Assembly: GCA_023663725.1 (NCBI GenBank)
Contig: JAMPGX010000005.1
Span: 177,301 to 241,300 of the forward strand
Direction: 5' to 3'
DNA: 64,000 nucleotides
From: a bacterium
GTDB lineage: Bacteria; Bacillota; Clostridia; Lachnospirales; Lachnospiraceae
Shown: piece by piece, positions 1-64,000 of the stretch
Numbering within the stretch: position 1 is the first letter of the stretch
How the letters are laid out: every line of letters starts with the position of its first letter
Notes under the pieces: model-generated
The model's input: only the letters and a program-made list of their open reading frames with translations
Told to the model about the DNA's origin: nothing
The model's database searches: none
Program-made: the position numbers and the translations under genes

Positions 1-1
1 T

Positions 2-244
2 TCGCAATGGAAAAGTCGAGGTAAAGCATCAAAAGGCGAAACAGTGCGAATAATAGCAGACGCACTTGGAGTATCTGCTGATTATCTACTTGGAAGAACC
101 AATAACCCAACAAATTACACCAACTTTAATGCTGCAACTGATGCAAAACAGACAATCCCTGATCTATCTTTTCTTTTACATCTTGATTTCTTTTTTGACT
201 TTTTACTGAGAGAGTGTGGAAATACTGAAGCGAAAGGGAGATAA
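2..244 (+). CDS. XRE-family HTH repressor, 3' part only
   Basis: The reading frame is open from the left edge, so the 5' part of the gene lies outside the window. The first visible residues (SQWKSRGKASKGETVRIIAD) followed by ALGVSADYLLG are the recognition helix and last helix of a Cro/C1-type helix-turn-helix domain. About 40 residues with no recognisable domain follow, ending in a Phe/Leu-rich stretch. It probably acts as a small cytoplasmic DNA-binding regulator. The stop lies 4 bp before the start of the DUF457 membrane protein, so the two are probably cotranscribed. Family identity is clear from the HTH end; the target is unknown. Confidence 0.75.
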   Translation, partial: SQWKSRGKASKGETVRIIADALGVSADYLLGRTNNPTNYTNFNAATDAKQTIPDLSFLLHLDFFFDFLLRECGNTEAKGR

Positions 245-248
245 TTAT

Positions 249-809
249 ATGATGGCGACAACACACAGACTGGGCGGTATTGCCGTGGGAGCCACCGCAG
301 CAGCACTGCTCCACACGAATACGGCAGGAACCCTGATCCTGATCACCGGAGCACTCGTAGGAAGTATTTTTCCCGATATAGACAACAAAAAAAGCACAAT
401 CAGCCGCAAAATGCTCATCACGGCACTTGTGGTATCCGCTGGAAGACATCTCATCAACGCCGTGACTGCTTCTTTCCCGAAAGAACAGAAGCAGTATGTT
501 AAACTTCTGATCGGACACAGAGGTTTTACGCATTCCCTTATCGGGAGCACAATCTTACCAGTATTTGTTATTTTGATTGGCCTGTTACTCAAATTGAAGG
601 CGAGATACCTAATGCTGGCAGGTCTGGGTATATTCAGCGGATGCCTAAGCCATTTGTTTTTGGACATGCTTTCTGGAGGAGTGCCCCTATTCATGCCCTT
701 TTCAACTGACCTGCTTATAGTTGCCAGAATCAAAACAGGCAGTTCCATGGAAAGGATCTTCCGAGTGTGTCTGGCCCTTGTTTTACTTTTTTCCCTGATC
801 GGAAAATAG
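249..809 (+). CDS. DUF457-type membrane protein (YdjM-like predicted metal-dependent hydrolase)
   Basis: This is a 186-residue integral membrane protein. Family-type motifs are visible: THRLGG near the N-terminus, FPDIDNKKS around residue 45, GHRGFTHS around residue 95 and FLDMLSGG around residue 140. The His/Asp residues in these motifs are the presumed metal ligands, and the intervening stretches are hydrophobic. I chose the first of two adjacent ATGs because AAGGGAG lies 8 nt upstream; the longer open frame from 216 overlaps the upstream regulator and has no better signal. The family is called a membrane-bound hydrolase by homology, and the substrate is unknown. Confidence 0.75.
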   Translation: MMATTHRLGGIAVGATAAALLHTNTAGTLILITGALVGSIFPDIDNKKSTISRKMLITALVVSAGRHLINAVTASFPKEQKQYVKLLIGHRGFTHSLIGSTILPVFVILIGLLLKLKARYLMLAGLGIFSGCLSHLFLDMLSGGVPLFMPFSTDLLIVARIKTGSSMERIFRVCLALVLLFSLIGK

Positions 810-842
810 CAGGTCTTCTCCACAACTATTTTGATTTTTTTG

Positions 843-871
843 TTGACTTACTGTAGAGAGAATGATATATT
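843..871 (+). promoter_or_regulatory. Promoter of the presumed antitoxin RNA
   Basis: TTGACT at 843-848 and TATATT at 866-871 are separated by 17 bp, a near-consensus vegetative promoter. It points toward the small toxin gene on the other strand, and no supported plus-strand coding sequence follows. Confidence 0.65.
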
Positions 872-877
872 GATCTT

Positions 878-955
878 GGAGAGAAGAACGCTTTGCATGA
901 TTAATGCAACAGCAAGAAAACCCCAGGACTGCGATTCCTGGGGTTTTCTCTGTTG
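878..955 (+). ncRNA. Presumed antisense antitoxin RNA of an Fst/par-like type I locus
   Basis: A transcript from the 843-871 promoter would begin near 878 and end at the strong hairpin at 906-956, giving roughly 75 nt. It contains a 16-17-nt segment (885-901) nearly identical to plus-strand 1046-1061, the complement of the toxin start codon region. It also contains CAACAGCAAG (907-916), repeated exactly at 1089-1098 as the complement of the toxin 5' leader. It could therefore pair with the toxin mRNA at two sites plus the shared terminator. This matches RNA II of the pAD1 par locus. The RNA itself is inferred. Confidence 0.55.
885..916 (+). repeat. Direct repeats shared by antitoxin RNA and toxin leader
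   Basis: AGAACGCTTTGCATGAT at 885-901 recurs with one T fewer at 1046-1061, and CAACAGCAAG at 907-916 recurs at 1089-1098. The copies lie at opposite ends of the locus, so RNAs transcribed convergently would be complementary at both repeats. Confidence 0.75.
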
Positions 956-956
956 C
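906..956. terminator. Shared bidirectional terminator between antitoxin RNA and toxin gene
   Basis: This is a long near-perfect hairpin: a GCAACAG arm, a 15-bp AAGAAAACCCCAGGA stem and a 7-nt loop. T-rich flanks on both sides allow termination in both directions. Confidence 0.8.
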
Positions 957-971
957 TGTGCTGACTGTTGC

Positions 972-1058
972 TTACTTCTCCCCATCCAGCCACTTGCATA
1001 TGTAATAAGCTATTACAGATGCTATGATGGAGAGTACTAAATCAAAGAACGCTTGCAT
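972..1058 (-). CDS. Fst-like small hydrophobic toxin peptide (28 aa)
   Basis: This 28-residue peptide begins MQAFFDLVLSIIASVIAYY and ends ICKWLDGEK: a single transmembrane helix followed by Trp-Leu-Asp and a charged tail. That is the signature layout of Fst/Ldr-type membrane toxins. Translation is strongly signalled by AAGGAGGTG 6 nt before the ATG. A promoter lies at 1102-1129 and the shared terminator directly downstream. A convergent transcript carrying complementary direct repeats runs from the other side, as in the pAD1 par locus. It is too short for routine gene callers. The locus logic is strong, but toxicity is inferred. Confidence 0.7.
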   Translation of the reverse strand: MQAFFDLVLSIIASVIAYYICKWLDGEK

Positions 1059-1101
1059 GATATTCACCTCCTTCCTGCTGGAAAGAGTCAACAGCAAGGT
1101 C

Positions 1102-1129
1102 ATTATATCATATCCTACCTTTTAATCAA
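1102..1129 (-). promoter_or_regulatory. Promoter of the Fst-like toxin
   Basis: On the minus strand TTGATT (1129-1124) and TATAAT (1107-1102) are separated by 16 bp. Transcription would start about 40 nt before the toxin ATG, leaving a leader that includes the second region complementary to the antitoxin RNA. Confidence 0.65.
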
Positions 1130-1474
1130 AGCATGATCTTCAACTATCTGGTTGCGCACATGACGGCCCCTACTGTAAAGGGATCGCTACGCCTGTGTTT
1201 TTTTGATGGTCGTTTCGTGCAATCGCAACGGAAATCCCCACGCAAAGGTTAATTATTTATACGCTGTGACGATAAGTATAGTACAACGCCTTTGGCCAAG
1301 GCGCTTGTAAATCTATGATATAGTCACCACGGATGGTACAGTGATAGGGATATGGAGATCCCTGTGTTGCGCCATCTTTTTTTGCCTATGCGCGCAGGCG
1401 CATCGTCGGCAAGCGCAAGCCGATTGGAGATCAGGGAAGTGCGGGCAAAGAAGTGAACTGGAAACGAGGGGCGT
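1130..1474. other. Intergenic region with small hairpins, no gene recognised
   Basis: No credible coding frame was seen. Short dyads are visible: CGCCTT/AAGGCG near 1290-1303, AGGGAT/ATCCCT at 1346-1363 followed by a T-run at about 1377, and TCGGC/GCCGA near 1407-1424. The string ACGCAAAGG near 1240 recalls a cyclic di-GMP riboswitch core, but the rest of that fold could not be matched. It may be a structured leader for the gene at 1475. Confidence 0.4.
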
Positions 1475-2608
1475 TTGCGAATTGAATCAAGTGCAATAGG
1501 AATGGATTCCGCCAGAAGCTACAAGGCTTCGAGATCAAGCTACAACCGCTTTGTACTAAAGGATTATGTGCAGGGCGGCACCAACACTCGCGCGGGCGTA
1601 GCCGGGCAGCAGTTGGGAACCGACAATATGAAGAAAGACAACGGACAGAGTCAGGGCAAGAGCTCACAGACTAAAACGGGGAGCCGCATGATGACGACGT
1701 CCGGCATCACGGACCTGCGGGAGCGCGTGGAGGGTATGAGGACAAACCGAGTGCAGCTGCGCAGCAGCGCCGGCAATATGGTCAACACGATGCGAGGCTA
1801 TACCATGCGGTACATCTTTATGCTTCTCTTTGGAGAGAGCAGGACGCGCAGCTTTCTGGGGGAGGATGAGAGCCTTACTGCAGCGGATGAGGGCGCTCAG
1901 GGTGGCAATGCGACTCTGCAGCTGCAGCCCTTTAATATGAAGGTGCTGTCCTTCAATGCGCAGGAGCAGTACGCAGAGGAGGAGAATACGCTGTTTTCTT
2001 CCGTGGGAACGGTGAGGACTGCGGATGGCCGTGAGATCTGCTTCAACGTGGATCTGGCCATGAGCAGAAGCTTTACCCAGACATATCAGCAGGAGCTCAA
2101 CCTGGCTGCGCTTCAACAGACCTGTGATCCGCTGGTTATTAATTTTGACGCGAGTGCAGCATCCCTGAGTGATCAGAAATTTTTATTTGACGTGGACGCG
2201 GACGGCAAGGAGGACAGTGTCTCCATGCTGGGTGCAGGCAGCGGCTATCTGGCGCTGGACAAAAACGGCGACGGTGTGATCAATGACGGCAGCGAGCTGT
2301 TTGGCCCGCAGAGCGGCAACGGTTTTCAGGATTTGGCCGCCTATGACGAGGACGGCAACGGCTGGATCGACGAGGGAGACAGCATCTGGTCCAAGCTGAA
2401 GATTTGGTGCAAGAATCCCGATGGTTCAGACAGCTTATACAGCCTGGCGGAGAAAGGTGTAGGCGCTATCTGCCTGCAGAACGCCGCTACGGATTTTGCG
2501 CTCAAGGGGAACAGCGGCCAGGACAACGGCTATATCCGCAGCACAGGTATTTTTCTCTATGAAAACGGCAATGTGGGCACCATGCAGCATTTGGATCTTA
2601 CACAGTGA
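1475..2608 (+). CDS. EF-hand/dockerin-like calcium-binding-repeat protein
   Basis: This is a 377-residue protein with no signal peptide. Residues 1-90 are polar and low in complexity. The C-terminal half carries Asp/Gly-rich loops typical of calcium-binding repeats: DVDADGKEDS, LDKNGDGVINDGSELFG and YDEDGNGWIDEGDSIW. The DxNxDGxI spacing is of EF-hand type. I chose the TTG start because GAGGGG precedes it closely and the reading is continuous; the next candidate is an in-frame ATG at 1502 with a poorer site. A clean terminator follows. The function is unknown; calcium binding is inferred from motifs. Confidence 0.65.
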   Translation: MRIESSAIGMDSARSYKASRSSYNRFVLKDYVQGGTNTRAGVAGQQLGTDNMKKDNGQSQGKSSQTKTGSRMMTTSGITDLRERVEGMRTNRVQLRSSAGNMVNTMRGYTMRYIFMLLFGESRTRSFLGEDESLTAADEGAQGGNATLQLQPFNMKVLSFNAQEQYAEEENTLFSSVGTVRTADGREICFNVDLAMSRSFTQTYQQELNLAALQQTCDPLVINFDASAASLSDQKFLFDVDADGKEDSVSMLGAGSGYLALDKNGDGVINDGSELFGPQSGNGFQDLAAYDEDGNGWIDEGDSIWSKLKIWCKNPDGSDSLYSLAEKGVGAICLQNAATDFALKGNSGQDNGYIRSTGIFLYENGNVGTMQHLDLTQ

Positions 2609-2631
2609 CAGGGCCTGCGGGCGCAATATAG

Positions 2632-2671
2632 AAAAAATAAGGCTTGATCGTCAGTCAGGCCTTATTTTTTT
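2632..2671 (+). terminator. Rho-independent terminator
   Basis: The AATAAGGC/GCCTTATT stem has a 15-nt loop and is followed by T7, 24 bp after the stop of the EF-hand-like gene. Confidence 0.85.
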
Positions 2672-2762
2672 GCAAAAAGGAGATGCCTGTGTAGCGTTTT
2701 GACTGGATTCGTGGTATATCTATTGAGAGCTCAAAAGAAACGCAAACCCGACGGGAGAGGAA

Positions 2763-3320
2763 GTGGCGAAGGTGGCTGGAGACAGGCGCGGCAAAAATGA
2801 GATGGGGACAGGTACAGGTGCGGACTGTGTCATCACGGCATATTCAGACATGGTCTATCGGCTGGCTTATGCCATGATGAAGAATCGAAGCGACGCGGAT
2901 GACGTGTATCAGGAGGTTTTCCTGCGTTATATCAGGCGCAGGCCCGTGTTTCAGAGTTCGGAGCATGCCCGGGCCTGGATGCTTCGGGTCACAGTCAACT
3001 GTTGTAAGAACCATTGGAAGTCCCCTTGGGCGGACGGGCGGATAAGCTCGTTGGAGGAGCATGAACAGAGTGAAAGTTCCGATCCGGAGAGTCAGGTCCT
3101 GGAGCGTCGGCAGCAGGAGGAGCTGCGCCAGCGGATTGGGGAGCTGCCGGAGGGATACCGCCTGGTGATTCATCTATACTATTATGAAGAGCTGTCCACA
3201 GTGGAGATTGCCAGGCTTTTGCACCGGCGGGCCTCCACCGTGCGCACCCAGCTGGCCAGAGCCAGGGAAAAGCTGAGGACATTGCTGGACGAGTCAAGCT
3301 ATGCGGATGTGGCGCTGTAA
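2763..3320 (+). CDS. ECF-type RNA polymerase sigma factor
   Basis: This 185-residue protein has a sigma-70 region 2 (DADDVYQEVFLRYIRR, residues about 45-60) and a region 4 helix-turn-helix (LSTVEIARLLHRRASTVRTQ, residues about 145-164), the usual size and order for a group-4 sigma factor. The GTG start follows GGGAGAGG; an internal ATG at 2802 is possible but lacks a clear ribosome site. The gene is followed after 23 bp by a single-pass membrane protein of the anti-sigma type, the normal arrangement for a signal-responsive sigma/anti-sigma pair. The inducing signal is not evident. Confidence 0.9.
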   Translation: MAKVAGDRRGKNEMGTGTGADCVITAYSDMVYRLAYAMMKNRSDADDVYQEVFLRYIRRRPVFQSSEHARAWMLRVTVNCCKNHWKSPWADGRISSLEEHEQSESSDPESQVLERRQQEELRQRIGELPEGYRLVIHLYYYEELSTVEIARLLHRRASTVRTQLARAREKLRTLLDESSYADVAL

Positions 3321-3343
3321 AGGCGTGGAAAGGCAGGTTGAGC

Positions 3344-4483
3344 ATGAGAACGTTTCAGGAGATATATCAGGAGAGTTATAGGGAGATACGGCCGGACGCG
3401 GGGCTGGTGGAAGAGCTGCTGGAGGATGCGCGGACGGAGCGGAGCATATGGATGCGGCAGGCGGTGACGCATATGGTGCTGCGGCCGGTCGCAGTGGCGG
3501 TGCTGGCAGGGCTCATTTTGTTCGGTGGGACCTCCGCGCTGGCCTCCAATGTGGGTTTTGTCTACACGATGATCGAGAATACTTCCCCCGCGTTGGCGGA
3601 TTTGTTTGTGCCGGTGCAGGAATCCTGCACCAGAGCAGGCATCTGTATGGAGGTGGAGGCGATCCATCTGGAGGAGGGAGATAAGTCAGCTGAGATTTAT
3701 ATATCCTTTCGGGACACACAGGGGGATCGGATCAATGGGCCGGCGGATCTGTATGACAGTTATGGACTGGACTGTCCGGGGGCTACATGGGCAGTGGGCG
3801 GCGGCGGATATGTCGGATATGACGAGGAGTCGGGGAAAGCGTTTTTCCGTATTCAGCTCAGCAGTGATGAAGCCTATGACCGCAACAAGATGACATTGCG
3901 GGTGAGGGAGCTGCTGCTGGACATCGTGGAGGAGGACAGGGATATCCCTCTGACAGATATCGCCTCCGAGATGCCCACCAAGTCTGTGTGGATGAGTGGG
4001 CGCAGTGTTACAGACTGGGAGAAATATGTGGAGTTGGTCGGCATTGACATGGAGGAGCCGGAGGGATTTCTGGAGCTGCAGCGCTCCTGGAAGGAGGGGG
4101 AGATACCGGATGACCCGCGGCCCAGCTCTGAAGTGTTGGATGGCCTCCCCGCATCGGAGTGCGCGACGGATGATTTTACGATAACCGGACTCGCGTACTG
4201 GGACAACGTGATCCGACTGCAGATCTGTATGGGAGAGCTCTCCCATGCGGACCGACATGTGATCCCCTGCCTGAAGCTGGCGGATGGCAGCGAGCGCATC
4301 TACTGGTTCAGTAAAATGTGGCATGAGGAGAAAGGGAGCGAGCGACTGATGTTCTATGAGTTCTATCTGCCGTGTACGCCGGAGGAGCTGGAGAATGCCA
4401 CTCTCTATGGGAATTTTCACAGGACGGACAATTCTTTGGAGGGCAACTGGAAGGTAATCTTCCGAATGGAGGAAACGGAATAG
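3344..4483 (+). CDS. DUF4179-like membrane anti-sigma factor
   Basis: This 379-residue protein has a cytoplasmic N-terminus of about 45 residues and one transmembrane helix (PVAVAVLAGLILFGGTSALA, about residues 48-67). A large extracytoplasmic domain follows that resembles the DUF4179 stress-sensor families. I chose the ATG at 3344 because GGCAGG is 6 nt upstream; a TTG at 3338 is the longer alternative. It lies directly behind the sigma factor, so it very probably sequesters that factor and senses something outside the membrane. The sensor domain carries no enzymatic motif that I recognise. Confidence 0.75.
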   Translation: MRTFQEIYQESYREIRPDAGLVEELLEDARTERSIWMRQAVTHMVLRPVAVAVLAGLILFGGTSALASNVGFVYTMIENTSPALADLFVPVQESCTRAGICMEVEAIHLEEGDKSAEIYISFRDTQGDRINGPADLYDSYGLDCPGATWAVGGGGYVGYDEESGKAFFRIQLSSDEAYDRNKMTLRVRELLLDIVEEDRDIPLTDIASEMPTKSVWMSGRSVTDWEKYVELVGIDMEEPEGFLELQRSWKEGEIPDDPRPSSEVLDGLPASECATDDFTITGLAYWDNVIRLQICMGELSHADRHVIPCLKLADGSERIYWFSKMWHEEKGSERLMFYEFYLPCTPEELENATLYGNFHRTDNSLEGNWKVIFRMEETE

Positions 4484-4493
4484 CTCTGATGTG

Positions 4494-4530
4494 AAAAGAG
4501 GTGGGAGGCTTGAAACCTTCCACCTCTTTT
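4494..4530. terminator. Bidirectional terminator between convergent genes
   Basis: The AAAAGAGGTGGGAGG/CCTTCCACCTCTTTT stem has a 7-nt loop, with A- and T-rich flanks serving both directions. Confidence 0.85.
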
Positions 4531-4543
4531 GGCGTATGACGGA

Positions 4544-5740
4544 TTACCCGTGACAGATAAACATGCCGGTTGATTTGTGGATGAACATAGCCCCTTCCCG
4601 GTCCAGCTTCTCCCGAATCAGGGCGAGCAGCTCCGCCCCGCGCTGCTCCAGAATCAGCGAAGCATTGCCTGGATAAGAGCAGACATAGTCGTAGATGGCC
4701 TGGGGGTCGTCTACGATCAGGTCGTTGTCCTGATCCTGGCGTTCTACATGGGCAAAATAGCGGCGCAGCAGGGGTTCTCCGTTCTCCAGATGAAAGCTTG
4801 CTGTGAGGCGAGTGAATGGCACCTCGATACGGGGGTCGAAGGCCTCTACCAGCTCATGCAGCTCCCGCATATGGCCGTCGCCTATAGTGGAGCAGTAGAA
4901 CATGCCTCCGGACTTGAGTCCTCTGACGATAGCCGCCAGGCAGGTGTCCAGATGTTCCACATGGTACAGCATATGGTTGGCGATAATGCGGTCGTAGCTG
5001 GCAGCGGGCAGAGACAGGGCGCTGGCGTCCAGTCTCTGATATTCTATCCGGATATGGCGGGCGTTCAGCGCCTCCTGATAGGGAGCCAGGTTGCGGCGGG
5101 TCTGTTCCAGCATCTCCTCAGAGCGGTCTGTGAGAGTCAGATGCAGTCCCTCCGGAAGCAGGTGAGTGCGCTCCATCCAGAGCAGTCCCGTACCGCAGCC
5201 CAGCTCCAGCACTGTCTCGCCGGGCTGCAGGGCCAGCCGCTCATACACCCATTCCATCCAGCCCTGAGAGCTGGTGGAGTACTTATGGATATTGATGCGG
5301 CGGGTCAGATTGTCCGGTTTTTGATATTGCTCCAGGACCTTTTCCTCGTTGGTAAGCAGGTTCAGACAGCGCACCAGGAGCTGCCATTTATCCTCCTCGT
5401 CGCTGCGCTGGGCCAGCTCGATCGTGGAGATCAACAGCTCCAGCTGCTTTTTGCGCTCCAGCAGCAGGACTCGCTGCTGCTCCAGGATGGCCTGCTGTTC
5501 CAGGGCATCCGCCTCCTGCGCATCTATGAGCTGCTGGATTTGCTCCAGGGAAAAGCCCAGATATTTCAGCATCAGGATGCGCTGAAGCAATGTGACGGAG
5601 CTATTGTCATAGCAGCGATAACCGTTCTCCGAGTAGGACACAGGGCGAAGCAGCCCCTTGGTGTCATAGTAGCGTATGGTGCGCAGGGAGACCCCGGCAA
5701 TGCGGGCGATTTCCCCGGCGGTGTAGTATTCCTGTTTCAT
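4544..5740 (-). CDS. MerR regulator fused to SAM-dependent methyltransferase
   Basis: This is a 398-residue fusion. Residues 1-70 are a MerR winged helix (YTAGEIARIAGVSLRTIRYY). Residues 75-120 form a long coiled dimerisation helix. From about residue 160 there is a class I methyltransferase fold with motif I VLELGCGTGLLW, motif IV-like DRIIANHMLYHV and no membrane segments. ATG is preceded by AAAGGA at 6 nt. A promoter with the 19-bp spacer typical of MerR targets lies just upstream, so it probably autoregulates. The methyl acceptor is unknown; a methyltransferase serving as the ligand-sensing or effector domain is an unusual but recurrent MerR architecture. Confidence 0.85.
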   Translation of the reverse strand: MKQEYYTAGEIARIAGVSLRTIRYYDTKGLLRPVSYSENGYRCYDNSSVTLLQRILMLKYLGFSLEQIQQLIDAQEADALEQQAILEQQRVLLLERKKQLELLISTIELAQRSDEEDKWQLLVRCLNLLTNEEKVLEQYQKPDNLTRRINIHKYSTSSQGWMEWVYERLALQPGETVLELGCGTGLLWMERTHLLPEGLHLTLTDRSEEMLEQTRRNLAPYQEALNARHIRIEYQRLDASALSLPAASYDRIIANHMLYHVEHLDTCLAAIVRGLKSGGMFYCSTIGDGHMRELHELVEAFDPRIEVPFTRLTASFHLENGEPLLRRYFAHVERQDQDNDLIVDDPQAIYDYVCSYPGNASLILEQRGAELLALIREKLDREGAMFIHKSTGMFICHG

Positions 5741-5805
5741 AAATTATCCTTTCCGTACCGGTGCAATAATATGTTAAATATAGTTATTCAGATATCTGTA
5801 ATTCT

Positions 5806-5836
5806 ATCATACAGGGTGACGCAAGGTAATGGTCAA
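5806..5836 (-). promoter_or_regulatory. MerR-type promoter of the MerR-methyltransferase gene
   Basis: On the minus strand TTGACC (5836-5831) and TATGAT (5811-5806) are separated by 19 bp, the overlong spacing that MerR proteins correct by DNA distortion. Internal dyad symmetry is weak. Confidence 0.55.
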
Positions 5837-5920
5837 GAGTTTTTTCAAAAAGTTTTAGCGTATACAAACAGAAAAATATAAATCCTACATAATAATTATA
5901 GAATTTAATCTGAAAAATAA

Positions 5921-5949
5921 TTGACAGAGAAAAATAAATATGATATTAT
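5921..5949 (+). promoter_or_regulatory. Promoter of the lipoprotein gene
   Basis: TTGACA (5921-5926) and TATTAT (5944-5949) are separated by 17 bp. The resulting leader of about 170 nt contains an 8-bp dyad TGTAGACT (6019-6026)/AGTCTACA (6072-6079), so it may fold. No gene was seen in the remainder of 5741-6126. Confidence 0.75.
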
Positions 5950-6126
5950 AAACACAACAAAAACAGTTGCACATGTATTTAAGTGCATTTTACTTATGCT
6001 AATTGAAAAGCGTGAGAACTGTAGACTCAGATGTAGCTGCGGTGATACAATGGCGTGTGATCTCGCTCATACAGTCTACACATTTCATCAGTGGGCCTAT
6101 TGATCATCAGTATGGGGTAACAGGGT

Positions 6127-8331
6127 ATGAAAAAAATAGCGGGAATGCTGATCGCGGTTCTTATCATCATCCTTGTAATATGCGGCTGCGCCACTGGAGA
6201 CGGTGGCGGAGTCTTTTCCGATGCATCAAATGAGGCCGCAAGGGACTCGTACTTATGTGTCGTCAACACTCAGCTAGTCGCGGAGAGAGGCGAGGAAGAG
6301 GCCGGCAATGGCAAGTCGTCAAGCTTTCTGGGCGATGGAAGGGCATTTCGATTTATTGATTACTTCCTGGACCATCGGGATGAGAGTTATACAGAGATAG
6401 TGGCTGCGGATTCCAAGGGAGCGTTGCGCTCGTGGAAATCCCTGTTTGGGGAAAACGGATATATCGTGGGCGCGGGCCATATTGCAGGTTCTGACGGGTT
6501 TGTCACGCTTCTTTTTCAATACGCGGAAAGCGAGGAGGCAAAGTATCAATACAGCATAGAGAAACGCAGTGCCAACGGGGATATCGTGGACAGCATTGCC
6601 CTGGATTATCTGTCATCTTCTGAATATACCGAGGTGGCGGAGACGATTGCTGTCGATATAGACGGGTATATACATATGGCGGGAGCTTTGGGTGTGGACA
6701 GCAGGATGGATTATCAGGTCGTATCTCCCAGGGGAGAGCTTCTGTGCGCTAAGTCCTTCGAGCAATGCAGCTTTGTGCGCCTCATTACGCTTCCCGACGG
6801 CAGAATCGCCTGCGACTCTCGGGAGCATAAGGACGGCGGCCAATATCATCACCGGGTTGAATGGACCAATACGCAAACCGGAGAGGAGGAGCTGCTGTTT
6901 GAATATGATGAGAGCAGTGAAGACGGAAAGGATCGGATTCAGGCGGTCAATGTATTTGATGAGGAGAGATTGATTTATGCCAATGCCGAAGGGGTGTTTC
7001 TGTGTGATTATTCCTTTCGGGAGCGCAACAGAATCTGCACCTGGTCCAGACAGGGGATTGCTCAGGCTCTGGTCGATCAGATATCGGCGACGCAGGACGG
7101 AGCGATCTCCGTGCTGCTCAATACCCAGAGAGGAATCTTTTTCCTGTCTCTTGAGCCTGCGCCGGATGAGGTGTACGAGATTGAGCTTGCGACTGCATAT
7201 GGAGCCACAATATACTACGAGGCGGTGGCTCAGTTCAATAAGCGGCATCCGCAGTACAATATCGTCATACGGGAGGACTACGACCGGACAGCCCTGATGA
7301 CGAAGCTTATGGCGGGAGATGGCCCCGTGCTGATCGGCTCTGATCTCGTGCCCTTCGCGGAGCAAAAGAAGCTGTGGGAGCCTCTTGACACGGTATACGA
7401 GGAGTCGGGAATTCTAGGCGAATTAAATCCCGCGGCGGTCAGGCTTGCGAGCATCGACGGCTTATTGTACGGCGTTGTTTCTGATTTCTATCTCACAACG
7501 CTGGCGACGGGAGCAGCAGAAGCGGACTGGGACTATGATACCTTTGTCAAGTGCATGGAGAACAGCGGTGAGCTGCGGTATATCGTGGACAATGCGCTGG
7601 GAGAGAGTAATGTATGGATTGCAGTTTCTCTGTTTGACAATGGCAGGGAGGACAGCTTTTATGTGAATGAGGACGGAGAGCCTGAATTTGACACGCAGGA
7701 GTTTCGGAAGGTATTGAACCTGATAGATACCTATGGCCCAGACAACGCGTCTGTACCCTTTGGCGAGGGTCTGCAGGAGGGAAAGGTCCTCTGCAACCAT
7801 ATTCAAATATTCCATCCCCAGGACTTGATCTTTTACCGCGATACATATGGGGACGGAGTCAAGCTGACAGGCTTTCCCAGCGTAAACGGAGCCAGGAACC
7901 GCCTGCAAAGCTCTCATATCCTTGCCATGAGAAAGACCGCGTCGGAGACAGAGAAGGAGATTGCCACCGAGTTCATGAAGCTGCTTCTCTCGTATGACAC
8001 ACAGCTCACCATGTCGAAGGACGACAATTTCCTGCTGAGTGTGAGGACAGATGTGCTCAACGAGCAGATTAACTCGGTCAGCGAGGGGACCCTGCTGAGC
8101 GCCCCATGTTTCGACAGGCGCTTTTACCTGGATGAGCCTGACAATGAGAAAAACAGGGAAGAGCTGCTGGAACTGATTGAGAAATCCGTGCCCTGTCATG
8201 AGAGCGGTGACAGCTATCGAGACATTCTCGAGGAGGAGTTTGAAGATTATTTTTCCGGTAAGATCACGGCGGATATGTTGATAGAGCGCCTGAGCAACAG
8301 AGTGGGATTGTATTTTGAGGAGACGACGTAA
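6127..8331 (+). CDS. Lipoprotein with C-terminal extracellular solute-binding domain
   Basis: This 734-residue protein starts with a lipoprotein signal peptide (hydrophobic MLIAVLIIILVICGC, lipobox ICGC, Cys about 20). Residues about 60-340 are beta-rich with repeated DGxI/DGxV-type turns suggestive of a propeller. Residues about 350-734 resemble a family-1 ABC solute-binding protein (ATIYYEAVAQFNKRHPQYNI, LVPFAEQKKLWEPLD, SIDGLLYGV). The combination is roughly twice the size of a normal binding protein. No permease genes follow. Instead the next gene is a membrane HD-GYP sensor with a large external propeller, so this lipoprotein may act as a ligand-presenting co-sensor rather than a transporter subunit. 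That role is inferred. Confidence 0.75.
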   Translation: MKKIAGMLIAVLIIILVICGCATGDGGGVFSDASNEAARDSYLCVVNTQLVAERGEEEAGNGKSSSFLGDGRAFRFIDYFLDHRDESYTEIVAADSKGALRSWKSLFGENGYIVGAGHIAGSDGFVTLLFQYAESEEAKYQYSIEKRSANGDIVDSIALDYLSSSEYTEVAETIAVDIDGYIHMAGALGVDSRMDYQVVSPRGELLCAKSFEQCSFVRLITLPDGRIACDSREHKDGGQYHHRVEWTNTQTGEEELLFEYDESSEDGKDRIQAVNVFDEERLIYANAEGVFLCDYSFRERNRICTWSRQGIAQALVDQISATQDGAISVLLNTQRGIFFLSLEPAPDEVYEIELATAYGATIYYEAVAQFNKRHPQYNIVIREDYDRTALMTKLMAGDGPVLIGSDLVPFAEQKKLWEPLDTVYEESGILGELNPAAVRLASIDGLLYGVVSDFYLTTLATGAAEADWDYDTFVKCMENSGELRYIVDNALGESNVWIAVSLFDNGREDSFYVNEDGEPEFDTQEFRKVLNLIDTYGPDNASVPFGEGLQEGKVLCNHIQIFHPQDLIFYRDTYGDGVKLTGFPSVNGARNRLQSSHILAMRKTASETEKEIATEFMKLLLSYDTQLTMSKDDNFLLSVRTDVLNEQINSVSEGTLLSAPCFDRRFYLDEPDNEKNREELLELIEKSVPCHESGDSYRDILEEEFEDYFSGKITADMLIERLSNRVGLYFEETT

Positions 8332-8491
8332 AGACGGATTTCCAGGAAGGTCGATGCATACTTATTGTGAAATGATTCTTGCGCATATAGGGGATATATG
8401 ATAGAGTGAAAATTGAACATATATGATGATTTGTACCTAAGATGGCTTGCAGCATGCAGTATCGCAGGCGGGCTTGCAATATGCGGGGTGG

Positions 8492-8569
8492 AAGTTTGGA
8501 AGTACGACTTTCAAATACTGATTGGTGCAATACCACAGGCATAGCCAGCGGTATGCGGAAAGAGGAAAA
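8492..8569 (+). repeat. 77-bp two-hairpin leader element, copy 1
   Basis: This copy is nearly identical to the reverse complement of 38460-38537. It contains hairpin 1 (TTTGGAAGT/ACTTTCAAA around ACG) and hairpin 2 (ATACC..GGC/GCC..GGTAT), then GGAAAGAGG, which serves as the ribosome binding site of the gene at 8570. Similarity between the copies begins abruptly at AAGTTTGG and ends at the start codon. Confidence 0.85.
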
Positions 8570-11542
8570 ATGAGAATACATAAGCTATATGCATGCATCT
8601 ATCTGACGATATGCTGTCTGTTATTGCCGGAGCTGGAGACACGGGCGCAGCAGGATAGCAATCCTGTGCATCAGATCGGGCTGCAGGACTATGTGGAAAC
8701 GGTATACGACGAGAGCAATGGCATGACCACCAGTGAGGCAAACGCAGTGATGCAGGACAGCACTGGCTATATCTGGGTGGGCAGCTATGGTGGTCTCAGC
8801 CGTTTTAACGGAACGGAATTTGAGGATATCAGCCGCACTCGCTCCGGCGCGCCGGTCAGCGGCGTGCGCTGTCTGCTTCAGGACGGTCAGGGGCGAATCT
8901 GGATCGGCACCAATGATTCTGGCCTGTATGTCTATGACAATTCGGGCTTCAGGCAGATCGTCAGCGTGTCGCAGGACGATATGGAGCAGACGGTCAAGAC
9001 ATTGTCTGTTCGCAGTCTGGCGGAGGATATTGAGGGACGCATTTATATAGGTACCACTGTCGGTTTGTGGACGGTGGATGCTTCCATGACGCTACAGCGC
9101 GCAGAGGATGTCTGGCTGCAGGAGGCAGCTGTGGAGTCGCTGGCGTGTGACAGGCAGGGCCGCATCTGGGGCACTACCGCCGCCAGTCAGCTCTTTGTTC
9201 TGCAGGGCGATGAACTCTTACTTGCGCTGGAAAAAAGCTTTTTTGGCAGAAATCTGTCCTATGGCCTGTATGTGGACAGCAATGGCAGAGTCTATCTGGG
9301 CACGGCGGACGGCAGGGTGCTACGGCTGCAGCACAGTGGAGATATCTGGTCGGAGCAATATTTTGCCTGGGATGAATTGACCACGGGCAGCGAGGATGAG
9401 GTGAATAGCATCCTGCGGGACAGCCAGGGTCGTCTGTGGGTGTGTACCGACGGCGGGCCGGGGTATTTTGACGACAGGGACAGCTTCTATAAAGTCAACA
9501 GTCTGAACAACAATTCCATCATGAGCCAGATGTGCGAGGACTACGAGGGCAATCTGTGGTTTGCCGCCTCCCGCAAGGGCTGCATCAAGTTGAGTCGCAT
9601 CAGGTTCAAGAATCTGGCGTATGAGGCGGACATCACGAACCAGACCGTGAATGCGACGATGATTCTGGACGGTCTGACCTACATTGGCGGGGACTATGGT
9701 CTGGCGATCCTGGACGAGACCAGGGAAAAGGTGGAGAATGAGCTGACGGATATGCTCAGCGGTGTGCGCATACGCGGTCTCAGCAAGGATAAGGAGGGCA
9801 CTCTGTGGATTGCCACCTATAGAACCTATGGACTCGTAAATTACGAACCGTCTACCGGGGAGATACACTCCTACACGCCAGAGCAGGGAATGCCCCATGA
9901 GCAGGTGAGGATGTCGATGCAGCTGTCCGACGGGCGCATTGCGGCGGCCACCAACGGCGGGGTGGCGATCCTGCGCGACGGCCAGGTGGAGGCGGTGTAC
10001 AACCAGAAAAATGGGATTGAGAACGAATGGATTCTCTGTCTGGAGGAGAGCGCGGACCACAAGCTGCTGGCAGGCAGCGACGGCAACGGTATCTATGAGA
10101 TTGACCTGTCGGACGGGCAGGTGCGCAATCTGACCACGGAGGATGGGCTGCAGTCGGGAGTCATCCTGCGGATGGTGGCAGATGCCCATCAGGGTGTCTG
10201 GATCAGCAACGGATCTCAGCTGGCTCTGTGGGATGAGGAGGGGATTCGCCAGATACCCAATGTGAATGCGGGTACCGGAAGTATATTCGATATCAAGGTG
10301 ACGGATAATTATATCTGGCTCATGAAATCCTTTGGCCTGATCCGCATCAGCAGAGATTCACTGATCGGTGGCCGACAGGAGTACGAGGCTCTGAGCCGCA
10401 AGGATGGTCTGACCAGCAGCATCACGGCTAACTCCTGGAACTATATGGATGAGGACAGCGTGCTCTATCTCTGCACTGGCAATGGCATGTACTATATTGA
10501 TCTGAAGGATATGTATCGGAACACGGTGCCGCCCCGCGTATCTGTCGGTCGCATGGCAACAGACACGGTGATCTACTATAAGCCGCAGGATATGGAGCTC
10601 AAGGCGGATACACAGCGCATTACGATGCAGCTTGACCTGCTCAGTTTCGGCTCGGGAGACGGAATCCTGGAATATTATCTGGAGGGCTTTGACCGATATC
10701 CGATACAGATCAGCGGCAGCAATGGGCGCATCAACTATACCAACCTGCCAGGCGGAGAATATGTCTTTCATCTGAGAGGATACAATGCGGATGGCGCGGT
10801 GAGCGAGGATCTCACATTTCGGATCACCAAGGAGAAGAGCCTGTTTGAACGCCAGTATATTGTGTTGTGGCTGATTATCGGCGGTCTGTTGCTGTTGATC
10901 GTGGTCTTGATCGCGGTACAGTATATAAACCGGAGGCGGATTCTACAGCGGCAGAAGGAGTATCGGGACACGGCTGATCAGATTATCCGCATCATCGCCA
11001 AAACCATTGACGCGAGGGATAAATATACCAGCGGTCACTCCCATCGGGTGGCGAGTTATGCTGTGGAGATCGGCAGACGCTATGGCCTTGACAGTGAACA
11101 GCTGGAACAGCTTCGCTTCGCGGCGCTGCTGCACGACATCGGCAAGATCGGGATTCCTGATCATATCTTAAATAAGCATTTCCAGCTGACGGATGAGGAG
11201 TATGCCATCGTCAAGCAGCATCCCACTATCGGCGGGGATATTCTGAAGGAGTTCACCCTGGTGCCGGAGGCGGCGGTCGGCGCGCTGTATCACCACGAGC
11301 GCTATGACGGCAAGGGATATAACGCGGGCCTGAAGGGAGAGGATATTCCTCTGTATGCCCGAATTATCGCAGTGGCTGACGCCTATGACGCCATGGATTC
11401 CACGCGTGTGTATCAGGCTTCGATGGACCCTGAGGTGATCTATCGGGAGCTGGAGAAGGGAAGAGGAACCCAGTTCGACGCGCAGTTTGCGGAGATTATG
11501 ATGGCGATGATGAAGGATGGATTCTCGGCGCAGGAGGAATAA
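8570..11542 (+). CDS. Periplasmic-propeller sensor with HD-GYP cyclic di-GMP phosphodiesterase domain
   Basis: This is a 990-residue protein. In order it has a signal sequence (about 1-25), a long array of Reg_prop propeller repeats (GYIWVGSYGGLSRF, GRIWIGTNDSGLYVYD and many similar), a Y_Y_Y domain (about 690-755), one transmembrane helix (about 762-785) and an HD-GYP domain (about 800-975). The HD-GYP domain has HDIGKIGIPD near residue 855 and HHERYDGKGYN near 908. The GYP proline is replaced by Asn. An upstream in-frame ATG at 8522 adds 16 residues encoded by a repeat element, so I start at 8570, where AAAGAGG is correctly spaced. It probably hydrolyses cyclic di-GMP in response to an external, perhaps carbohydrate, signal. 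Confidence 0.9.
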   Translation: MRIHKLYACIYLTICCLLLPELETRAQQDSNPVHQIGLQDYVETVYDESNGMTTSEANAVMQDSTGYIWVGSYGGLSRFNGTEFEDISRTRSGAPVSGVRCLLQDGQGRIWIGTNDSGLYVYDNSGFRQIVSVSQDDMEQTVKTLSVRSLAEDIEGRIYIGTTVGLWTVDASMTLQRAEDVWLQEAAVESLACDRQGRIWGTTAASQLFVLQGDELLLALEKSFFGRNLSYGLYVDSNGRVYLGTADGRVLRLQHSGDIWSEQYFAWDELTTGSEDEVNSILRDSQGRLWVCTDGGPGYFDDRDSFYKVNSLNNNSIMSQMCEDYEGNLWFAASRKGCIKLSRIRFKNLAYEADITNQTVNATMILDGLTYIGGDYGLAILDETREKVENELTDMLSGVRIRGLSKDKEGTLWIATYRTYGLVNYEPSTGEIHSYTPEQGMPHEQVRMSMQLSDGRIAAATNGGVAILRDGQVEAVYNQKNGIENEWILCLEESADHKLLAGSDGNGIYEIDLSDGQVRNLTTEDGLQSGVILRMVADAHQGVWISNGSQLALWDEEGIRQIPNVNAGTGSIFDIKVTDNYIWLMKSFGLIRISRDSLIGGRQEYEALSRKDGLTSSITANSWNYMDEDSVLYLCTGNGMYYIDLKDMYRNTVPPRVSVGRMATDTVIYYKPQDMELKADTQRITMQLDLLSFGSGDGILEYYLEGFDRYPIQISGSNGRINYTNLPGGEYVFHLRGYNADGAVSEDLTFRITKEKSLFERQYIVLWLIIGGLLLLIVVLIAVQYINRRRILQRQKEYRDTADQIIRIIAKTIDARDKYTSGHSHRVASYAVEIGRRYGLDSEQLEQLRFAALLHDIGKIGIPDHILNKHFQLTDEEYAIVKQHPTIGGDILKEFTLVPEAAVGALYHHERYDGKGYNAGLKGEDIPLYARIIAVADAYDAMDSTRVYQASMDPEVIYRELEKGRGTQFDAQFAEIMMAMMKDGFSAQEE

Positions 11543-11564
11543 TGGGGATAGCCCATCATTTTCT
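11541..11564 (+). terminator. Weak terminator after the HD-GYP gene
   Basis: The ATGGG/CCCAT stem with a GATAG-type loop is followed by CATTTTCT. The stem is short, so this is tentative. Confidence 0.35.
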
Positions 11565-11566
11565 GC

Positions 11567-11595
11567 TTGACAAATAGAGAAACATACACTACAAT
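11567..11595 (+). promoter_or_regulatory. Promoter of the T-box-proS transcript
   Basis: TTGACA (11567-11572) and TACAAT (11590-11595) are separated by 17 bp, about 45 bp before the T-box stem I. Confidence 0.8.
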
Positions 11596-11639
11596 CGTTT
11601 CAAAGTAGATGAACGGGCTGGCTTGTTCATTATATGGGA

Positions 11640-11950
11640 ACAGACGGAGAAGAGGAATAGTACGGCAAGGGAGCATCTCAGAGAGAGAGCCATTGGTGCG
11701 AGGCTTTCATGTGAAGCTGCCGGAACCTGCCTTGGAGTCCTGTGTTGACCCGAAGCGATAACGATCTGGTTATATGTGTTGTTGCTACAGGGGAAAATAC
11801 AGCGCAGCGCCGGCGTTATCGGCAGGATAAGCAGAATGTTGGACTCGCAGGGTAGTTCCTGCCAAGTCGCGCATTAATAAGGGTGGTACCGCCGAGTATT
11901 CGGTCCCTGATGGGGGATGGAAGCTGCGGCGGGCCACCCTCTTATATTAC
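11640..11950 (+). promoter_or_regulatory. T-box riboswitch controlling proS (Pro specifier)
   Basis: This is a T-box leader with stem I elements (AGACGGAGAAGAG, then GAGAGAG and GGTGCGAGG) and the hallmark T-box sequence AATAAGGGTGGTACCGCCG at 11876-11894. The T-box bases form the 5' arm of a terminator whose 3' arm CGGCGGGCCACCCT (about 11927-11940) is followed by a T-rich run, so uncharged tRNA pairing would prevent termination. The likely specifier is CCT at 11726-11728 in the context GAACCTG, a proline codon, which agrees with the downstream gene. The exact specifier placement was read by eye. Confidence 0.9.
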
Positions 11951-12082
11951 AGCCGTAAAAAAACGGGATACCTCTGTACAGCGCACTGATTCATGTGAGG
12001 TGAGCGAAGCGGCCGAATATGGATCACCGGAAGAGTGTGCAGGGAGGAGATATCCGGAACAAAAAATAAGGAGACGTAAATT

Positions 12083-13516
12083 ATGGCAGACAAGAAAATG
12101 GTGGAAGCAATTACCTCGATGGAGGAGGATTTTGCGCAATGGTATACGGACGTCGTGATCAAGGCGGAGCTGATCGATTATACGAGCGTCAAGGGCTGCA
12201 TGGTCATCAAGCCAGCCGGATATGCAATCTGGGAGCTGATTCAACAGCAGCTTGACGCCAGATTCAAGCAGGTGGGAGTGCAGAATGTGTATCTGCCGAT
12301 GTTCATCCCTGAGTCCCTGCTTCAAAAGGAGAAGGATCATGTGGAGGGTTTCGCGCCGGAGGTGGCTTGGGTGACTCACGGCGGCCTGCAGCCTCTGGCG
12401 GAGCGTCTGTGTGTGCGTCCCACTTCCGAGACGCTGTTCTGCGATTTTTATCAGAATGATATTCATTCCTATCGCGATCTGCCCAGAGTGTATAACCAGT
12501 GGTGCTCTGTGGTGCGCTGGGAGAAGGAGACCAGACCTTTTCTGCGCTCGAGGGAGTTCCTGTGGCAGGAAGGACATACCGCTCATGCCACGGCTCAGGA
12601 GGCGGAGGAGAGAACCATCCAGATGTTGAATGTGTACGCTGATTTCTGCGAGCAGGTGCTGGCCATCCCGGTGGTCAAGGGACAGAAGACGGAGAAGGAG
12701 AAATTCGCGGGCGCTGTCTCCACATATACGATTGAGGCGTTGATGCATGACGGCAAGGCGCTGCAGTCTGGCACCAGCCACAACTTCGGCGACGGTTTTG
12801 CCCGTGCCTTTGAGATACAGTATGCAGACAGGGACAATACTTTAAAATATGTGCATCAGACCTCATGGGGGATGACGACCAGATTGATCGGCGCCATCAT
12901 CATGGTGCATGGCGACAACGAGGGCCTGGTGCTGCCTCCCAGAGTGGCGCCCATCCAGGTGTGCATCGTGCCGATTCAGCAGAAGAAGGAGGGCGTGCTG
13001 GATAAGGCATATGAGCTGTGTGATCGCCTCAAGGGAGCCTTTCGCGTCAAGGTTGACGATACGGATAAATCTCCCGGATACAAGTTTGCGGAGGCGGAGA
13101 TGCGCGGTTATCCTCTTCGGGTGGAGATCGGCCCCAAGGATATCGAGGCGGGAAAATGCGTGATCTGCCGTCGGGATACCAGAGAGAAGCTGGAGGTGGA
13201 GCTCGATCAACTGGAGCAAAAGGTCGGAGAACTGCTGGAGACCATTCAGAGGGATATGCTGGAGCGAGCAAGGGCGCACAGGGAGGAACACACCTATGTG
13301 GCCAGGAATTTCGAGGAGTTCCAGAAGCTTTTTGCCGACAATACAGGCTTTGTGAAGGCCATGTGGTGCGGCGACCAGGCCTGCGAGGAGCTGATCAAGG
13401 AAAAGCTCAGTGTCACCAGCCGCTGTATGCCCTTCGAGCAGGAGAACCTGGCCGATACCTGCGTCTGCTGTGGTAAGCCCGCGAAGAAGATGGTGTACTG
13501 GGGCAAGGCGTATTAA
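12083..13516 (+). CDS. proS: Proline--tRNA ligase, type 3 (archaeal/eukaryotic-like)
   Basis: This 477-residue class II aminoacyl-tRNA synthetase has motif 2/3 and substrate residues in [36 protein letters not shown] and [13 protein letters not shown]. It has an anticodon-binding domain and a C-terminal zinc-binding domain with CGDQAC and CVCCGK. It lacks the large editing insertion of the bacterial-type enzyme and matches the short type-3 class. ATG follows AAGGAGACG. It charges tRNA-Pro in the cytoplasm and is controlled by the T-box just upstream. Terminator at 13595-13637. Confidence 0.97.
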
Positions 13517-13594
13517 GCGGTGGGCGGATGGATAGTTCCATGTTTACTTTGTCGTCAGTACGATCCTTGTGATTCGGCTCTGTGATGAAATGGC

Positions 13595-13637
13595 GAGACT
13601 TTGTTGTTATTTAATAGCGGCAAAGTCTCTATTTTAT
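13595..13637 (+). terminator. Terminator of proS
   Basis: The GAGACTTTG/CAAAGTCTC stem has a 17-nt loop and is followed by TATTTTAT. Confidence 0.8.
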
Positions 13638-13794
13638 GCTTTTAGGTCTTGCTGTGGCGGCAACATACTCAATATCCTGATTATTCTTGGCCTATTGGCG
13701 ATCATTTAACCGATATTGTGTATACCGTTAAGCAAATGGCAGCGCTTTGTTTCAATCTGCGTTTTCTGTCTATTAAAATTTTTTATCTAGTATC

Positions 13795-13823
13795 TTGCAA
13801 TATATAATAGCTTGTGATATACT
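13795..13823 (+). promoter_or_regulatory. Promoter for a possible small gene
   Basis: TTGCAA (13795-13800) and TATACT (13818-13823) are separated by 17 bp. The only reading frame that follows is the 59-residue one at 13868. Confidence 0.5.
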
Positions 13824-13867
13824 CATCTATATAAAGAGGGAAACATAGAAGGGTGTGAGAAACAGAG

Positions 13868-14047
13868 ATGAGAAAACAGGCACTTTCAAAGGAAAAAAAC
13901 GATTATCCCCAACGCCATATATGGAGGGAAGGTGTAAGTCGGTCTGCAGAAATAGTCAGATATGCCAACGGCTGGCAAAGAAACGAAATTTTTTTGCCCA
14001 GGTATATTGAACTGAACAACATATGTTATAGGGGATTAAAAGCATAA
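13868..14047 (+). CDS. Possible 59-aa small protein, unrecognised
   Basis: The frame begins MRKQALSKEK and ends NNICYRGLKA. It is basic, with no membrane helix and no domain I recognise. In its favour, a well-formed promoter ends 45 bp upstream and the frame is uninterrupted. Against it, the best purine-rich sites (AAAGAGGG and AAGGG) lie 15-30 nt upstream, too far for efficient initiation, and the surrounding DNA is repeat-rich. It may be a remnant of a larger gene. Confidence 0.3.
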   Translation: MRKQALSKEKNDYPQRHIWREGVSRSAEIVRYANGWQRNEIFLPRYIELNNICYRGLKA

Positions 14048-14065
14048 TAAAAGCGATTGAGATTC

Positions 14066-14112
14066 TATCTTTTGCCAGTATCGAATTGTACACAATTCGG
14101 TACTGACATAAA
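14066..14112 (+). repeat. Remnant of the 210-bp palindromic element
   Basis: TCTTTTGCCAGTATCGAATTGT followed almost at once by ACACAATTCGGTACTGAC joins the left arm of the element to an inverted arm, as if the middle of a copy had been deleted. The rest of 13638-14204 contains no further recognisable feature beyond the promoter and small frame listed. Confidence 0.55.
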
Positions 14113-14204
14113 GAAGGTTTTACAATTGTCCATATTGATCAATTCCATTATTACAGACAAAGTTTCATAAACGCCTATGTTAACTCATAAAGGGCTAATA
14201 AACA

Positions 14205-14422
14205 GCTTTTTATCAGTATCGAATGGTGTATATTGTATATTCCATAAGCAGGCTCTTTCGAGCCGTTGGTACTTAGCGAGGTCTGCCGAATTCATTCGGC
14301 ACGAGCTTAGTACCGCTACGGTGAGAACGAAGCGAGAGCGTGCCTGCGTTGGAATGTACAATGTACACCATGACACTGGCATAGTAACTAAGTTTTGCAT
14401 ATGCCTAAATCCAATAATATAG
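14205..14422 (+). repeat. 210-bp palindromic element, copy A
   Basis: This copy is an imperfect nested hairpin. The outer arms GTATATTGTATATTCC/GGAATGTACAATGTAC enclose GCAGGC/GCCTGC, then CCGT..GGTACT/AGTACC..ACGG, and a terminal TGCCGAAT/ATTCGGCA hairpin. Conserved unpaired tracts are TTAGCGAGGT, CGAGCTTAG and ACGAAGCGAGAGCGTGCC. It stands in tandem directly before copy B. An 81-residue frame through it is not conserved in copies B and D and is taken as non-coding. Confidence 0.85.
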
Positions 14423-14423
14423 T

Positions 14424-14640
14424 CAATTGCGAAACTGTCTTTTGCTAGTACCGAATTGTGTATATTGTATATTCCATAAGTAGGCTCTTGAAAAACGTCA
14501 GTGCTTAGTGAGGTTTTTTCGAGCTTAGCACTGTTACGTTTTTCACGAAGCGAGAGCGTGCCTACGTTGGATTATACAATGTGCCCAATGACACTTGCAC
14601 AGTAACCTGGTTTCGCAAACGCCTAATCAATCCAATAATA
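14424..14640 (+). repeat. 210-bp palindromic element, copy B
   Basis: Its ends are TTGCGAAACTG and CTGGTTTCGCAA. The apex stem is ACGT.CAGTGCT/AGCACTG..ACGT, different in sequence from copy A but fully paired. It is almost identical to copy D over its whole length. It ends (GCCTAA at 14621-14626) 33 nt before the padR start, immediately ahead of the ribosome binding site. Confidence 0.9.
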
Positions 14641-14659
14641 TCAGGAAAGGAGGAGTAAC

Positions 14660-14968
14660 ATGAACACACAGTTGAAAAAAGGCGCGTTGGAGCTGTGCGT
14701 GCTCTCTCAGCTGGTGAGCGGCGACAAGTACGGCTACGAACTGACGGAGCGCATCTCCGAGGAGATGTCTATCGCCAGCGGCACGCTGTATCCGATTCTG
14801 CGCAGGCTCAAGGAGGATGCCTATGTGACTACCTATCTGGTAGAGTCGGAATCCGGCCCAGCCCGCAAATATTACCAACTGACCCCAAAGGGCAGAGAGT
14901 ATCAGCAGACCATGCTGCAGGAATGGGAACAATTTGAGACGGCAGTGAACCGTCTGACCAGGGGATAG
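14660..14968 (+). CDS. PadR-family transcriptional regulator
   Basis: This 102-residue winged-helix protein has the PadR core: LKKGALELCVLSQL, SGDKYGYELTERI, SIASGTLYPILRRLKEDAYV and ARKYYQLTPKGREY. The size is that of the short PadR class. AAAGGAGGAG lies 6 nt before the ATG. The gene is preceded by two tandem copies of the palindromic element and followed after 56 bp by a DUF1700/DUF4097 protein, the common PadR-plus-envelope-protein pairing. In such pairs PadR usually represses its own operon in response to envelope or drug stress; that is inference here. Confidence 0.93.
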   Translation: MNTQLKKGALELCVLSQLVSGDKYGYELTERISEEMSIASGTLYPILRRLKEDAYVTTYLVESESGPARKYYQLTPKGREYQQTMLQEWEQFETAVNRLTRG

Positions 14969-15024
14969 TCAATTCCCTGCAAATATTTAAAATTGTCAAG
15001 ACAGTGAGGAAGGAGAATTTAGTT

Positions 15025-16227
15025 ATGACCAAATCAGAGTATATGAAGGAGCTGCAGGAGGGTTTACGCCGCTATAATGTGTCAGTGGAGAGGGAGATAC
15101 TGGAGGATTACGAGCAGCATTTTGCCGAGGGACTGGCGCATGGGCGCACGGAGGAGGAGATTATCGACGAGTTGGGCAGTATAGAGGATATGCTGCAGGA
15201 ATTCTCTGAGGATGATCTGAAGCAGGAGATAGAGAAAGTCGAGATGCAGGCCAGCCAGAGCAACAGCTATCAGCACTGCTATCGCGAGGTGGTGATAGAC
15301 GCACTGCTGGCAGATGTGGTGATCTGCGATGCAAAGGACGATCAGATTCGGGTTGACTATGAGAACAGGGGCAGCAAGGCGCAGAAGCTGAAGTACTATT
15401 TTTACCAGTATGACAAGGACGGCGTGTTTTATGCCGGAGTCAAGGAGAAAAAGGGCGTCGATCTGGGAACTGGCGCGCTGAGGGGACTGTTCTCGCAGAT
15501 GAATTGGTCCGGCGGCGATATTGATCTGCGGATCGAGATTCCGGCAGGCATCCCTGTTTTAAGAGTTCATACCACCAGCGGCGACCAGGAGATTCAGGAT
15601 ATCCGGATTGGAGAGCTGGAGGCACAGTGCTCCAGCGGTGATCTGGAGATTAAAGGCGCCGCCTGCGATAAGCTTTGTGCCAGAACCAGCAGCGGCGACA
15701 TGGAGGTATCTCGCGTTCATATGGATGCGCAGAAGGATACCAGTATAGAACTGTATACGACCAGCGGCAATATGGAGATAGGGGAGCTGGTCACATCCCA
15801 TATGTGTGTACAGACGGGCAGCGGCGACGTAGAGGCCAGGGAACTCCAGATCGGCAATCTGAAAATGCAGGCCGACAGCGGAGAGATAGGGCTGGAGCAT
15901 GTGCAGGGCAGCTTGATACGGCTGCAAACCGGCAGCGGAGAGATACGGGGCCGTGATATCCAGGGGGAGGAGCTGGCTGCGGGAGCCGGAAGCGGTGATG
16001 TGTCGATTCAGGCCAATGTCAAGACATATGATCTCAAGACGGGAAGCGGCGACATATGCGCAGATCTGGGAATGGTTGAGGGAGCTACCATTGAGACTCG
16101 CACCGCGAGCGGTGATGTGTCGCTGCGGGGCGATGAGATATCAGGCTTCCGTGACAGATACACCTATGGAAGCGGCGCCTGCCAGGTAAAAATCACGACC
16201 GGAAGCGGAGATATACGCGTCAGTTAA
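15025..16227 (+). CDS. DUF1700 + DUF4097 protein
   Basis: This 400-residue protein has an N-terminal helical DUF1700-like segment (TKSEYMKELQEGLRRYNVSV.., EEEIIDELGS, residues 1-75). From about residue 90 a DUF4097-like beta-solenoid is built of recurrent T/GSGD/GSGE steps (TTSGDQEI, SSGDLEI, GSGDVEA, GSGEIRG, GSGDICA). No signal peptide or clear transmembrane helix separates the parts, although family members often have one. I took the ATG with AGGAAGGAG upstream rather than an upstream GTG at 15004. It lies directly after padR, and the pair probably forms one transcription unit. The biochemical function of DUF4097 is not known. Confidence 0.85.
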   Translation: MTKSEYMKELQEGLRRYNVSVEREILEDYEQHFAEGLAHGRTEEEIIDELGSIEDMLQEFSEDDLKQEIEKVEMQASQSNSYQHCYREVVIDALLADVVICDAKDDQIRVDYENRGSKAQKLKYYFYQYDKDGVFYAGVKEKKGVDLGTGALRGLFSQMNWSGGDIDLRIEIPAGIPVLRVHTTSGDQEIQDIRIGELEAQCSSGDLEIKGAACDKLCARTSSGDMEVSRVHMDAQKDTSIELYTTSGNMEIGELVTSHMCVQTGSGDVEARELQIGNLKMQADSGEIGLEHVQGSLIRLQTGSGEIRGRDIQGEELAAGAGSGDVSIQANVKTYDLKTGSGDICADLGMVEGATIETRTASGDVSLRGDEISGFRDRYTYGSGACQVKITTGSGDIRVS

Positions 16228-16331
16228 TGTCCAAATATTTCAGATGCAACTGGCTCTTCCCGAAATGGATAAGATGTGCTATACTGACTGTATTCCTAAC
16301 AAAAGTCCAGACTCAGATGCGGGAGAGTACA

Positions 16332-17315
16332 GTGAATTATATTATTTTAGACCTGGAATGGAACCAGAGCAGCACCGGAAAGGAGCCGGAGGCGGCAACA
16401 TTGCCCTTCGAGATCATTGAGATCGGTGCGATCAAGTTAAATCATGAGAGGATCATGATCAGCGAGTTCAGTCAGCTGATTCGGCCCACCGTATATCATC
16501 GGATGCACAGGATCACCAGCAGACTGATTCATATGCGCATGGAAGAGCTGGAGAGAGGGAAACCTTTTACTCAGGTGGCATCAGAGTTCCTGCAGTGGTG
16601 TGGGGACGACTATATCTTTTGTACCTGGGGTCCTCTGGACCTGACGGAGCTTCAACGCAACTTCCGATACTACGGTATGGAGCCGCTCGCCAGAGGGCCG
16701 ATAGCTTTTCTGGACGTTCAGAAGCTATTCAGCATTGCCTATGAGGACCGCAAGAGTCGGCGGGCGCTGGAATGGGCGGTGGACTATCTGGAGATCGAGA
16801 AGGATATTCCCTTTCACAGGGCTTTCAGCGATGCCTATTATACCGCCAAGGTGCTGGCTTCGATTGAGGATGCAGGGGTACTTAAAAATGTGTCCTATGA
16901 TGTGTTTATGCCCCCCTCCTGTCGTGAGGAGGAGGTCAGGGTGCAGTTTGACACCTATTTTAAGTATATTTCTCGTACTTTTCCGGACAAGCAGGCGGCG
17001 TTGACAGATCGGGAGGTCAGCTCCAGCAAGTGTTATCTGTGCCACCGCAACCTGCGCAAGAAGGTGAAATGGTTTACGCCCAACGGACGTCACTATTATT
17101 GCGTTGCCTTTTGCGAGAAGCACGGTTACCTCAAATGTAAGAATCGCATTCACAAGACGGAGGATGGGCAGGTATATGTGGTGAAGACGACTCGCTTTAT
17201 CTCACCTGAGGAGATGGAGAAACTCGTTGAGCGTCGCGACCGTGCCCGTAAGCTGCATAGCCGTTCGCGCAAGGCATCTGATAAGGCGGCCGGAATAAGA
17301 GGATATATTTCATGA
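16332..17315 (+). CDS. DnaQ-like 3'-5' exonuclease with C-terminal Cys cluster
   Basis: This 327-residue protein has the DEDD exonuclease signature: ILDLEWNQ (Asp, Glu), the FEIIEIGAIKL segment, TWGPLDLTEL, and HRAFSDAYYTAKVL (His, Asp). Residues about 235-290 hold CYLCHRNLRKK, YYCVAFCEKHGYLKC, a zinc-ribbon-like arrangement not part of the usual exonuclease fold. I chose GTG at 16332 because GGGAG is 6 nt upstream; the frame extends to 16227, but that extension has no ribosome site. An extended -10 (TGCTATACT, 16277-16285) precedes it. It overlaps the next gene by 4 bp. The substrate, DNA or RNA, is undetermined. Confidence 0.8.
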   Translation: MNYIILDLEWNQSSTGKEPEAATLPFEIIEIGAIKLNHERIMISEFSQLIRPTVYHRMHRITSRLIHMRMEELERGKPFTQVASEFLQWCGDDYIFCTWGPLDLTELQRNFRYYGMEPLARGPIAFLDVQKLFSIAYEDRKSRRALEWAVDYLEIEKDIPFHRAFSDAYYTAKVLASIEDAGVLKNVSYDVFMPPSCREEEVRVQFDTYFKYISRTFPDKQAALTDREVSSSKCYLCHRNLRKKVKWFTPNGRHYYCVAFCEKHGYLKCKNRIHKTEDGQVYVVKTTRFISPEEMEKLVERRDRARKLHSRSRKASDKAAGIRGYIS

Positions 17316-19099
17316 AGAATAAGCTATTGTCAACAACCGTCAGGCGCAGGCATATCTGCGTCTGGCTGGCGTGTCTGGCTCTGCTTTGCGGCGTTTGTGA
17401 GCCTGCTTACGCGACATCCAGACAGGAGGTTATCCAGGCGCAGCAGGAGATGCCTGTCGAGAGCAATGAGATTCCGGGCTGGCCAGTGGGACCGACGGTC
17501 ACGGCGGAATCTGCTATTCTGATGGAAGCCGAGACCGGCGCTATCCTGTACGCCAAAAATATTCACGCCAGGCAGTATCCGGCCAGTACCACCAAGATAC
17601 TGACCACATTGATAGCCATGGAGCAATGCTCTCTGGACGAGTGGGTCACTTTTTCCAAAGACGCCATCTATGACACGCCCTCCGACAGCAATCATATTGC
17701 CATGGACGTGGGACAACAGCTGACGATGGAGGACTGCCTGAATGCAATCCTGATTCGTTCGGCCAATGAAGTCTCATTTGCCGTGGCGGAGCATATCACC
17801 GGCACGAGCTGGCAGGATTTTGCGGAGATCATGAACAGGCGGGCCCAGGAGCTGGGATGCGTCGATTCGCATTTTGTCAATCCCAACGGCCTGCCGGATG
17901 AAAACCACTATACCTCCGCCTATGATCTGGCGATGATAGGCAGGGCTTTTTTTGCCAATGAGGTGCTGTGCAGGATGTCCATGACTCCGAGATTGCATAT
18001 CCTGCCCAACGATCATATGCCCTATGAAAAATTGGAGAATTCCAAAATTGAGATGCTGCCGGGAAAAACCTATGCCTATGACGGACTGATCGGCGTCAAG
18101 ACAGGATATACCAATGCGGCCCGAAGCACGCTGGTATCCTGCGCGGAGCGGGACGGCCTGAAGCTGATCTGCGTCGTGCTCAAGGACGAGGCGCCGGCGC
18201 AATATGAGGACACTATTGCCCTATTCAATTATGGTTTTGGCAACTTTGCAAGAGTCAATGTCTCACAGGTGGAGACAAAATACAATATTGAAGGTACAGG
18301 TTTTTTCTACGAGCAGCATGACATATTTGGCGATTCACGGCCCTTGCTGTCTCTGAACCAGGATGCATATATTGTGATGCCTCGAACAGTGGATTTTGAT
18401 GATATTGCGTCTGTCATCAACTATGACGCGGCGGATGAGGGACAGGCTGCCGTCATTGAGTACAGCTATCAGGGAGTGGCGCTGGGCAATGTCTCCGTCG
18501 ATCTGGCGGCGCCTAAGGAGGGCTATAGCTTTGAAAGCGGTATGCTGGACGGGGAGGAGAAGGAGGCGGCGAACAAGGAAAGTCCGACAGTTATCTTTGT
18601 CAATGTGATAAAAGTGCTCAAGTGGGTGGGAATTGTTGTGGCAGCCTTATTATTTCTTGGAGTGGCTCTGCATTTTCTCAAGAATTTCCGATTTCCTGCG
18701 CGGCGTACCAATACAAGGCGGAGCTGGGAGAAGGACCGCCGCAGATATCATCATGAGGAATACGAGGACAGCTCAGAGGATGATGCCAGACAACAGCATC
18801 GGCGGAGAGTGAGAGAGGCGCGCCGCAGACAGGCCCACCTGGAGAGTGAGGAGGACTTTGAGTCGACATATGAGCAGCAGCACCGGCAGAGAGTGAAGGA
18901 GGCGCGCCGCAGACAGGCCCGCATGGAGTATGAGGAGGACACTGAGCCGACGTTTGAGCAGTTGCGCAGGCGGAGCGCGAGAGAGGCGCGCCGCAGGCAG
19001 GCCCGCATGGAGTATGAGGAGAGCCCTGAGCTGACATTTGAGCAGCTGCGCAGGCAGCAGGCCAGAGAGTCACGTCACCGGCGGCAAAAAGACAGATAA
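17312..19099 (+). CDS. D-alanyl-D-alanine carboxypeptidase (DacF/PBP5-like) with charged C-terminal tail
   Basis: This 595-residue protein has a signal peptide (about 1-35) and a low-molecular-mass penicillin-binding protein domain. The catalytic motifs are STTK (Ser92-Lys95), SAN (Ser150) and KTG (Lys263). It trims the terminal D-Ala from peptidoglycan stem peptides outside the membrane. Unlike most relatives it ends with a transmembrane helix (about 432-456) and about 140 residues of Arg/Glu-rich sequence made of 28-residue repeats containing EARRRQAR. The tail would be cytoplasmic if the enzyme is outside. The start overlaps the exonuclease stop (ATGA), indicating translational coupling. 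Confidence 0.93.
   Translation: MKNKLLSTTVRRRHICVWLACLALLCGVCEPAYATSRQEVIQAQQEMPVESNEIPGWPVGPTVTAESAILMEAETGAILYAKNIHARQYPASTTKILTTLIAMEQCSLDEWVTFSKDAIYDTPSDSNHIAMDVGQQLTMEDCLNAILIRSANEVSFAVAEHITGTSWQDFAEIMNRRAQELGCVDSHFVNPNGLPDENHYTSAYDLAMIGRAFFANEVLCRMSMTPRLHILPNDHMPYEKLENSKIEMLPGKTYAYDGLIGVKTGYTNAARSTLVSCAERDGLKLICVVLKDEAPAQYEDTIALFNYGFGNFARVNVSQVETKYNIEGTGFFYEQHDIFGDSRPLLSLNQDAYIVMPRTVDFDDIASVINYDAADEGQAAVIEYSYQGVALGNVSVDLAAPKEGYSFESGMLDGEEKEAANKESPTVIFVNVIKVLKWVGIVVAALLFLGVALHFLKNFRFPARRTNTRRSWEKDRRRYHHEEYEDSSEDDARQQHRRRVREARRRQAHLESEEDFESTYEQQHRQRVKEARRRQARMEYEEDTEPTFEQLRRRSAREARRRQARMEYEESPELTFEQLRRQQARESRHRRQKDR
18812..19080 (+). repeat. 84-bp tandem repeats in the carboxypeptidase tail
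   Basis: GAGGCGCGCCGCAGRCAGGCC-like blocks recur at 18815, 18899 and 18983, with a diverged one at 19067, an exact 84-bp period (28 codons). The repeat keeps the frame and encodes alternating basic and acidic segments. Confidence 0.85.
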
Positions 19100-19114
19100 C
19101 AGGAGAGAGATAAG

Positions 19115-19759
19115 ATGCGTTTGCGGAATATAACTGGCTCCAGAGAGATCATTGCAGAGAGCGCCTACGTGGTGCATGACGAGCAGAGCCATCGGGGAGC
19201 CTGGCGGGAGCTCCTGGGAGATGACAGTCCCATTCATATCGAGATTGGCATGGGAAAGGGAAAGTTTATCTACACCATGGCCCGACAGCATCCGGATATC
19301 CATTATATCGGAATTGAAAAATATTCCAGCGTGCTGCTGCGGGCCATTCAGAAGATGGAGGGGGAAGAATTGCCCAATCTGCGTTTCATCCGGATGGACG
19401 CGGAGCAGATAGCGAGTGTGTTTGCCCCTGGGGAGGTGGACCGGATCTATCTGAATTTCTCCGATCCCTGGCCCAAGGACAGACATGCGGCGCGCAGACT
19501 TCCCTCGCGCCAGTTCCTGGCCAGATATGACGCGATCCTGAAGGCGTCCGGAGAACTGGAGTTCAAGACAGATAACAGGGAACTGTTCGATTTTGCGGTG
19601 GAGGAATTGGAACCGGCGGGCTGGAAAATTAAGGTCCTTACCTATGATCTGCACAGCGACGCGGTATTGATGGAGGGAAATGTCATGACGGAGTATGAGG
19701 AAAAATTCTCCGCCATGGGCAATCCCATCTATAAATATATTATTTATCGGGAAAAATAA
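19115..19759 (+). CDS. trmB: tRNA (guanine-N7-)-methyltransferase
   Basis: This 214-residue SAM methyltransferase is of the TrmB family. The motifs are IHIEIGMGKGKFI (SAM-binding loop), YIGIEKYSSV, LNFSDPWPKDRHAARRL (the diagnostic FSDPWPK block) and LEFKTDN. It methylates G46 in the tRNA variable loop. The start is supported by AGGAGAGAG 7 nt upstream. It follows the carboxypeptidase by 15 bp and precedes trxA by 45 bp, likely in one operon. Length and motifs are normal. Confidence 0.95.
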   Translation: MRLRNITGSREIIAESAYVVHDEQSHRGAWRELLGDDSPIHIEIGMGKGKFIYTMARQHPDIHYIGIEKYSSVLLRAIQKMEGEELPNLRFIRMDAEQIASVFAPGEVDRIYLNFSDPWPKDRHAARRLPSRQFLARYDAILKASGELEFKTDNRELFDFAVEELEPAGWKIKVLTYDLHSDAVLMEGNVMTEYEEKFSAMGNPIYKYIIYREK

Positions 19760-19804
19760 GTCGAGAGAAGCCGGCGGATGCCGGACAGACAAGGAGGAAA
19801 AACG

Positions 19805-20116
19805 ATGCAGTTTACGACAACCAATTTTGAGACGGAAGTATTGCAGGCACAGGGTCCTGTGCTGGTGGATTTCTACGCGGACTGGTGCGGGCCGTGCAAG
19901 ATGATGGCTCCGCTGGTAGAGCGTATGGCCGAGAAGTACGCCGGACAGATCAAGATCGGCAAGCTGAATGTTGAGGATAGTATGGAGATCTCTGACAAAT
20001 ACAATGTGAGGAATATCCCTACGTTCATCTTCTTCAAGGACGGAAAGCCGGCCGCCACCTATGTGGGCGGAATGTCCGCCACGGATCTGGAGGAGAAGAT
20101 CAAGGCATTTATCTGA
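19805..20116 (+). CDS. trxA: Thioredoxin
   Basis: This 103-residue thioredoxin has the active site WCGPC at about residues 28-32, the cis-proline segment NIPTFIFFKDG, and the terminal YVGG..L helix. It is a cytoplasmic dithiol reductant for ribonucleotide reductase, peroxidases and repair enzymes. AAGGAGG is 7 nt before the ATG; the longer frame from 19778 has no ribosome site. It is tightly placed between trmB and the YitT gene. Confidence 0.96.
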   Translation: MQFTTTNFETEVLQAQGPVLVDFYADWCGPCKMMAPLVERMAEKYAGQIKIGKLNVEDSMEISDKYNVRNIPTFIFFKDGKPAATYVGGMSATDLEEKIKAFI

Positions 20117-20144
20117 AGCATTACTTTTGACGGGGGATGTGAGA

Positions 20145-21032
20145 ATGGAAGCGCTTAAGGATAAGCGGCTGCTGGCCTATGAGGGCAGGCGCACTCTGGT
20201 GGCAATGTTTGGAGCGTTGGTCTATGCCGTAGGCACCAACTTGTTTATTGTGCCGTCGGGCCTGTACAGCAGCGGAGTCATGGGCCTGTGCCAGATACTG
20301 CGCACCGTGCTGGTGGAATATCTGTATTTGAACCTGGGCAGCACGGATATCGCCGGTATGATTTACTATGTGATCAATATTCCCATCTTTATTGTCGGAT
20401 ATCGGAAAATGGGCAAAAAGTTCCTGCTGAAAACCCTTGTCTGCGTCACTGTGATGTCAGGCGCCATGGCCGTCATTCCGGTGACGCAGATCGTGGAGGA
20501 TACCATGATGGCCTGTGTGGTCGGCGGAATTATCTGCGGAGCAGGCGTGGGAATCCTGCTGCGCATGGGAGCCTCCGGCGGCGGTATGGATATTGTGGGC
20601 ATGATTCTGGTGAAATGGAAGCAGGATTTCAGCGTAGGAAAGGTCACGCTGATCATGAATCTCGTGCTCTACAGCGCCTGCGTATTCCTCTTTGACGTGG
20701 AGACGGCGCTCTATTCGGTGATCAATGCGGCGGTGTATTCCGTGGCCATGGACAGGCTCCATGCCCAGAACATCAATGTGGAGGTCAATATTATCACGAA
20801 GATCAGCTCGCAGGAGCTGGAGAGGGAAGTGTTCTCGGAGTTGGGGCGTGGCATCACCAAATGGAAGACCATGGGCGCATACACCCATGAGGAGTCCCAC
20901 ATCCTCTATATCATGATGTCCAAATACGAGGTGCATCAGCTGAAAGCCATCGTCCATAAATACGATCCCCAGGCGTTTATCGTTATTAACGAGGGAGTAC
21001 ATGTGGAGGGAAATTATCTGAAAAAGTTATAG
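20145..21032 (+). CDS. YitT family membrane protein (DUF161/DUF2179)
   Basis: This 295-residue protein has five or six hydrophobic helices in the first 200 residues (GALVYAVGTNLFIVPSGLYS is the typical first helix of YitT proteins; GASGGGMDIVGMIL is the conserved loop). A cytoplasmic DUF2179 domain (about 220-295, ending EGNYLKKL) follows. The start was taken at the ATG preceded by GGGGGATGTGAG; the longer frame overlaps trxA and is not supported. The function is unknown, though the family is sometimes linked to transport. Convergent with the next gene with only 5 bp between the stops, and no terminator hairpin was seen. Confidence 0.9.
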   Translation: MEALKDKRLLAYEGRRTLVAMFGALVYAVGTNLFIVPSGLYSSGVMGLCQILRTVLVEYLYLNLGSTDIAGMIYYVINIPIFIVGYRKMGKKFLLKTLVCVTVMSGAMAVIPVTQIVEDTMMACVVGGIICGAGVGILLRMGASGGGMDIVGMILVKWKQDFSVGKVTLIMNLVLYSACVFLFDVETALYSVINAAVYSVAMDRLHAQNINVEVNIITKISSQELEREVFSELGRGITKWKTMGAYTHEESHILYIMMSKYEVHQLKAIVHKYDPQAFIVINEGVHVEGNYLKKL

Positions 21033-21037
21033 CCGCT

Positions 21038-22522
21038 TTAATTGTGGTAGAGACCGCCCGATTCATACTCCGGTTCACAGGTCAGGTTCACACCCAGCTT
21101 GCGCAGCACATTCTTGTCTACCTGAGAAAGGATCACGCTGGAGTGTACCTCGGAGCCCCTGAGCTTTTGCAGCTGCTTGACAGCTCTGTCAGCCATGGCG
21201 TCCGTCGTAGCGCAGATCGACAGTGCGATCAGGATCTCATCCGTGTGCAGACGGGGATTGCGATTGCCCAGATGCTCTGTTTTCAGCTCCTGAATGGGAC
21301 CGATGGTGTCGGGCGAGATCAATTGGACCTCGTCGGGAATGCCGGCCAATACCTTCAATGCGTTGAGCAGCATAGCGGAGGAAGCGCCCAACAGTTCGCT
21401 GGTCTTGCCGGTAATAATCCGGTCGTCCGGCAGCTGGATAGCAGCAGCGGGCTTGCCAGTGGCCGCTGCCTTGACCTTGGCGGCGCTGACAACCGGACGG
21501 TCATCTACGGTGATGCCGGCCTGCTTCATCAACAGCTCCAGCTTCAGAATCTGCTCATCATCCGCACTGCCCTGACGCTTTTCGCACAGGGTGGCGTAGT
21601 ACCTGCGGATAATCTCCTGGCAGGAGGCCTCCCTGCAGGCGTCGTCATCAATAATGCCGTATCCGGCCATGTTGACACCCATGTCGGTCGGAGACTTGTA
21701 GGGGGATTCCCCCATGATTTTTTCAAACATGGCGCTGAGTACAGGAAAGATTTCCACATCTCGGTTATAGTTGATCGTGGTCTCACCGTAGGCCTCCAGA
21801 TGGAAGGGGTCAATCATATTGACATCATTCAAGTCCGCAGTTGCCGCCTCATAAGCCAGATTAACCGGATGCTTTAGGGGCAGATTCCAGATCGGAAAAG
21901 TCTCATACTTAGCATAACCGGCATTGATGCCCCTTTTGTGCTCATGGTATAGCTGTGAAAGGCAGGTGGCCATCTTGCCGCTGCCGGGTCCGGGGGCGGT
22001 GATTACCACCAGCTCGCGGGAGGTTTCAATATATTCGTTGCGCCCGTAGCCCTCGTCGCTTACGATCAGGGGAATGTTGGAGGGGTATCCGGGAATCGGG
22101 TAGTGCCGATACACCTTCATGCCCAGAGATTCGAGCTTTTTCTGATACGCGATGGCGCTGGGCTGCTCGGTGAAATGCGTCAGGCAGACACTTCCCACGT
22201 ACAGACCATAGCCCCGAAAGGCATCGATTAACCGCAGCACGTCCACATCATAGGTGATGCCCAGATCGGAGCGGATTTTGTTCTTTTCGATGTCCGCCGC
22301 GTTGATGACGATGACGATCTCAGCCTGATCCCGCAGCTGAGTCAGCATATTGATCTTGCTGTCCGGTTTGAAGCCGGGCAGAACTCTGGAAGCGTGATAA
22401 TCATCAAAGAGCTTGCCGCCGAATTCCAGATAGAGCTTGCCACCGAAAGCGGCGATGCGCTCTCTGATCCGTTCAGACTGCATCATCAGATATTTGTCGT
22501 TGTCAAAACCGGTCTTATTCAT
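21038..22522 (-). CDS. DUF1846 family protein
   Basis: This protein of about 494 residues belongs to the large cytoplasmic DUF1846 family found in Firmicutes and Actinobacteria. Characteristic stretches are LYLEFGGKLFDDYHASRVLP near the N-terminus, a nucleotide-binding-like VVITAPGPGSGKMATCLSQL around residue 180, and MGVNMAGYGIIDDDACREAS. The P-loop-like GPGSGK suggests nucleotide binding, but no activity is established in the family to my knowledge. AGGAGGT precedes the internal ATG at 22522; an open frame continues 37 codons further up to 22633 without a ribosome site. It is divergent from ftsH. Confidence 0.9.
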   Translation of the reverse strand: MNKTGFDNDKYLMMQSERIRERIAAFGGKLYLEFGGKLFDDYHASRVLPGFKPDSKINMLTQLRDQAEIVIVINAADIEKNKIRSDLGITYDVDVLRLIDAFRGYGLYVGSVCLTHFTEQPSAIAYQKKLESLGMKVYRHYPIPGYPSNIPLIVSDEGYGRNEYIETSRELVVITAPGPGSGKMATCLSQLYHEHKRGINAGYAKYETFPIWNLPLKHPVNLAYEAATADLNDVNMIDPFHLEAYGETTINYNRDVEIFPVLSAMFEKIMGESPYKSPTDMGVNMAGYGIIDDDACREASCQEIIRRYYATLCEKRQGSADDEQILKLELLMKQAGITVDDRPVVSAAKVKAAATGKPAAAIQLPDDRIITGKTSELLGASSAMLLNALKVLAGIPDEVQLISPDTIGPIQELKTEHLGNRNPRLHTDEILIALSICATTDAMADRAVKQLQKLRGSEVHSSVILSQVDKNVLRKLGVNLTCEPEYESGGLYHN

Positions 22523-22665
22523 GGGTTCCCGTACCTCCTGCAAGCTCTTTGCTTTTCTATCCGTATTGGACGTTTCACGCCCATCATCTCTATCATACCG
22601 AAAAAGAAAAGTGAAATCAAGATATTGAGGCATGAAATCTTTATAAATCTTTTAGAGATCGGCTA

Positions 22666-22694
22666 TTGATTTATGTTTTGGGAATCCCTATAAT
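22666..22694 (+). promoter_or_regulatory. Promoter of ftsH
   Basis: TTGATT (22666-22671) and TATAAT (22689-22694) are separated by 17 bp. The leader to the ftsH start is about 120 nt, with no strong hairpin recognised. Confidence 0.75.
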
Positions 22695-22821
22695 AGAATA
22701 CATGTGGACTTATACTGACAAACGCTGAAATCATCCGATTTCTGTCTGGTACATGTCGCATGATCGGGCGATATGCGCCGGACGAAAAGGATAATTTATC
22801 CGTAAATACAGAAAGGATTTT

Positions 22822-25074
22822 ATGGTCAATCAGATGAGTAATTATAATGACAACGGTCCCGGAAACGGCAATAACAATGCGGGCTCTGGAGGAAATGGCA
22901 GCAATAACGGTAACAATGGTGGCAATCGGAAACCGGAGCGTCCCAGCATCATGGCGATCCTGATGTGCGTTTTGATGAGCATCTTTTTGCTCAGCATACT
23001 ATGGACGCTTTTCTTTGGCAAAAGCGCCAATGAGATTGAGGTGCCATACTCCACCTTTATCGAAAGAATGGAGGCAGATCAGATCAAGTCCGTGGAACTC
23101 AGCGGAGAGACCATAACCTTCAAGCTCAAGGACAATGTGCGGGATGAATCTGCTCCAGTGCTGTACGATCTGGCAATGTCCAGGAAGATAGATATAGAGT
23201 ATCAGACGTTGCAGATCGAGAACACGGAGACTGTAACGCAGAGAGCGCTGGAACATGGGGTGGAGGTCTATGGCGTATCCACCAGCGTGGGTGAGTGGAT
23301 CATGCAGATCTTGATGACGCTGGTGCTGCCTCTGGTGCTGATGTGGATTCTGCTTGGCTTTCTGTTCCGGAGAATGGGGGGCAGCGGCGGTCCTATGGGC
23401 GTGGGCAAGAGCAATGCCAAGGTGTATGTACAGAAGGAGACAGGTGTGACCTTTGCGGATGTGGCCGGTGAGGACGAGGCCAAGGAATCCCTGGTGGAGG
23501 TGGTGGATTTTCTGCACAATCCGGGCAGATACGCCAAGATTGGCGCCAAGCTTCCCAAGGGCGCCCTGCTGGTGGGACCTCCTGGAACAGGTAAGACTTT
23601 ATTGGCCAGAGCGGTTGCTGGTGAGGCTCATGTACCGTTTTTCTCCCTGACCGGATCTGACTTTATTGAACTGTATGTAGGCGTGGGCGCCAGCAGGGTG
23701 CGCGATCTCTTCAAGGAGGCCACCAGGAATGCCCCCTGCATTATCTTCATTGATGAGATTGACGCCATCGGGCGCAGTCGGGACTCCAAGTATGGCGGCG
23801 GCAATGAGGAGCGGGAGCAGACGCTGAATCAGCTTCTCTCCGAGATGGATGGCTTTGACAGCTCCAAGGGTATATTGATCCTGGCGGCCACCAACCGGCC
23901 GGAGATTCTGGATAAGGCCCTGCTGCGTCCCGGGCGGTTTGACCGGCGGATTATCGTGGATAAGCCGGATCTGAAGGGTCGAGTGGATATCCTGAAGGTG
24001 CATTCCAAGGATGTGAAGATGGACGAGACGGTCGATCTGGACGCAATCGCGCTGGCTACCAGCGGCGCGGTCGGCTCTGACCTGGCCAATATGATCAACG
24101 AGGCCGCGATCAACGCGGTCAAGGAGAGTCGGGAATATGTGTGCCAGAAGGACCTGTTTAACGCAGTGGAACAGGTGCTGGTGGGCAAGGAGAAAAAGGA
24201 TCGCATCATGAGCAAGGAGGAGCGGCGTATCGTGTCCTATCATGAGGTGGGTCATGCTCTGATCAGCGCTCTTCAGAAGAATTCCGAGCCGGTGCAGAAG
24301 ATTACGATCGTGCCGCGCACCATGGGGGCGCTGGGCTATGTGATGCAGGTGCCGGAGGAGGAGAAATACCTGAACACGGAGGCGGAGCTGCGGGACATGC
24401 TCGTGAGTCTGGTGGGCGGTCGGGCCGCGGAGGAGATCGTGTTTGAGACAGTGACCACGGGCGCGGCCAACGACATTGAGAAGGCCACCAACATCGCCAG
24501 AGCCATGGTGACGGAGTACGGCATGAGCAAGAAGTTTGGTCTGATTGGGCTGGCCTCCATGCAGAACAAATATCTGGACAGCGCCGCAACGCTGAACTGT
24601 AGTGATGCTACGGCCGCGGACGTCGACGCGGAGGTGGTCGCGATACTGAAGGAGAGCTATGACAAAGCGCTGGAGCTGCTCGGGGAAAATCGGGAGCTGA
24701 TGGATAAGCTGGCGGAATATCTGATCGAGAAAGAGACGATCACGGGCAAGGAGTTCATGGAGATATTTCGCAGGGAGAAGGGCTTGCCCGCTCCCGAGGA
24801 GAAGCCGTCCAAGGGCGGAGATGTGAGCTCCACGGTGGACGAGCTGATCACCGACGACACGGCTCACAGCCAGGATGGGCAGAGGGCAGGCAACGAGCAG
24901 GGGACTGTAGTACCGCAGGTTGTCGTGCCAGAGATGCCTACGATTTCGGGCGCGGAAGAGCAACAGACGTCGGATCGACAGTCAGGAGAGGCGGAAACGC
25001 CTGAGAACAGGCCGTGGCCTCCGCAGCAGCCTCCTGCGGGATCGGCGGGGCGTTTCTCGGGCGGAAGCCTGTAG
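22822..25074 (+). CDS. ftsH: ATP-dependent zinc metalloprotease FtsH
   Basis: This 750-residue membrane AAA protease has an unusual Asn/Gly-rich N-terminus (residues 5-35), TM1 (about 38-60), an extracytoplasmic domain, TM2 (about 155-178), the AAA module with Walker A GPPGTGKT and Walker [23 protein letters not shown], and the zinc site HEVGH. A C-terminal Pro/Gln/Glu-rich tail (about 660-750) is longer than usual. It degrades misfolded membrane proteins and regulators. ATG has AAAGG at 6 nt. HflK/HflC, its usual partners in Gram-negative bacteria, are also in this window at 52.1-54.0 kb. Confidence 0.97.
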
Positions 25075-25085
25075 GCGGTATAGGA

Positions 25086-25118
25086 TGAGGCCGGACCCAA
25101 GTGGTGCCGGCCTTAATT
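25086..25118 (+). terminator. Probable terminator of ftsH
   Basis: The AGGCCGG/CCGGCCT stem has a loop of about 12 nt and is followed by TAATTGAT. The T-run is poor. Confidence 0.5.
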
Positions 25119-25139
25119 GATCAGTATGGAGCGAAAGCC

Positions 25140-26999
25140 ATGACATTTGACTTTGAGGAAGAGCTGAAAAAGCTCCCTAATCAACCGGGAGTTTATATCA
25201 TGAGGGATGCGGGAGACGGCATCCTGTATGTGGGTAAGGCGGTCAATCTGCATAATAGGGTGCGCTCTTATTTTCGGGAAAATATTGGAAGAGGTCCCAT
25301 GATCGACAAGATGGTGACGCTGATTGCCCGTTTTGAATATATTGTGACGGATTCAGAGCTGGAGGCTCTGGTGCTGGAGAACAACCTGATTAAGGAGTAC
25401 TCTCCCAAATACAATACTCTGCTGAAGGATGACAAGACCTATCCCTATATCAAAGTGACAGTGGGGGAGGAGTATCCCCGCATTCTCTTCTCCCGCCAGA
25501 TGAAGAAAGACAAATCCCGCTATTATGGACCGTATACCAGCGCCGCAGCTGTGAAGGACACGATAGAGCTGCTCAATAAGCTGTTTGGCCTGCGCACCTG
25601 TAACCGCAGTCTTCCCAGGGATATCGGTAATGGCCGTCCCTGTCTGAACTACCATATCAAGCAGTGCGTAGCGCCCTGTCAGGGGTTCGTCAGCAAGGAG
25701 CAGTACCGACAACGGCTGGGGCAGGCGCTGGAGTTTCTCAACGGCAATTACAACAAGATATTAAAGGACCTGGAGGAAAAGATGAGACAGGCGGCCGAGG
25801 AGCTGAACTTCGAGGAGGCGGCCCGCTACAGAGATCTCTTTACAAGCGTGAAATCCGTGTCTCAAAAACAGAAGATTACGGACAGCGCCCTGGATGACAA
25901 GGATATCATCGCGCTGTGTCGGGATGAGGCGGACGCGGTGGTTCAGGTCTTTTTTGTGCGGGATGGCAAGCTGATCGGACGGGAACACTATTATATGACG
26001 CATGTGTCAGGGATTGAAAAGGAGCAAATTCTGGAGGATTTTGTGAAACAATTCTATGCGGGCACACCTTTCATCCCACGAGAATTGATGCTGCAATATG
26101 AGATTGAAGACAGCGAGCTGGTGGAAAAGTGGCTGTCGGAGCGCAAGGGCTCAAGGGTATATATCCGCGTGCCGAAGATTGGCAGCAAGGAGAAGATGGT
26201 GGAATTGGCGGCGCAGAATGCCAGCCTGATTCTGAGCCAGGACAAGGAAAAGCTGAAGCGCGAGGAGGGACGCACCATCGGAGCGGTAAAAGAGATCGCA
26301 GACTGGCTGGGCCTGCCCTGTGTGGACCGGATGGAGGCCTTTGATATCTCCAACATCAGCGGGTTTGAAAATGTTGGCTCCATGGTCGTATATGAAAAGG
26401 GTAAGCCCAAGCGCAGCGATTACCGGAAATTCCGCATTAAGTCGGTGGCCGGTCCAGATGATTACGCCTGCATGAGAGAGGTGTTGACCCGTCGCCTGGT
26501 TCACGGTCTGGAGGAGAGCAAGGAGCTGGAGGAGCGGGAGATGGACCAGGAATATGGCAGCTTTACCAAATTTCCGGATCTGCTTCTGATGGACGGCGGT
26601 CGGGGACAGGTAAACATCGCGCTGTCTGTGCTGGAGGAGCTTAAGATTCAGATTCCGGTCTGCGGTATGGTCAAGGACGATAATCACCGCACGCGAGGGC
26701 TCTACTATAACAATGTGGAAATACCCATTGACACCCGTTCTGAGGGCTTCAAGCTGATTACCCGTATCCAGGACGAGGCGCATCGTTTTGCCATCGAATA
26801 TCACAGGTCCCTGCGCAGCAAGGCTCAGGTAAAGTCTCAGCTGGATGAGATTGCCGGTATCGGGCCTGCCCGCAGGAAAGCGCTGATGCGTCATTTTGAG
26901 TCTCTGGAGCAGATCAAGGCGGCGGAGGTGGAGGAGCTGATGCAGGTGCCGGAGATAACCCAGAGGGTGGCGGAGGAGATATATAGATTCTTTCGTTGA
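25140..26999 (+). CDS. uvrC: Excinuclease ABC subunit C
   Basis: This 619-residue protein has a GIY-YIG nuclease domain at the N-terminus ([19 protein letters not shown]), a UVR domain ([12 protein letters not shown], about 205-216), a UvrC RNase-H-like domain ([36 protein letters not shown]) and a C-terminal helix-hairpin-helix ([18 protein letters not shown]). It makes the dual incisions of nucleotide excision repair with UvrAB. I placed the start at the ATG 9-10 nt after GGAGCG; a frame from 25101 adds 13 codons inside the ftsH terminator. Length and motifs are normal. Confidence 0.97.
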
Positions 27000-27024
27000 A
27001 TAAAAGCGTTGGATGTGCTATAGT
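26996..27024 (+). promoter_or_regulatory. Promoter of hprK
   Basis: TTGAAT (26996-27001) and TATAGT (27019-27024) are separated by 17 bp, with an upstream TG (extended -10). The -35 overlaps the uvrC stop. Confidence 0.6.
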
Positions 27025-27063
27025 GTTATTGAATCATAGCGGAAGGGGAGTGGTGAGCGCATT

Positions 27064-28005
27064 ATGGCATATGTAAGTCTGAATCGGTTAATTGAGAAAA
27101 TGAAGCTGGAGAATCTGACACCGGAACTCAATCCGGACAAAAAGAGAATTACTCAGCCAGACATCAACCGTCCCGCCCTGCAATTGGCGGGATACTTTGA
27201 GCATTTTGACGCTACGAGGCTGCAGATCATAGGCTTTGTAGAATATACCTATCTGGAAGGGCTGGATGAGTCCCGTAAGGCGGAGGTATATGACAAGATG
27301 TTTTCCAGCGACATCCCCGCTTTTGTGTTCTGCAGGGAGCTGAGGCCCGACGAGCTGTTCATGCGTCTGGCGCTGGAGCGCAACATCCCCATCTTATCGA
27401 CTAAAAAGTCAACCTCTTCCTTCATGGCGGAGTGCATTCGCTGGCTCAATGTGAAGCTGGCCCCCTGTATCTCAGTACATGGGGTATTGGTGGATGTCTA
27501 TGGCGAGGGTGTGCTGATCACTGGTGAAAGTGGGATCGGCAAGTCGGAGGCGGCGCTGGAGCTGGTGAAACGCGGTCATCGTCTGGTGACGGACGATGTG
27601 GTGGAGCTCCGCAAGGTCAGCGACGATACCCTGATTGGCAGCGCTCCTGATATCACCAAGCACTTTATCGAGCTGCGCGGCATCGGTATCGTGGATATCA
27701 AGGCCATGTTCGGCGCCTCCTCTGTGAGGGAGACCCAGTCTATTGACCTGGTGATCCGGCTGGAGGACTGGAACAAGGATAAGGAGTATGACCGCCTGGG
27801 TTTGGAGGAGAACTACACGGAATATCTGGGCAATAAGATTGTCTGTCACAATATTCCCATTCGTCCCGGCCGTAATCTGGCGGTGATCTGTGAGACGGCA
27901 GCCGTCAACCACCGCCAGAAGAAAATGGGCTATAATGCGGCTCAGGAATTGTACACTCGCGTACAGAATTCTCTGGCCAGAAGGCGGGAGGAGGATGACG
28001 ACTGA
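27064..28005 (+). CDS. hprK: HPr kinase/phosphorylase
   Basis: This is a 313-residue bifunctional enzyme that phosphorylates and dephosphorylates Ser46 of HPr/Crh, the master switch of carbon catabolite control in Firmicutes. The Walker A loop GESGIGKS is followed by the HRLVTDDVVEL loop and the HprK signature ELRGIGIVDIKAMFG. AAGGGGAG lies upstream of the ATG. It sits at the head of a run of cell-wall and carbon-control genes (glcK, murB, rapZ, whiA, crh-like), and its presumed substrate is encoded 4 kb downstream. Confidence 0.97.
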   Translation: MAYVSLNRLIEKMKLENLTPELNPDKKRITQPDINRPALQLAGYFEHFDATRLQIIGFVEYTYLEGLDESRKAEVYDKMFSSDIPAFVFCRELRPDELFMRLALERNIPILSTKKSTSSFMAECIRWLNVKLAPCISVHGVLVDVYGEGVLITGESGIGKSEAALELVKRGHRLVTDDVVELRKVSDDTLIGSAPDITKHFIELRGIGIVDIKAMFGASSVRETQSIDLVIRLEDWNKDKEYDRLGLEENYTEYLGNKIVCHNIPIRPGRNLAVICETAAVNHRQKKMGYNAAQELYTRVQNSLARRREEDDD

Positions 28006-28129
28006 ATCCGTCATGCATAAAACCGCAGGAAAAACGTATATATAAATACAGATATACCGCGGTGGGAATTCGAGGCATACAGAGACAGGTAAGATCAGGT
28101 GTGATAGAGCACAAAAAAGGGGTGTAGGT

Positions 28130-29068
28130 ATGAAAAGATACGCAATCGGAGTAGATATCGGCGGAACTACAGTTAAACTGGGGCTGTTTGACCGAGAGGG
28201 GAGTGCGCTGGAGAAATGGGAGATTCCCACAGTAAAGACAGAGCAGGGTTCCCATATCCTGCCGGATATCGCCGCCAGCATCAAGGATAGGTTGAAGGCG
28301 TCAGGTATAGAACTGTCAGACATTCAGGGGGTAGGCGTGGGCGCTCCCGGTCCGGTAGACGCGGAGGGCACGATTCATAGGGCTGTGAACCTGGGATGGG
28401 ATGTCTTCAACATTCCCAGTGTGTTGGGCGATCTTCTGCAATTGCCGGTCAAGGCGGCCAATGATGCCAATGTAGCAGCATACGGCGAGATGTGGCAGGG
28501 CGGTGGCAAGGGGCACGCCAATATCGTGGCTGTGACGCTGGGCACTGGCGTGGGCGGCGGGATCATCGTGGGCGGTAACATTCTCACGGGCGCAACCGGC
28601 GCGGGCGGCGAGATCGGCCATATTCATATTGAGGATGACGAACAGGAGGCCTGCGGTTGTCAGAACCATGGCTGTCTGGAACAATATGCCTCGGCCACCG
28701 GAGTGGTGCGTCTGGCGTCCAGACGGCTCTCCAAAGACCAGGAGCCCAGCGTGCTGCGCAGCGGCGAACTGTCCGCCAAGGCAGTGTGGGACGCGGTGAA
28801 AGCAGGCGACAGGGTGGCGATTGAGATTGCGAAGACATTTGGCGAATATCTGGGCAAGGGCCTGGCAGCGGTAGCCGCCGTTGCCAATCCAGAGGTATTT
28901 GTCATTGGCGGCGGCGTGTCCAAGGCAGGAGATATATTGTTCGACTATATTCGTCCTGCTTTTGAGAAATATGTCTTCCACGGCTGTCGGAACGCGGAGA
29001 TGGTATTGGCCACTCTTGGCAATGATGCTGGCATCTATGGTGCGGCAGGACTGATATTACAAGAATAA
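28130..29068 (+). CDS. glcK: ROK family glucokinase
   Basis: This is a 312-residue ROK kinase. The features are the N-terminal phosphate loop IGVDIGGTTVKLGLFD, GVGVGAPGPVD, the GTGVGGGIIVGG loop, and the zinc motif CGCQNHGCLE around residue 180. It probably phosphorylates glucose at C6 in the cytoplasm. The ribosome site is AAGGGGTG. It is separated from hprK by 124 bp containing nothing obvious, and from murB by 12 bp. Sugar specificity within the ROK family is inferred. Confidence 0.92.
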   Translation: MKRYAIGVDIGGTTVKLGLFDREGSALEKWEIPTVKTEQGSHILPDIAASIKDRLKASGIELSDIQGVGVGAPGPVDAEGTIHRAVNLGWDVFNIPSVLGDLLQLPVKAANDANVAAYGEMWQGGGKGHANIVAVTLGTGVGGGIIVGGNILTGATGAGGEIGHIHIEDDEQEACGCQNHGCLEQYASATGVVRLASRRLSKDQEPSVLRSGELSAKAVWDAVKAGDRVAIEIAKTFGEYLGKGLAAVAAVANPEVFVIGGGVSKAGDILFDYIRPAFEKYVFHGCRNAEMVLATLGNDAGIYGAAGLILQE

Positions 29069-29080
29069 GGAATATTTGCG

Positions 29081-29989
29081 ATGATAAGTAATGCGGTGAT
29101 TCAGACGTTGGCAGGTTATGCTCCCCGACAGAATATCTCCCTGAGCGAGCCCATGAGCAGGCACACTACCTTTCGGATAGGCGGAGAGGCGGACTGTTTT
29201 GTGGAGCTTGAGAACACAGAGCAGCTGGTCAACATCCAGCGGTATCTGCGGATGGTGGAGCAGCCCTATCTGGTGATAGGCAATGGAAGTAATCTGCTGG
29301 TCAGTGACAGGGGATATGCAGGGGTAGTGCTGCAGGTAGGCTCTCGCATGCAGGAGATCCGGATTGAGGGTGAGAGGATGATCGTTCAGGCGGGGGCGCT
29401 TATGTCCAAGGTGGCGTCAGTAGCCTGCGAGCAGGGGCTGACCGGATTTGAATTCGCATCAGGGATTCCTGGCACCATTGGCGGCGGTGTGATTATGAAT
29501 GCCGGCGCATATGACGGAGAGATATCCCAGGTAGTTACCCAGGTCAAGGTGGTGGACCGAGAGGGCAATGAGCTGGAGCTGGACAATGCCACTATGGAGT
29601 TTGGCTATCGCACCAGCGCCATTAAGCATCAGCCCTTTACCGTAGTGGAGGTGACTTTGCAGCTCGCCCGAGGCGAGCGGGGGGTCATTCGCGAGCGGAT
29701 GGACGAATTGGCGGCCAAGAGGCGGCAGAAACAGCCGTTGGAGTATCCCAGCGCAGGGAGTACCTTTAAAAGGCCGGAGGGCTATTACGCAGGGGAGCTG
29801 ATCATGAAATCTGGCCTTAGAGGATATCAGATCGGCGGCGCCAGAGTCTCCGACAAGCACTGTGGATTTATCATCAATACAGGGAAGGCCACCTGTGAGG
29901 ATGTGCTGGATCTGATTGCCCATGTGCAGGAGAGGGTTAAGGACTGCTTTGGGGTGGATCTGGAGACGGAAGTAATTTATGTACAATAG
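29081..29989 (+). CDS. murB: UDP-N-acetylenolpyruvoylglucosamine reductase
   Basis: This 302-residue FAD enzyme of the Gram-positive (type II) MurB class performs the second committed step of peptidoglycan precursor synthesis. FAD-binding segments are FRIGGEADCFVE, VIGNGSNLLVSDRGY and GIPGTIGGGVIMNAG. The catalytic Ser is in YPSAGSTFKRP, and the C-terminal segment is GGARVSDKHCGFIIN. Weak ribosome site (AAGGAATA) 9 nt before the ATG. It is the gene before rapZ in a compact cluster. Confidence 0.96.
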   Translation: MISNAVIQTLAGYAPRQNISLSEPMSRHTTFRIGGEADCFVELENTEQLVNIQRYLRMVEQPYLVIGNGSNLLVSDRGYAGVVLQVGSRMQEIRIEGERMIVQAGALMSKVASVACEQGLTGFEFASGIPGTIGGGVIMNAGAYDGEISQVVTQVKVVDREGNELELDNATMEFGYRTSAIKHQPFTVVEVTLQLARGERGVIRERMDELAAKRRQKQPLEYPSAGSTFKRPEGYYAGELIMKSGLRGYQIGGARVSDKHCGFIINTGKATCEDVLDLIAHVQERVKDCFGVDLETEVIYVQ

Positions 29990-30035
29990 CTCTGCGTCTG
30001 CCGGAGCGGGCAGAGCAGGAAGGAGCGGACCGAAG

Positions 30036-30902
30036 ATGCGTTTTGTGGTAGTGACAGGCATGAGCGGGGGCGGCAAGCGTACAGCGCTGAAGCTGCTGGA
30101 GGATGCGGGCTATTACTGTGTAGATAATCTGCCCGTATCGCTGGTTGGCAAATTCGCGGAACTTATCACCATGCCCGGCAGTGAGATCACCAAGGTAGCT
30201 CTGGGATTGGATGTGCGAGCGGATCAATCCTTTGAGGATGCGACCAAGGCGCTTCAGGAGTTAAAAGACAGGAACTACAATGTGGAAATCCTGTTTATGG
30301 AGGCGGGGGATGATGTGCTCATCAAGCGTTACAAGGAGAGCAGGCGGTTGCATCCTCTGGCCGTGGGGAGTCGTATTGAAGACGGAGTCCGCCAGGAGCG
30401 CAGGGTGTTGGACAAGATTCGCCGTCAGGCGGATTATGTGATTGACACCTCCAATCTGCTGACCAGAGAGCTGAAGGAGGAACTGGATCGCATATTTGTA
30501 AAGGGCGAAGAGTATAACAGCTTGATGGTGACAGTGATGTCATTTGGATTCAAGAACGGTATTCCCGCGGATGCGGATCTGGTGTTTGATGTGAGGTTTC
30601 TGCCCAATCCATTCTATATAGACGAGCTGAAATGCAAGACTGGCAATGACCGCGAGGTGCAGGAATATGTGATGGGCTTTGAGGAGTCCCATGTATTTAT
30701 GGACAAGCTGGTTGACATGATTCTGTTTCTCATTCCCAATTATGTCAAAGAGGGAAAGTATCGGTTAGTGATTGCCATCGGCTGCACTGGCGGTAAGCAT
30801 CGCAGTGTGACCCTGGCTAACGATTTATTTTTGCGCCTCAAGGACAGAGGCGGCTATGGTGTGACCCTGCTTCATCGGGATGTGAATCATATGGGCACAT
30901 GA
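30036..30902 (+). CDS. rapZ: RapZ/YvcJ family nucleotide-binding protein
   Basis: This 288-residue protein of the RapZ/YvcJ family starts MRFVVVTGMSGGGKRTALK. The Walker A motif normally reads G-x-S-G-A-G-K-S/T; here the residue after Lys is Arg, followed by Thr. Other family blocks are intact: GYYCVDNLPVSL, LFMEAGDDVLIKRYKESRRLHPL, VMSFGFKNGIPADADLVFDVRFLPNP and AIGCTGGKHRSV. The start follows AAGGAG at 10 nt; a further in-frame ATG at 29979 lies inside murB. In Gram-positives it sits with whiA and often yvcK, as partly seen here. Its exact role in these bacteria is unclear. Confidence 0.93.
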   Translation: MRFVVVTGMSGGGKRTALKLLEDAGYYCVDNLPVSLVGKFAELITMPGSEITKVALGLDVRADQSFEDATKALQELKDRNYNVEILFMEAGDDVLIKRYKESRRLHPLAVGSRIEDGVRQERRVLDKIRRQADYVIDTSNLLTRELKEELDRIFVKGEEYNSLMVTVMSFGFKNGIPADADLVFDVRFLPNPFYIDELKCKTGNDREVQEYVMGFEESHVFMDKLVDMILFLIPNYVKEGKYRLVIAIGCTGGKHRSVTLANDLFLRLKDRGGYGVTLLHRDVNHMGT

Positions 30903-30963
30903 GTTTGATTATGCCCGTGCGCCGCAGGGTGTCCGCAGAAATACATGCGGGAGGGGGATGGGT

Positions 30964-31830
30964 ATGTCTTTCTCAAGGGAAGTTAAGGAGGAGTTGACAG
31001 GGCTTTTTGGCGCCGCGGACCATTGCCGCAAAGCAGAGCTGGCAGCGATGATAAGCCTGTGCGGGCAGTACGGCAGGGACAGCGACGGCTTGTATACCAT
31101 CGGCTTTCAGGTGGAAAATGAAATTGTCTTAAGAAAATGCTTTACATTATTAGAAAAAACATATAATATAGAAAAGAATGCGGGGATGACAGAGGAAGAG
31201 ATGCAGGTATTCTATCATAACTTTGGCAGTCTGCAAGGAATTGTGGATTCCCGTTTTCTTAAGAAATCCTGTTGCCGTCGGGCTTTTTTGAGGGGAGCAT
31301 TTCTGTGTGCGGGTTCTATCAGCGATCCCAGCAAGGGGTATCATCTGGAGCTTGTCTGTAACGAGGAAGCCAAGGCGGGACAACTGCGGCAGCTGATCCA
31401 GGAGTTTGGCATAGAGGCGAAGATTGTCGTCCGCAAGAAATATTATGTGGTTTACATCAAGGAGGGGGCAGGCATTGTAGATTTGCTGAACGTGATGGGA
31501 GCCCATAAATCTCTGATGAATCTGGAGAATCTGCGGATCCTGAAGGAGATGCGCAACTCTATCAACAGGAGAGTTAACTGCGAGACGGCCAATATCACTA
31601 AGACAGTCAATGCCGCAAACAGACAGATTGAAGATATTCTGTATCTGCGGGACCACTACGGACTGCAGAAGTTGCCTCCGGCTCTGCGCAACATGGCGGA
31701 GGTAAGGCTGGAATATCCAGACGCCTCATTAAAGGAGCTGGGAGAGCATCTGGAACCACCAGTAGGCAAATCAGGAGTTAATCACAGGCTCCGCAAGCTC
31801 AGCGAACTGGCGCAGCAGGTGAATAAATAA
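30964..31830 (+). CDS. whiA: WhiA-type regulator of division/sporulation genes
   Basis: This 288-residue protein has the WhiA layout: an N-terminal degenerate LAGLIDADG homing-endonuclease-like region (SFSREVKEELTG.., CCRRAFLRGAFLCAGSISDP) and a C-terminal helix-turn-helix (EYPDASLKELGEHLEPPVGKSGVNHRLRKL). I chose the second ATG because GGAGGGGG directly abuts the first one at 30958 and is spaced correctly for 30964. Position downstream of rapZ is conserved in Firmicutes. It binds DNA and affects cell division genes in the organisms where it was studied. Confidence 0.95.
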   Translation: MSFSREVKEELTGLFGAADHCRKAELAAMISLCGQYGRDSDGLYTIGFQVENEIVLRKCFTLLEKTYNIEKNAGMTEEEMQVFYHNFGSLQGIVDSRFLKKSCCRRAFLRGAFLCAGSISDPSKGYHLELVCNEEAKAGQLRQLIQEFGIEAKIVVRKKYYVVYIKEGAGIVDLLNVMGAHKSLMNLENLRILKEMRNSINRRVNCETANITKTVNAANRQIEDILYLRDHYGLQKLPPALRNMAEVRLEYPDASLKELGEHLEPPVGKSGVNHRLRKLSELAQQVNK

Positions 31831-31871
31831 AAGTATTGTCCATACGAGGCAAAGTGTTAAGGAGGAGCAGT

Positions 31872-32135
31872 ATGAAAAAATCGACAGTAGAGATCAGACT
31901 TCAGGATGGTCTGGAAGCCAGACCTGTGGCCATGCTTGTACAGGTGGCCAGCAAATATGAGAGCAAGATATACTTGGAGTACACCGGCAGGAAGGTCAAT
32001 GCCAAGAGCATCATGGGAATGATGAGTCTGGGTCTTGACAACGGCGAACAGGTGATAGTAACAGCGGAGGGGACGGACGAAGGGGAGGCCGTAGACGCCA
32101 TCGAAAAGTATCTGTGTGGCGCTCAGAGTGCCTGA
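31872..32135 (+). CDS. Crh-like HPr paralogue (His15 replaced by Glu)
   Basis: This 87-residue HPr-fold protein has the catalytic His15 of the sugar phosphotransferase system replaced by Glu: residues 12-18 read DGLEARP. The regulatory Ser46 is retained in NAKSIMGMMSL. It therefore cannot carry phosphate from Enzyme I at position 15 but could still be phosphorylated by HprK, exactly the Bacillus Crh situation (Gln15). It directly follows whiA, the same position crh occupies in Bacillus. AAGGAGGAG precedes the ATG; a longer frame from 31836 is not needed. It likely acts as a CcpA co-regulator. Terminator follows. Confidence 0.88.
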   Translation: MKKSTVEIRLQDGLEARPVAMLVQVASKYESKIYLEYTGRKVNAKSIMGMMSLGLDNGEQVIVTAEGTDEGEAVDAIEKYLCGAQSA

Positions 32136-32218
32136 CCGGTTCAGATGTAAAGGTCAGCGCTCACATTAGAGCTGGCGCAAGGATGAAAGTTAATATTGCT
32201 TAAGGATGCGTCTGATTG

Positions 32219-32262
32219 GTCTGACCGGCAGAGAAGCTGCTGAGAGCCGGTCAGACGTTTTC
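32219..32262 (+). terminator. Terminator after the crh-like gene
   Basis: The GTCTGACCGGC/GCCGGTCAGAC stem of 11 perfect pairs is followed by GTTTTC. Confidence 0.85.
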
Positions 32263-32307
32263 TGCTTGTGATGGGCAAGCGGACTTGTAATATATGGGAG
32301 GATTGCG

Positions 32308-33198
32308 ATGAAAAAGAGGGCATTGTTTGTATACAATCCCAAAGCGGGCAAGGCCATGATCCGAAACAAATTGTCAGATATACTGGAGCTGCTGGAGCAA
32401 GGGGGCTATGAAACTCTGGTGCGCCCCACCACCAGGGGCGGGGATGCCTGCGAGTATGTCCAGGAATGCGCTCCCGAGACAGAGCTGGTGGTATGCAGTG
32501 GCGGAGATGGCACCCTCGACGAAGTAGTTACCGGTATGCTCTCCAGTGGGAAAAAGATTCCCATCGGCTATATTCCGGCGGGCAGCACCAATGATTTTGG
32601 CATTAGCCTGCGCCTGCCCAAGAATATGCTGAGAGCGGCGGAGATCGCGGTAACTGGACGGGATTTCCCCTGCGACGTTGGCGCTTTTAATGATGACGTG
32701 TTTGTATATATTGCTGCTTTTGGGCTTTTCACAGAGGTATCTTATGAGACGGACCAGGATATCAAGAACGTGCTGGGACACCTGGCCTATTTGCTGGAGG
32801 GGGTAAAGCGGCTGTCCAATATTCGCAGCTATCCGCTGAGGATGGTCTATGGGGACAGGGTGATTGAAGATGAATTTATCTTTGGCATGATTACCAATTC
32901 TGTGTCGGTGGGAGGCTTCAAACAGATCACCGGGAAAAATGTACAGCTGGACGATGGAGTATTTGAAGTGACACTGATTCGTATGCCCAAGAATCCGATA
33001 GAGCTCAATGCAGTGATCGCGGCCCTGTTAAATAGGAATATCAACGCGGATTGCATGGTGTATTTCCGCACAGATCATCTGACACTTGAAAGTTCTCAGC
33101 CTATCTCCTGGACGTTAGACGGCGAATATGGCGGCAGTCATGAGAAGGCGCAGATTCACAACCGTCACAAGGCCATCACCATGAAAGTAAAGCAATAA
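32308..33198 (+). CDS. Diacylglycerol/lipid kinase (YegS/DagK family)
   Basis: This 296-residue protein has the DAGK catalytic fold: YNPKAGKAMIRNKL at the start, the nucleotide-binding SGGDGTLDEVV block (about 65-75) and YIPAGSTNDFGISL. It phosphorylates a diacylglycerol-type lipid at the inner membrane face and recycles diacylglycerol arising from teichoic-acid synthesis, by analogy with DgkB. GGGAGGATTGCG precedes the ATG. It is flanked by terminators on both sides and so is probably monocistronic. Lipid specificity cannot be read from sequence. Confidence 0.92.
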   Translation: MKKRALFVYNPKAGKAMIRNKLSDILELLEQGGYETLVRPTTRGGDACEYVQECAPETELVVCSGGDGTLDEVVTGMLSSGKKIPIGYIPAGSTNDFGISLRLPKNMLRAAEIAVTGRDFPCDVGAFNDDVFVYIAAFGLFTEVSYETDQDIKNVLGHLAYLLEGVKRLSNIRSYPLRMVYGDRVIEDEFIFGMITNSVSVGGFKQITGKNVQLDDGVFEVTLIRMPKNPIELNAVIAALLNRNINADCMVYFRTDHLTLESSQPISWTLDGEYGGSHEKAQIHNRHKAITMKVKQ

Positions 33199-33234
33199 AA
33201 GGCTTATGCATATTTTATCCCCATAAAAGGGAGG

Positions 33235-33267
33235 ATGCCAAGGGAATTGCTTCCCTTGGCATTATTA
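33235..33267. terminator. Terminator between convergent genes
   Basis: This is a perfect ATGCCAAGGGAA/TTCCCTTGGCAT stem with a 4-nt loop and modest T/A flanks. It can serve dagK and the convergent glycosidase gene. Confidence 0.8.
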
Positions 33268-33423
33268 TGAAAAAGTTTTATTGTAAACTGGCTACCGTAT
33301 TTAACAGTGTTTTCCTTTGTCTGTTTATAGTATATGAGATAGAAATGTCCAAATCATGTTAAGTATTTGAAAAAAGATTAAAGGTTTTGTGAACAAAATA
33401 TGAACAGAAGAAATGCATGCCTT

Positions 33424-35280
33424 TTATTCTTTTTTCCTCACCTTAAAGTAAATTTGATAGGGTTCGTATCCGATTTCGTTTAGCTTTTTGAAATTAATTC
33501 CCGGATCCTGGTTTTCCGTGCGATAAAAGGTGCGGAAAGCCCCCCATTCTCTTTCGGTATCTGCGGAAAGCTCCTCCACGGGATCTTCTCCTGCCAGCGT
33601 CAGGATCCTTTCCTGCTCAGTGATTCCGGCCAGAACATCTGCCCCATAGCGGAATGCGCCCATCTCAGGGTCGTCCGGGAGAGGGATGAAGCTCAGGCCA
33701 ACCGGCAGCAGGATAATGACTCGATCCCCGTCTCTCCAGGTTCTCCTCAGGGACAGGAAGGCGCCGGAGTCCTCCGTTTCGGCGACAGGTTCATCGTTGA
33801 CGTATGCCTTCGCCACACGCGCTATCCAGTCAGGAATCCGCAGGCAAAGCTCAAAGACGGCTTCCTCTTCCGCGCGGACGGTAAACACATATTTCCGGAA
33901 ATCCGGTTTACTGGCATAGGTGCTGGTAATGTCATTCACTGTCTGCTGCACACTGTTTTCCGAAGAACGCATCAGACTGCCGTTCATGTAATCCTGCCGC
34001 TGCTCCAGCTTGATCTCGCGGCCGTCCGCCTCGAAGGTAACCTCCGAGTCAACATACATGGCCACATAAAGAGTGTCCTCCGCCTGATAATAAATATGCC
34101 GGTTCCAGGCGGCGTTGGCCTGAACCATGGTTCCATGACAGCAGAAAAAGCTGTCCATCTCCCCCGCCCAGTCCTTTTTGCTGCCGGCCTTCATGGGAAG
34201 GAAATATGTCATCAAGCCTTTGCCGGCGCTTCCCTTCCAGGGCATTCCCTGCCAGTAGGTCTGTGCCATGATGCCATTGCGAAGATTGTATTCTATATAG
34301 TGCATATATTTCGGGTCTGCGGTCTGCCGAAACAGAAAATCCGCTACGCGAATCATATTGTAGACAGTACAATGCTCCTGATTCTTGTCACCCAGACGAG
34401 CCTTCAGCTTTTTCATGGGTGTCCATACCTCTCCCTGCGTCTGACCGCCAGTGGCATAGTAACCTCTGTCCGTCACGGCGCATTTCCAATAACATTCAAC
34501 GATTTCCAGCCATTTCTGTTCGCCGGTAACCTCATAGGCTCTGGCACAGCCCAGTATCTCTGGAATCGTGGTATTGGCATGCATATTGGTGAGCACATCC
34601 CGTCCCTCCAGCAAGGGCTCAAAGAGCCGTCCACGGTAATAGCGCTCCAACAGCTCCCTATATTTTGAATCGCTGGTAATCTCCAGCAGATCAGCCCAAA
34701 CCTCCAGCATTCCACCCGTTTCGACATCCAGTATATTGTCGAATTCCTCTCTGGTATATTGCCCGCTCCAGTCGTAGAACCAGTCCGCCAGTTTATCCGC
34801 TATGCGCAGAGCCAGCTCCAGTTCCATATACCGGTAGACGTCGATCAGTCCCATAAAGAGCTTGTGAATATTGTACTGCGGCGCCCAGACATTCTTTCCC
34901 CTGCCGATCCAGTACAGGTATTTTTCGGGGATAGGGCATACCCACTTCCCGCCGTTGTCCTCCTGGCACAGAGCAAGCTCATCCAAGAGAGTCTCGGTCT
35001 TGGCCTTAAGCTCCCGATCCCGCGTCTCCTGATAACGCATGGCTGCCGCCGACAGCCAGTGCCCCAGAAAATGTCCTCTGAGCTGACAGCTGGGATCCTC
35101 CCAGCCTCCCATGGCCTGGGGATCCATGCCCCTGCCGGAGTATCTGCCAGCCTCCAGCAGATAATTCCTCAGCAAATGACAATTTTCCAGCTTCATCAGG
35201 TATTGCCTGTTTGCCTCCTCCTTGCGGAGCAGTTCCCCTTCCTGTAATGTTACTGCTTGTCCGGATAATTCCCTGATCAT
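33424..35280 (-). CDS. Glycoside hydrolase family 127-like (DUF1680), putative beta-L-arabinofuranosidase
   Basis: This 618-residue cytoplasmic enzyme of the DUF1680/GH127 superfamily has no signal peptide. An alpha/alpha-barrel core is indicated by GHFLGHWLSAAAMRY and APQYNIHKLFMGLIDVY. The zinc/thiolate catalytic set of this family is visible: QEHC (Glu-x-Cys) around residue 320 and the paired Cys in SFFCCHGT around residue 390. A C-terminal beta domain follows. AAAGGAG is 9 nt from the ATG. It probably releases L-arabinofuranose or a related sugar from imported oligosaccharides. No transporter or sugar regulator is adjacent, so it stands alone. GH127 versus a neighbouring family was not distinguished. 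Confidence 0.85.
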   Translation of the reverse strand: MIRELSGQAVTLQEGELLRKEEANRQYLMKLENCHLLRNYLLEAGRYSGRGMDPQAMGGWEDPSCQLRGHFLGHWLSAAAMRYQETRDRELKAKTETLLDELALCQEDNGGKWVCPIPEKYLYWIGRGKNVWAPQYNIHKLFMGLIDVYRYMELELALRIADKLADWFYDWSGQYTREEFDNILDVETGGMLEVWADLLEITSDSKYRELLERYYRGRLFEPLLEGRDVLTNMHANTTIPEILGCARAYEVTGEQKWLEIVECYWKCAVTDRGYYATGGQTQGEVWTPMKKLKARLGDKNQEHCTVYNMIRVADFLFRQTADPKYMHYIEYNLRNGIMAQTYWQGMPWKGSAGKGLMTYFLPMKAGSKKDWAGEMDSFFCCHGTMVQANAAWNRHIYYQAEDTLYVAMYVDSEVTFEADGREIKLEQRQDYMNGSLMRSSENSVQQTVNDITSTYASKPDFRKYVFTVRAEEEAVFELCLRIPDWIARVAKAYVNDEPVAETEDSGAFLSLRRTWRDGDRVIILLPVGLSFIPLPDDPEMGAFRYGADVLAGITEQERILTLAGEDPVEELSADTEREWGAFRTFYRTENQDPGINFKKLNEIGYEPYQIYFKVRKKE

Positions 35281-35577
35281 TGTGGCAGACTCCTTTCTTC
35301 GGGTACTTGTATTAATTTTTTGCCGCTATATGCACCATTTAGCAGGCTTACTTTTTTAAGTTTACCTGATGCTATTCGACATAGCCATGATATATTCTGT
35401 CAAAAAATTGATGTATCCTCAGAACCTAATGTTCGAGCAGATGATGTTTATTCCTGTGGGCGGCGAAAATCTCCATAGAACTCCGCGAGGGAACTTCAAT
35501 TATATCTTGGAAACCAACTGTTGACATAGCGACAGCTATTGGGCAGATTCGAGCAAGAAAACGGAAGTATTCATTCG
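35281..35577. other. Intergenic DNA, glycosidase promoter side and decayed sequence
   Basis: No intact gene is present. The AT-rich first 100 bp presumably hold the glycosidase promoter. The remainder is in no long open frame and leads into gene fragments. Confidence 0.4.
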
Positions 35578-35700
35578 GACAGGATCATTGTTCCTGAAGC
35601 TGGAAAAGTCGCCGGTTTTGGCAAACATGAAGAGTTGCTTGAGACCTGTGAGACGTATCATAAACTCTTCCGAGAGCAGTATTCGAAAAGTATGGCATAG
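35578..35700 (+). pseudogene. C-terminal fragment of an ABC transporter ATPase
   Basis: A 40-residue open stretch reads DRIIVPEAGKVAGFGKHEEL then LETCETYHKLFREQYS and ends at a stop. This is the typical end of an ABC exporter ATPase domain (the D-loop/H-switch strand 'DRIIVLDxGKIVExGxHxEL' and the C-terminal helix). Nothing upstream in the frame encodes Walker or signature motifs, so the gene is a truncated remnant. Confidence 0.7.
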
Positions 35701-35754
35701 GGGGGATTATTTTGAGAGGCCGATCTAGTATCAGAAAAGAGACGTAGATTTGAA

Positions 35755-35895
35755 GGAGAGTATGACAGCTTTCTCAATAATTCCTTTCAAAATTGGGCGG
35801 ATATAAAGACAAATAATTTAGAGATATGTATGGAGGCGAAATTTGACAGGTACAGAAAGATTAGCGAGCATATTGCAATTGCAGTTCACGCATGA
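35755..35895 (+). pseudogene. Short open remnant, unrecognised
   Basis: A frame of about 50 codons (EGEYDSFLNNSFQNWADIKT.., ending IAIAVHA) lacks a start with a ribosome site and is bounded by gene fragments on both sides. It resembles no family that I recognise. Confidence 0.25.
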
Positions 35896-35909
35896 AAGCA
35901 GAGAACCCA

Positions 35910-36012
35910 TTATCATCCCTCATTCCTGGCGCCACGTTTTGCACACGGTTTTGTGAAAGTGAAACGGACATCAAGGCAATTCAGGAGATAATGGGTCGTG
36001 CAAACATTATGC
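35910..36012 (+). pseudogene. C-terminal fragment of a tyrosine recombinase (integrase)
   Basis: HSWRH in one frame continues, after a frameshift, as FCTRFCESETDIKAIQEIMG in another. Together these reproduce the conserved HxLRHTFxTRxxExxxxxKxIQxIMGH block around the catalytic His-x-x-Arg of Tn916/phage-type integrases. The catalytic Tyr region is missing: the fragment runs into the 3' end of the opposite-strand cyclophilin gene. It is evidence of a lost mobile element. Confidence 0.7.
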
Positions 36013-36537
36013 TTAGAGCTTCTCCGGTTCCGGATACTCTACGCCGAAGGTTTCCACGGTAACACTCTTCATAACCTGATTCTCATAGGGTCTGTCGGAG
36101 TCGCTGTCGGTGGAGGTCTCGGCGATGCGGTTCACCACATCCATACCCTCGATCACCTTGCCGAAGGCGGCGTATGCGCCGTCCAGGTGAGGCGCATTCT
36201 TGTGCATGATAAAAAACTGGGAGCCGGCGGAGTCGGGCATCATGCTCCTTGCCATGGACAACACGCCGGCCGTGTGCTTCAAGTCATTCTGGAAGCCGTT
36301 CTGGGCAAACTCGCCCTTGATGCTGTAGCCGGGGCCTCCCATGCCGCTTCCCTCAGGACAACCGCCCTGGATCATGAATCCCTTGATTACTCTGTGAAAG
36401 ATCAGGCCATCATAAAAGCCTTTGCGGATCAGGCTGATAAAATTGTTTACGGAAGTGGGGGCAAGCTCCGGATAAAGCTCCGCTTTAATCACGCCGCCGT
36501 CTTCCATAGTGATGGTTACAATAGGATTTTGTGCCAT
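36013..36537 (-). CDS. Cyclophilin-type peptidyl-prolyl cis-trans isomerase
   Basis: This 174-residue cytoplasmic cyclophilin has the motif series YDGLIFHRVIKGFMIQGG, GYSIKGEF, LSMARSMMPDSAGSQFFI and LDGAYAAFGKVIEGMDVV. The catalytic Arg lies in FHRVIKGF. It catalyses proline isomerisation during protein folding. A modest AAAGG lies 10 nt before the ATG. No signal peptide. Its stop abuts the integrase remnant on the other strand. Confidence 0.95.
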   Translation of the reverse strand: MAQNPIVTITMEDGGVIKAELYPELAPTSVNNFISLIRKGFYDGLIFHRVIKGFMIQGGCPEGSGMGGPGYSIKGEFAQNGFQNDLKHTAGVLSMARSMMPDSAGSQFFIMHKNAPHLDGAYAAFGKVIEGMDVVNRIAETSTDSDSDRPYENQVMKSVTVETFGVEYPEPEKL

Positions 36538-36715
36538 AATTTTCTACCTTTCTGTATGCAATTTTGTTATAATGATTGTAAGAATAATGATAGCCTAAAA
36601 AAGTATGGACGTAAAGTCTTTTTTTGTGAATTTGAATACTGCCGTGGCTTAGGGCACAGAGGGAGTGAACGGTAGCCGTGTGGGAAGAGCCGGCGGTATG
36701 TGAAGGAAGGAATGA

Positions 36716-37675
36716 ATGATGGGGCGGGAGCTTGAGCAGGGGAAGCTTTATCTGAAAACATGTATTGTGGTATTGCGGTCGGCCTTGCCGTTGCCTGCGC
36801 TGCTGCCGCTGTGCGAGCGGCTTGTGCGGGTTGGGATCAGCTGCAAAGTGATGCTCACGGAGGAATTGTGGAGTGAAGAGGGGAAGCCAGGGTTGTCGGA
36901 GGAGGACGTTCAGGGCATTCTGTATCTGACAGATGACCCGCGGGCCTATTCTGTCTTAGCGGAGGATTTTCATCGTCCGGTGCTGATATACCTTCATGCG
37001 GGCAATCGTGAGGAGGATTTTGGCGACGCCCGATATGCCCTGGAGGAGCCGGAGGAGACAGAGCCGGAATATCTGGAGCGGGTCTATCGGCGCTGCCAGG
37101 AGTTACCGTGGGAGATTCTGACCACTGCGCGCTGCTGGCTGCGGGAGACGGTGGAGGAGGACGTGGACAGCTTCTGGACGATGTATCAGGACACGGAACT
37201 CACGCGCTATACGGAGCGGCTATACCCGACTCCTGAGGCTGAGCGGGGATATATCCGTGACTACCGCAGGCTGGTCTATCCCTTTTATGAGTTCGGCGTG
37301 TGGACGGTGCTGGACCGCGAGAGCGGAGCCGTGGTGGGACGAGCGGGGCTGAGTGTCCGCGAGGGCTATGATCTGCCGGAGCTGGGCTTTGTGATTGGGC
37401 GCGAGTGGCAGGGCAGGGGCTTGGCCAAAGAGGTATGTCTGGGCGTGCTGGACTATGCCAGCAGGCAGTTGGGCTTTGAGAGGATACAAGTGCTGGTGCA
37501 TGAGGAAAATACTGTGTCCCTGCGTCTGTGTCAGCAGTTGGGCTTTCGGGAACAGGACAGGCAGGGGGAGGAGCACGCCCCTGCCGGACTTACGTCTGGC
37601 CGAGTGGAGATGGAACAGAACGGTCAGCGGGTCCGGCTTGTCTATATGGTGTACGAGGCTGCTCCGACTGCCTGA
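36716..37675 (+). CDS. GNAT acetyltransferase with an extra N-terminal domain
   Basis: This is a 319-residue protein. Residues about 140-275 form a RimJ/RimL-like GNAT domain (WTVLDRESGAVVGRAGL.., acetyl-CoA loop REWQGRGLAKEVCLGVLDYA, then HEENTVSLRLCQQLGF). Residues 1-135 are a separate alpha/beta region (LYLTDDPRAYSVLAEDFHRP) that I do not recognise. It could bind the acceptor. Two adjacent ATGs (36716, 36719) follow GAAGGAAGG; either may be used. The stop is 7 bp from that of the convergent permease gene. The acceptor is unknown. Confidence 0.8.
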   Translation: MMGRELEQGKLYLKTCIVVLRSALPLPALLPLCERLVRVGISCKVMLTEELWSEEGKPGLSEEDVQGILYLTDDPRAYSVLAEDFHRPVLIYLHAGNREEDFGDARYALEEPEETEPEYLERVYRRCQELPWEILTTARCWLRETVEEDVDSFWTMYQDTELTRYTERLYPTPEAERGYIRDYRRLVYPFYEFGVWTVLDRESGAVVGRAGLSVREGYDLPELGFVIGREWQGRGLAKEVCLGVLDYASRQLGFERIQVLVHEENTVSLRLCQQLGFREQDRQGEEHAPAGLTSGRVEMEQNGQRVRLVYMVYEAAPTA

Positions 37676-37682
37676 CAGGAGC

Positions 37683-38459
37683 TTATGATCCCGTGGACTG
37701 GTAACTGCGCAGACCGATTCGGTAGAGCAGCAGGGACGGGATCAGGAACAGCAGCGCCAGCAGCGGCGATAGCGCGTACAGGACGCCGTCTTCTCTGCCC
37801 AGCAGATAGAGCAGCGGGTAATACTGAATCAGCGCCAGCGGGACCGCGAAGGTCAGGAACAGGAGAACCTTTCTCCCATATACGGAGAAGGGGTACTGCC
37901 CGAACTGACGCATCCCATAGGTCAGGATATTCATGCATTCCAGAGGTTGAAGCGTAAAAAAGGAGAGGGCGGCAATGATCAAAAACAGGCAGAAGAACAC
38001 CGCGCTGCCGCATACCGTCATCATTCCCAGCACCAGCGCTCTTTGCCAGGTCCACTCAACTCCGCTGGCAGGTATCGCAATACTCAGCACGACCAGCGCC
38101 TGCGCCAGCAGCCCGATGCGGGAAAAATCCATATTGGGCGTGATGATCTGGCCGATAATGCTTCTGGGTCTGACCAGAAGCAGGTCCAGGCTCCCTCCGC
38201 GCAGCATTCCTGGGAAGACGGCCAGCCCGCCGCCGATCAGTTCCCCGATCGAGAAGGCCATCATGATTACGGAGTAGCACAGCAGTACCTGCCCGTAAGT
38301 GAAATCATCCACCCCGCCGACCTGTCCGAGCAGGAAGCGAATGCCGTAGAACATCGTAAAAGCCGTGATAAACTGCCCCAGGGCTGTCAGCAGGAAAGAA
38401 ATCTTGTATTGCATCTGGCTTTTGAGTGTAATCGTAATATATTTCCAGTAGACTTTCAT
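37683..38459 (-). CDS. ABC-2 type permease subunit (second of pair)
   Basis: This 258-residue integral membrane protein has about six hydrophobic helices, of the COG3694/COG4587 class of ABC-2 permeases that occur in pairs. It is the last gene of a three-gene export operon (ATPase 39671-40645, permease 38537-39352, this one). An upstream in-frame ATG at 38507 adds 16 residues encoded by a repeat element that also precedes the HD-GYP gene. The true start is at 38459, where AAAGGGG from that element is well spaced. The exported substrate is unknown. Confidence 0.85.
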   Translation of the reverse strand: MKVYWKYITITLKSQMQYKISFLLTALGQFITAFTMFYGIRFLLGQVGGVDDFTYGQVLLCYSVIMMAFSIGELIGGGLAVFPGMLRGGSLDLLLVRPRSIIGQIITPNMDFSRIGLLAQALVVLSIAIPASGVEWTWQRALVLGMMTVCGSAVFFCLFLIIAALSFFTLQPLECMNILTYGMRQFGQYPFSVYGRKVLLFLTFAVPLALIQYYPLLYLLGREDGVLYALSPLLALLFLIPSLLLYRIGLRSYQSTGS

Positions 38460-38537
38460 ATTTCCCCTTTCCGCATACCGCTGGCTTTGCCTGCGGTATT
38501 GCACCAATCAGTATTTGGAAGTCGTACTTCCAAACTT
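38460..38537 (-). repeat. 77-bp two-hairpin leader element, copy 2
   Basis: This copy matches 8492-8569 with only a handful of substitutions. Hairpin 1 is here perfect (TTTGGAAGT/ACTTCCAAA) and hairpin 2 has a GC pair where copy 1 has A-C. It fits exactly between the stop of the upstream permease and the start of the next, and supplies the ribosome binding site. Confidence 0.85.
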
Positions 38538-39352
38538 TATCCTCCCTGCACAATCACTTTCTTTGAGGCCATTCCCATAGTTGCCTGTCCCAAGGCAATC
38601 AAGGCGAAGAGCCAGAAAGTCTGAAACAGGATTCCCCTGACCGCGTCAGCGCCCGCAATATTGCCGCAGAAAATCCGCAGCGGCATATTCTGCATGGCGG
38701 TAAAGGGAAGCAGCTGCACCACTTTCAGCAGTTGATCGGGGAAGAATACGAGCGGTATCACTCCCCCTGAAAAAAAGTCTGTCACCGCCGTGACAATGAT
38801 TCGGATTCCCCTCTGAGAGATCAGGTAAAAGAGGGAAATATACATCAGCATGGCCATGGCCACTGTCACTCCAATGGCCAGCAGCGCCGACAGCAGGAAG
38901 AGGCCGGACTGCGTCGCGGACTGAGGCAATGTCAGCCGGAAAGGATAGGGCATCACCAGCCCCAGCAACAGTATGGGCAGACAGTTCACCAGCGCAAACG
39001 CCAGACGGTTGGCGCCGGACTGACAGAACCATCTCCCATAGAGACTCATCGGGCGCACCAGGTCATAGGCCACCTGGCCGGACGAGATGGCGGAATAGAT
39101 CTCCCCGTCCGCGAATACGACCCGGAACAGGACAATAAAGGACTGGCGTACCCATATATAGGACACCTGCTGGGAGAACTCCATCGGCAAGGCGCTGGAA
39201 CTGGTGCGGTACAGCGCCAGATAAGCCAGCGCCTCCATCATCACCCACAGTACTCCCTTTGCCAAGGCTCCCAGCACAGCCATGCGGTATTGTAGATTGT
39301 GGATGAAGCGGATGCGGAACAAAGAAAAATAAGCTTTCAGATATAATTTCAT
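38537..39352 (-). CDS. ABC-2 type permease subunit (first of pair)
   Basis: This 271-residue protein has about six membrane helices (e.g. YRMAVLGALAKGVLWVMMEA, and a long C-terminal hydrophobic region). It pairs with the permease encoded downstream and the ATPase upstream. AAAGGAG is 6 nt before the ATG at 39352; seven further upstream codons to 39373 are not supported. A 210-bp palindromic element lies 28 nt before the start codon, inside the operon, so this gene's translation or transcription may be controlled separately from the ATPase gene. Confidence 0.87.
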   Translation of the reverse strand: MKLYLKAYFSLFRIRFIHNLQYRMAVLGALAKGVLWVMMEALAYLALYRTSSSALPMEFSQQVSYIWVRQSFIVLFRVVFADGEIYSAISSGQVAYDLVRPMSLYGRWFCQSGANRLAFALVNCLPILLLGLVMPYPFRLTLPQSATQSGLFLLSALLAIGVTVAMAMLMYISLFYLISQRGIRIIVTAVTDFFSGGVIPLVFFPDQLLKVVQLLPFTAMQNMPLRIFCGNIAGADAVRGILFQTFWLFALIALGQATMGMASKKVIVQGG

Positions 39353-39379
39353 GCAAACTCCTTTCAGAATCAAATCATA

Positions 39380-39591
39380 TTAGGCGTTTGCGAAACCCGG
39401 TTACTGTGCGAGTGTCATTGTGCATATGGCATATTCCAACGCGGGCACGCTCTCGCTTCGTTCTCACTGTAGCGGTACTAAGCTCGTGCCGAATAAATTC
39501 GGCAGACCTCGCTAAGTACCGACAGTTCGAAAGAGCCCACTTATGGAATATACCATATGCACAATTCGGTACTGGCAATAAGCAATTTTGA
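39380..39591 (-). repeat. 210-bp palindromic element, copy C
   Basis: It has the same orientation relative to the downstream gene as the other copies. The outer stem GTGCATATGGTATATTCC/GGAATATGCCATATGCAC is perfect. GTGGGC/GCCCGC replaces GTAGGC/GCCTAC of copies B and D. The apex is CTGT..CGGTACT/AGTACCG..ACAG with a TGCCGAAT/ATTCGGCA tip. Open frames on both strands are a by-product of the palindrome. Confidence 0.9.
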
Positions 39592-39670
39592 ATACCCCTC
39601 TTTTATGGAACATGAATTGGGCGATGTAGACCAATTCTGTTACTTGCAGAGAGAGCTTAGCTATCAACTA

Positions 39671-40645
39671 TCAAATCTCATATGTCTGGTACAGTTTCGC
39701 TACTACTTCCTCTGTGGAAATGTCGGAGACGGACACGTCCATCAGCTCTGTGGCGGACGCGAGGCGGGCGATCGCCTCGGATACCGGCAGCAGGGCGGGG
39801 TCAAAGCGCACGGTCATCTGCCCTTCACTGGACTGCATACATTCCATCTCCGGTTCCAGTGCGGGGGTCTGTCCGCGATACTGGATTTTCATGGTCTTGT
39901 GACCTGACACATGCTTTCTCAGACTGGCTAGGCTTCCGTCGAGCAGAATTCGGCCCTTGCCGATCAGCAGGACGCGCTCCGTCAGCGCCTCAATATCCTG
40001 CATATCGTGAGTGGTCAGCACGAGGGTGGTATGTTTTTCTTCATTGAGGCGTTTGATAAACTTTCTCACCGCGATCTTGGATACCGCATCCAGGCCAATC
40101 GTGGGCTCGTCCAGAAATAGCAGCTTGGGATCATGCAGCAGGGAAGCGGCGATCTCACACCGCATTCTCTGGCCTAGGCTCAGGTTGCGCGCAGGTGTCT
40201 TGAGGAGATCGCCCAGCTCCAGAAGCTCACTCAGCTCGCGGACGTTTTTCCGATAGGCGCTCTCGCTCACCCGATAGATATCGCGTATCAGCTCGAAGCT
40301 GTCAATGACGGGCACATCCCACCAGAGCTGGCTGCGCTGGCCGAATACCACGCCGATATTGCGCACATGAGCCACGCGCTCCCGATAGGGGACGCGTCCG
40401 TCGATGACGCACTTGCCGCTGTCCGGCGTCAGGATGCCGCACATGATCTTGATGGTGGTGCTCTTTCCCGCTCCGTTGGGGCCGATATATCCGATCATCT
40501 CCCCATCCGCAACCGTAAAGCTCACGTCGCGCAGAGCCTGAATATCCTCATGCTCCCTGCAAAAAAAGGTCTTGAGTGCATTCCCTACGCCCGCCTGTCT
40601 CTTCGCAATGCGATAGCTCTTACTGATCTGTTGAAATTCAATCAT
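39671..40645 (-). CDS. ABC transporter ATP-binding protein (ABC-2 export system)
   Basis: This is a 324-residue ATPase. Walker A GPNGAGKSTT is near residue 60, the Q-loop region is at VFGQRSQLWWDVPV, signature LSLGQRMRC, Walker B LLFLDEPTIGLD, and the switch His in TTHDM. A C-terminal regulatory-type domain of about 80 residues follows. It is the first gene of the operon with the two ABC-2 permeases, the arrangement of poorly characterised exporters. The AGGAGAAAAGAAATG context supports the start. Substrate unknown. Confidence 0.93.
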   Translation of the reverse strand: MIEFQQISKSYRIAKRQAGVGNALKTFFCREHEDIQALRDVSFTVADGEMIGYIGPNGAGKSTTIKIMCGILTPDSGKCVIDGRVPYRERVAHVRNIGVVFGQRSQLWWDVPVIDSFELIRDIYRVSESAYRKNVRELSELLELGDLLKTPARNLSLGQRMRCEIAASLLHDPKLLFLDEPTIGLDAVSKIAVRKFIKRLNEEKHTTLVLTTHDMQDIEALTERVLLIGKGRILLDGSLASLRKHVSGHKTMKIQYRGQTPALEPEMECMQSSEGQMTVRFDPALLPVSEAIARLASATELMDVSVSDISTEEVVAKLYQTYEI

Positions 40646-40997
40646 TTCTTTTCTCCTTCATGCTGAGGCTTGGTTTTGACAATTGCAGCAGATAGTCTGC
40701 AATTGTCCGGTTTCCGTTTGGTATGCCGAAATTTCGGTGTTATGACTTTTGCGCTATAAAATTTTAGCATTTACAGTAAAAAAGTATAGACTTGTATTTT
40801 ATTTTGTGTTAACATGTATAATTAGGAACGCCAAAAATAATTAACGCAAAAACGACGATCTAATATCGATTATACAATCACTCTTTATCGGTTAAAATTT
40901 CTTGTCATTCCGTTTGTAATATGTTATATTCCTTTTCAAATTTGGACTATAATAGGTTTTGGTATTATTATTCATGGCAGATAAATTATACCAAAAA
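40646..40997. other. AT-rich intergenic region, promoter side of the ABC operon
   Basis: No gene was seen. Its AT-rich composition and position suggest the promoter of the leftward ABC operon, but no hexamer pair was convincing. A small dyad (ATTGCAGcagatagtCTGCAAT) lies at 40681-40703. Confidence 0.4.
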
Positions 40998-41043
40998 GAA
41001 AAGAACACCTTCAGGGTTTATTCCTGAAAGTGTTCTTTTTTTG
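40998..41043. terminator. Terminator of the nitrilase-like gene
   Basis: The AAGAACAC..TTCAGG/CCTGAA..GTGTTCTT stem is flanked by runs of A on the left and T on the right. On the minus strand it follows the gene ending at 41081 and has a T-rich tail. Confidence 0.8.
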
Positions 41044-41080
41044 GTTGGGGACTTTTTTCACAGCCCCCACAGCTTCTCTC

Positions 41081-42430
41081 TCAGTTCAGATTGAGCGGTT
41101 CATAAATATGTATCTGATAGTCCCTGAAGCGGTATAGCGCCGCATCCTCCGGGACGGTGCAGGGGATATCCGCCGAGAGGGGATATGCGGCCTCCAGAAC
41201 TGCATTGGCTGTTACCTTGTTATCCTTCACGGATATCCTCTCCGTCACTCTCTGGAGAGAGGTATGGCAGCAGTTGCCGTCTACACCCGCGCTGCTATCC
41301 TGCAGCTCGTACTCGCCGTCGCAGTTAAATACGATACCGCCGTCTTTGGCAATGACAGCGTTTGCCCGAACACTCATACCGCAGGAGGTCACGATCTGCA
41401 GATCCACATAATCGTCAGGATGCTGATACAGGTGGTTCACAAGCCGCTGTCTGCTGTGGTCAAGGCAAATATCAATACCGATTTTCAGACCGTTGTATTC
41501 AAAAATGGCAAGCCCATCGGCAGGACACTTTTTGCGCTCCCCCTCCGAAGTATCAATATCATAATACCTGGTCGTGGTCTGCAGGTATTTTGGCGACGAA
41601 GTGATCTGATCGCTGTTAAAATTATTTAGGATAAAGTCTTCTTTGGACTTATATTTTTTCTGGACAACGACAGGTTCATATGCAGAACCGGAGAGAGAGC
41701 CAGTCTCAGCCGACAAAATATCCGCCCCGCTTATAATCAGGCAGCGGTTTCCGATTTCCAGTGAAGCGTGCGCGTCACAGTAATCCAAAGTCTTTTTCAG
41801 GATATCCACATAGGCGTCATCGGGAGCGTCTCCGGAAATATTCTGCACCGAATCCGGCGTCTCGGCGATATGCTTTTCATCTAACCTTTTCAAAAGCTTG
41901 CTCATACTGATGCCCTTACGGTTCCCCTGTATGCCATTCTGCATTTTTTCCTCTGGATGAAGACGGTAATATACATCCAGCAGATGGTCGCCTGTCTGGT
42001 AGAGGGAGGCATCCGGTTCGCTGCTATAGTCAATTTTGCTTTTGCTGCTCAGGATCGTTCCCAATACAAAAAGATAGTCTTCACCGAATGCAATTCCAGA
42101 TTCCGCAAGTTCTCTCAGGACATTTTGGAACTGATCAACCAGAACAACTTCCGCCAGATAGGGATATGCGCTGTAATAAGCGCCTAAAACACCTCTCATG
42201 AAAAATTCCGGAAAGACAAAGACTTTCAGCGTGTCCCTGGAGAGATCAGCCTTTTTTGATAAAATGGCAGTCTGGATCGACTGTTTCACAAGATTTACTC
42301 TCGCTGTCAGATCCCTGTCATCGTCCGGCAACCCCGCATAGTATCCATCGTCGCTGGTCTCTTCAATGGAGTTGAGATTAGCCGGGGTGGTACATATTGC
42401 AGTGCCTATAAACTGTACTTTTTTGAACAT
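41081..42430 (-). CDS. Carbon-nitrogen hydrolase (nitrilase superfamily) with large insertion
   Basis: This 449-residue protein has a nitrilase-type Glu-Lys-Cys layout. Glu75 is in FVFPEFFMRG, a Lys cluster lies around 258-263 (VVVQKKYKSKED), and Cys322 is in IGIDICLDHSRQR. Usual family members have about 110 residues between Glu and Cys; here there are about 247, including a polar segment at 130-215 with no recognised fold. It would hydrolyse a C-N bond of an amide or nitrile in the cytoplasm. AAAAGGAGG is 6 nt before the ATG; the frame to 42487 is not needed. Substrate unknown, and the neighbourhood gives no clue. Confidence 0.7.
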   Translation of the reverse strand: MFKKVQFIGTAICTTPANLNSIEETSDDGYYAGLPDDDRDLTARVNLVKQSIQTAILSKKADLSRDTLKVFVFPEFFMRGVLGAYYSAYPYLAEVVLVDQFQNVLRELAESGIAFGEDYLFVLGTILSSKSKIDYSSEPDASLYQTGDHLLDVYYRLHPEEKMQNGIQGNRKGISMSKLLKRLDEKHIAETPDSVQNISGDAPDDAYVDILKKTLDYCDAHASLEIGNRCLIISGADILSAETGSLSGSAYEPVVVQKKYKSKEDFILNNFNSDQITSSPKYLQTTTRYYDIDTSEGERKKCPADGLAIFEYNGLKIGIDICLDHSRQRLVNHLYQHPDDYVDLQIVTSCGMSVRANAVIAKDGGIVFNCDGEYELQDSSAGVDGNCCHTSLQRVTERISVKDNKVTANAVLEAAYPLSADIPCTVPEDAALYRFRDYQIHIYEPLNLN

Positions 42431-42595
42431 AAAATGCCTCCTTTTCTTGTCTACAAGACGTTGTATTCTACCAATATATCTTACCACAAAATAAGTGTAG
42501 AGGATAGCGCTTTTTAAAAAATATTGTGATTTATATGATTTTGACGATCAACGTCTTTCCCTGGATAAAAACTTAATGCGGAATAACCTCTAACA

Positions 42596-42604
42596 TGATA
42601 TAAT
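42596..42604 (+). promoter_or_regulatory. Extended -10 of the LytTR/GHKL operon
   Basis: TGATATAAT (TG-n-TATAAT) lies 53 bp before the regulator start. No good -35 was found at 16-18 bp. Confidence 0.5.
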
Positions 42605-42656
42605 CAATTCGGAATCAGAGAAAATAATGGCCGCTATAGGGAAAAGAGGTAATTGT

Positions 42657-43358
42657 ATGAAGCTGAAGATAGCGATCTGTGATGACGATGCGGACCAGAG
42701 AGCTTATCTGGCGGATGTGACCGGCCTGTGGGCGAAGAGGAACCGTCATCTGACGGAGCTCCGGCAATATGCGGACGCAGACGCCTTTCTCTTCGACTAC
42801 TGCGAGGAGAAGGACTACGACATCCTGCTTCTGGATATCGAAATGCCGGGAATGAACGGGATAGAGCTGGCCAGGGCGGTCCGGCGTGAGAGCAGCGCGG
42901 TGCAGATCATATTTATCACCGGATATTATGAATATTTCAGCGACGGCTTTGATGTGTCGGCGCTACATTACCTGATCAAGCCGGCGGACGAGCATAAGCT
43001 CTGCGCGGTTTTGGACCGGGCGGCGGAGAATCTCTCCTACCGCCAGCGCTCCGTTCTGCTGTCCACGTCCGAGGGAGACATCAAAGTGTCCCTGGCGGAT
43101 ATTCTGTATCTGGAGGCGCAGAACGTGTACGTCGTCGTGCATACCACACGTGGGAATTACCGCGTGCGCACAGCCCTGGGCAAATTCTCCGAGCAGTTGG
43201 ACGACACCTTTTTCAAGGTGCACCGCTCCTTTGTCGTCAGTCTCAAATATATCAGGAAGATTACGCGCGCGGACATCGCCATGACAAACGGCGACACCGT
43301 CCCGGTCAGTCGGGGGCTGTACGATACCGTTCATCAGGCACTGATCCGCTATCTGTGA
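42657..43358 (+). CDS. LytTR-family response regulator (AgrA-like)
   Basis: This is a 233-residue protein. Residues 1-120 are a receiver domain with acidic ICDDD, the phospho-acceptor Asp in ILLLDIEMPGMNG and a conserved Lys in YLIKPAD. Residues about 135-230 are a LytTR DNA-binding domain (ILYLEAQNVYVVVHT, FFKVHRSFVVSLKYI). AAAGAGGT precedes the ATG. It pairs with the GHKL kinase 10 bp downstream, the usual arrangement for peptide-quorum systems, and probably controls the exporters that follow. Confidence 0.94.
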   Translation: MKLKIAICDDDADQRAYLADVTGLWAKRNRHLTELRQYADADAFLFDYCEEKDYDILLLDIEMPGMNGIELARAVRRESSAVQIIFITGYYEYFSDGFDVSALHYLIKPADEHKLCAVLDRAAENLSYRQRSVLLSTSEGDIKVSLADILYLEAQNVYVVVHTTRGNYRVRTALGKFSEQLDDTFFKVHRSFVVSLKYIRKITRADIAMTNGDTVPVSRGLYDTVHQALIRYL

Positions 43359-43368
43359 GGAGGCTGCC

Positions 43369-44013
43369 ATGCTGTTTGACCGATTGATCAAAAAGAGAAT
43401 CGCTACTTTTGAACAGGAGATCCTGCAGAAATACTATGCCGAGGTGGAGAATATGTACACCAGGATGCGGGGCTGGCGGCACGACTACCGGCATCACATT
43501 CAGGCGATGAAGGTACATGCGGCCAGGGGAGAATATGAGGAAGTGATTCGGTATCTGGACATGCTGGACGACGATCTGACCAATGTGGAGACTGTGATTC
43601 GAACGGGCAACCGGATGGCGGACGCGATCCTGAACAGCAAGCTGTCCCTTGCCGCCGAGAAGCAGATTCAGGTCAAGGCCGAGGCGAGGATTCCCGTCTC
43701 CCTGACCGTATCGGAGCTGGACCTGTGCGTCATCATCGGCAATCTGTTGGACAACGCGATAGAGGCGTGTATGGAGCTACCTCCTGACAGGCGCTTGATT
43801 CGCATCTATATCGAGATGAAAGGAAGCTATCTGTATCTGTCATTTATCAATACGGCTGGGGGTGGCAAGAAACAGAGCTTTCATACCACCAAGGGGGAGG
43901 GGCACGGCCTGGGGCTCTCCCGCGTGGACGCGGCCGTCAAAAGGTGTGGCGGCTATATCACAAGAGCTTCCGAGGACGAGGCCTTTTCCACGGAAGTGCT
44001 TCTGCCCCAGTAG
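43369..44013 (+). CDS. Soluble GHKL-domain sensor kinase, lacking a membrane sensor region
   Basis: This 214-residue kinase has only the catalytic half of an AgrC-type protein. A short coiled lead ends in the phospho-acceptor WRHDYRHH (His about 40). It is followed by a GHKL ATPase with N-box IIGNLLDNAIEA and G-box GHGLGLSRV. The five to seven membrane helices that normally precede this module are absent, and no upstream frame encodes them. It is presumably cytoplasmic and may need another protein for input. It begins 10 bp after the regulator, preceded by GAGGAGG. Confidence 0.9.
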   Translation: MLFDRLIKKRIATFEQEILQKYYAEVENMYTRMRGWRHDYRHHIQAMKVHAARGEYEEVIRYLDMLDDDLTNVETVIRTGNRMADAILNSKLSLAAEKQIQVKAEARIPVSLTVSELDLCVIIGNLLDNAIEACMELPPDRRLIRIYIEMKGSYLYLSFINTAGGGKKQSFHTTKGEGHGLGLSRVDAAVKRCGGYITRASEDEAFSTEVLLPQ

Positions 44014-44063
44014 GTTTTCAGGGGATTCCACACAGCGGCGTTTCCTGCTGTAGAGAGTAACAG

Positions 44064-44116
44064 AGCGCTATTGGCATCAAATTTCTGACATTTGACATCA
44101 ATCGGCGCTTTTTTTG
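44064..44116 (+). terminator. Terminator after the two-component genes
   Basis: The AGCGC..ATTG..ATCAAAT stem pairs with ATTTGA..CAAT..GCGCT, followed by T7. It separates the kinase from the ABC genes, which need their own promoter or readthrough. Confidence 0.7.
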
Positions 44117-44184
44117 TCTGTAAATGTTATAGTGGAAAAAATAGATCAAAAAATGTCCGCCGAAGCGGTCAGACAGGAGTGTAT

Positions 44185-46023
44185 ATGGTCAGTGAAGCAA
44201 AACAGGGGATCAGGCATAAAAAGCGCAAATATTCTCGCGCCGGCTGTATTGCCTGGGCGATGAAGCAGCTGTGGGATTTGGACAGGAGATTTATCTTTTT
44301 TGTTCTCGCCTCCGTTCCTGTGGCGGTCGTCAGTCCCCTGACTATCTCCTGGTTTAACGGCCGTCTGATTGACAGTGTCGGAGCGGGCGCGACGTTTCGG
44401 GAGATCGTTCTGCTGGCGGTATTCTTTATGGCGGCGTTGATTGGACTGGACCAGGCAATGACGTATCTTGACCGGAAGTGTCAGGCGAGAAGGTATTATC
44501 CTACAAGTATCTACCAGACCAGGATGGGCGCTGTCGAGGACTACTGGACGGATTACGAGAATACGGAAAAACAGGATTACCTGAAAATCCGCGGGTATGC
44601 GTGGAATGATGCCTGTCAGGGCAATTGTGCCATGGAGTTTTTCTGGGAAGATCTGCGCACGGCGCTGGTTCATCTGACGGGAATTGCGACCTACGCCTCT
44701 CTGCTGCTGGCATTGAATCCACTCATTCTCGCCGTGGTGACTCTTACATCGATGGGCGCTTATTTCACGACACGCTGGCAGCCGATCTACTACGAGAAGC
44801 ACAAGCAGAGCTGGGAGAAGGAGATTCGCAAGAAGGACTATTTGCGGGGGCTGTCCGATGATTTTAGCAGAGCCAAGGACATCAAGCTCTACGCTCTGGA
44901 GAGCTGGCTGGACCGCATGATGCGGGATTATCAGGCGTATATTCTGATGTGGAACAGGCGCTGCAGCCTGCGGGGAATGTGGGCCGGTATCTTGTCGGGC
45001 CTGATGACGCTCCTTCAGAATGGCGCCGCCTATTTCGTGCTGATCGGGATTCTGTTAAAGGGCGGAATCACGGTGGGAGAATTCGTCTTTTACTTTGGGC
45101 TGGTGGGCAGCATCGGCGGTTTCCTGCAGGGAATCGTCAGGGACATGGCGAACATAAACACCCGCGCCGACAAGCTGGCGCATTATCGGGAATTTTTTGA
45201 TTATCCGACCCGTCTCAATCATGGAGCGGGCTGCGCGCTTCCGGATGGCCCTGTGTCCATCGAGCTAAGGGATGTCTGGTATCGCTACGACGGCGCTGAG
45301 GACGATACACTCAAGGGAATTAATCTGACCATAGAGAGCGGCGAAAAACTGGCGCTTGTAGGGATGAACGGAGCAGGCAAGACCACGCTGGTCAAGCTGA
45401 TCTGTGGAATGTACACGCCCACCCGCGGGGAGATTCTGGTGGGGGGACGAAGAATCGAGGAGTATAATATTGAGGAATATTATACGCTGATTTCGGCGGT
45501 TTTTCAGGAGATCAGAAGCATCGCCTTCACCTGCTATGAGTTTGTGACCAGTGTAGCTCCCAAGCGCCCAGACGCCAGGCAGGAAGCGATTGCCGCCATG
45601 AAAAAGGCAGGGATTTACGACAGGCTCTGCGCTCTGCCTCTGGGAATTGACACCCATCTGATGAAAGGAATCTATGAGGACGGGGTGGATCTCTCCGGCG
45701 GAGAGATGCAAAAGCTGGTGCTGGCCCGCGCCATATACAAGGACGGCCCGATCCTGGTGCTGGACGAGCCCACGGCGGCGCTGGACCCCATTGCGGAGAA
45801 CGAGCTGTACCTGCGATATCGGGAGCTCACCGCGGGCAAGACCTCGCTCTATATCTCTCACCGTTTTGCCTCCACGCAGTTCTGTGACCGCGTGATCCTG
45901 CTGGAGAACGGCGTCATAGCTGAGAGCGGCACTCATGAGGAGCTGATGGAGCAGGGGGGTAAGTACGCCTATATGTTTGGCGTACAGAGCCAATATTATA
46001 AGGAGGGAGAGCTGCATGCGTAG
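44185..46023 (+). CDS. ABC exporter, fused membrane and ATPase domains (subunit 1)
   Basis: This 612-residue half-transporter has an N-terminal membrane domain with about five or six helices (40-330) and a C-terminal ATPase: Walker A GMNGAGKTT, Q-loop FQEI, signature LSGGEMQKL, Walker B ILVLDEPTAALD and switch ISHRFA. CAGGAG is 6 nt before the ATG. It overlaps the second exporter gene by 8 bp, so the two are coupled and probably form a heterodimer. Proximity to the LytTR system suggests export of, or immunity to, a peptide. Confidence 0.92.
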   Translation: MVSEAKQGIRHKKRKYSRAGCIAWAMKQLWDLDRRFIFFVLASVPVAVVSPLTISWFNGRLIDSVGAGATFREIVLLAVFFMAALIGLDQAMTYLDRKCQARRYYPTSIYQTRMGAVEDYWTDYENTEKQDYLKIRGYAWNDACQGNCAMEFFWEDLRTALVHLTGIATYASLLLALNPLILAVVTLTSMGAYFTTRWQPIYYEKHKQSWEKEIRKKDYLRGLSDDFSRAKDIKLYALESWLDRMMRDYQAYILMWNRRCSLRGMWAGILSGLMTLLQNGAAYFVLIGILLKGGITVGEFVFYFGLVGSIGGFLQGIVRDMANINTRADKLAHYREFFDYPTRLNHGAGCALPDGPVSIELRDVWYRYDGAEDDTLKGINLTIESGEKLALVGMNGAGKTTLVKLICGMYTPTRGEILVGGRRIEEYNIEEYYTLISAVFQEIRSIAFTCYEFVTSVAPKRPDARQEAIAAMKKAGIYDRLCALPLGIDTHLMKGIYEDGVDLSGGEMQKLVLARAIYKDGPILVLDEPTAALDPIAENELYLRYRELTAGKTSLYISHRFASTQFCDRVILLENGVIAESGTHEELMEQGGKYAYMFGVQSQYYKEGELHA

Positions 46024-47818
46024 AGAAAATATCACCATAAAGGCGCTTAAGATATATCATGCCTACAATCCCTGTTATTTTCCGCTTCGCCTTGGGCAGA
46101 CTGTGTTTCAGAATATTCCTACCTATTTTAATCTCTGGATGTCCGCCGAGATTGTGACAGCGCTGTATGAGGGCAGGAGCAGAGAGGAGTTGTATCTCCT
46201 GGTTGGTATTACGCTGTTGGGCAACCTGTTGGGACAGATGCTGGAGGCCATCCTGAACAGATGTGTTCAAAGCGCGCGCGAGACCTTGGAAAACAATGAG
46301 GCAGCAGCTTTTAACCGCAAAACCCTGTCGCTGGATTACGACAAGCTGGAGGACCCGCAGATCCGTCTGCTCAGGCGCAAGATCGTGGAAAATAGCAATA
46401 TCAATTTTTACGGTGTAGTTCGTATGAGGGACCAGATAGAGGGCTTGATGTCACATGCGGTACGGATTGTCTTCTCCCTGGCTCTGCTGGTGGAGATGAT
46501 CTCTCTGCTGGTAAGGGTGCCCTTTTCCTGGCTGAGTGGCGTACTTTTCGCGGCAATGGCAGGCTTTCTGATGCTATCCGTCTTCTTTCGTTCCTGGAGT
46601 GGTAAAAGGATTGCCGCCGTCTGGGAAAAAATCGGCGATCTGATGCTACGGGAGAACCGGTATGGAACCGGCTACTGCGTGTCAGGGTTGGATAACCGCA
46701 TATATCGACAGCAGGCGATCATTGACAGCCTGTACGAGAAACTGAACGCGGATCATCTGACAGCGTTCTCTTACGCCAATAAAAAGAGCTATCTCTGGTC
46801 TACTCCTGAGATGGTGATGTCCAGATTGTCGGAGCTCTGCACCTATCTGGTCATCTGCCTCTACTGCATACTCGGCGCGTTTCCGGTGGGAAGCATCATC
46901 AAATATGTAGGCATACTGGGAAATATATCGCAAAGCGTGGGAGGTATGTTTTTTGGCCTCAGCAATCTGAAAAACAATGAGCGCTTTCTGGAGACATATC
47001 TGGAATTTTTTGCCATTCAAAACGATATGTATCAGGGCTCTCTTGCCGTTGAAAAGCGAAGCGATAAAAAATTTGAGATTGTATTTGACCGTGTCAGCTT
47101 CCGATATGCGGGGGCGGAGCAGTACGCGCTCAGGGATATCAGTCTGCGCATCGGGGTGGGACAGCGCCTTGCCGTCGTGGGGATGAACGGGAGTGGGAAG
47201 ACTACCTTCATCAAGCTGCTGTGCCGTCTGTACGATCCCACGGAGGGCGAGATCCATATGAACGATTTCAATATCCGCAAATATGACTACCGCCAGTATC
47301 TCGATCTGTTCTCCGTCGTGTTCCAGGATTACAACCTGCTGGCTCTCCCGCTGGGCTGCAATGTGGCGTCCGCCGCCACGTGGGACAGCGTGAAGGCGGA
47401 GCGCGTCCTGCGCGAGGTGGGACTGGGCGAGCGCTATGAGGAGATGCCTCAGAAGCTGGAGACGCCGCTCTATAAGAATTTTGACGAGGACGGCGTCAAT
47501 ATTTCCGGCGGAGAGGCTCAGAAGATCGCTCTCGCCAGGGCCTTGTATCGGGACGCGCCCTTTATCATCCTTGATGAGCCCACCGCCGCGCTGGATCCGG
47601 TGGCCGAGGCGGAGATATATTCCCGGTTTGACGAGATCGTCGGGGACAAGACCGCGATCTATATCAGCCACCGCCTGTCCTCCTGCCGCTTCTGCGACAA
47701 GATCGCCGTCTTCGACGGCGGCAGGATCGTACAGGTCGGCACCCATGAGGAGCTGCTGGCGGATGAGAGGGGAAAATATTATGAGCTCTGGCACGCTCAG
47801 GCGCAGTACTACGCTTAG
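46016..47818 (+). CDS. ABC exporter, fused membrane and ATPase domains (subunit 2)
   Basis: This 600-residue half-transporter resembles subunit 1: membrane helices in the first 330 residues, then Walker A GMNGSGKTT, Q-loop FQDY, signature ISGGEAQKI, Walker B FIILDEPTAALD and ISHRLS. The ATG overlaps the end of the previous gene and follows GGAGGGAGAG. Both subunits keep apparently intact ATPase motifs. A terminator (47857-47893) ends the operon. No protease-type leader-cleaving domain is present, so it is not a PCAT bacteriocin exporter. Confidence 0.92.
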   Translation: MRRENITIKALKIYHAYNPCYFPLRLGQTVFQNIPTYFNLWMSAEIVTALYEGRSREELYLLVGITLLGNLLGQMLEAILNRCVQSARETLENNEAAAFNRKTLSLDYDKLEDPQIRLLRRKIVENSNINFYGVVRMRDQIEGLMSHAVRIVFSLALLVEMISLLVRVPFSWLSGVLFAAMAGFLMLSVFFRSWSGKRIAAVWEKIGDLMLRENRYGTGYCVSGLDNRIYRQQAIIDSLYEKLNADHLTAFSYANKKSYLWSTPEMVMSRLSELCTYLVICLYCILGAFPVGSIIKYVGILGNISQSVGGMFFGLSNLKNNERFLETYLEFFAIQNDMYQGSLAVEKRSDKKFEIVFDRVSFRYAGAEQYALRDISLRIGVGQRLAVVGMNGSGKTTFIKLLCRLYDPTEGEIHMNDFNIRKYDYRQYLDLFSVVFQDYNLLALPLGCNVASAATWDSVKAERVLREVGLGERYEEMPQKLETPLYKNFDEDGVNISGGEAQKIALARALYRDAPFIILDEPTAALDPVAEAEIYSRFDEIVGDKTAIYISHRLSSCRFCDKIAVFDGGRIVQVGTHEELLADERGKYYELWHAQAQYYA

Positions 47819-47856
47819 AAAAGGGAATAGAAGCCGAAATAGAAGTTGGACACAGT

Positions 47857-47893
47857 TAAAAAAGGCCGCTGGAAATTTTCCAGTGGCTTTTTC
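47857..47893 (+). terminator. Terminator of the ABC exporter operon
   Basis: The AAAAAAGGCCGCTGGAAA/TTTCCAGTGGCTTTTT stem has almost no loop, with a G-T pair, and ends in T5. Confidence 0.85.
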
Positions 47894-47979
47894 AGGAGAA
47901 AGATGGTATAGTGAAAAAAGATACATTGTAGATTCGTTTGTTTTTGGAAATAATGGAACTGGAAGCGGAGGTGAACGGT

Positions 47980-48516
47980 GTGGATGCGTTGAGAAAATCC
48001 GAATTGTACACAATAGAAGATATTTATGCGTTGCCTGACGGACAACGGGCGGAACTGATTGACGGCAAAATATATTACATGGCTCCGCCAAGTACCAAAC
48101 ACCAGAGATTTGTGCATTTTTTTGACAGAGAAATAGGTAACTATATTCAGAGTAAAAATGGGGAATGCGAAGTGTTTCCGGCTCCGTTTGCCGTATTCCT
48201 GAATGGAGACGAAACAGATTATGTGGAACCGGATATATCCGTTATCTGTGATAAAGACAAGATTACCGATAAGGGATGTAATGGCGCGCCGGACTGGATT
48301 GTTGAGATTGTTTCATCCGGCAACAAATCCATGGATTATTTTACAAAGCTATTTAAATATCGCACGGCAGGTGTCAGAGAATACTGGATTGTCGATCCTG
48401 TAAAAGAATTGATAACCGTCTATAAATTTGAAAAGGAGATAATGGAACAATATTTTTTGGGAGATGACATCCCAGTCGGAATATATGAGGGATTCTCCAT
48501 AAAGGTAAAAGTATAA
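47980..48516 (+). CDS. Uma2 family protein (DUF820, PD-(D/E)XK-like)
   Basis: This 178-residue protein of the Uma2/DUF820 family has characteristic blocks YTIEDIYALPDGQRAELIDG, YVEPDISVICDKDKI, GAPDWIVEIVSSGNKSMDY and GVREYWIVDP. The PD-(D/E)XK residues Glu-Pro-Asp-Ile and Glu-Ile-Val are present. The family is annotated as a putative endonuclease, though activity is rarely tested. I chose GTG at 47980 because GGAGGTGA is 6 nt upstream; frames from 47938 or 47953 lack such a site. It stands alone between terminator and promoter. Confidence 0.85.
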   Translation: MDALRKSELYTIEDIYALPDGQRAELIDGKIYYMAPPSTKHQRFVHFFDREIGNYIQSKNGECEVFPAPFAVFLNGDETDYVEPDISVICDKDKITDKGCNGAPDWIVEIVSSGNKSMDYFTKLFKYRTAGVREYWIVDPVKELITVYKFEKEIMEQYFLGDDIPVGIYEGFSIKVKV

Positions 48517-48526
48517 AAATTAATGC

Positions 48527-48555
48527 TTGACACCTGAAGGCTGCGGTGTTATACT
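48527..48555 (+). promoter_or_regulatory. Promoter of the amt-PII gene
   Basis: TTGACA (48527-48532) and TATACT (48550-48555) are separated by 17 bp, a near-perfect promoter 160 nt before the start codon. Confidence 0.85.
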
Positions 48556-48571
48556 CACTCTCGTAAAGCAA

Positions 48572-48692
48572 AGGCGCTTTGGAGTTGATCCAGAGCGTCT
48601 TTTTTCCGGCCATAGCGCGCAGCCGGAGCAAGCATGTCATAGGAAGACGATGCAATGGGGCATCTGTGAGAGGCCCAGGCATCGTCTTTTTT
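48572..48692 (+). promoter_or_regulatory. Multi-hairpin leader with two terminator-like structures
   Basis: There are three hairpins in the transcribed leader. Hairpin 1 (CGCTTTGGA/TCCAGAGCG) is followed by T6. The second is a CCGGC/GCCGG hairpin at about 48606-48625. The third (AGACGATGC/GCATCGTCT) is followed by TTTTTT at 48643-48692. Hairpins 1 and 3 look like intrinsic terminators placed before the gene, so expression probably depends on antitermination. I could not match an ANTAR hexaloop or a known riboswitch. Confidence 0.65.
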
Positions 48693-48715
48693 GGCAGAAT
48701 GAGGAGGAAAATATT

Positions 48716-50485
48716 ATGACAGAAGAGATTATGAGTGCGATTAGCGGCGAGGTGTATGGCGTCTGGTTTCTGATCGGCGCGGCGCTGGTGTTCTGGATGC
48801 AGGCAGGCTTTGCCATGGTGGAGGCGGGCTTTACCCGCGCCAAAAATACTGGCAATATCATTATGAAGAACCTGATGGATTTCTGTATCGGCACTGTGGT
48901 GTTTATCCTGATCGGCTTTGGACTGCTGCTGGGAGAGGATCTGCTGGGATTTATCGGCAAGCCTGGCTTTGATATCTTCACGGCCTATGAGAGCTTTGAC
49001 TGGTCCAGCTTCGTGTTTAACCTGGTGTTCTGTGCCACCACAGCCACCATCGTGTCCGGAGCCATGGCGGAGAGAACCAAGTTCCTGTCCTACTGTGTGT
49101 ACTCGGCTGTGATCTCCGCGCTGATCTATCCCATCGAGGCGCACTGGATCTGGGGCGGCGGCTGGCTGGCACAGATCGGGTTCCACGATTTCGCGGGCTC
49201 CTGCGCCATTCATATGGTGGGCGGTATCTCCGCGCTGATCGGCGCGAAGCTGTTAGGGCCCCGTATCGGCAAGTTCAACAGGGATAAGAACGGCAAGGTG
49301 ACCAAGATCAACGCATTTCCCGGACACAATCTGGCCATGGGCGCCCTGGGCGTGTTTATCCTCTGGCTGGGCTGGTACGGATTTAACGGCGCGGCGGCGA
49401 CGAGCGTGGCGCAGCTTGGCTCGATCTTCCTGACTACGACGGTAGCGCCCGCGGTTGCCACCGTGGTGTGTATGATCTTTACCTGGATAAAATATGGGAA
49501 GCCCGATGTCTCCATGTGTCTGAACGCTTCTCTGGCCGGTCTGGTGGCGATCACGGCCCCCTGTGATGTGACGGATGCTTTTGGCGCTATCGCCATCGGT
49601 GCTGTGGCGGGTCTGCTGGTGGTATTCGGCGTATGGCTGTTAGACTATGTATTACATATCGATGATCCTGTGGGCGCCGTGGCGGTGCATATGATGAACG
49701 GTATCTGGGGTACTATCGCCACCGGTCTGTTTGCCACCAACACCGCTCCCGGCTACAGCATCGCGGACGCGAACGGCAATGAGCTGGTCGGCCTGTTCTA
49801 TGGCGGCGGTTTTAAGCTGCTGGGGCTGCAGCTGCTGGGCTTTGCCTCCGTAGCGGCCTGGACTGTGGTGACGATGACAGTTGTGTTCATGGTGATCAAG
49901 GCGACTTTTGGGCTGCGTGTCACCGAGGAGGAGGAGATCATCGGTCTGGATGCCAAGGAGCACGGTCTGGCTTCCGCCTATGCCGGCTTTGCCATCATGG
50001 ATATCTCCAACACGATGAATATGAGCGTCAACGAGAACACCGATCTGGGCAACGACAACTATGTGACGGCAACTGAGGCGCAGAAGAATGCCTCCGTTCC
50101 CGTGGTGGATGCGACGGCTGCAGTGAGCACCGGTATACACAAGGTGGTCGTGATCGCCAAGATGACTCGCTACGACTCTCTGAGAAAAGCGATGAACGAT
50201 CTGGGAGTGACCGGTATGACTGTCACCAACGTCATGGGCTGCGGCGTGCAAAAGGGCGCCGGCGAGAAGTACAGAGGCGTGGAGATGGACGCCACCCTGC
50301 TGCCCAAGATCAAGGTGGAGGTAGTTGTGAGCAAGATTCCGGTGGAGGATGTGGTGGAAGCCGCCAAGAAAGCTCTCTATACCGGCCACATCGGGGACGG
50401 CAAGATCTTTGTGTACGGCGTGGAGCGTGTGGTCAAGGTCCGCACCGGCGAGGAAGGCTTTGACGCCCTGCAGGATGTGGAGTAG
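48716..50485 (+). CDS. amt: Ammonium transporter with fused C-terminal PII domain
   Basis: This is a 589-residue fusion. Residues 1-430 form an Amt/MEP channel of about 11 helices starting at once with TM1 (WFLIGAALVFWMQAGFAMVE) and holding the twin-His motifs GHNLAMGALG and AVHMMNGIWG. After a linker of about 50 residues, residues 465-589 are a complete PII (GlnB) domain: TRYDSLRKAMNDLGV, the T-loop with Tyr (GEKYRGVEMD) and the B-loop TGHIGDGKIFVYGVE. PII normally is a separate protein that plugs the channel; here it is covalently attached. GAGGAGG is 8 nt before the ATG. Confidence 0.95.
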   Translation: MTEEIMSAISGEVYGVWFLIGAALVFWMQAGFAMVEAGFTRAKNTGNIIMKNLMDFCIGTVVFILIGFGLLLGEDLLGFIGKPGFDIFTAYESFDWSSFVFNLVFCATTATIVSGAMAERTKFLSYCVYSAVISALIYPIEAHWIWGGGWLAQIGFHDFAGSCAIHMVGGISALIGAKLLGPRIGKFNRDKNGKVTKINAFPGHNLAMGALGVFILWLGWYGFNGAAATSVAQLGSIFLTTTVAPAVATVVCMIFTWIKYGKPDVSMCLNASLAGLVAITAPCDVTDAFGAIAIGAVAGLLVVFGVWLLDYVLHIDDPVGAVAVHMMNGIWGTIATGLFATNTAPGYSIADANGNELVGLFYGGGFKLLGLQLLGFASVAAWTVVTMTVVFMVIKATFGLRVTEEEEIIGLDAKEHGLASAYAGFAIMDISNTMNMSVNENTDLGNDNYVTATEAQKNASVPVVDATAAVSTGIHKVVVIAKMTRYDSLRKAMNDLGVTGMTVTNVMGCGVQKGAGEKYRGVEMDATLLPKIKVEVVVSKIPVEDVVEAAKKALYTGHIGDGKIFVYGVERVVKVRTGEEGFDALQDVE

Positions 50486-50511
50486 ATTCAATATAGATTA
50501 TCTTATTATAT

Positions 50512-50544
50512 GGAGCCCCGTCGGATTATTCCCCGGGGCTTTTG
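50512..50544 (+). terminator. Terminator of amt-PII
   Basis: The AGCCCCG/CGGGGCT stem has a loop of about 13 nt and is followed by TTTTG. Confidence 0.8.
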
Positions 50545-50579
50545 CTTCGGTTAATAATTAAAGTTTGTGTTCGCAGGTA

Positions 50580-50610
50580 TTGACTCTAAACCATGCATTA
50601 GGTTTATACT
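50580..50610 (+). promoter_or_regulatory. MerR-type promoter/operator
   Basis: TTGACT (50580-50585) and TATACT (50605-50610) are separated by 19 bp. Within the spacer AAACC and GGTTT form a dyad centred on ATGCATTA. Overlong spacer plus dyad is the classical MerR operator. It is 56 bp before the merR-like gene, implying autoregulation. Confidence 0.8.
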
Positions 50611-50666
50611 ATGCTCATGAAGCGCTTCACAGGTAACCATAAACCGTTTTTCAGAGAGGTGGAGGC

Positions 50667-52022
50667 ATGAGAATTGGCGAGTTTTCCCGCATAACAGGTA
50701 TTCCCATATCAGCCCTGCGACACTACGACAGGGAGGGACTGCTGTGTCCGGACTATGTTGACAACTTTTCCGGGTATCGTTATTATTCGGCAGCACAGGT
50801 GGAGGAGGTGCGCAAAATTGTGCTCTTGAAGCGTAGCGGCCTTTCCCTGAAAGAGATCAGGGATATTCTGCACCATGCTGATGACAGGGAACACATAACG
50901 AACCTTCTTTGTCGCAGGGAGTCCCAGTACCAAAACATGCTTGCCGCCATAGCAGAGGTGAAGCATATGATCTATGAGAGTGAAGAAGAGAAGATGAGGA
51001 CGGGGCAGGATAATCAGTTCATCGTCGAAGTAAATGAGCTTGGGGAGACGGTGATAAAAGGCATATTCTTGCCCTTACCGTTGGACGCAAAAGCATTTCA
51101 CGCCGGATGTAGAAGTCTGGATGAGGAGATTCAAGCAAGAAATTTGCAGCGCATCTCCGGTTTCATGACCTATGGGGAGCCAGGTAAAAGTGAGATCCAG
51201 ATAGCGGCTGAGGTGTTAAAGCTCCAGGATGAAATGAAGGAGCTACATGAGGATACCAATCTTCTTTTTGAAGATGACGAGCAGGTTATCGGCAAATGGA
51301 AGGTTGTAGGAGAATATGCCGTGGAGGATGATTTTTACAGTGAGCGCGGAGAAAGGCGGGATTCTTCCTATGGAAACAAGGACAGAGAAATCTATTTTCT
51401 GCCGGGCGGAGAACAGTATTGGATATATAGTTGGACAAAGGGATATTTAAAGCTGAACGGCGGCGATCAGTCTTGTCTGTGCAGATATCGGACTGAGGAC
51501 GACCAGGGACGGCGCTATATGCTGGTGGAAAACAAATCCTATGAGTATCTGCGCGGCGGAGTGCCGACAGTCCTGGTGCTGGAACAGATCGACAATATCA
51601 AATATACCAGAATGGAGATCGCCAGGAAAGATAACACCGATCTGCCCTTTGTGAATGACGAGAGGGTTCTGGGGGGCTGGAAGGCATTTGATTTTATACG
51701 GAGCAAAGCGGAGTTTTCTCCAGAGGTAAAACATATACCTCAAGGTAACATGCTGTATAGCCAGATGTACTTTGGTGAGAAAGGATTTTTTGCCAGTGTC
51801 TATCAGGGGGAAAAAATATCCGGCAGAGAGGTACAAACCTGGACAAAGGGATATGTGCTCAAGCATAATGAACATAGCGCTTGTGCATATGAAATTGTGA
51901 CCGTTGGCGGCAGGGACTACATGCTCATAGAATGGAAGAGCGGGGATTGGCGCTGGGGAGGCTTTGATACGGACTACTATGTATTTGTAAGGGATGATGC
52001 CGTATACTTATCGACAGAATAG
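50667..52022 (+). CDS. MerR-family regulator with duplicated C-terminal sensor-like domain
   Basis: This is a 451-residue protein, far larger than typical MerR proteins. Residues 1-75 are the MerR winged helix (MRIGEFSRITGIPISALRHY) and 76-125 the dimerisation helix. From about residue 205 two similar beta-rich units follow: the first begins DEQVIGKWKVVGEY and the second DERVLGGWKAFDF. Each contains a WTKGYxLK strand and a RYMLVE / DYMLIEWK strand. The repeats look like lipocalin-like or AraC-effector-type ligand pockets, but I cannot assign them. GGTGGAGG precedes the ATG. Ligand unknown. Confidence 0.85.
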   Translation: MRIGEFSRITGIPISALRHYDREGLLCPDYVDNFSGYRYYSAAQVEEVRKIVLLKRSGLSLKEIRDILHHADDREHITNLLCRRESQYQNMLAAIAEVKHMIYESEEEKMRTGQDNQFIVEVNELGETVIKGIFLPLPLDAKAFHAGCRSLDEEIQARNLQRISGFMTYGEPGKSEIQIAAEVLKLQDEMKELHEDTNLLFEDDEQVIGKWKVVGEYAVEDDFYSERGERRDSSYGNKDREIYFLPGGEQYWIYSWTKGYLKLNGGDQSCLCRYRTEDDQGRRYMLVENKSYEYLRGGVPTVLVLEQIDNIKYTRMEIARKDNTDLPFVNDERVLGGWKAFDFIRSKAEFSPEVKHIPQGNMLYSQMYFGEKGFFASVYQGEKISGREVQTWTKGYVLKHNEHSACAYEIVTVGGRDYMLIEWKSGDWRWGGFDTDYYVFVRDDAVYLSTE

Positions 52023-52032
52023 GGGTGAAGCA

Positions 52033-52063
52033 AGCAGGCGGTCGCATAGAGCGACCGCCTGTC
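52033..52063. terminator. Hairpin between convergent genes
   Basis: The GCAGGCGGTCGC/GCGACCGCCTGT stem is strong, but neither side has a T-run. It possibly insulates the two convergent transcripts. Confidence 0.5.
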
Positions 52064-52083
52064 GGCATATGTCAGGGGAACTC

Positions 52084-52953
52084 TTATCTCCCGTAGAAAA
52101 TCTGCGCAATCGGGGAGTCCGGAGACAGGATCACAGTCTTGCTGCCGCCTGCCATGGAGACCTTGAGGGCGTCCAGGCTGCGCACAAAGGAGTAGAACTC
52201 GGTCTTGGACTGATCTGCATAGGCTTCGGAGAGAATCCGCATATACTCGGCCTCGCCCTCGGCGATCAGAATCTCGGCTTCCTTCTCGGCCTCGGAGAGC
52301 ATCACGGTCACTTCCTTGTCGGTGGTATTGCGGATGATCTGGGCCTCGGAGTTACCCTCCGCCGTGTAAGTGGCGGCGATATTGTCACGCTCGGAGATCA
52401 TGCGTTCATACACGGCGGCCTTGTTGTCGCTGGGCAAATCCAACTGTTTGATCTCGAAGGACAGCAGTTCTATGCCATACTGGTCCAGCGTGTTGCCAAT
52501 GCTGGCAATGATGGATTCGGAGAGCGTGCCGTTGCGTCCGGAGATCACCTCATCCTGAGTGGTGCTGGAGATCACATTCTTGGTGGAGTTGTACACCACG
52601 GTGTCCAGACGGCTCTCGGCGTTGGAGATCGAGAAATTCAAGGTCTGGGCAAACAGCAGGGGGTCTGTGATATGCCACAGGACATAGCTGTTGCAGATCA
52701 TGGTCTTCTTGTCGCTGGTGATCACATCGGATGAGGACAGATCATACAGCAGGGTTTCCTTGGGCAGCGTATCCACGCTCTGGATAAAGGGTATCTTGAA
52801 GCTGATGCCAGCTTGTTCCACCACATGCTCCACTTTGCCGAACTGACGGATCAGGCTGTACTGATTTTCCTTGGTAATAACCAGGCTGTTGGCGCCTGTT
52901 ATCAGCAAGACCAGTGCCACGATAATGATCATTGCTCTTTTGGCTGTTTTCAT
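52084..52953 (-). CDS. hflC: HflC-like SPFH/band-7 protein
   Basis: This 289-residue protein has one N-terminal transmembrane helix (about 7-25) followed by a band-7 (SPFH) domain and a long alpha-helical segment (ISERDNIAATYTAEGNSEAQ.., TVMLSEAEKEAEILIAEGEA). It matches HflC in length and order. It begins 2 bp after the hflK stop, so the two are coupled. HflKC forms a membrane cage around FtsH in E. coli; an ftsH gene is present about 30 kb away here. Weak ribosome site GGAGAGGAG inside the hflK end. Confidence 0.9.
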   Translation of the reverse strand: MKTAKRAMIIIVALVLLITGANSLVITKENQYSLIRQFGKVEHVVEQAGISFKIPFIQSVDTLPKETLLYDLSSSDVITSDKKTMICNSYVLWHITDPLLFAQTLNFSISNAESRLDTVVYNSTKNVISSTTQDEVISGRNGTLSESIIASIGNTLDQYGIELLSFEIKQLDLPSDNKAAVYERMISERDNIAATYTAEGNSEAQIIRNTTDKEVTVMLSEAEKEAEILIAEGEAEYMRILSEAYADQSKTEFYSFVRSLDALKVSMAGGSKTVILSPDSPIAQIFYGR

Positions 52954-52955
52954 GC

Positions 52956-54008
52956 TTAATTCTCCTCTCCGACGGTCACGTCATAATTCTGGTCTGTGTT
53001 TTCCCCCTGATCGGGATTCACAAAGGAGTCGATAGGGTAGATAGTCTGCATATTTCCGTTGGGACTCTCAATGATGACTTTCAGCTCCGGCAGCACCTTT
53101 TCCATGGCCTCATAGAACATCCTCTGCCTGGTGACGGTGGGATTCTTGACATATTCCTCGTACATGGCGTTAAAGCGGGCTACCTGAGCGGTCGCCTCGT
53201 TGATGCGCTCTGTCTTCTGTGCCTCCGCGTCCTTGATGATGCCGTCCACTCTGGCCTGAGCCTTGGGAATCTGCTCATTGCGGTATTTGTTGGCATTGTT
53301 CAGCGCTGTCTCCTTGCCTTGCTTGGCCGTCTCCACCGCTTTGAAAGCCTCCATGACCTCCACTGTGGGTGGTTCGGAATCCTGAATCGTGATATTGACG
53401 AGCTGCAGTCCCAGATCCTGCTGGTCAAGCTGTTCAATGATCATGGATTTGATGGCGGCCTGAATCTCATTCTTGCCGGTGGTCAACACATCATCCACGG
53501 TATAGCTGCTGATCACGGTTCGGATGCAGCTCTGGGACACGTTCTTTAAGATGCTCACCGGCTCGCGGGAGGCGTAGAGCGCCTTGACCGGATCGGAGAA
53601 GCGGTACTCCACGAAGAAGTCCACGTTCACGAAATTGTAATCCGAGGTGATCATCAGGGACTCGTCCGCGCTGGATGTGTTATAGTCGCTGTCGTAGCCG
53701 ATGGAGAAGCCCTGAATCGTGGTGTTTACCTTGCGCACCTGTTGAATCAGCGGAATCTTGAAATGCAGGCCCGGTTCTGTGACTGCCTGCGCTTTTCCCA
53801 GGGTGATCAGCACGGCCTGCTCCTGCTCCCTGATCTGGTAGGTGGAGCCGAACACCAGCACTGCTGCCACGATAACCAGGGCGCATATACCGATGATCTT
53901 GCCGGTGGAGCGAAGGGGCATCGCTGTTTTGCTGCCGTTCTTCTGCCAGTTACCGTCCGGCCCCATGGTCTGAAATCCGTTTTGCCTGTTGCGGCGGGAA
54001 TCCTTCAT
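52956..54008 (-). CDS. hflK: HflK-like SPFH/band-7 protein
   Basis: This 350-residue protein has a polar N-terminus of about 35 residues, one transmembrane helix (IIGICALVIVAAVLVFGSTY) and a band-7 domain (YQIREQEQAVLITLGKAQAV, VNVDFFVEYRF). An Ala/Glu/Lys-rich helical region follows, with a short acidic C-terminus. This is the HflK layout, although the usual Gly-rich N-terminus is shorter. AAAGGAAG precedes the ATG, and the promoter is at 54090-54118. It is expected to form a hetero-oligomer with HflC on the outer face of the membrane. Confidence 0.9.
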   Translation of the reverse strand: MKDSRRNRQNGFQTMGPDGNWQKNGSKTAMPLRSTGKIIGICALVIVAAVLVFGSTYQIREQEQAVLITLGKAQAVTEPGLHFKIPLIQQVRKVNTTIQGFSIGYDSDYNTSSADESLMITSDYNFVNVDFFVEYRFSDPVKALYASREPVSILKNVSQSCIRTVISSYTVDDVLTTGKNEIQAAIKSMIIEQLDQQDLGLQLVNITIQDSEPPTVEVMEAFKAVETAKQGKETALNNANKYRNEQIPKAQARVDGIIKDAEAQKTERINEATAQVARFNAMYEEYVKNPTVTRQRMFYEAMEKVLPELKVIIESPNGNMQTIYPIDSFVNPDQGENTDQNYDVTVGEEN

Positions 54009-54089
54009 ACGTCATACTTCCTTTCTGTTGGTCATTGCGGGGGCTCTCCCGCTCCCGCAATGAAGCGTTTATGTTCTGTGTATGGACTC

Positions 54090-54118
54090 ATTATAGTATA
54101 AAACAGCTCTAACTACAA
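54090..54118 (-). promoter_or_regulatory. Promoter of hflKC
   Basis: On the minus strand TTGTAG (54118-54113) and TATAAT (54095-54090) are separated by 17 bp, about 80 bp before hflK. Confidence 0.75.
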
Positions 54119-54188
54119 TGGTGGAAGTTGCACGTTGGAGAGAGGTAAGGTGCGCACTGTTTTTCTTTTCTGATTTTTCATATTTTAC

Positions 54189-54217
54189 TTGTATTATGGT
54201 CACAAAATGAATATACT
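54189..54217 (+). promoter_or_regulatory. Promoter of the toxin-antitoxin locus
   Basis: TTGTAT (54189-54194) and TATACT (54212-54217) are separated by 17 bp, 60 bp before the antitoxin start. Confidence 0.75.
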
Positions 54218-54229
54218 ATATAGGTAAGA

Positions 54230-54248
54230 AAGTGAGAATTTCTCACTT
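54230..54248 (+). promoter_or_regulatory. Probable antitoxin operator (perfect dyad)
   Basis: AAGTGAGA/TCTCACTT are perfect 8-bp arms around ATT, placed just downstream of the predicted transcription start. This is the expected position for autorepression by an AbrB-type antitoxin. Confidence 0.65.
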
Positions 54249-54276
54249 ATAGTCAAAGCGCAAAGGAGATGATACT

Positions 54277-54537
54277 ATGTTGGCTGAATTGCGGCAGAAA
54301 GCTCAGATTACTATTCCCAAGGAAATCATTGTCAAGCTCGGTCTGTCAGAGGGTGACAAACTGGAGATCTTTGAGAAAGACGGTTCTATCTGCATCATGC
54401 CGGTGGCTGTCTATCCTAAGAAATACCTGAATGAACTTCGGGAAGAAATCAGCGATATCAAGACAAAAATTGCATCCGGAGAACATCCCGTTTTTGACAG
54501 TGTGGATGCTCTGTTTGACAAATTGGAGGCAGAATAA
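54277..54537 (+). CDS. AbrB/MazE-type antitoxin
   Basis: This is an 86-residue protein. Residues 1-45 form a SpoVT/AbrB swapped-hairpin DNA-binding domain (ELRQKAQITIPKEIIVKLGL, SEGDKLEIFEKDGSICIMPV). The rest is a helical, acidic tail that would wrap the toxin. AAAGGAGATG precedes the ATG. The stop overlaps the next start (TAATG), the normal coupling in type II toxin-antitoxin operons. The antitoxin is intact although the partner is broken. Confidence 0.9.
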   Translation: MLAELRQKAQITIPKEIIVKLGLSEGDKLEIFEKDGSICIMPVAVYPKKYLNELREEISDIKTKIASGEHPVFDSVDALFDKLEAE

Positions 54538-54768
54538 TGGCATATGAGTTTACTTTTACCTCCCGCTTTCAAAAACACTTTAAGAATCTTACTGCCCAAG
54601 GCTGAAAATCCTTATCACCCATCGCTACGAACCAAGCGCATCCAAGGGACTACAGATCTTTTCGAGTGCAGTGTCAATATGAACATTCGTATTATCTGGT
54701 ACTACGAAGGCGACAAGATGATTATTCTGGTGGATATAGGACATCACGACATATTAAAGCAGGTTTAG
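54537..54768 (+). pseudogene. Disrupted RelE/ParE-superfamily toxin
   Basis: The frame starting at the coupled ATG encodes MAYEFTFTSRFQKHFKNLTA then QG and stops. In the +1 frame the remainder continues AENPYHPSLRTKRIQG, TTDLFECSVNMNIRIIWYY and ends HHDILKQV, the C-terminal two thirds of a RelE/YafQ-type mRNA interferase. About a dozen central residues are missing, consistent with a small out-of-frame deletion. A 74-codon frame beginning at 54544 covers this fragment but starts out of register and is not the original gene. The toxin should be inactive. Confidence 0.75.
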
Positions 54769-54902
54769 CACATCTCCGATATCTCCATTCACACAGACAG
54801 ACCTTTCCCTGATTTCTTCAGGCACATAAGCCTTCTGGGTGTTTATGCAGACATACCCCGCCTTTGGATTCTCCGCTGTCATCCGCCAGAATGGACTGGA
54901 TG

Positions 54903-57005
54903 TCAGCCCCTGTTATGCTCCTCCACATTTCTGGTAAATCCCACATAGGTCACGATGAAGTAGACCAGGTAAATCCCGAAAAACAGGGCGATGCTCTGCA
55001 GGAAAAAGCCGCTCACCGATGTCGGGACGCCGGTCATCTTCACAAAGGCATTGCTGACGAACAGGACCATCCTGCCGCTGATGAGGATCGCCAGGAACGC
55101 CGGACAGAGATAGTAGGCTGCAAGCTGTTTACCGATCAGCCGCCGGATACTGCTCCGGTCCAGGCCCAGCTTGGCCAGTACGTCATAGCGGAACTTGTAT
55201 TTGGCGGAGTCGCTGAGCTGCTGCACCGACAGCACTGTCATGGCCACGCAGACGAAGACAAGCCCGATATAGAACAGAGGGATGATCAGGGAGCTCAATA
55301 TATATTGCATCTCAGGGATGATATTGGCCCGCACCAGGCAGAGCCCGACATAGGAGATGATATTGTCAGAGCCGGTGCAGAGCTCGTTATCCGCCTTGCC
55401 CCCTCCGTCCAGATAGGAATACAGAGTTTCCAGACGGTTTTCCCTGTCGTACACCTCATCCAGATCATCCTGAAGCCCCAGGGGGACGGGGCTTTGCACA
55501 GCGGCAACCAACTCGCTGTAGTAGGGCTCCATCCGCCCCAGCACGGCGTCCGGCACCACGATCAGATAGTCGGCGCCGTTATGCCCGTCCTGGGAAAAAG
55601 GGTCTCCCACGATTCCGGCGCAGGTCAGCGTTCCCTGTCCGGAGGCATCGGGGAACTGTAGCTCCATCCCTGCTCTCAACACGCCCTGGTAGAGTCTGGG
55701 CTTGATCTGAAACAGGTATTCCCCGTCGTCGAGAGCGATCTCCTCATAGCCCAGCATGGCCCGCAGGCGGTTGTAGTCCGATATGCCCATATAAGTGTCA
55801 TACGAGTAATAGATGTACTCCTGAGATAACATTTCTTTGATCTTGGTCTGATTCGGGCTGCCGTCCGCGTTTTGGTAGATCGTTCCCCACTCAGGCAGAT
55901 GGGTCAGTACCCAACTGTTGGCCCTGATTTCTCTGTCCGTATAGATATGGTAGGTATAGTACTGCGCATCGATTCCGCGGCTGGTCAGCAGCTCCTTTGC
56001 CTCCGCGAAATCCTCCTGCACGTCCCCGCTGTAGATCTGGATGTCAAAGGGAAATTTATCCTCCAGCACCGTGTTCTCATAGGTGCTGAACATCAGGGCG
56101 ATGGAGGCGCCCATCAGCGCCAGAGTAAAGAGGGAGGTCAGCGTCCCCATCGTGAACTGCATCGTGCGTATCTTGGAGGCGAACTGCCGCAGCAGGAACA
56201 GACTCTGTCCCCGATAGACGGCGCTTCCCTTTTTCCGCACATAACAGATAAGCCAGGCCGAGAGTCCGGTGTAAAACAGATATATCGTGAGCACCAGCCC
56301 TGTCAGGAACATCAAGATTTCCACAGCGTTGGATAATCTGTTAAAGATCGCCCAGAACAGCAGGATAAACAGGATGGCCAGGGGCAGGAGCAGGCGCTTG
56401 GCGCCCTCATGCTTTTCCCGTATCTCCTCATTCTGCCGTTTGGCGTTCATTAGAGCCTGGATATTCATCCTGCGGAGCTTATGCCTGCACCGGATCAGAG
56501 CCAGCAGATAGCAGCCACCGTAACAGAGCACCGTCATCAGCAGTGTGCTCTGACTGAAGGAGAAGCGCAGGTGATATTCCATCCTGACCATCGAAAAGAG
56601 GATGGAGAAAAGGAGCTGCCGCACCAGCACGCCCAACGCGCAGCCCAGCAAAAAGGCGATGCAGCCCAGCAGGACATTTTCCCGAATATACAGCCTGGAG
56701 ATGTCCCGCTTTTTCATGCCCAGCAGCAGATAGATGCCAAACTCCGTGCTCCGCTTTTCCAACATAAAGCGCACCATATAATTGATGAGCCAGGCCACGA
56801 TCAGCACAATGAAAAAGGTGGCGACCCCGATCATCACGGCCATCATGTCCGCGTCCTGCAGGCTGAAATACTGGGCCAGGTCATTCTGAAAAAAGAGGCT
56901 GCTGGCAGCGTACATCAGCGCTGTGACCACGGTCATGGTCAGGATATACACCAGATAATCTCTGGCGGAGCGTTTCATATTGCGAAGGGCCAGTTTACTC
57001 AGCAT
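54903..57005 (-). CDS. FtsX-like permease of a BceAB-type ABC transporter
   Basis: This 700-residue membrane protein has the BceB layout: about ten helices with two FtsX domains and a large extracellular domain of about 200 residues (about 320-530). The N-terminus MLSKLALRNMKRSARDYLVY is typical. It overlaps the ATPase gene by 11 bp. With the kinase and regulator upstream it forms a detoxification module of the type that senses and removes cell-wall-active peptide antibiotics. Specificity cannot be inferred. Confidence 0.92.
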   Translation of the reverse strand: MLSKLALRNMKRSARDYLVYILTMTVVTALMYAASSLFFQNDLAQYFSLQDADMMAVMIGVATFFIVLIVAWLINYMVRFMLEKRSTEFGIYLLLGMKKRDISRLYIRENVLLGCIAFLLGCALGVLVRQLLFSILFSMVRMEYHLRFSFSQSTLLMTVLCYGGCYLLALIRCRHKLRRMNIQALMNAKRQNEEIREKHEGAKRLLLPLAILFILLFWAIFNRLSNAVEILMFLTGLVLTIYLFYTGLSAWLICYVRKKGSAVYRGQSLFLLRQFASKIRTMQFTMGTLTSLFTLALMGASIALMFSTYENTVLEDKFPFDIQIYSGDVQEDFAEAKELLTSRGIDAQYYTYHIYTDREIRANSWVLTHLPEWGTIYQNADGSPNQTKIKEMLSQEYIYYSYDTYMGISDYNRLRAMLGYEEIALDDGEYLFQIKPRLYQGVLRAGMELQFPDASGQGTLTCAGIVGDPFSQDGHNGADYLIVVPDAVLGRMEPYYSELVAAVQSPVPLGLQDDLDEVYDRENRLETLYSYLDGGGKADNELCTGSDNIISYVGLCLVRANIIPEMQYILSSLIIPLFYIGLVFVCVAMTVLSVQQLSDSAKYKFRYDVLAKLGLDRSSIRRLIGKQLAAYYLCPAFLAILISGRMVLFVSNAFVKMTGVPTSVSGFFLQSIALFFGIYLVYFIVTYVGFTRNVEEHNRG

Positions 57006-57789
57006 GGGACGCCTCCTCCCCGCCGATCTCTCCCCCAGTCAGGGACAGCACGTCCAGAATCTCCTGGAGAAACACTTTGCGGCTCCTGTCTCCGCGAACC
57101 AGCTCATGGAAGATTCGTCCGTCCTTCAAGAACAGGATGCGCCCGCAGTAGCTGGCGGAGAAGGCATCGTGTGTCACCATGAGGATCGTGGCTTCCATGG
57201 TGCGGTTCAGGTCCGCGAAGGTCTGCAGCAGCGTCTGGGCGGAGCGGGAGTCCAGAGCTCCGGTGGGCTCGTCGGCCAGCAGGAGCTTGGGGCGGTTCAC
57301 CAGCGCTCTGGCACAGGCGCAGCGCTGTTTCTGCCCGCCGGACACCTGGTAGGGGAATTTGCCGCGGATATCCTCGATGCCCAGCAGACGCAGGATATCG
57401 TCGCAGCGTGCTTGAATGGCCTTTTTGCCGGAGGCTTTCGCACCACCCTGCAGCGTCAGCGCCAGGAGGATATTTTCCTCGATAGTGAGAGTGTCCAGCA
57501 GATTGTACTCCTGGAACACAAAGCCCAGATTGTCTCTGCGAAAATCCGACAGAGCGTTCTCGGACAGCTCGGTGATGTCGATATTCTCATAGTAGATGTG
57601 TCCGGAGGTCACCCGATCAATGGTGGCCAGCATATTGAGCAGCGTAGTCTTTCCGGAGCCGGAGGCGCCCATGACGCCCACGAATTCTCCCCGGTCCACG
57701 CCGAAGCTGACCCGGTCCACCGCCTTGGTCACATTCGAGACGTTGCCATAATATTTTTCCACATCGCATATTCGGATATAGTCCTGCAT
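56995..57789 (-). CDS. ATP-binding protein of a BceAB-type ABC transporter
   Basis: This 264-residue MacB/BceA-class ATPase has Walker A GASGSGKTT, Q-loop VFQEY, signature VSGGQKQRCACARAL, Walker B LLLADEPTGALD and switch VTHD. The start was placed at 57789, preceded by AGAGGG; an open frame reaches 57822. The C-terminal extension of about 40 residues is somewhat longer than usual. It is encoded directly before the permease and after the kinase, separated from the latter by 165 bp. Confidence 0.94.
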   Translation of the reverse strand: MQDYIRICDVEKYYGNVSNVTKAVDRVSFGVDRGEFVGVMGASGSGKTTLLNMLATIDRVTSGHIYYENIDITELSENALSDFRRDNLGFVFQEYNLLDTLTIEENILLALTLQGGAKASGKKAIQARCDDILRLLGIEDIRGKFPYQVSGGQKQRCACARALVNRPKLLLADEPTGALDSRSAQTLLQTFADLNRTMEATILMVTHDAFSASYCGRILFLKDGRIFHELVRGDRSRKVFLQEILDVLSLTGGEIGGEEASHAE

Positions 57790-57954
57790 AGTTCCCTCTT
57801 TTCCGCACATGGCTTTTATCAATGATTTTATTGTAGCGGATTGGCGCTGCCTTTCCTATAGAGATAGATAGAAGTTATCTTAAGATTTCGTAAGATATCC
57901 TAAGACAACTCGAGCGACCAAAAACCTGAGCGGATGTGGCGGTGTGGAAAATGC

Positions 57955-59052
57955 TTAACGCACATCGACAATATGCGTGCTGAGAGGGAACTCCAGGCAC
58001 AGCCTGGCGCCTGCGCCGTACTCCGAGGTGGCGGACAGCCCGATGCCCAGCCTGTCACACAGCTTGCGGCACAGATACAGGCCCATGCCGGTAGAGCGCT
58101 GATTGTCTCTGCCGTTGCTGCCGGTGAAGCCCTTTTCAAAGATGCGGGCGAGTTCTTCCGGGCGGATGCCGATGCCGTTGTCCTCGAAGGTCAGGAGCAC
58201 GCCATTGTCCTGCCGCTCGGTGCGAATCTGTAACAGAGGATGCTCTCCCCGGTATTTTACGCTGTTTAGCAACAACTGATTCAGGATGAAGGCGATCCAT
58301 TTCCCGTCGGTGTAGACCGTATCCGGACAGTCGGTGTGGGCCTGGACTCCGTGCCGGATGAGCAGCAGCCTGTTCCTGACCAGCACCTCGCAGACGACAT
58401 CCTCCAGCCTCGTCTCCCGAATCAGATAATCCTTGTAGACCTCCTCCGAGCGGGCGTAGTACAGCACCATATCCACGCAGTTCTCGATCCGTTGACTCTC
58501 CAGGCGGACGGTGAGATAATCCGCCTGCAGGGACGGAGCGTCTGTCTGCCCATAGCGGGCGTCGTCAGGTTCGGAAGGCGGAGCGGAAGAAGTGGCACTG
58601 GCAGCGGGCTCTCCCCGCCGATTGTCGCACAGCAGCGCGATGCCAGCGATGGGGGCCTTGATCTCATGCACCCAGCTCTCGATATATTCCTTATATTCCC
58701 GCCGTTCGTCCTCAATCTGTCGAATCCGTTCAATACAGGATTTGTTGGAGCGCAGGATCATATCTTTATACAATCTGTCCTCCAGACGGTAGGAATCGGG
58801 AATCAACTCGCCCAGCAGATATCTCTGGTCCACATTGTTCAGGATGTGTTCCACCTCCTGAAAGAATTTCCTCCGCTGAAGATAGGTGGCAAGCATCCAG
58901 CCGGACAGGACCAGCAGCCACACGGTCAGCAGCAGGAGGATATTGGCGCCGCCATATCCGGTGATATGCAGAAAGGCGGCCGCCAGGCACATACACACCA
59001 GATGGAGCAGCAGCAACATTCCTCTGTCTTTTACGAAATCCTTAAGCTTCAT
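57955..59052 (-). CDS. BceS-like intramembrane-sensing histidine kinase with linker insertion
   Basis: This is a 365-residue kinase. Two closely spaced transmembrane helices (about 12-60) with almost no external loop are followed by a dimerisation helix with the phospho-acceptor in ESWVHEIKAPIAGIALL. The ATPase has N-box ILNQLLLNSVKY, G1 DNGIGIRPEE and G2 STGMGLYL. Between the phospho-acceptor helix and its second helix there is an Ala/Ser/Pro-rich stretch of about 35 residues (EPAASATSSAPPSEPDD) absent from most relatives. The ATG overlaps the regulator stop (ATATGA). Kinases of this kind sense through the associated BceAB transporter. Confidence 0.92.
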   Translation of the reverse strand: MKLKDFVKDRGMLLLLHLVCMCLAAAFLHITGYGGANILLLLTVWLLVLSGWMLATYLQRRKFFQEVEHILNNVDQRYLLGELIPDSYRLEDRLYKDMILRSNKSCIERIRQIEDERREYKEYIESWVHEIKAPIAGIALLCDNRRGEPAASATSSAPPSEPDDARYGQTDAPSLQADYLTVRLESQRIENCVDMVLYYARSEEVYKDYLIRETRLEDVVCEVLVRNRLLLIRHGVQAHTDCPDTVYTDGKWIAFILNQLLLNSVKYRGEHPLLQIRTERQDNGVLLTFEDNGIGIRPEELARIFEKGFTGSNGRDNQRSTGMGLYLCRKLCDRLGIGLSATSEYGAGARLCLEFPLSTHIVDVR

Positions 59053-59717
59053 ATGCGATATCCCATTCCTCTTTTGGTCTCGATAAAATGCTCTGCCCCG
59101 ACGGAGCATAGCTTTTCCCGCAGCTTGGCGATATGGACGCTCAGCGTGTTGTCGTCGATAAAGATATGATTCTCCCACAGCTGCTCGATCAGATCCATCC
59201 GTGACACAAAAGCCCCCGGATGCTGGAACAGTAGATGCAGGAGCTTCATCTCGTTCCTGGTCAGGTCGATGCGCTGTTCCCCGCACAGGAGGCGGCATCC
59301 CGCGATGTCCAGCGATACGCCGTTGTGGGTAAGCAGGGTGGTCCGGCCCTGCGCCGCGCTGCGGGTGCGCTTGAGCACGGCGGCAATTCGGGCCAGGAGC
59401 ACGGGAGCCTGGTAGGGCTTTGTGATATAATCATCCCCGCCCCGATACAGAGCGTCCACCTCGTCCATGGAGTCGGTGCGACCGGTCAGGAAGATCACCG
59501 GCACGTCAGTCTGCTGGCGTAGCTGTGTGCAGAGCTCAAAGCCGGAAATCTCCGGAAGGTTGACGTCCAGCAGCACCAGATCAGGCGCAGCCCCCACCAC
59601 CTGACGGACCAGGTCCTGGAACTCCTCCGGGGCCGTCACGCGGTAGAGAGCGTTTTCCAGCAGGAGCTTCAACTCCCGACGGATGAGCGGTTCATCCTCG
59701 ATGAGAAATATATGCAT
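59049..59717 (-). CDS. OmpR-family response regulator (BceR-like)
   Basis: This is a 222-residue regulator. The receiver has acidic IEDEP, phospho-acceptor VLLDVNLPEISG and Lys in DYITKPYQ. The OmpR-type winged helix (LTRNEMKLLHLLFQHPGAFV, DDNTLSVHIAKLREKL, IETKRGMGYRI) lies at about 125-222. The start at 59717 follows AAAGGAATG; upstream codons to 59789 run into a 210-bp palindromic element. It overlaps the kinase gene. It is presumed to activate the BceAB genes downstream. Confidence 0.95.
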   Translation of the reverse strand: MHIFLIEDEPLIRRELKLLLENALYRVTAPEEFQDLVRQVVGAAPDLVLLDVNLPEISGFELCTQLRQQTDVPVIFLTGRTDSMDEVDALYRGGDDYITKPYQAPVLLARIAAVLKRTRSAAQGRTTLLTHNGVSLDIAGCRLLCGEQRIDLTRNEMKLLHLLFQHPGAFVSRMDLIEQLWENHIFIDDNTLSVHIAKLREKLCSVGAEHFIETKRGMGYRI

Positions 59718-59756
59718 GATGGCAGCATTCCTTTCTGCGATTTGGATGCTTCTATT

Positions 59757-59960
59757 ATTAGGCGTTTGCGAAACCAGATTACTGTGCAAGTGTCATTGGG
59801 CACATTGTATAATCCAACGTAGGCACGCTCTCGCTTCGTGAAAAACGTAACAGTGCTAAGCTCGAAAAAACCTCACTAAGCACTGACGTTTTTCAAGAGC
59901 CTACTTATGGAATATACAATATGCACAATTCGGTACTAGCAAAAGACAGTTTCGCAATTG
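59757..59960 (-). repeat. 210-bp palindromic element, copy D
   Basis: It is almost identical to copy B (about one difference seen over the inner 150 bp). Ends are TTGCGAAAC and GTTTCGCAA. It lies 41 nt before the response regulator start in the same orientation relative to the gene as every other copy. No gene was seen between 59961 and 60171. Confidence 0.9.
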
Positions 59961-60065
59961 TCTACTTCTATTATAAACGTAAGGAGGGGGAAATACAATC
60001 CTGGGTATCCGGCTGTTTGAGAGGCAGCAGGGAGCGGGGCGAATCAGGAATCAGGACTGCCAAGA

Positions 60066-60094
60066 TGGACAACGGCGTGGGAATGTGCTATACT
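60066..60094 (+). promoter_or_regulatory. Promoter of the Imm1 gene
   Basis: TGGACA (60066-60071) and TATACT (60089-60094) are separated by 17 bp, with TG of an extended -10. Confidence 0.6.
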
Positions 60095-60171
60095 TGACTC
60101 TCCTGAAAGTGTATAGGAGCGTCTCAATCAGGAATCTCTGCAAAAAGGCCAGTATAGGGGAGGAATTATTC

Positions 60172-60510
60172 ATGCTTATTGATAGTTGGAAAGACGGTCA
60201 ATACAAAGAAATTTGGGTTTATTTAAAAGAAACCGAAGATGATGAGCGGTCGATGTGCGGTTTGATAAACGGCGATTGGGGGTGGCTCAATTATTTTAGA
60301 GAAGAAGGCGATGCGGGATTAAGCTCCAGAAACTCTGACTATACTGATGATGGCAAGACTATGGATTTTATGACAAACGGCGAACTCGACCCATACCCCA
60401 TGTCCTATGTATTGCCCGCAGAGCAGGTGATTAGGGCGCTTGAATATTTTGAGAAAAATGGTGAGCTGCCTCCGTTTATCGTGTGGCATGATGATTTTCT
60501 CCCCACTTAA
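60172..60510 (+). CDS. Imm1-family immunity protein, orphan
   Basis: This is a 112-residue cytoplasmic protein. It has the Imm1 signature: GDWGWLNYFREEGDAGLSSR, YPMSYVLPAEQVIRALEYF and a terminal PPFIVWHDDF. Imm1 proteins neutralise secreted polymorphic toxins, often nucleic-acid deaminases. No toxin, secretion gene or second immunity gene was found beside it, so it may protect against neighbours' toxins. GGGGAGGA is placed correctly before the ATG; a longer frame from 60085 lies over the promoter. Confidence 0.8.
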   Translation: MLIDSWKDGQYKEIWVYLKETEDDERSMCGLINGDWGWLNYFREEGDAGLSSRNSDYTDDGKTMDFMTNGELDPYPMSYVLPAEQVIRALEYFEKNGELPPFIVWHDDFLPT

Positions 60511-60517
60511 CGGCTCC

Positions 60518-60645
60518 TCAAATTCCTCTCTCCATCATGTCATCTATTTTTTGAAGCAAGTCCCAATCAACATTGCCAAGCCGGTTTTCTAATTCCTCAA
60601 TTAACTTAAATCTCTGTTGCTCAATGCCTGCGTCATATCCATATT
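60518..60645 (-). pseudogene. C-terminal fragment of an unrecognised protein
   Basis: A frame of about 41 codons reads GYDAGIEQQRFKLIEELENR and LGNVDWDLLQKIDDMMERGI to a stop. It begins right after an in-frame stop and has no start codon, so it is the tail of a lost gene. No family recognised. Confidence 0.4.
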
Positions 60646-60715
60646 ATTCAATAATAATTTCATGTTTATACCCCCGCATATCGCAATGCATATTTTAATT
60701 CCTAAAGCAAGTATC

Positions 60716-61324
60716 CTATTTGGAGATTTTGGCGGAAGAATAGAACTCCACAACCTCGGAAATGTCCTTCCTCGGGCGGGGATGGGGTTGTTCGTTTGCG
60801 ACTCCCAGCGCTATCGCGCCGACCAACTGTCCCTTTATGCCAATGAAATCGAAAAGCTCATGATAGGCAAAGCAGGTATTGGCAATCCAGAGTGAGCCGT
60901 AGCCCAATTTCGTTGCCGTTAGCAGAATATTCTGAACGGAGGCCCCGATAGACAGGGTATCACATATTTCCGTAAATCGGTCGTCGGCATCTATATCGGA
61001 AAACGGAGATTTCCCGTTCGTATTTTCGATGATAATCAGAACGGGAGCTTCTCTCATAACCTGTAAGGTGTGAAAAGCATCGGGCAAGCCATATTGTGAT
61101 CTGGGCAACAGCTTATCCCCGTCGCGCTCTCTCAACAGCCCTTTTTCCATCACGCTCAACAGGTCATTTTTCACGCTGTCCGTATACACAAGGTACTTCC
61201 AGGGCTGCCTGTTTTTGGCGGAGGGCGCATAGATACCCGCCTGAAGGATTGTCTCTATGTCCGCCTGCTCAATGGCATCGGGCTTGTACTTTCTTATGCT
61301 TTTTCGTTCCCTTATTTCTTTCAT
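60716..61324 (-). CDS. Nitroreductase family protein
   Basis: This is a 202-residue FMN-dependent reductase fold. The N-terminal RKSIRKYKPDAI and PSAKNRQPWKYLVY segments bind FMN phosphate. LSIGASVQNILLTATKLGYGSLWI and the C-terminal VGAIALGVANEQP are typical of the family. Probably a cytoplasmic NAD(P)H-dependent reductase of quinones or nitro compounds. AAGAAATGAAAG supplies a weak ribosome site. It lies in a run of leftward accessory genes. Confidence 0.92.
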   Translation of the reverse strand: MKEIRERKSIRKYKPDAIEQADIETILQAGIYAPSAKNRQPWKYLVYTDSVKNDLLSVMEKGLLRERDGDKLLPRSQYGLPDAFHTLQVMREAPVLIIIENTNGKSPFSDIDADDRFTEICDTLSIGASVQNILLTATKLGYGSLWIANTCFAYHELFDFIGIKGQLVGAIALGVANEQPHPRPRKDISEVVEFYSSAKISK

Positions 61325-61362
61325 TCGTGTTCTTCTTTCACTGAAAAATAGGCATCTGAGTA

Positions 61363-61872
61363 CTATGACAATTTATAGAGGTCCAATACTTTTTCCGCTA
61401 CGGCCTCAGGTTGCATATGTGTTGTATCTATTTTCGGGTAAGGGTATGATTCATAGAAGGCAAAAGTATTCTTCATTCCACGTTCAATTCGTTCCCTTTC
61501 CCTTCCATCCCTTGTGGCTCTCTCAATATTCTCTTCCCAACTGCACGCTAAGATGATGGGACATAAGGTAAATGCGATACCATCCTGCTTAAGCCGGCTC
61601 AAGACCCGCTCAAATATTTCCCTGCGCTCTCCATGAAAGCCATAGGGAAATACGATAAACTCAATATCCTCACAGAGAAGATAATTTCTGAACAGACAAT
61701 AGATATTGTCAGACACCGCTATTTTCGTTGCAGCAGTAAAGGGAAACGGATTGATTGCCCGACACCATTCAGCGTCTATAAATGCGCATTTGGATAGCTT
61801 ATGTAATATGATATGGGCGGTGGTGCTCTTGCCAACAGCGTTGGCCCCTAAAATAAAAATGATTTTTTTCAT
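61363..61872 (-). CDS. P-loop nucleotide kinase-like protein
   Basis: This is a 169-residue protein. The N-terminal FILGANAVGKSTTAHI is a Walker A motif. The following DAEWCRAINPF resembles the substrate/LID region of small-molecule kinases, and RATRDGRERERIERG contributes Arg residues of a lid. It falls in the broad AAA_33/shikimate-kinase-like class, which includes antibiotic phosphotransferases and zeta-toxin relatives. Substrate unknown. It is 17 bp from the GNAT gene upstream, likely one transcript. Confidence 0.75.
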   Translation of the reverse strand: MKKIIFILGANAVGKSTTAHIILHKLSKCAFIDAEWCRAINPFPFTAATKIAVSDNIYCLFRNYLLCEDIEFIVFPYGFHGERREIFERVLSRLKQDGIAFTLCPIILACSWEENIERATRDGRERERIERGMKNTFAFYESYPYPKIDTTHMQPEAVAEKVLDLYKLS

Positions 61873-61889
61873 TAAGGTGTCAGTCCTTT

Positions 61890-62327
61890 TTATAAAAACT
61901 TCGATTTTAATTTCAAATTGGATGCATCGCCATATCCGAGTTTTCCGTAGAAATGCTCGTGCATTTCATCATTGACGGAGATAAGCTGAATCATTGCTGC
62001 ACCCATTTCCTTTACACGTTCTTCGAGCTCTGCCATCATTTTAGTACCGATACCGCTATTTTGATATGCGGAAGCAATAATGATCTCGACGAGATTGTAC
62101 GCCGTAAGGTCGTAAAAGGTTTCCAATCTGCCCATGGCAAAGCCAACGGTGTTTACGCCGTCCTCTGCAATCATACAGTAGGAATCGGGAGCGCCAAGTA
62201 CCTGCCAGACTCTGCGATATACAAGCTCGGGCGTCCATTCATCGCCAGTTCCGTTCCAATATTCGATGAAAAGCGGCGTTACTTTTTCAATATCTTCTTT
62301 TTGCATTTTTCTATAAGTGATATTCAT
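61890..62327 (-). CDS. GNAT acetyltransferase
   Basis: This is a 145-residue single-domain GNAT protein. The acetyl-CoA-binding region is ASAYQNSGIGTKMMAELEER, preceded by the beta-strand LVEIIIA. The length resembles aminoglycoside 6'-N-acetyltransferases and other small acetyltransferases, but the substrate cannot be told. The start at 62327 is preceded by GAGG and overlaps the end of the upstream fusion gene by 17 bp; the frame to 62408 is not supported. Confidence 0.82.
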   Translation of the reverse strand: MNITYRKMQKEDIEKVTPLFIEYWNGTGDEWTPELVYRRVWQVLGAPDSYCMIAEDGVNTVGFAMGRLETFYDLTAYNLVEIIIASAYQNSGIGTKMMAELEERVKEMGAAMIQLISVNDEMHEHFYGKLGYGDASNLKLKSKFL

Positions 62328-63567
62328 TTTCTTTTTCCTCATCTCTCTGTAATTCTTCCCCCAACACATCTGCAAAGCGCTGTATTGGTTCGTCAAGCGT
62401 TTCTGCATAGTCGAAGGTCTCTTTATCGTCCCTATACTTTAACGGGTTTTCCCGGACTTTCAGGGCTGTTGACAGAGCGCACGGATCGGGGCAAAGGTGG
62501 TTGGCTAACGCCCATTTTGCCGCCTCGGTCTTGGCGATGATTTTGCCGGTGCGAAGCGTATAAATGCACCGAGCGATGTCCAACATCCAACCGAAAGAAT
62601 AGTAACTCCGTCCGGTGCTTTGCGCGTATTTTCTAATCGTTTCACAGTGACGTTTTACATCGGCATACAACTCATGGAAATCGGGATACTTCAGTTCTTT
62701 TCGTATGTCTTTTCCGTATAAGTGAATGCTGCTTTCAATCAGCTCGGCCATACCGAAGCTGTCAAACATATAGCTGTCGGTAATTCGCTCCCCGCTTGTC
62801 CCCCAATAGACAACCCGGTCGGGTTTCTGTGAGAGAAAAGCGTTCAGAGTGAGCATCCCGCCCTCAAAGGAACGATAATAGGGATTTTCAGGTTCCCTTT
62901 CGAGCATCGTTTGACGGAGATGGACAAGCAATTTTGCCTGCGTCTCAGTAATCTGCCGCTTTGTCAACACCAAAATATCAATGTCGCTCCATCCCAATCG
63001 GAAATCATTCAGAGCCGCCGAGCCATACATATAGATGGACGGATTGCGATCCGCAAGAATACTGCTGATCTCCCGCACTGTATGATTGATCGCAAGCTGT
63101 CTGTCTTTTCGCTCGGCGCCGATGGGATGAAGGACATATTTTTGATTTGGATAATCCAATTCCATGACAAGCGCATCTGCAACAAAACCGTATTTTTCAT
63201 ATAGTGCTCTTGGGGCAGGTCCTTTTTCGTCGGCGGCTCGGAATGTAGAAACCGAGATTTCTTTTGTCCGGTCTAAATTGCCCAGCGCTTCGTCCATGAG
63301 CATTGAAGCTACTGAGCGGTGGCGAAATGCGGGCGAAACAGCGAGACAGCAGATCATGTTGTGTCCCCGTGAGAACAGCATGACGCCGACAATCTCGTCT
63401 GCTTCTTTTACGCAGATAGCCTGCCGCTTCCCCATGAATCTGAGAACGGTGGCTCGATGCTCATTCAGCGCCTCCTCCGTTTCCAGCCCGGGGAAATTCC
63501 ATCTGACCTCTGTGACGAGGCTCATCCATTTTTCAATATCTTCGGGTACTCCGTAAAAGAGCTGCAT
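62311..63567 (-). CDS. GNAT-nucleotidyltransferase fusion
   Basis: This is a 418-residue two-enzyme fusion. Residues 1-145 are a GNAT domain (AICVKEADEIVGVMLFSRGH, LAVSPAFRHRSVASMLMDEA). Residues about 165-260 are a nucleotidyltransferase of the ANT/DNA polymerase beta type with MYGSAALNDFRLGWSDIDIL, where Gly-Ser and the Asp-x-Asp pair are the metal-binding residues. An all-helical C-terminal domain like that of streptomycin/spectinomycin adenylyltransferases (KYPDFHELYADVKR..RCIYTLRTGKIIAKTEA) follows. It could modify a small molecule by acetylation and adenylylation. Resistance function is inferred. Confidence 0.85.
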   Translation of the reverse strand: MQLFYGVPEDIEKWMSLVTEVRWNFPGLETEEALNEHRATVLRFMGKRQAICVKEADEIVGVMLFSRGHNMICCLAVSPAFRHRSVASMLMDEALGNLDRTKEISVSTFRAADEKGPAPRALYEKYGFVADALVMELDYPNQKYVLHPIGAERKDRQLAINHTVREISSILADRNPSIYMYGSAALNDFRLGWSDIDILVLTKRQITETQAKLLVHLRQTMLEREPENPYYRSFEGGMLTLNAFLSQKPDRVVYWGTSGERITDSYMFDSFGMAELIESSIHLYGKDIRKELKYPDFHELYADVKRHCETIRKYAQSTGRSYYSFGWMLDIARCIYTLRTGKIIAKTEAAKWALANHLCPDPCALSTALKVRENPLKYRDDKETFDYAETLDEPIQRFADVLGEELQRDEEKENEYHL

Positions 63568-63611
63568 GGTATTTTGTCTCCATCTATATATAGAAAACGT
63601 CCACTAACGGC

Positions 63612-63862
63612 TTACAAAACAATCCATTTTCCACTCCGTCCATTTCCTTTTCGTACAATAATATCCTCTTTCTTAACGAAATACTGAGGAATGTCATTCC
63701 CTGCAGAAATACAACTATCTTATATTTTTTGAATTCCACGTCCCCAAGCCTCTATAAATCCGGCTCTAAAGAAAGTATTAGCAATCAGTGGGTTATACGG
63801 TCTGGAGTTATGTGGTCTTCCCGCCATGATTCTTTCCATTCAACATTTTGGTTTTCTACCAT
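63612..63862 (-). pseudogene. Remnant of an AlbA_2/HATPase_c_4 (RecG-like) regulator
   Basis: From an ATG with GGAGGTG the sequence reads MVENQNVEWKESWRED, the exact kind of start seen in AlbA_2-domain proteins. It then passes out of frame into RPYNPLIANTFFRAGFIEAW and GRGIQKI, the conserved near-C-terminal motif of the same family. After one in-frame stop it ends in SCISAGNDIPQYFVKK. Some 300-400 central residues are missing, so there is a large internal deletion plus a nonsense codon. Confidence 0.7.
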
Positions 63863-63879
63863 AAATGCACCTCCAAGTC

Positions 63880-63908
63880 GAATTGGGCAGACAATGTCTA
63901 CCCAATTC
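63880..63908. promoter_or_regulatory. 29-bp dyad upstream of the AlbA_2 remnant
   Basis: GAATTGGGCAGAC/GTCTACCCAATTC are arms of 13 bp with one mismatch around AAT. The dyad is just upstream of the ribosome site and probably an operator. The remaining 92 bp to the right edge are AT-rich and hold no gene. Confidence 0.6.
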
Positions 63909-64000
63909 CTATCATAACAAAATATGCTATAAAATACTATATACAATCACGACAAACGCATGAATACTTCTATCCTCCTAAATATCTCCACACCCCGTTT

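Follow-up and report, generated by a model that had tools for sequence, protein, structure and literature searches.

Small transposable elements with a covarying hairpin core often lie close before Shine-Dalgarno motifs in a Lachnospiraceae genome

Four copies of a palindromic element and their family

The stretch of DNA analysed here, which we call the window, covers 64,000 nucleotides of a Lachnospiraceae genome (contig JAMPGX010000005.1, positions 177,301 to 241,300) and contains four copies of a palindromic repeat. A first-pass annotation had described these four copies as sharing one nested hairpin, and all of them are present in the sequence, with ends that could be refined. Copy A lies on the forward strand from about 14195 to 14407; its left end is degenerate and only approximate, its right end is GCCTA at 14403-14407, and a covariance model places its core at 14242-14352 (C45:191542-191652). 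On the 3′ side of copy A a target duplication follows without a gap, and then copy B. The left copy of this duplication, AATCCAATAATA, occupies 14408-14419 and has its partner at 14629-14640, while copy B itself spans 206 bp of the forward strand (14420-14625) between the ends TAGTCAATTGCGAAAC and GTTTCGCAAACGCCTA. The covarying hairpin of copy B has a 22-bp outer arm, the left side of which (14455-14476) pairs with 14568-14589, and the inner core hairpin runs from CCATAAG to CGTTGG (14474-14570, forward strand) and includes the side hairpin GCGAGAGC. A Shine-Dalgarno (SD)-like sequence, AAAGGAGG, at 14646-14653 then precedes a PadR-type regulator gene (14660-14968), whose start codon is 34 bp past the end of copy B.

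The other two copies lie on the reverse strand. Copy C extends from 39381 to about 39600, its far end being degenerate, with a core at 39436-39546 (C45:216736-216846, by covariance model); its right end at 39381, which is of the IRL type, points toward a minus-strand gene that starts 28 bp away and encodes a protein with no Pfam match. Copy D (59759-59964) precedes a response-regulator gene whose start is 41 bp off. It is flanked by a 10-bp target duplication, CTTCTATTAT, with the gene-side copy at 59749-59758 (forward-strand reading) and the partner at 59965-59974, and its inner core hairpin was placed at 59814-59910 on the reverse strand by correspondence with copy B. Since copies B and D are 99% identical, the four window copies amount to about three independent observations. 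A blastn search ("distant") with copy B against plasmid and phage collections returned no match.

Across the host genome, at least 105 core motifs of this family were found, and 100 of them were listed; every MITE count given out of 100 refers to those. The elements are mostly 205-228 bp long with 16-bp terminal inverted repeats, and in 73 of the 100 both ends are recognisable with at most 4 mismatches at a length of 196-256 bp. Target duplications measure 8-14 bp, most often 11, and a duplication score of at least 7 was reached by 27/100 copies as against 0/1979 mismatched flank pairs used as a control. No reading frame of 120 aa or more was found inside the window copies. With terminal inverted repeats, target duplications, a length too short for a transposase and a partner with matching ends, the repeat family is one of MITE-type elements. 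There are also elements with the same ends that lack the core, 8/14 of them with no visible duplication.

The partner is a 1.75-kb insertion sequence (IS) in the host genome, whose sequence was assembled from two contig ends sharing a 55-base overlap. Its ends are those of the MITEs, its IRL being identical to the common MITE right end over all 16 bp (TAGGCGTTTGCGAAAC), and the copies in related genomes have the same ends. Another candidate for the partner, the end of contig C44, is actually a piece of a different repeat abutting a MITE-end piece. The best curated model for the transposase is that of the IS1182 family, at 78 bits and hence below the NCBIfam cut-off of 270; DUF772 matches above its cut-off (43.1 against 23.1 bits) and DDE_Tnp_1 below (19.8 against 23). 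Six residues, D147, D288, Y420, R423, E427 and K434, are invariant among 33 sequences, and their spacing was compared with a known signature. With the 33 sequences AlphaFold gave a transposase model of poor quality (mean pLDDT 56.4), and comparison of the transposase with solved structures gave nothing convincing, the best E being 0.16. From 126 relatives of the transposase, 80 loci were kept, and in 66 of these the IRL flank could be read over the needed length; because some share one genome, and because two (L190 and L219) have an identical flank, not all flanks are independent. Target duplications score at least 6 in 44 of 59 IS copies. Judging from the shared ends, this IS probably moves the MITEs in trans. 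Neither the IS nor the SD-adjacent placement described below featured in the first-pass annotation.

The inner hairpin and its occurrence across genomes

When folded as RNA, copy B reaches −76.6 kcal/mol compared to a mean of −47.1 (sd 4.1) for shuffled sequences, a z of −7.2; folded as DNA it gives a z of −6.6, and its opposite strand, as RNA, −4.6. Folding was computed for copy B alone, and the nested hairpin in the other copies is taken from the alignment. Out of the 100 copies 73 entered the alignment and 72 make up alignment A1, one (C48:31099-) having been dropped when its left half failed to align. Covariation was tested with shuffles, slid partners and parsimony counts. In the inner hairpin of the 72 copies, 98.3% of 2519 cells are paired, both sides have changed at 18 of 35 pairs, and there are 120 double-change cells compared to 27.8 in shuffles, with none of 500 shuffles equally high on any of five measures. 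The stem pairs quoted in the first-pass annotation are present in the sequence. The terminal inverted repeats behave differently: they are 73.3% paired versus 72.8% in shuffles, 94 of 500 shuffles were equally high, and on the other four measures 11 to 52 of 500 matched them. This near-shuffle pairing rules out the terminal repeats as the sole cause of the hairpin. It had been proposed that a MITE hairpin arising from terminal repeats alone would overturn the reading as a selected structure; the element is indeed a MITE with a plausible autonomous partner, but because the covariation sits in the inner hairpin, terminal repeats alone do not explain it.

Compensatory change with near-fixed loops, far above shuffles, recurs in 39 cores from other genomes. 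Alignment A4, which holds 31 of the 35 loci L236-L270 (leaving out L236, from the host's own genome, and L263-L265), was fitted to the covariance model and hence leans toward it, and its covariation test ignores phylogeny. The unpaired tracts that had been called invariant are in the sequence as quoted, but are only near-fixed once other species are included. The core shares with the structured RNAs of Rfam its covarying stems, loops that hardly vary and a side hairpin of GNRA-like form; it differs from them in that no Rfam family reaches its gathering score anywhere in the window. The single sub-threshold match over 14000-14680, to mir-71 at 14483-14552 (23.7 of 50 bits, E 0.021), is taken as chance. 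Covariation above shuffles together with near-fixed loops supports selection on structure, as the first-pass annotation had claimed for RNA or single-stranded DNA, although that description was incomplete, the element being also a MITE-type transposable element.

Whether the structure matters as RNA or as DNA was approached through mismatches. In the 22-bp outer arm G.U outnumbers A.C by 35:16 inferred events, against 41:65 in the terminal repeats, while in the cross-species core the two are equally rare, at 11 and 9 cells. By this measure RNA is favoured for the 22-bp outer arm, but the cross-species core shows no such preference. One could instead suppose that the hairpin matters as DNA, in a cruciform or a single-stranded hairpin, and that one arm templates the other during replication or repair, with no selection on RNA. 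The near-equality in the core would fit, as would the many double changes without intermediates: one pair is T-A in 59/73 copies and G-C in 11/73, with TC or GA in none. Clustered changes have made an arm perfect in two copies (L022 and L127), in one chimera (C17:26160-, L016) the left and right arms are of different types, which leaves the middle stem broken, and several copies carry nested palindromic inserts. Against templating, most cross-species cores keep, rather than perfect, the asymmetric internal loop GCGAGGT/CGAGC, 38/39 keep a U.U, and the side loop reads GNRA in 38/39 by five sequences. The terminal repeats, which are also inverted repeats, show no homogenisation, and the excess of G.U in the outer arm runs against this account as well. 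We regard this reading of the hairpin as DNA as less likely than not.

The inner core was found in 95/138 genomes of the host's genus and, in an order-wide genome sample, only inside the host's family; copy numbers per genome are lower bounds, drawn from the candidates scored in each (at most 27 for the genus and 26 order-wide). The same core occurs in elements with different outer arms. When a gene start is taken as an SD-like motif followed by a frame of at least 100 aa, the cores of other species often lie outside 5′ leaders (context computed for 38 of the 39). One core in carriers with differing arms might suggest a hairpin that is mobile in its own right and inserts into the loops of other hairpins, the MITEs being merely its present carriers. 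Apical modules do vary between copies, some carriers in genome G032 sit inside what by eye appear to be terminator-like hairpins (L274, L277 and L278), and for IS1272, a distant relative, stem-loops have been reported as targets (PMC5678879). We judge a self-moving core improbable, and prefer a structured module carried by transposons.

Placement before Shine-Dalgarno motifs

Gene starts were called here by an SD-like motif followed by a frame of at least 60 aa rather than by a gene finder. By this rule an SD and reading frame follow at a distance of 15-45 bp in 66 of the 100 MITE copies, with the right end facing the start in 52 and the left end in 14 (orientation p 2.8e-6); among window positions the rule is satisfied by 9.5% on one strand and 3.3% on the other, and 34 of the 100 copies have no start nearby. 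The polarity of the IS is stricter. Its 5′ end, upstream of the transposase gene, is the IRL, which corresponds to the MITE right end and is the end that faces the motif: an SD-like hexamer stands 12-22 bp away in 63/66 IRL flanks versus 2/72 IRR flanks. The three IRL flanks with no motif are L163, L200 and L217, and L200 has one at its other end. Where the duplication is perfect, AGGR starts exactly 7 bp beyond it in 27/32 IS copies and 12/13 MITE copies, window copy D, at 16 bp, being an exception. The same kind of SD-adjacent site is used by a 143-bp element that lacks the core.

Random insertion could also leave elements before SD sequences if harmful insertions elsewhere were selectively lost. 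An insertion before the SD spares both the gene and its ribosome-binding site, and some copies are located elsewhere. However, the 7-bp spacing is exact even though the duplication length varies, the IS polarity is strict, and there is no reason why selection should favour one particular base pair, so that we consider random insertion highly improbable. Promoter targeting, with insertion at the transcription start, was dropped because base composition, computed upstream of 65 of the 66 SD-adjacent copies, showed no positioned −10 box. Another reading is that of a regulatory RNA, a riboswitch-like or protein-binding leader, spread by transposition and controlling the downstream genes as a regulon, which would be in keeping with the preferred orientation in 5′ leaders and the conserved structured core. 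The genes downstream of window copies B, C and D are unrelated, though, the cores elsewhere are often outside leaders, and no Rfam family is matched at gathering score. Moreover, sites of this kind are shared by the IS and by the 143-bp element without the core, so the position stems from transposition, and we find a regulon quite improbable.

Our conclusion is that the Shine-Dalgarno motif serves this transposition system as its landing mark. Real gene starts account for 45 of the 63 motif-bearing IS flanks; under a strict rule 21/66 flanks lack a start codon that opens a long frame, and among the AAAGGAG motifs of the window 7/17 have a start and frame after them. The preference of the IS for real starts thus exceeds this small window sample, but that does not establish that anything beyond the DNA motif is recognised. 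The literature searched, mostly at abstract level and short of most subscription papers and of ISfinder, named no element that targets SD sequences and gave no description of the SD as a target choice.

A proposed transposition system and the module it carries

Tn7 and other site-directed transposons resemble the present system in inserting at a set place. Tn7 has one site, which is read via a separate targeting protein; here the mark is a short motif before many genes, and one transposase gene was seen. The site of Tn7 is attTn7 (cited in PMC10969869). The likeness to the IS1182 family, for example IS1272, lies in the best transposase model and the DUF772 and DDE domains, with a score far under the curated cut-off; for IS1272, replacement of stem-loops without target duplications has been described (PMC5678879), whereas the present IS makes duplications of about 11 bp beside SD-like motifs. 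BOX, RUP and SPRITE of Streptococcus pneumoniae, Correia and ERIC are described, in the portions available, as small, mostly intergenic repeats in many copies with inverted-repeat ends and possible hairpins in transcripts, BOX being modular with ends that resemble IS ends (PMC3049150, PMC10969869). The present family shares with them its size, copy number, inverted-repeat ends, intergenic sites and hairpins, but those descriptions mention no fixed distance to an SD, which the present family has, and its core differs from BOX-type repeats in a structure that several genera of one family have conserved, and in carriers with different ends.

As a whole, we consider the following explanation probable. 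Non-autonomous MITEs would be moved in trans by the 1.75-kb IS, which encodes a DDE transposase and whose 16-bp ends match theirs, the transposase itself perhaps recognising the SD motif and using it as a ruler, such that the near edge of the duplication falls 7 bp before AGGR and the far edge another 9-13 bp beyond that, with the IRL end (the MITE right end) normally toward the motif. The insertion, if transcribed, would join the 5′ leader of the gene, keep the ribosome-binding site in place and fold on itself. The inner core would be a separate structured module, whose fold is kept across many Lachnospiraceae genomes in carriers with different ends, and is most likely a folded RNA leader segment that would leave the nearby SD sequence free. 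The MITE copies near no start and the reversed 14 of the 66 SD-adjacent ones count against this. On balance we lean, with more reserve, toward the broader claim of a DDE system that lands at the SD with base-pair precision and fixed polarity, whose typical insertion becomes the self-folding leader of a working gene, and whose passengers bring along a module of structured RNA, which is maintained across Lachnospiraceae and which transposon families have in common.

If the SD is the landing mark, many genes would offer a low-cost site, at which the gene and its ribosome-binding site are spared while the mRNA leader is rewritten, and this would help explain how one genome tolerates about 100 copies. 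Such elements would also provide a natural insertion series for asking how folded leaders affect expression in gut bacteria. The core, with its strong covariation and defined taxonomic range, is a new candidate structured RNA.

A family of mobile palindromes

All four hairpin repeats named in the first-pass annotation are present in the window: copies A (~14195-14407) and B (14420-14625) on the plus strand, and copies C (39381-~39600) and D (59759-59964) on the minus strand. The nested hairpin described there was computed for copy B, with a z of -7.2 as RNA and -6.6 as DNA. Just upstream of copy A, at ~14055-14131 and 14130-14178, we noticed by eye a short palindrome in which two left ends face inward, and a fragment that looks like an end of a 143-bp element. 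Searching the host genome (3.6 Mb, 49 contigs) with copies A and B returned at least 64 matches, 40 of 118 candidates having been scored; the core pattern CGRAGCGARAGCGTGY occurs at 105 places with at most one mismatch, and its reversed form at none. Five contig ends break off within the outer part of the element (L042 at the end of C8, L039 at the end of C28, L043 at the start of C10, L046 at the start of C25 and L047 at the end of C5), which indicates that the assembly breaks at copies and that the genome likely has more than 105 of them. Per-copy counts below rest on 100 listed places of the 105, whose surroundings were fetched. A 52-base fragment of a different repeat (41016-41067) recurs at or near the ends of C22, C20, C15, C5, C17, C31 and C44, and probably comes from a further insertion sequence that the assembly collapsed.

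The full element, mostly 205-228 bp long, runs from a left end close to TAGRCAATTGCGAAAC to a right end GTTTCGCAAACGCCTA, and is flanked by direct repeats of 8-14 bp (mode 11). A duplication score of at least 7 was reached by 27 of 100 copies and by none of 1979 control pairings, in which the left flank of one copy was set against the right flank of another. Tracing the end patterns to contig ends led to a partner insertion sequence (IS) of 1.75 kb with the same 16-bp ends: a 55-base overlap links contigs C33 and C44, and the latter contains a reading frame of 485 aa as well as the end TAGGCGTTTGCGAAAC (C44:1649-1664). Against Pfam this frame matches DUF772 above the cut-off (E 4.4e-11) and DDE_Tnp_1 below it (E 7.4e-4), and against NCBIfam it reaches 78 bits with an IS1182 model whose cut-off is 270. 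An alignment of 33 transposases shows D147, D288, Y420, R423, E427 and K434 to be invariant, and we take the spacing of the last four to fit the Y-R-E-K signature of IS4/IS5-like enzymes. Given these ends, duplications and partner IS, the family consists of MITEs. The same 16-bp ends are also carried by a second family, 143-bp palindromic elements that lack the core (L133, L135, L136, L137, L055 and L021 in the host genome), and by some smaller ones.

Transposase matches (E <=1e-30) occur in 9 of 138 genomes of the genus, the host included, and named genomes yielded 126 stretches encoding a relative, many labelled Lachnospiraceae or genera within it, from which 80 IS loci were kept. Five IS copies in Mediterraneibacter massiliensis differ from one another at 0-4 of 1728 bases and stand before different Shine-Dalgarno (SD)-like sites, a sign of recent movement.

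A landing rule probably set by the Shine-Dalgarno motif

As a rule the IS lies in one orientation beside SD-like sequences. At its transposase-start end (IRL, equivalent to the right end of the MITE), an SD-like hexamer is present 12-22 bp outward in 63 of 66 readable flanks, usually beginning at 15-18, against 2 of 72 flanks at the other end (Fisher p 6e-33). Duplications scoring at least 6 flank 44 of 59 IS copies with both ends, at lengths of 11 bp (23 copies), 12 (12), 10 (6), 13 (2) and 9 (1). Perfect duplications of at least 8 bp flank 34 copies; AGGR lies further out in 32 of these, and in 27 of the 32 it starts exactly 7 bp past the duplication. In the five exceptions it lies at 1, 2, 4, 6 and 6 bp, and two of them (L191 and L206) also have AGG at 7. 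The MITEs follow the same spacing in 12 of 13 cases, the exception being copy D, at 16 bp. Among the core-less elements with shared ends, 6 of 14 have a duplication and 8 have none; the script placed AGGR at 7 bp in L135, L137 and L021 and at 6 in L136 and returned none for L133 and L055, where AGGT is seen by eye at 7.

Because start-codon distances in the IS flanks spread over 23-35 bp, the SD motif and not the start codon is the ruler. Under a strict rule, 45 of 66 IS flanks contain a long frame together with its start codon, and since several AGGAG-type sites have no convincing start (for example L156, L165, L188, L198, L201 and L213), the DNA motif alone may be enough for targeting.

For the MITEs we counted as a gene start any frame of 60 aa or longer that has an SD-like motif and begins 15-45 bp beyond the element end, a rule satisfied at 9.5% (plus) and 3.3% (minus) of window positions. 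Such a start lies beyond the right end in 52 of 100 copies, beyond the left end in 14 and at neither in 34; in 34 of the 52 the SD-like hexamer begins 14-18 bp past the right end, and 5 have none. In the window the start codon stands 34 bp from copy B, 28 bp from C and 41 bp from D, and copy A immediately precedes copy B. No positioned -10 box was found upstream of the SD-adjacent copies (65 flanks). Purifying selection alone would not yield such exact spacing and polarity, and the landing rule, common to IS and MITEs, is therefore most readily understood as belonging to the transposition system. Passages of PMC5678879, PMC10969869, PMC3049150 and PMC3196728 describe no SD-directed insertion.

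Covariation in the core, as RNA or as DNA

The compensatory stem changes proposed from the four copies hold across 72 own copies: the inner hairpin (a 22-bp outer arm, a 3-bp arm and a 10-bp middle stem) is 98.3% paired, and 18 of its 35 pairs have changed on both sides. Double-changed cells number 120 against 27.8 in shuffles, none of 500 shuffles matched the hairpin on any measure, and sliding the partner positions abolishes the signal. The 16-bp terminal repeats are 73.3% paired against 72.8% when shuffled (94 of 500), their other measures being reached by 11-52 of 500 shuffles.

These paired changes might reflect DNA rather than RNA structure. By parsimony on a tree of 73 copies, the 22-bp arm passed from Watson-Crick to G.U 35 times and to A.C 16 times (p 0.011 for this ratio alone), and the terminal repeats 41 and 65 times (contrast p 6e-4), an excess that favours plus-strand RNA for that arm; split by orientation, the G.U:A.C counts on terminal branches are 18:7 for right-facing copies, 3:3 for left-facing ones and 3:4 for all others, numbers too small for a judgement. 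On the side of DNA, some pairs switch without intermediates, a clustered change perfects an arm in two copies, one chimeric copy has a broken stem, and in cores from other species G.U and A.C are equally rare (11 and 9 of 1164 cells), with no lean to RNA. We regard RNA as the somewhat likelier explanation of the paired changes. The chimera (L016, C17:26160, minus strand) combines left and right middle arms of differing types, which suggests recombination between copies. Several copies (L081, L024, L097, L100, L126 and others in the 72-copy alignment) carry extra perfect palindromes within the arms, close to GTGTTACGGTTTGCAACCGTAACAC or GGGTTGCTAGCAACCC.

The core beyond the host genome

Blast searches with copies A and B found matches in 18 of 61 relatives, and these 18 belong to the genus. 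Eight cores from seven loci in other species align with 11 own cores in one fold; its RNAalifold consensus has 30 pairs, of which 20 show double changes. A covariance model built from these 19 sequences, a search of relatives that the first-pass annotation had called for, matched 95 of 138 genus genomes (E <=1e-4, host included), per-genome copy numbers being lower bounds, since at most 27 candidates were scored in each, a ceiling reached in 18 of the genomes listed. In an order-wide sample the model matches 10 of 146 genomes; they represent 6 of 92 genera, every one of them within the family of the host. Across 39 cores from 31 loci in other genomes, 96.2% of cells are paired, double changes affect 26 of the 30 pairs, and double-changed cells number 194 against 39.2 in shuffles (0 of 500); the alignment, having been fitted to the model, is biased towards it.

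The unpaired tracts, at first thought invariant, are not strictly so, although across species the loops are nearly fixed. U.U within CTTAG/CTTAG occurs in 38 of the 39 cores, GCGAGGT stands opposite CGAGC in most, and the side loop reads as GNRA in 38 (GAGA, GAAA, GGAA, GGGA or GCAA); in own copies it is GAGA in 88 of 100 and GAAA in 12, under a search pattern that permitted little else.

Core sites in other genomes are mixed, many lying near gene ends, not starts. The 20 copies fetched from two genomes (G032 and G113) have carriers with other ends, close to AATGTCATTTAGTTTAGAAATGG in several, and one (L272) has an 11-bp duplication. By eye, L274, L277 and L278 of G032 are core elements with other ends within terminator-like hairpins, as nested palindromes. 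Because the outer arms differ between carriers, the core is a module with its own history. The structured core is cargo kept for its fold, and although the evidence is divided, that fold somewhat more probably acts as RNA than as DNA. The most economical idea is that the core would fold on itself in the leader, so that the nearby SD sequence would stay free.
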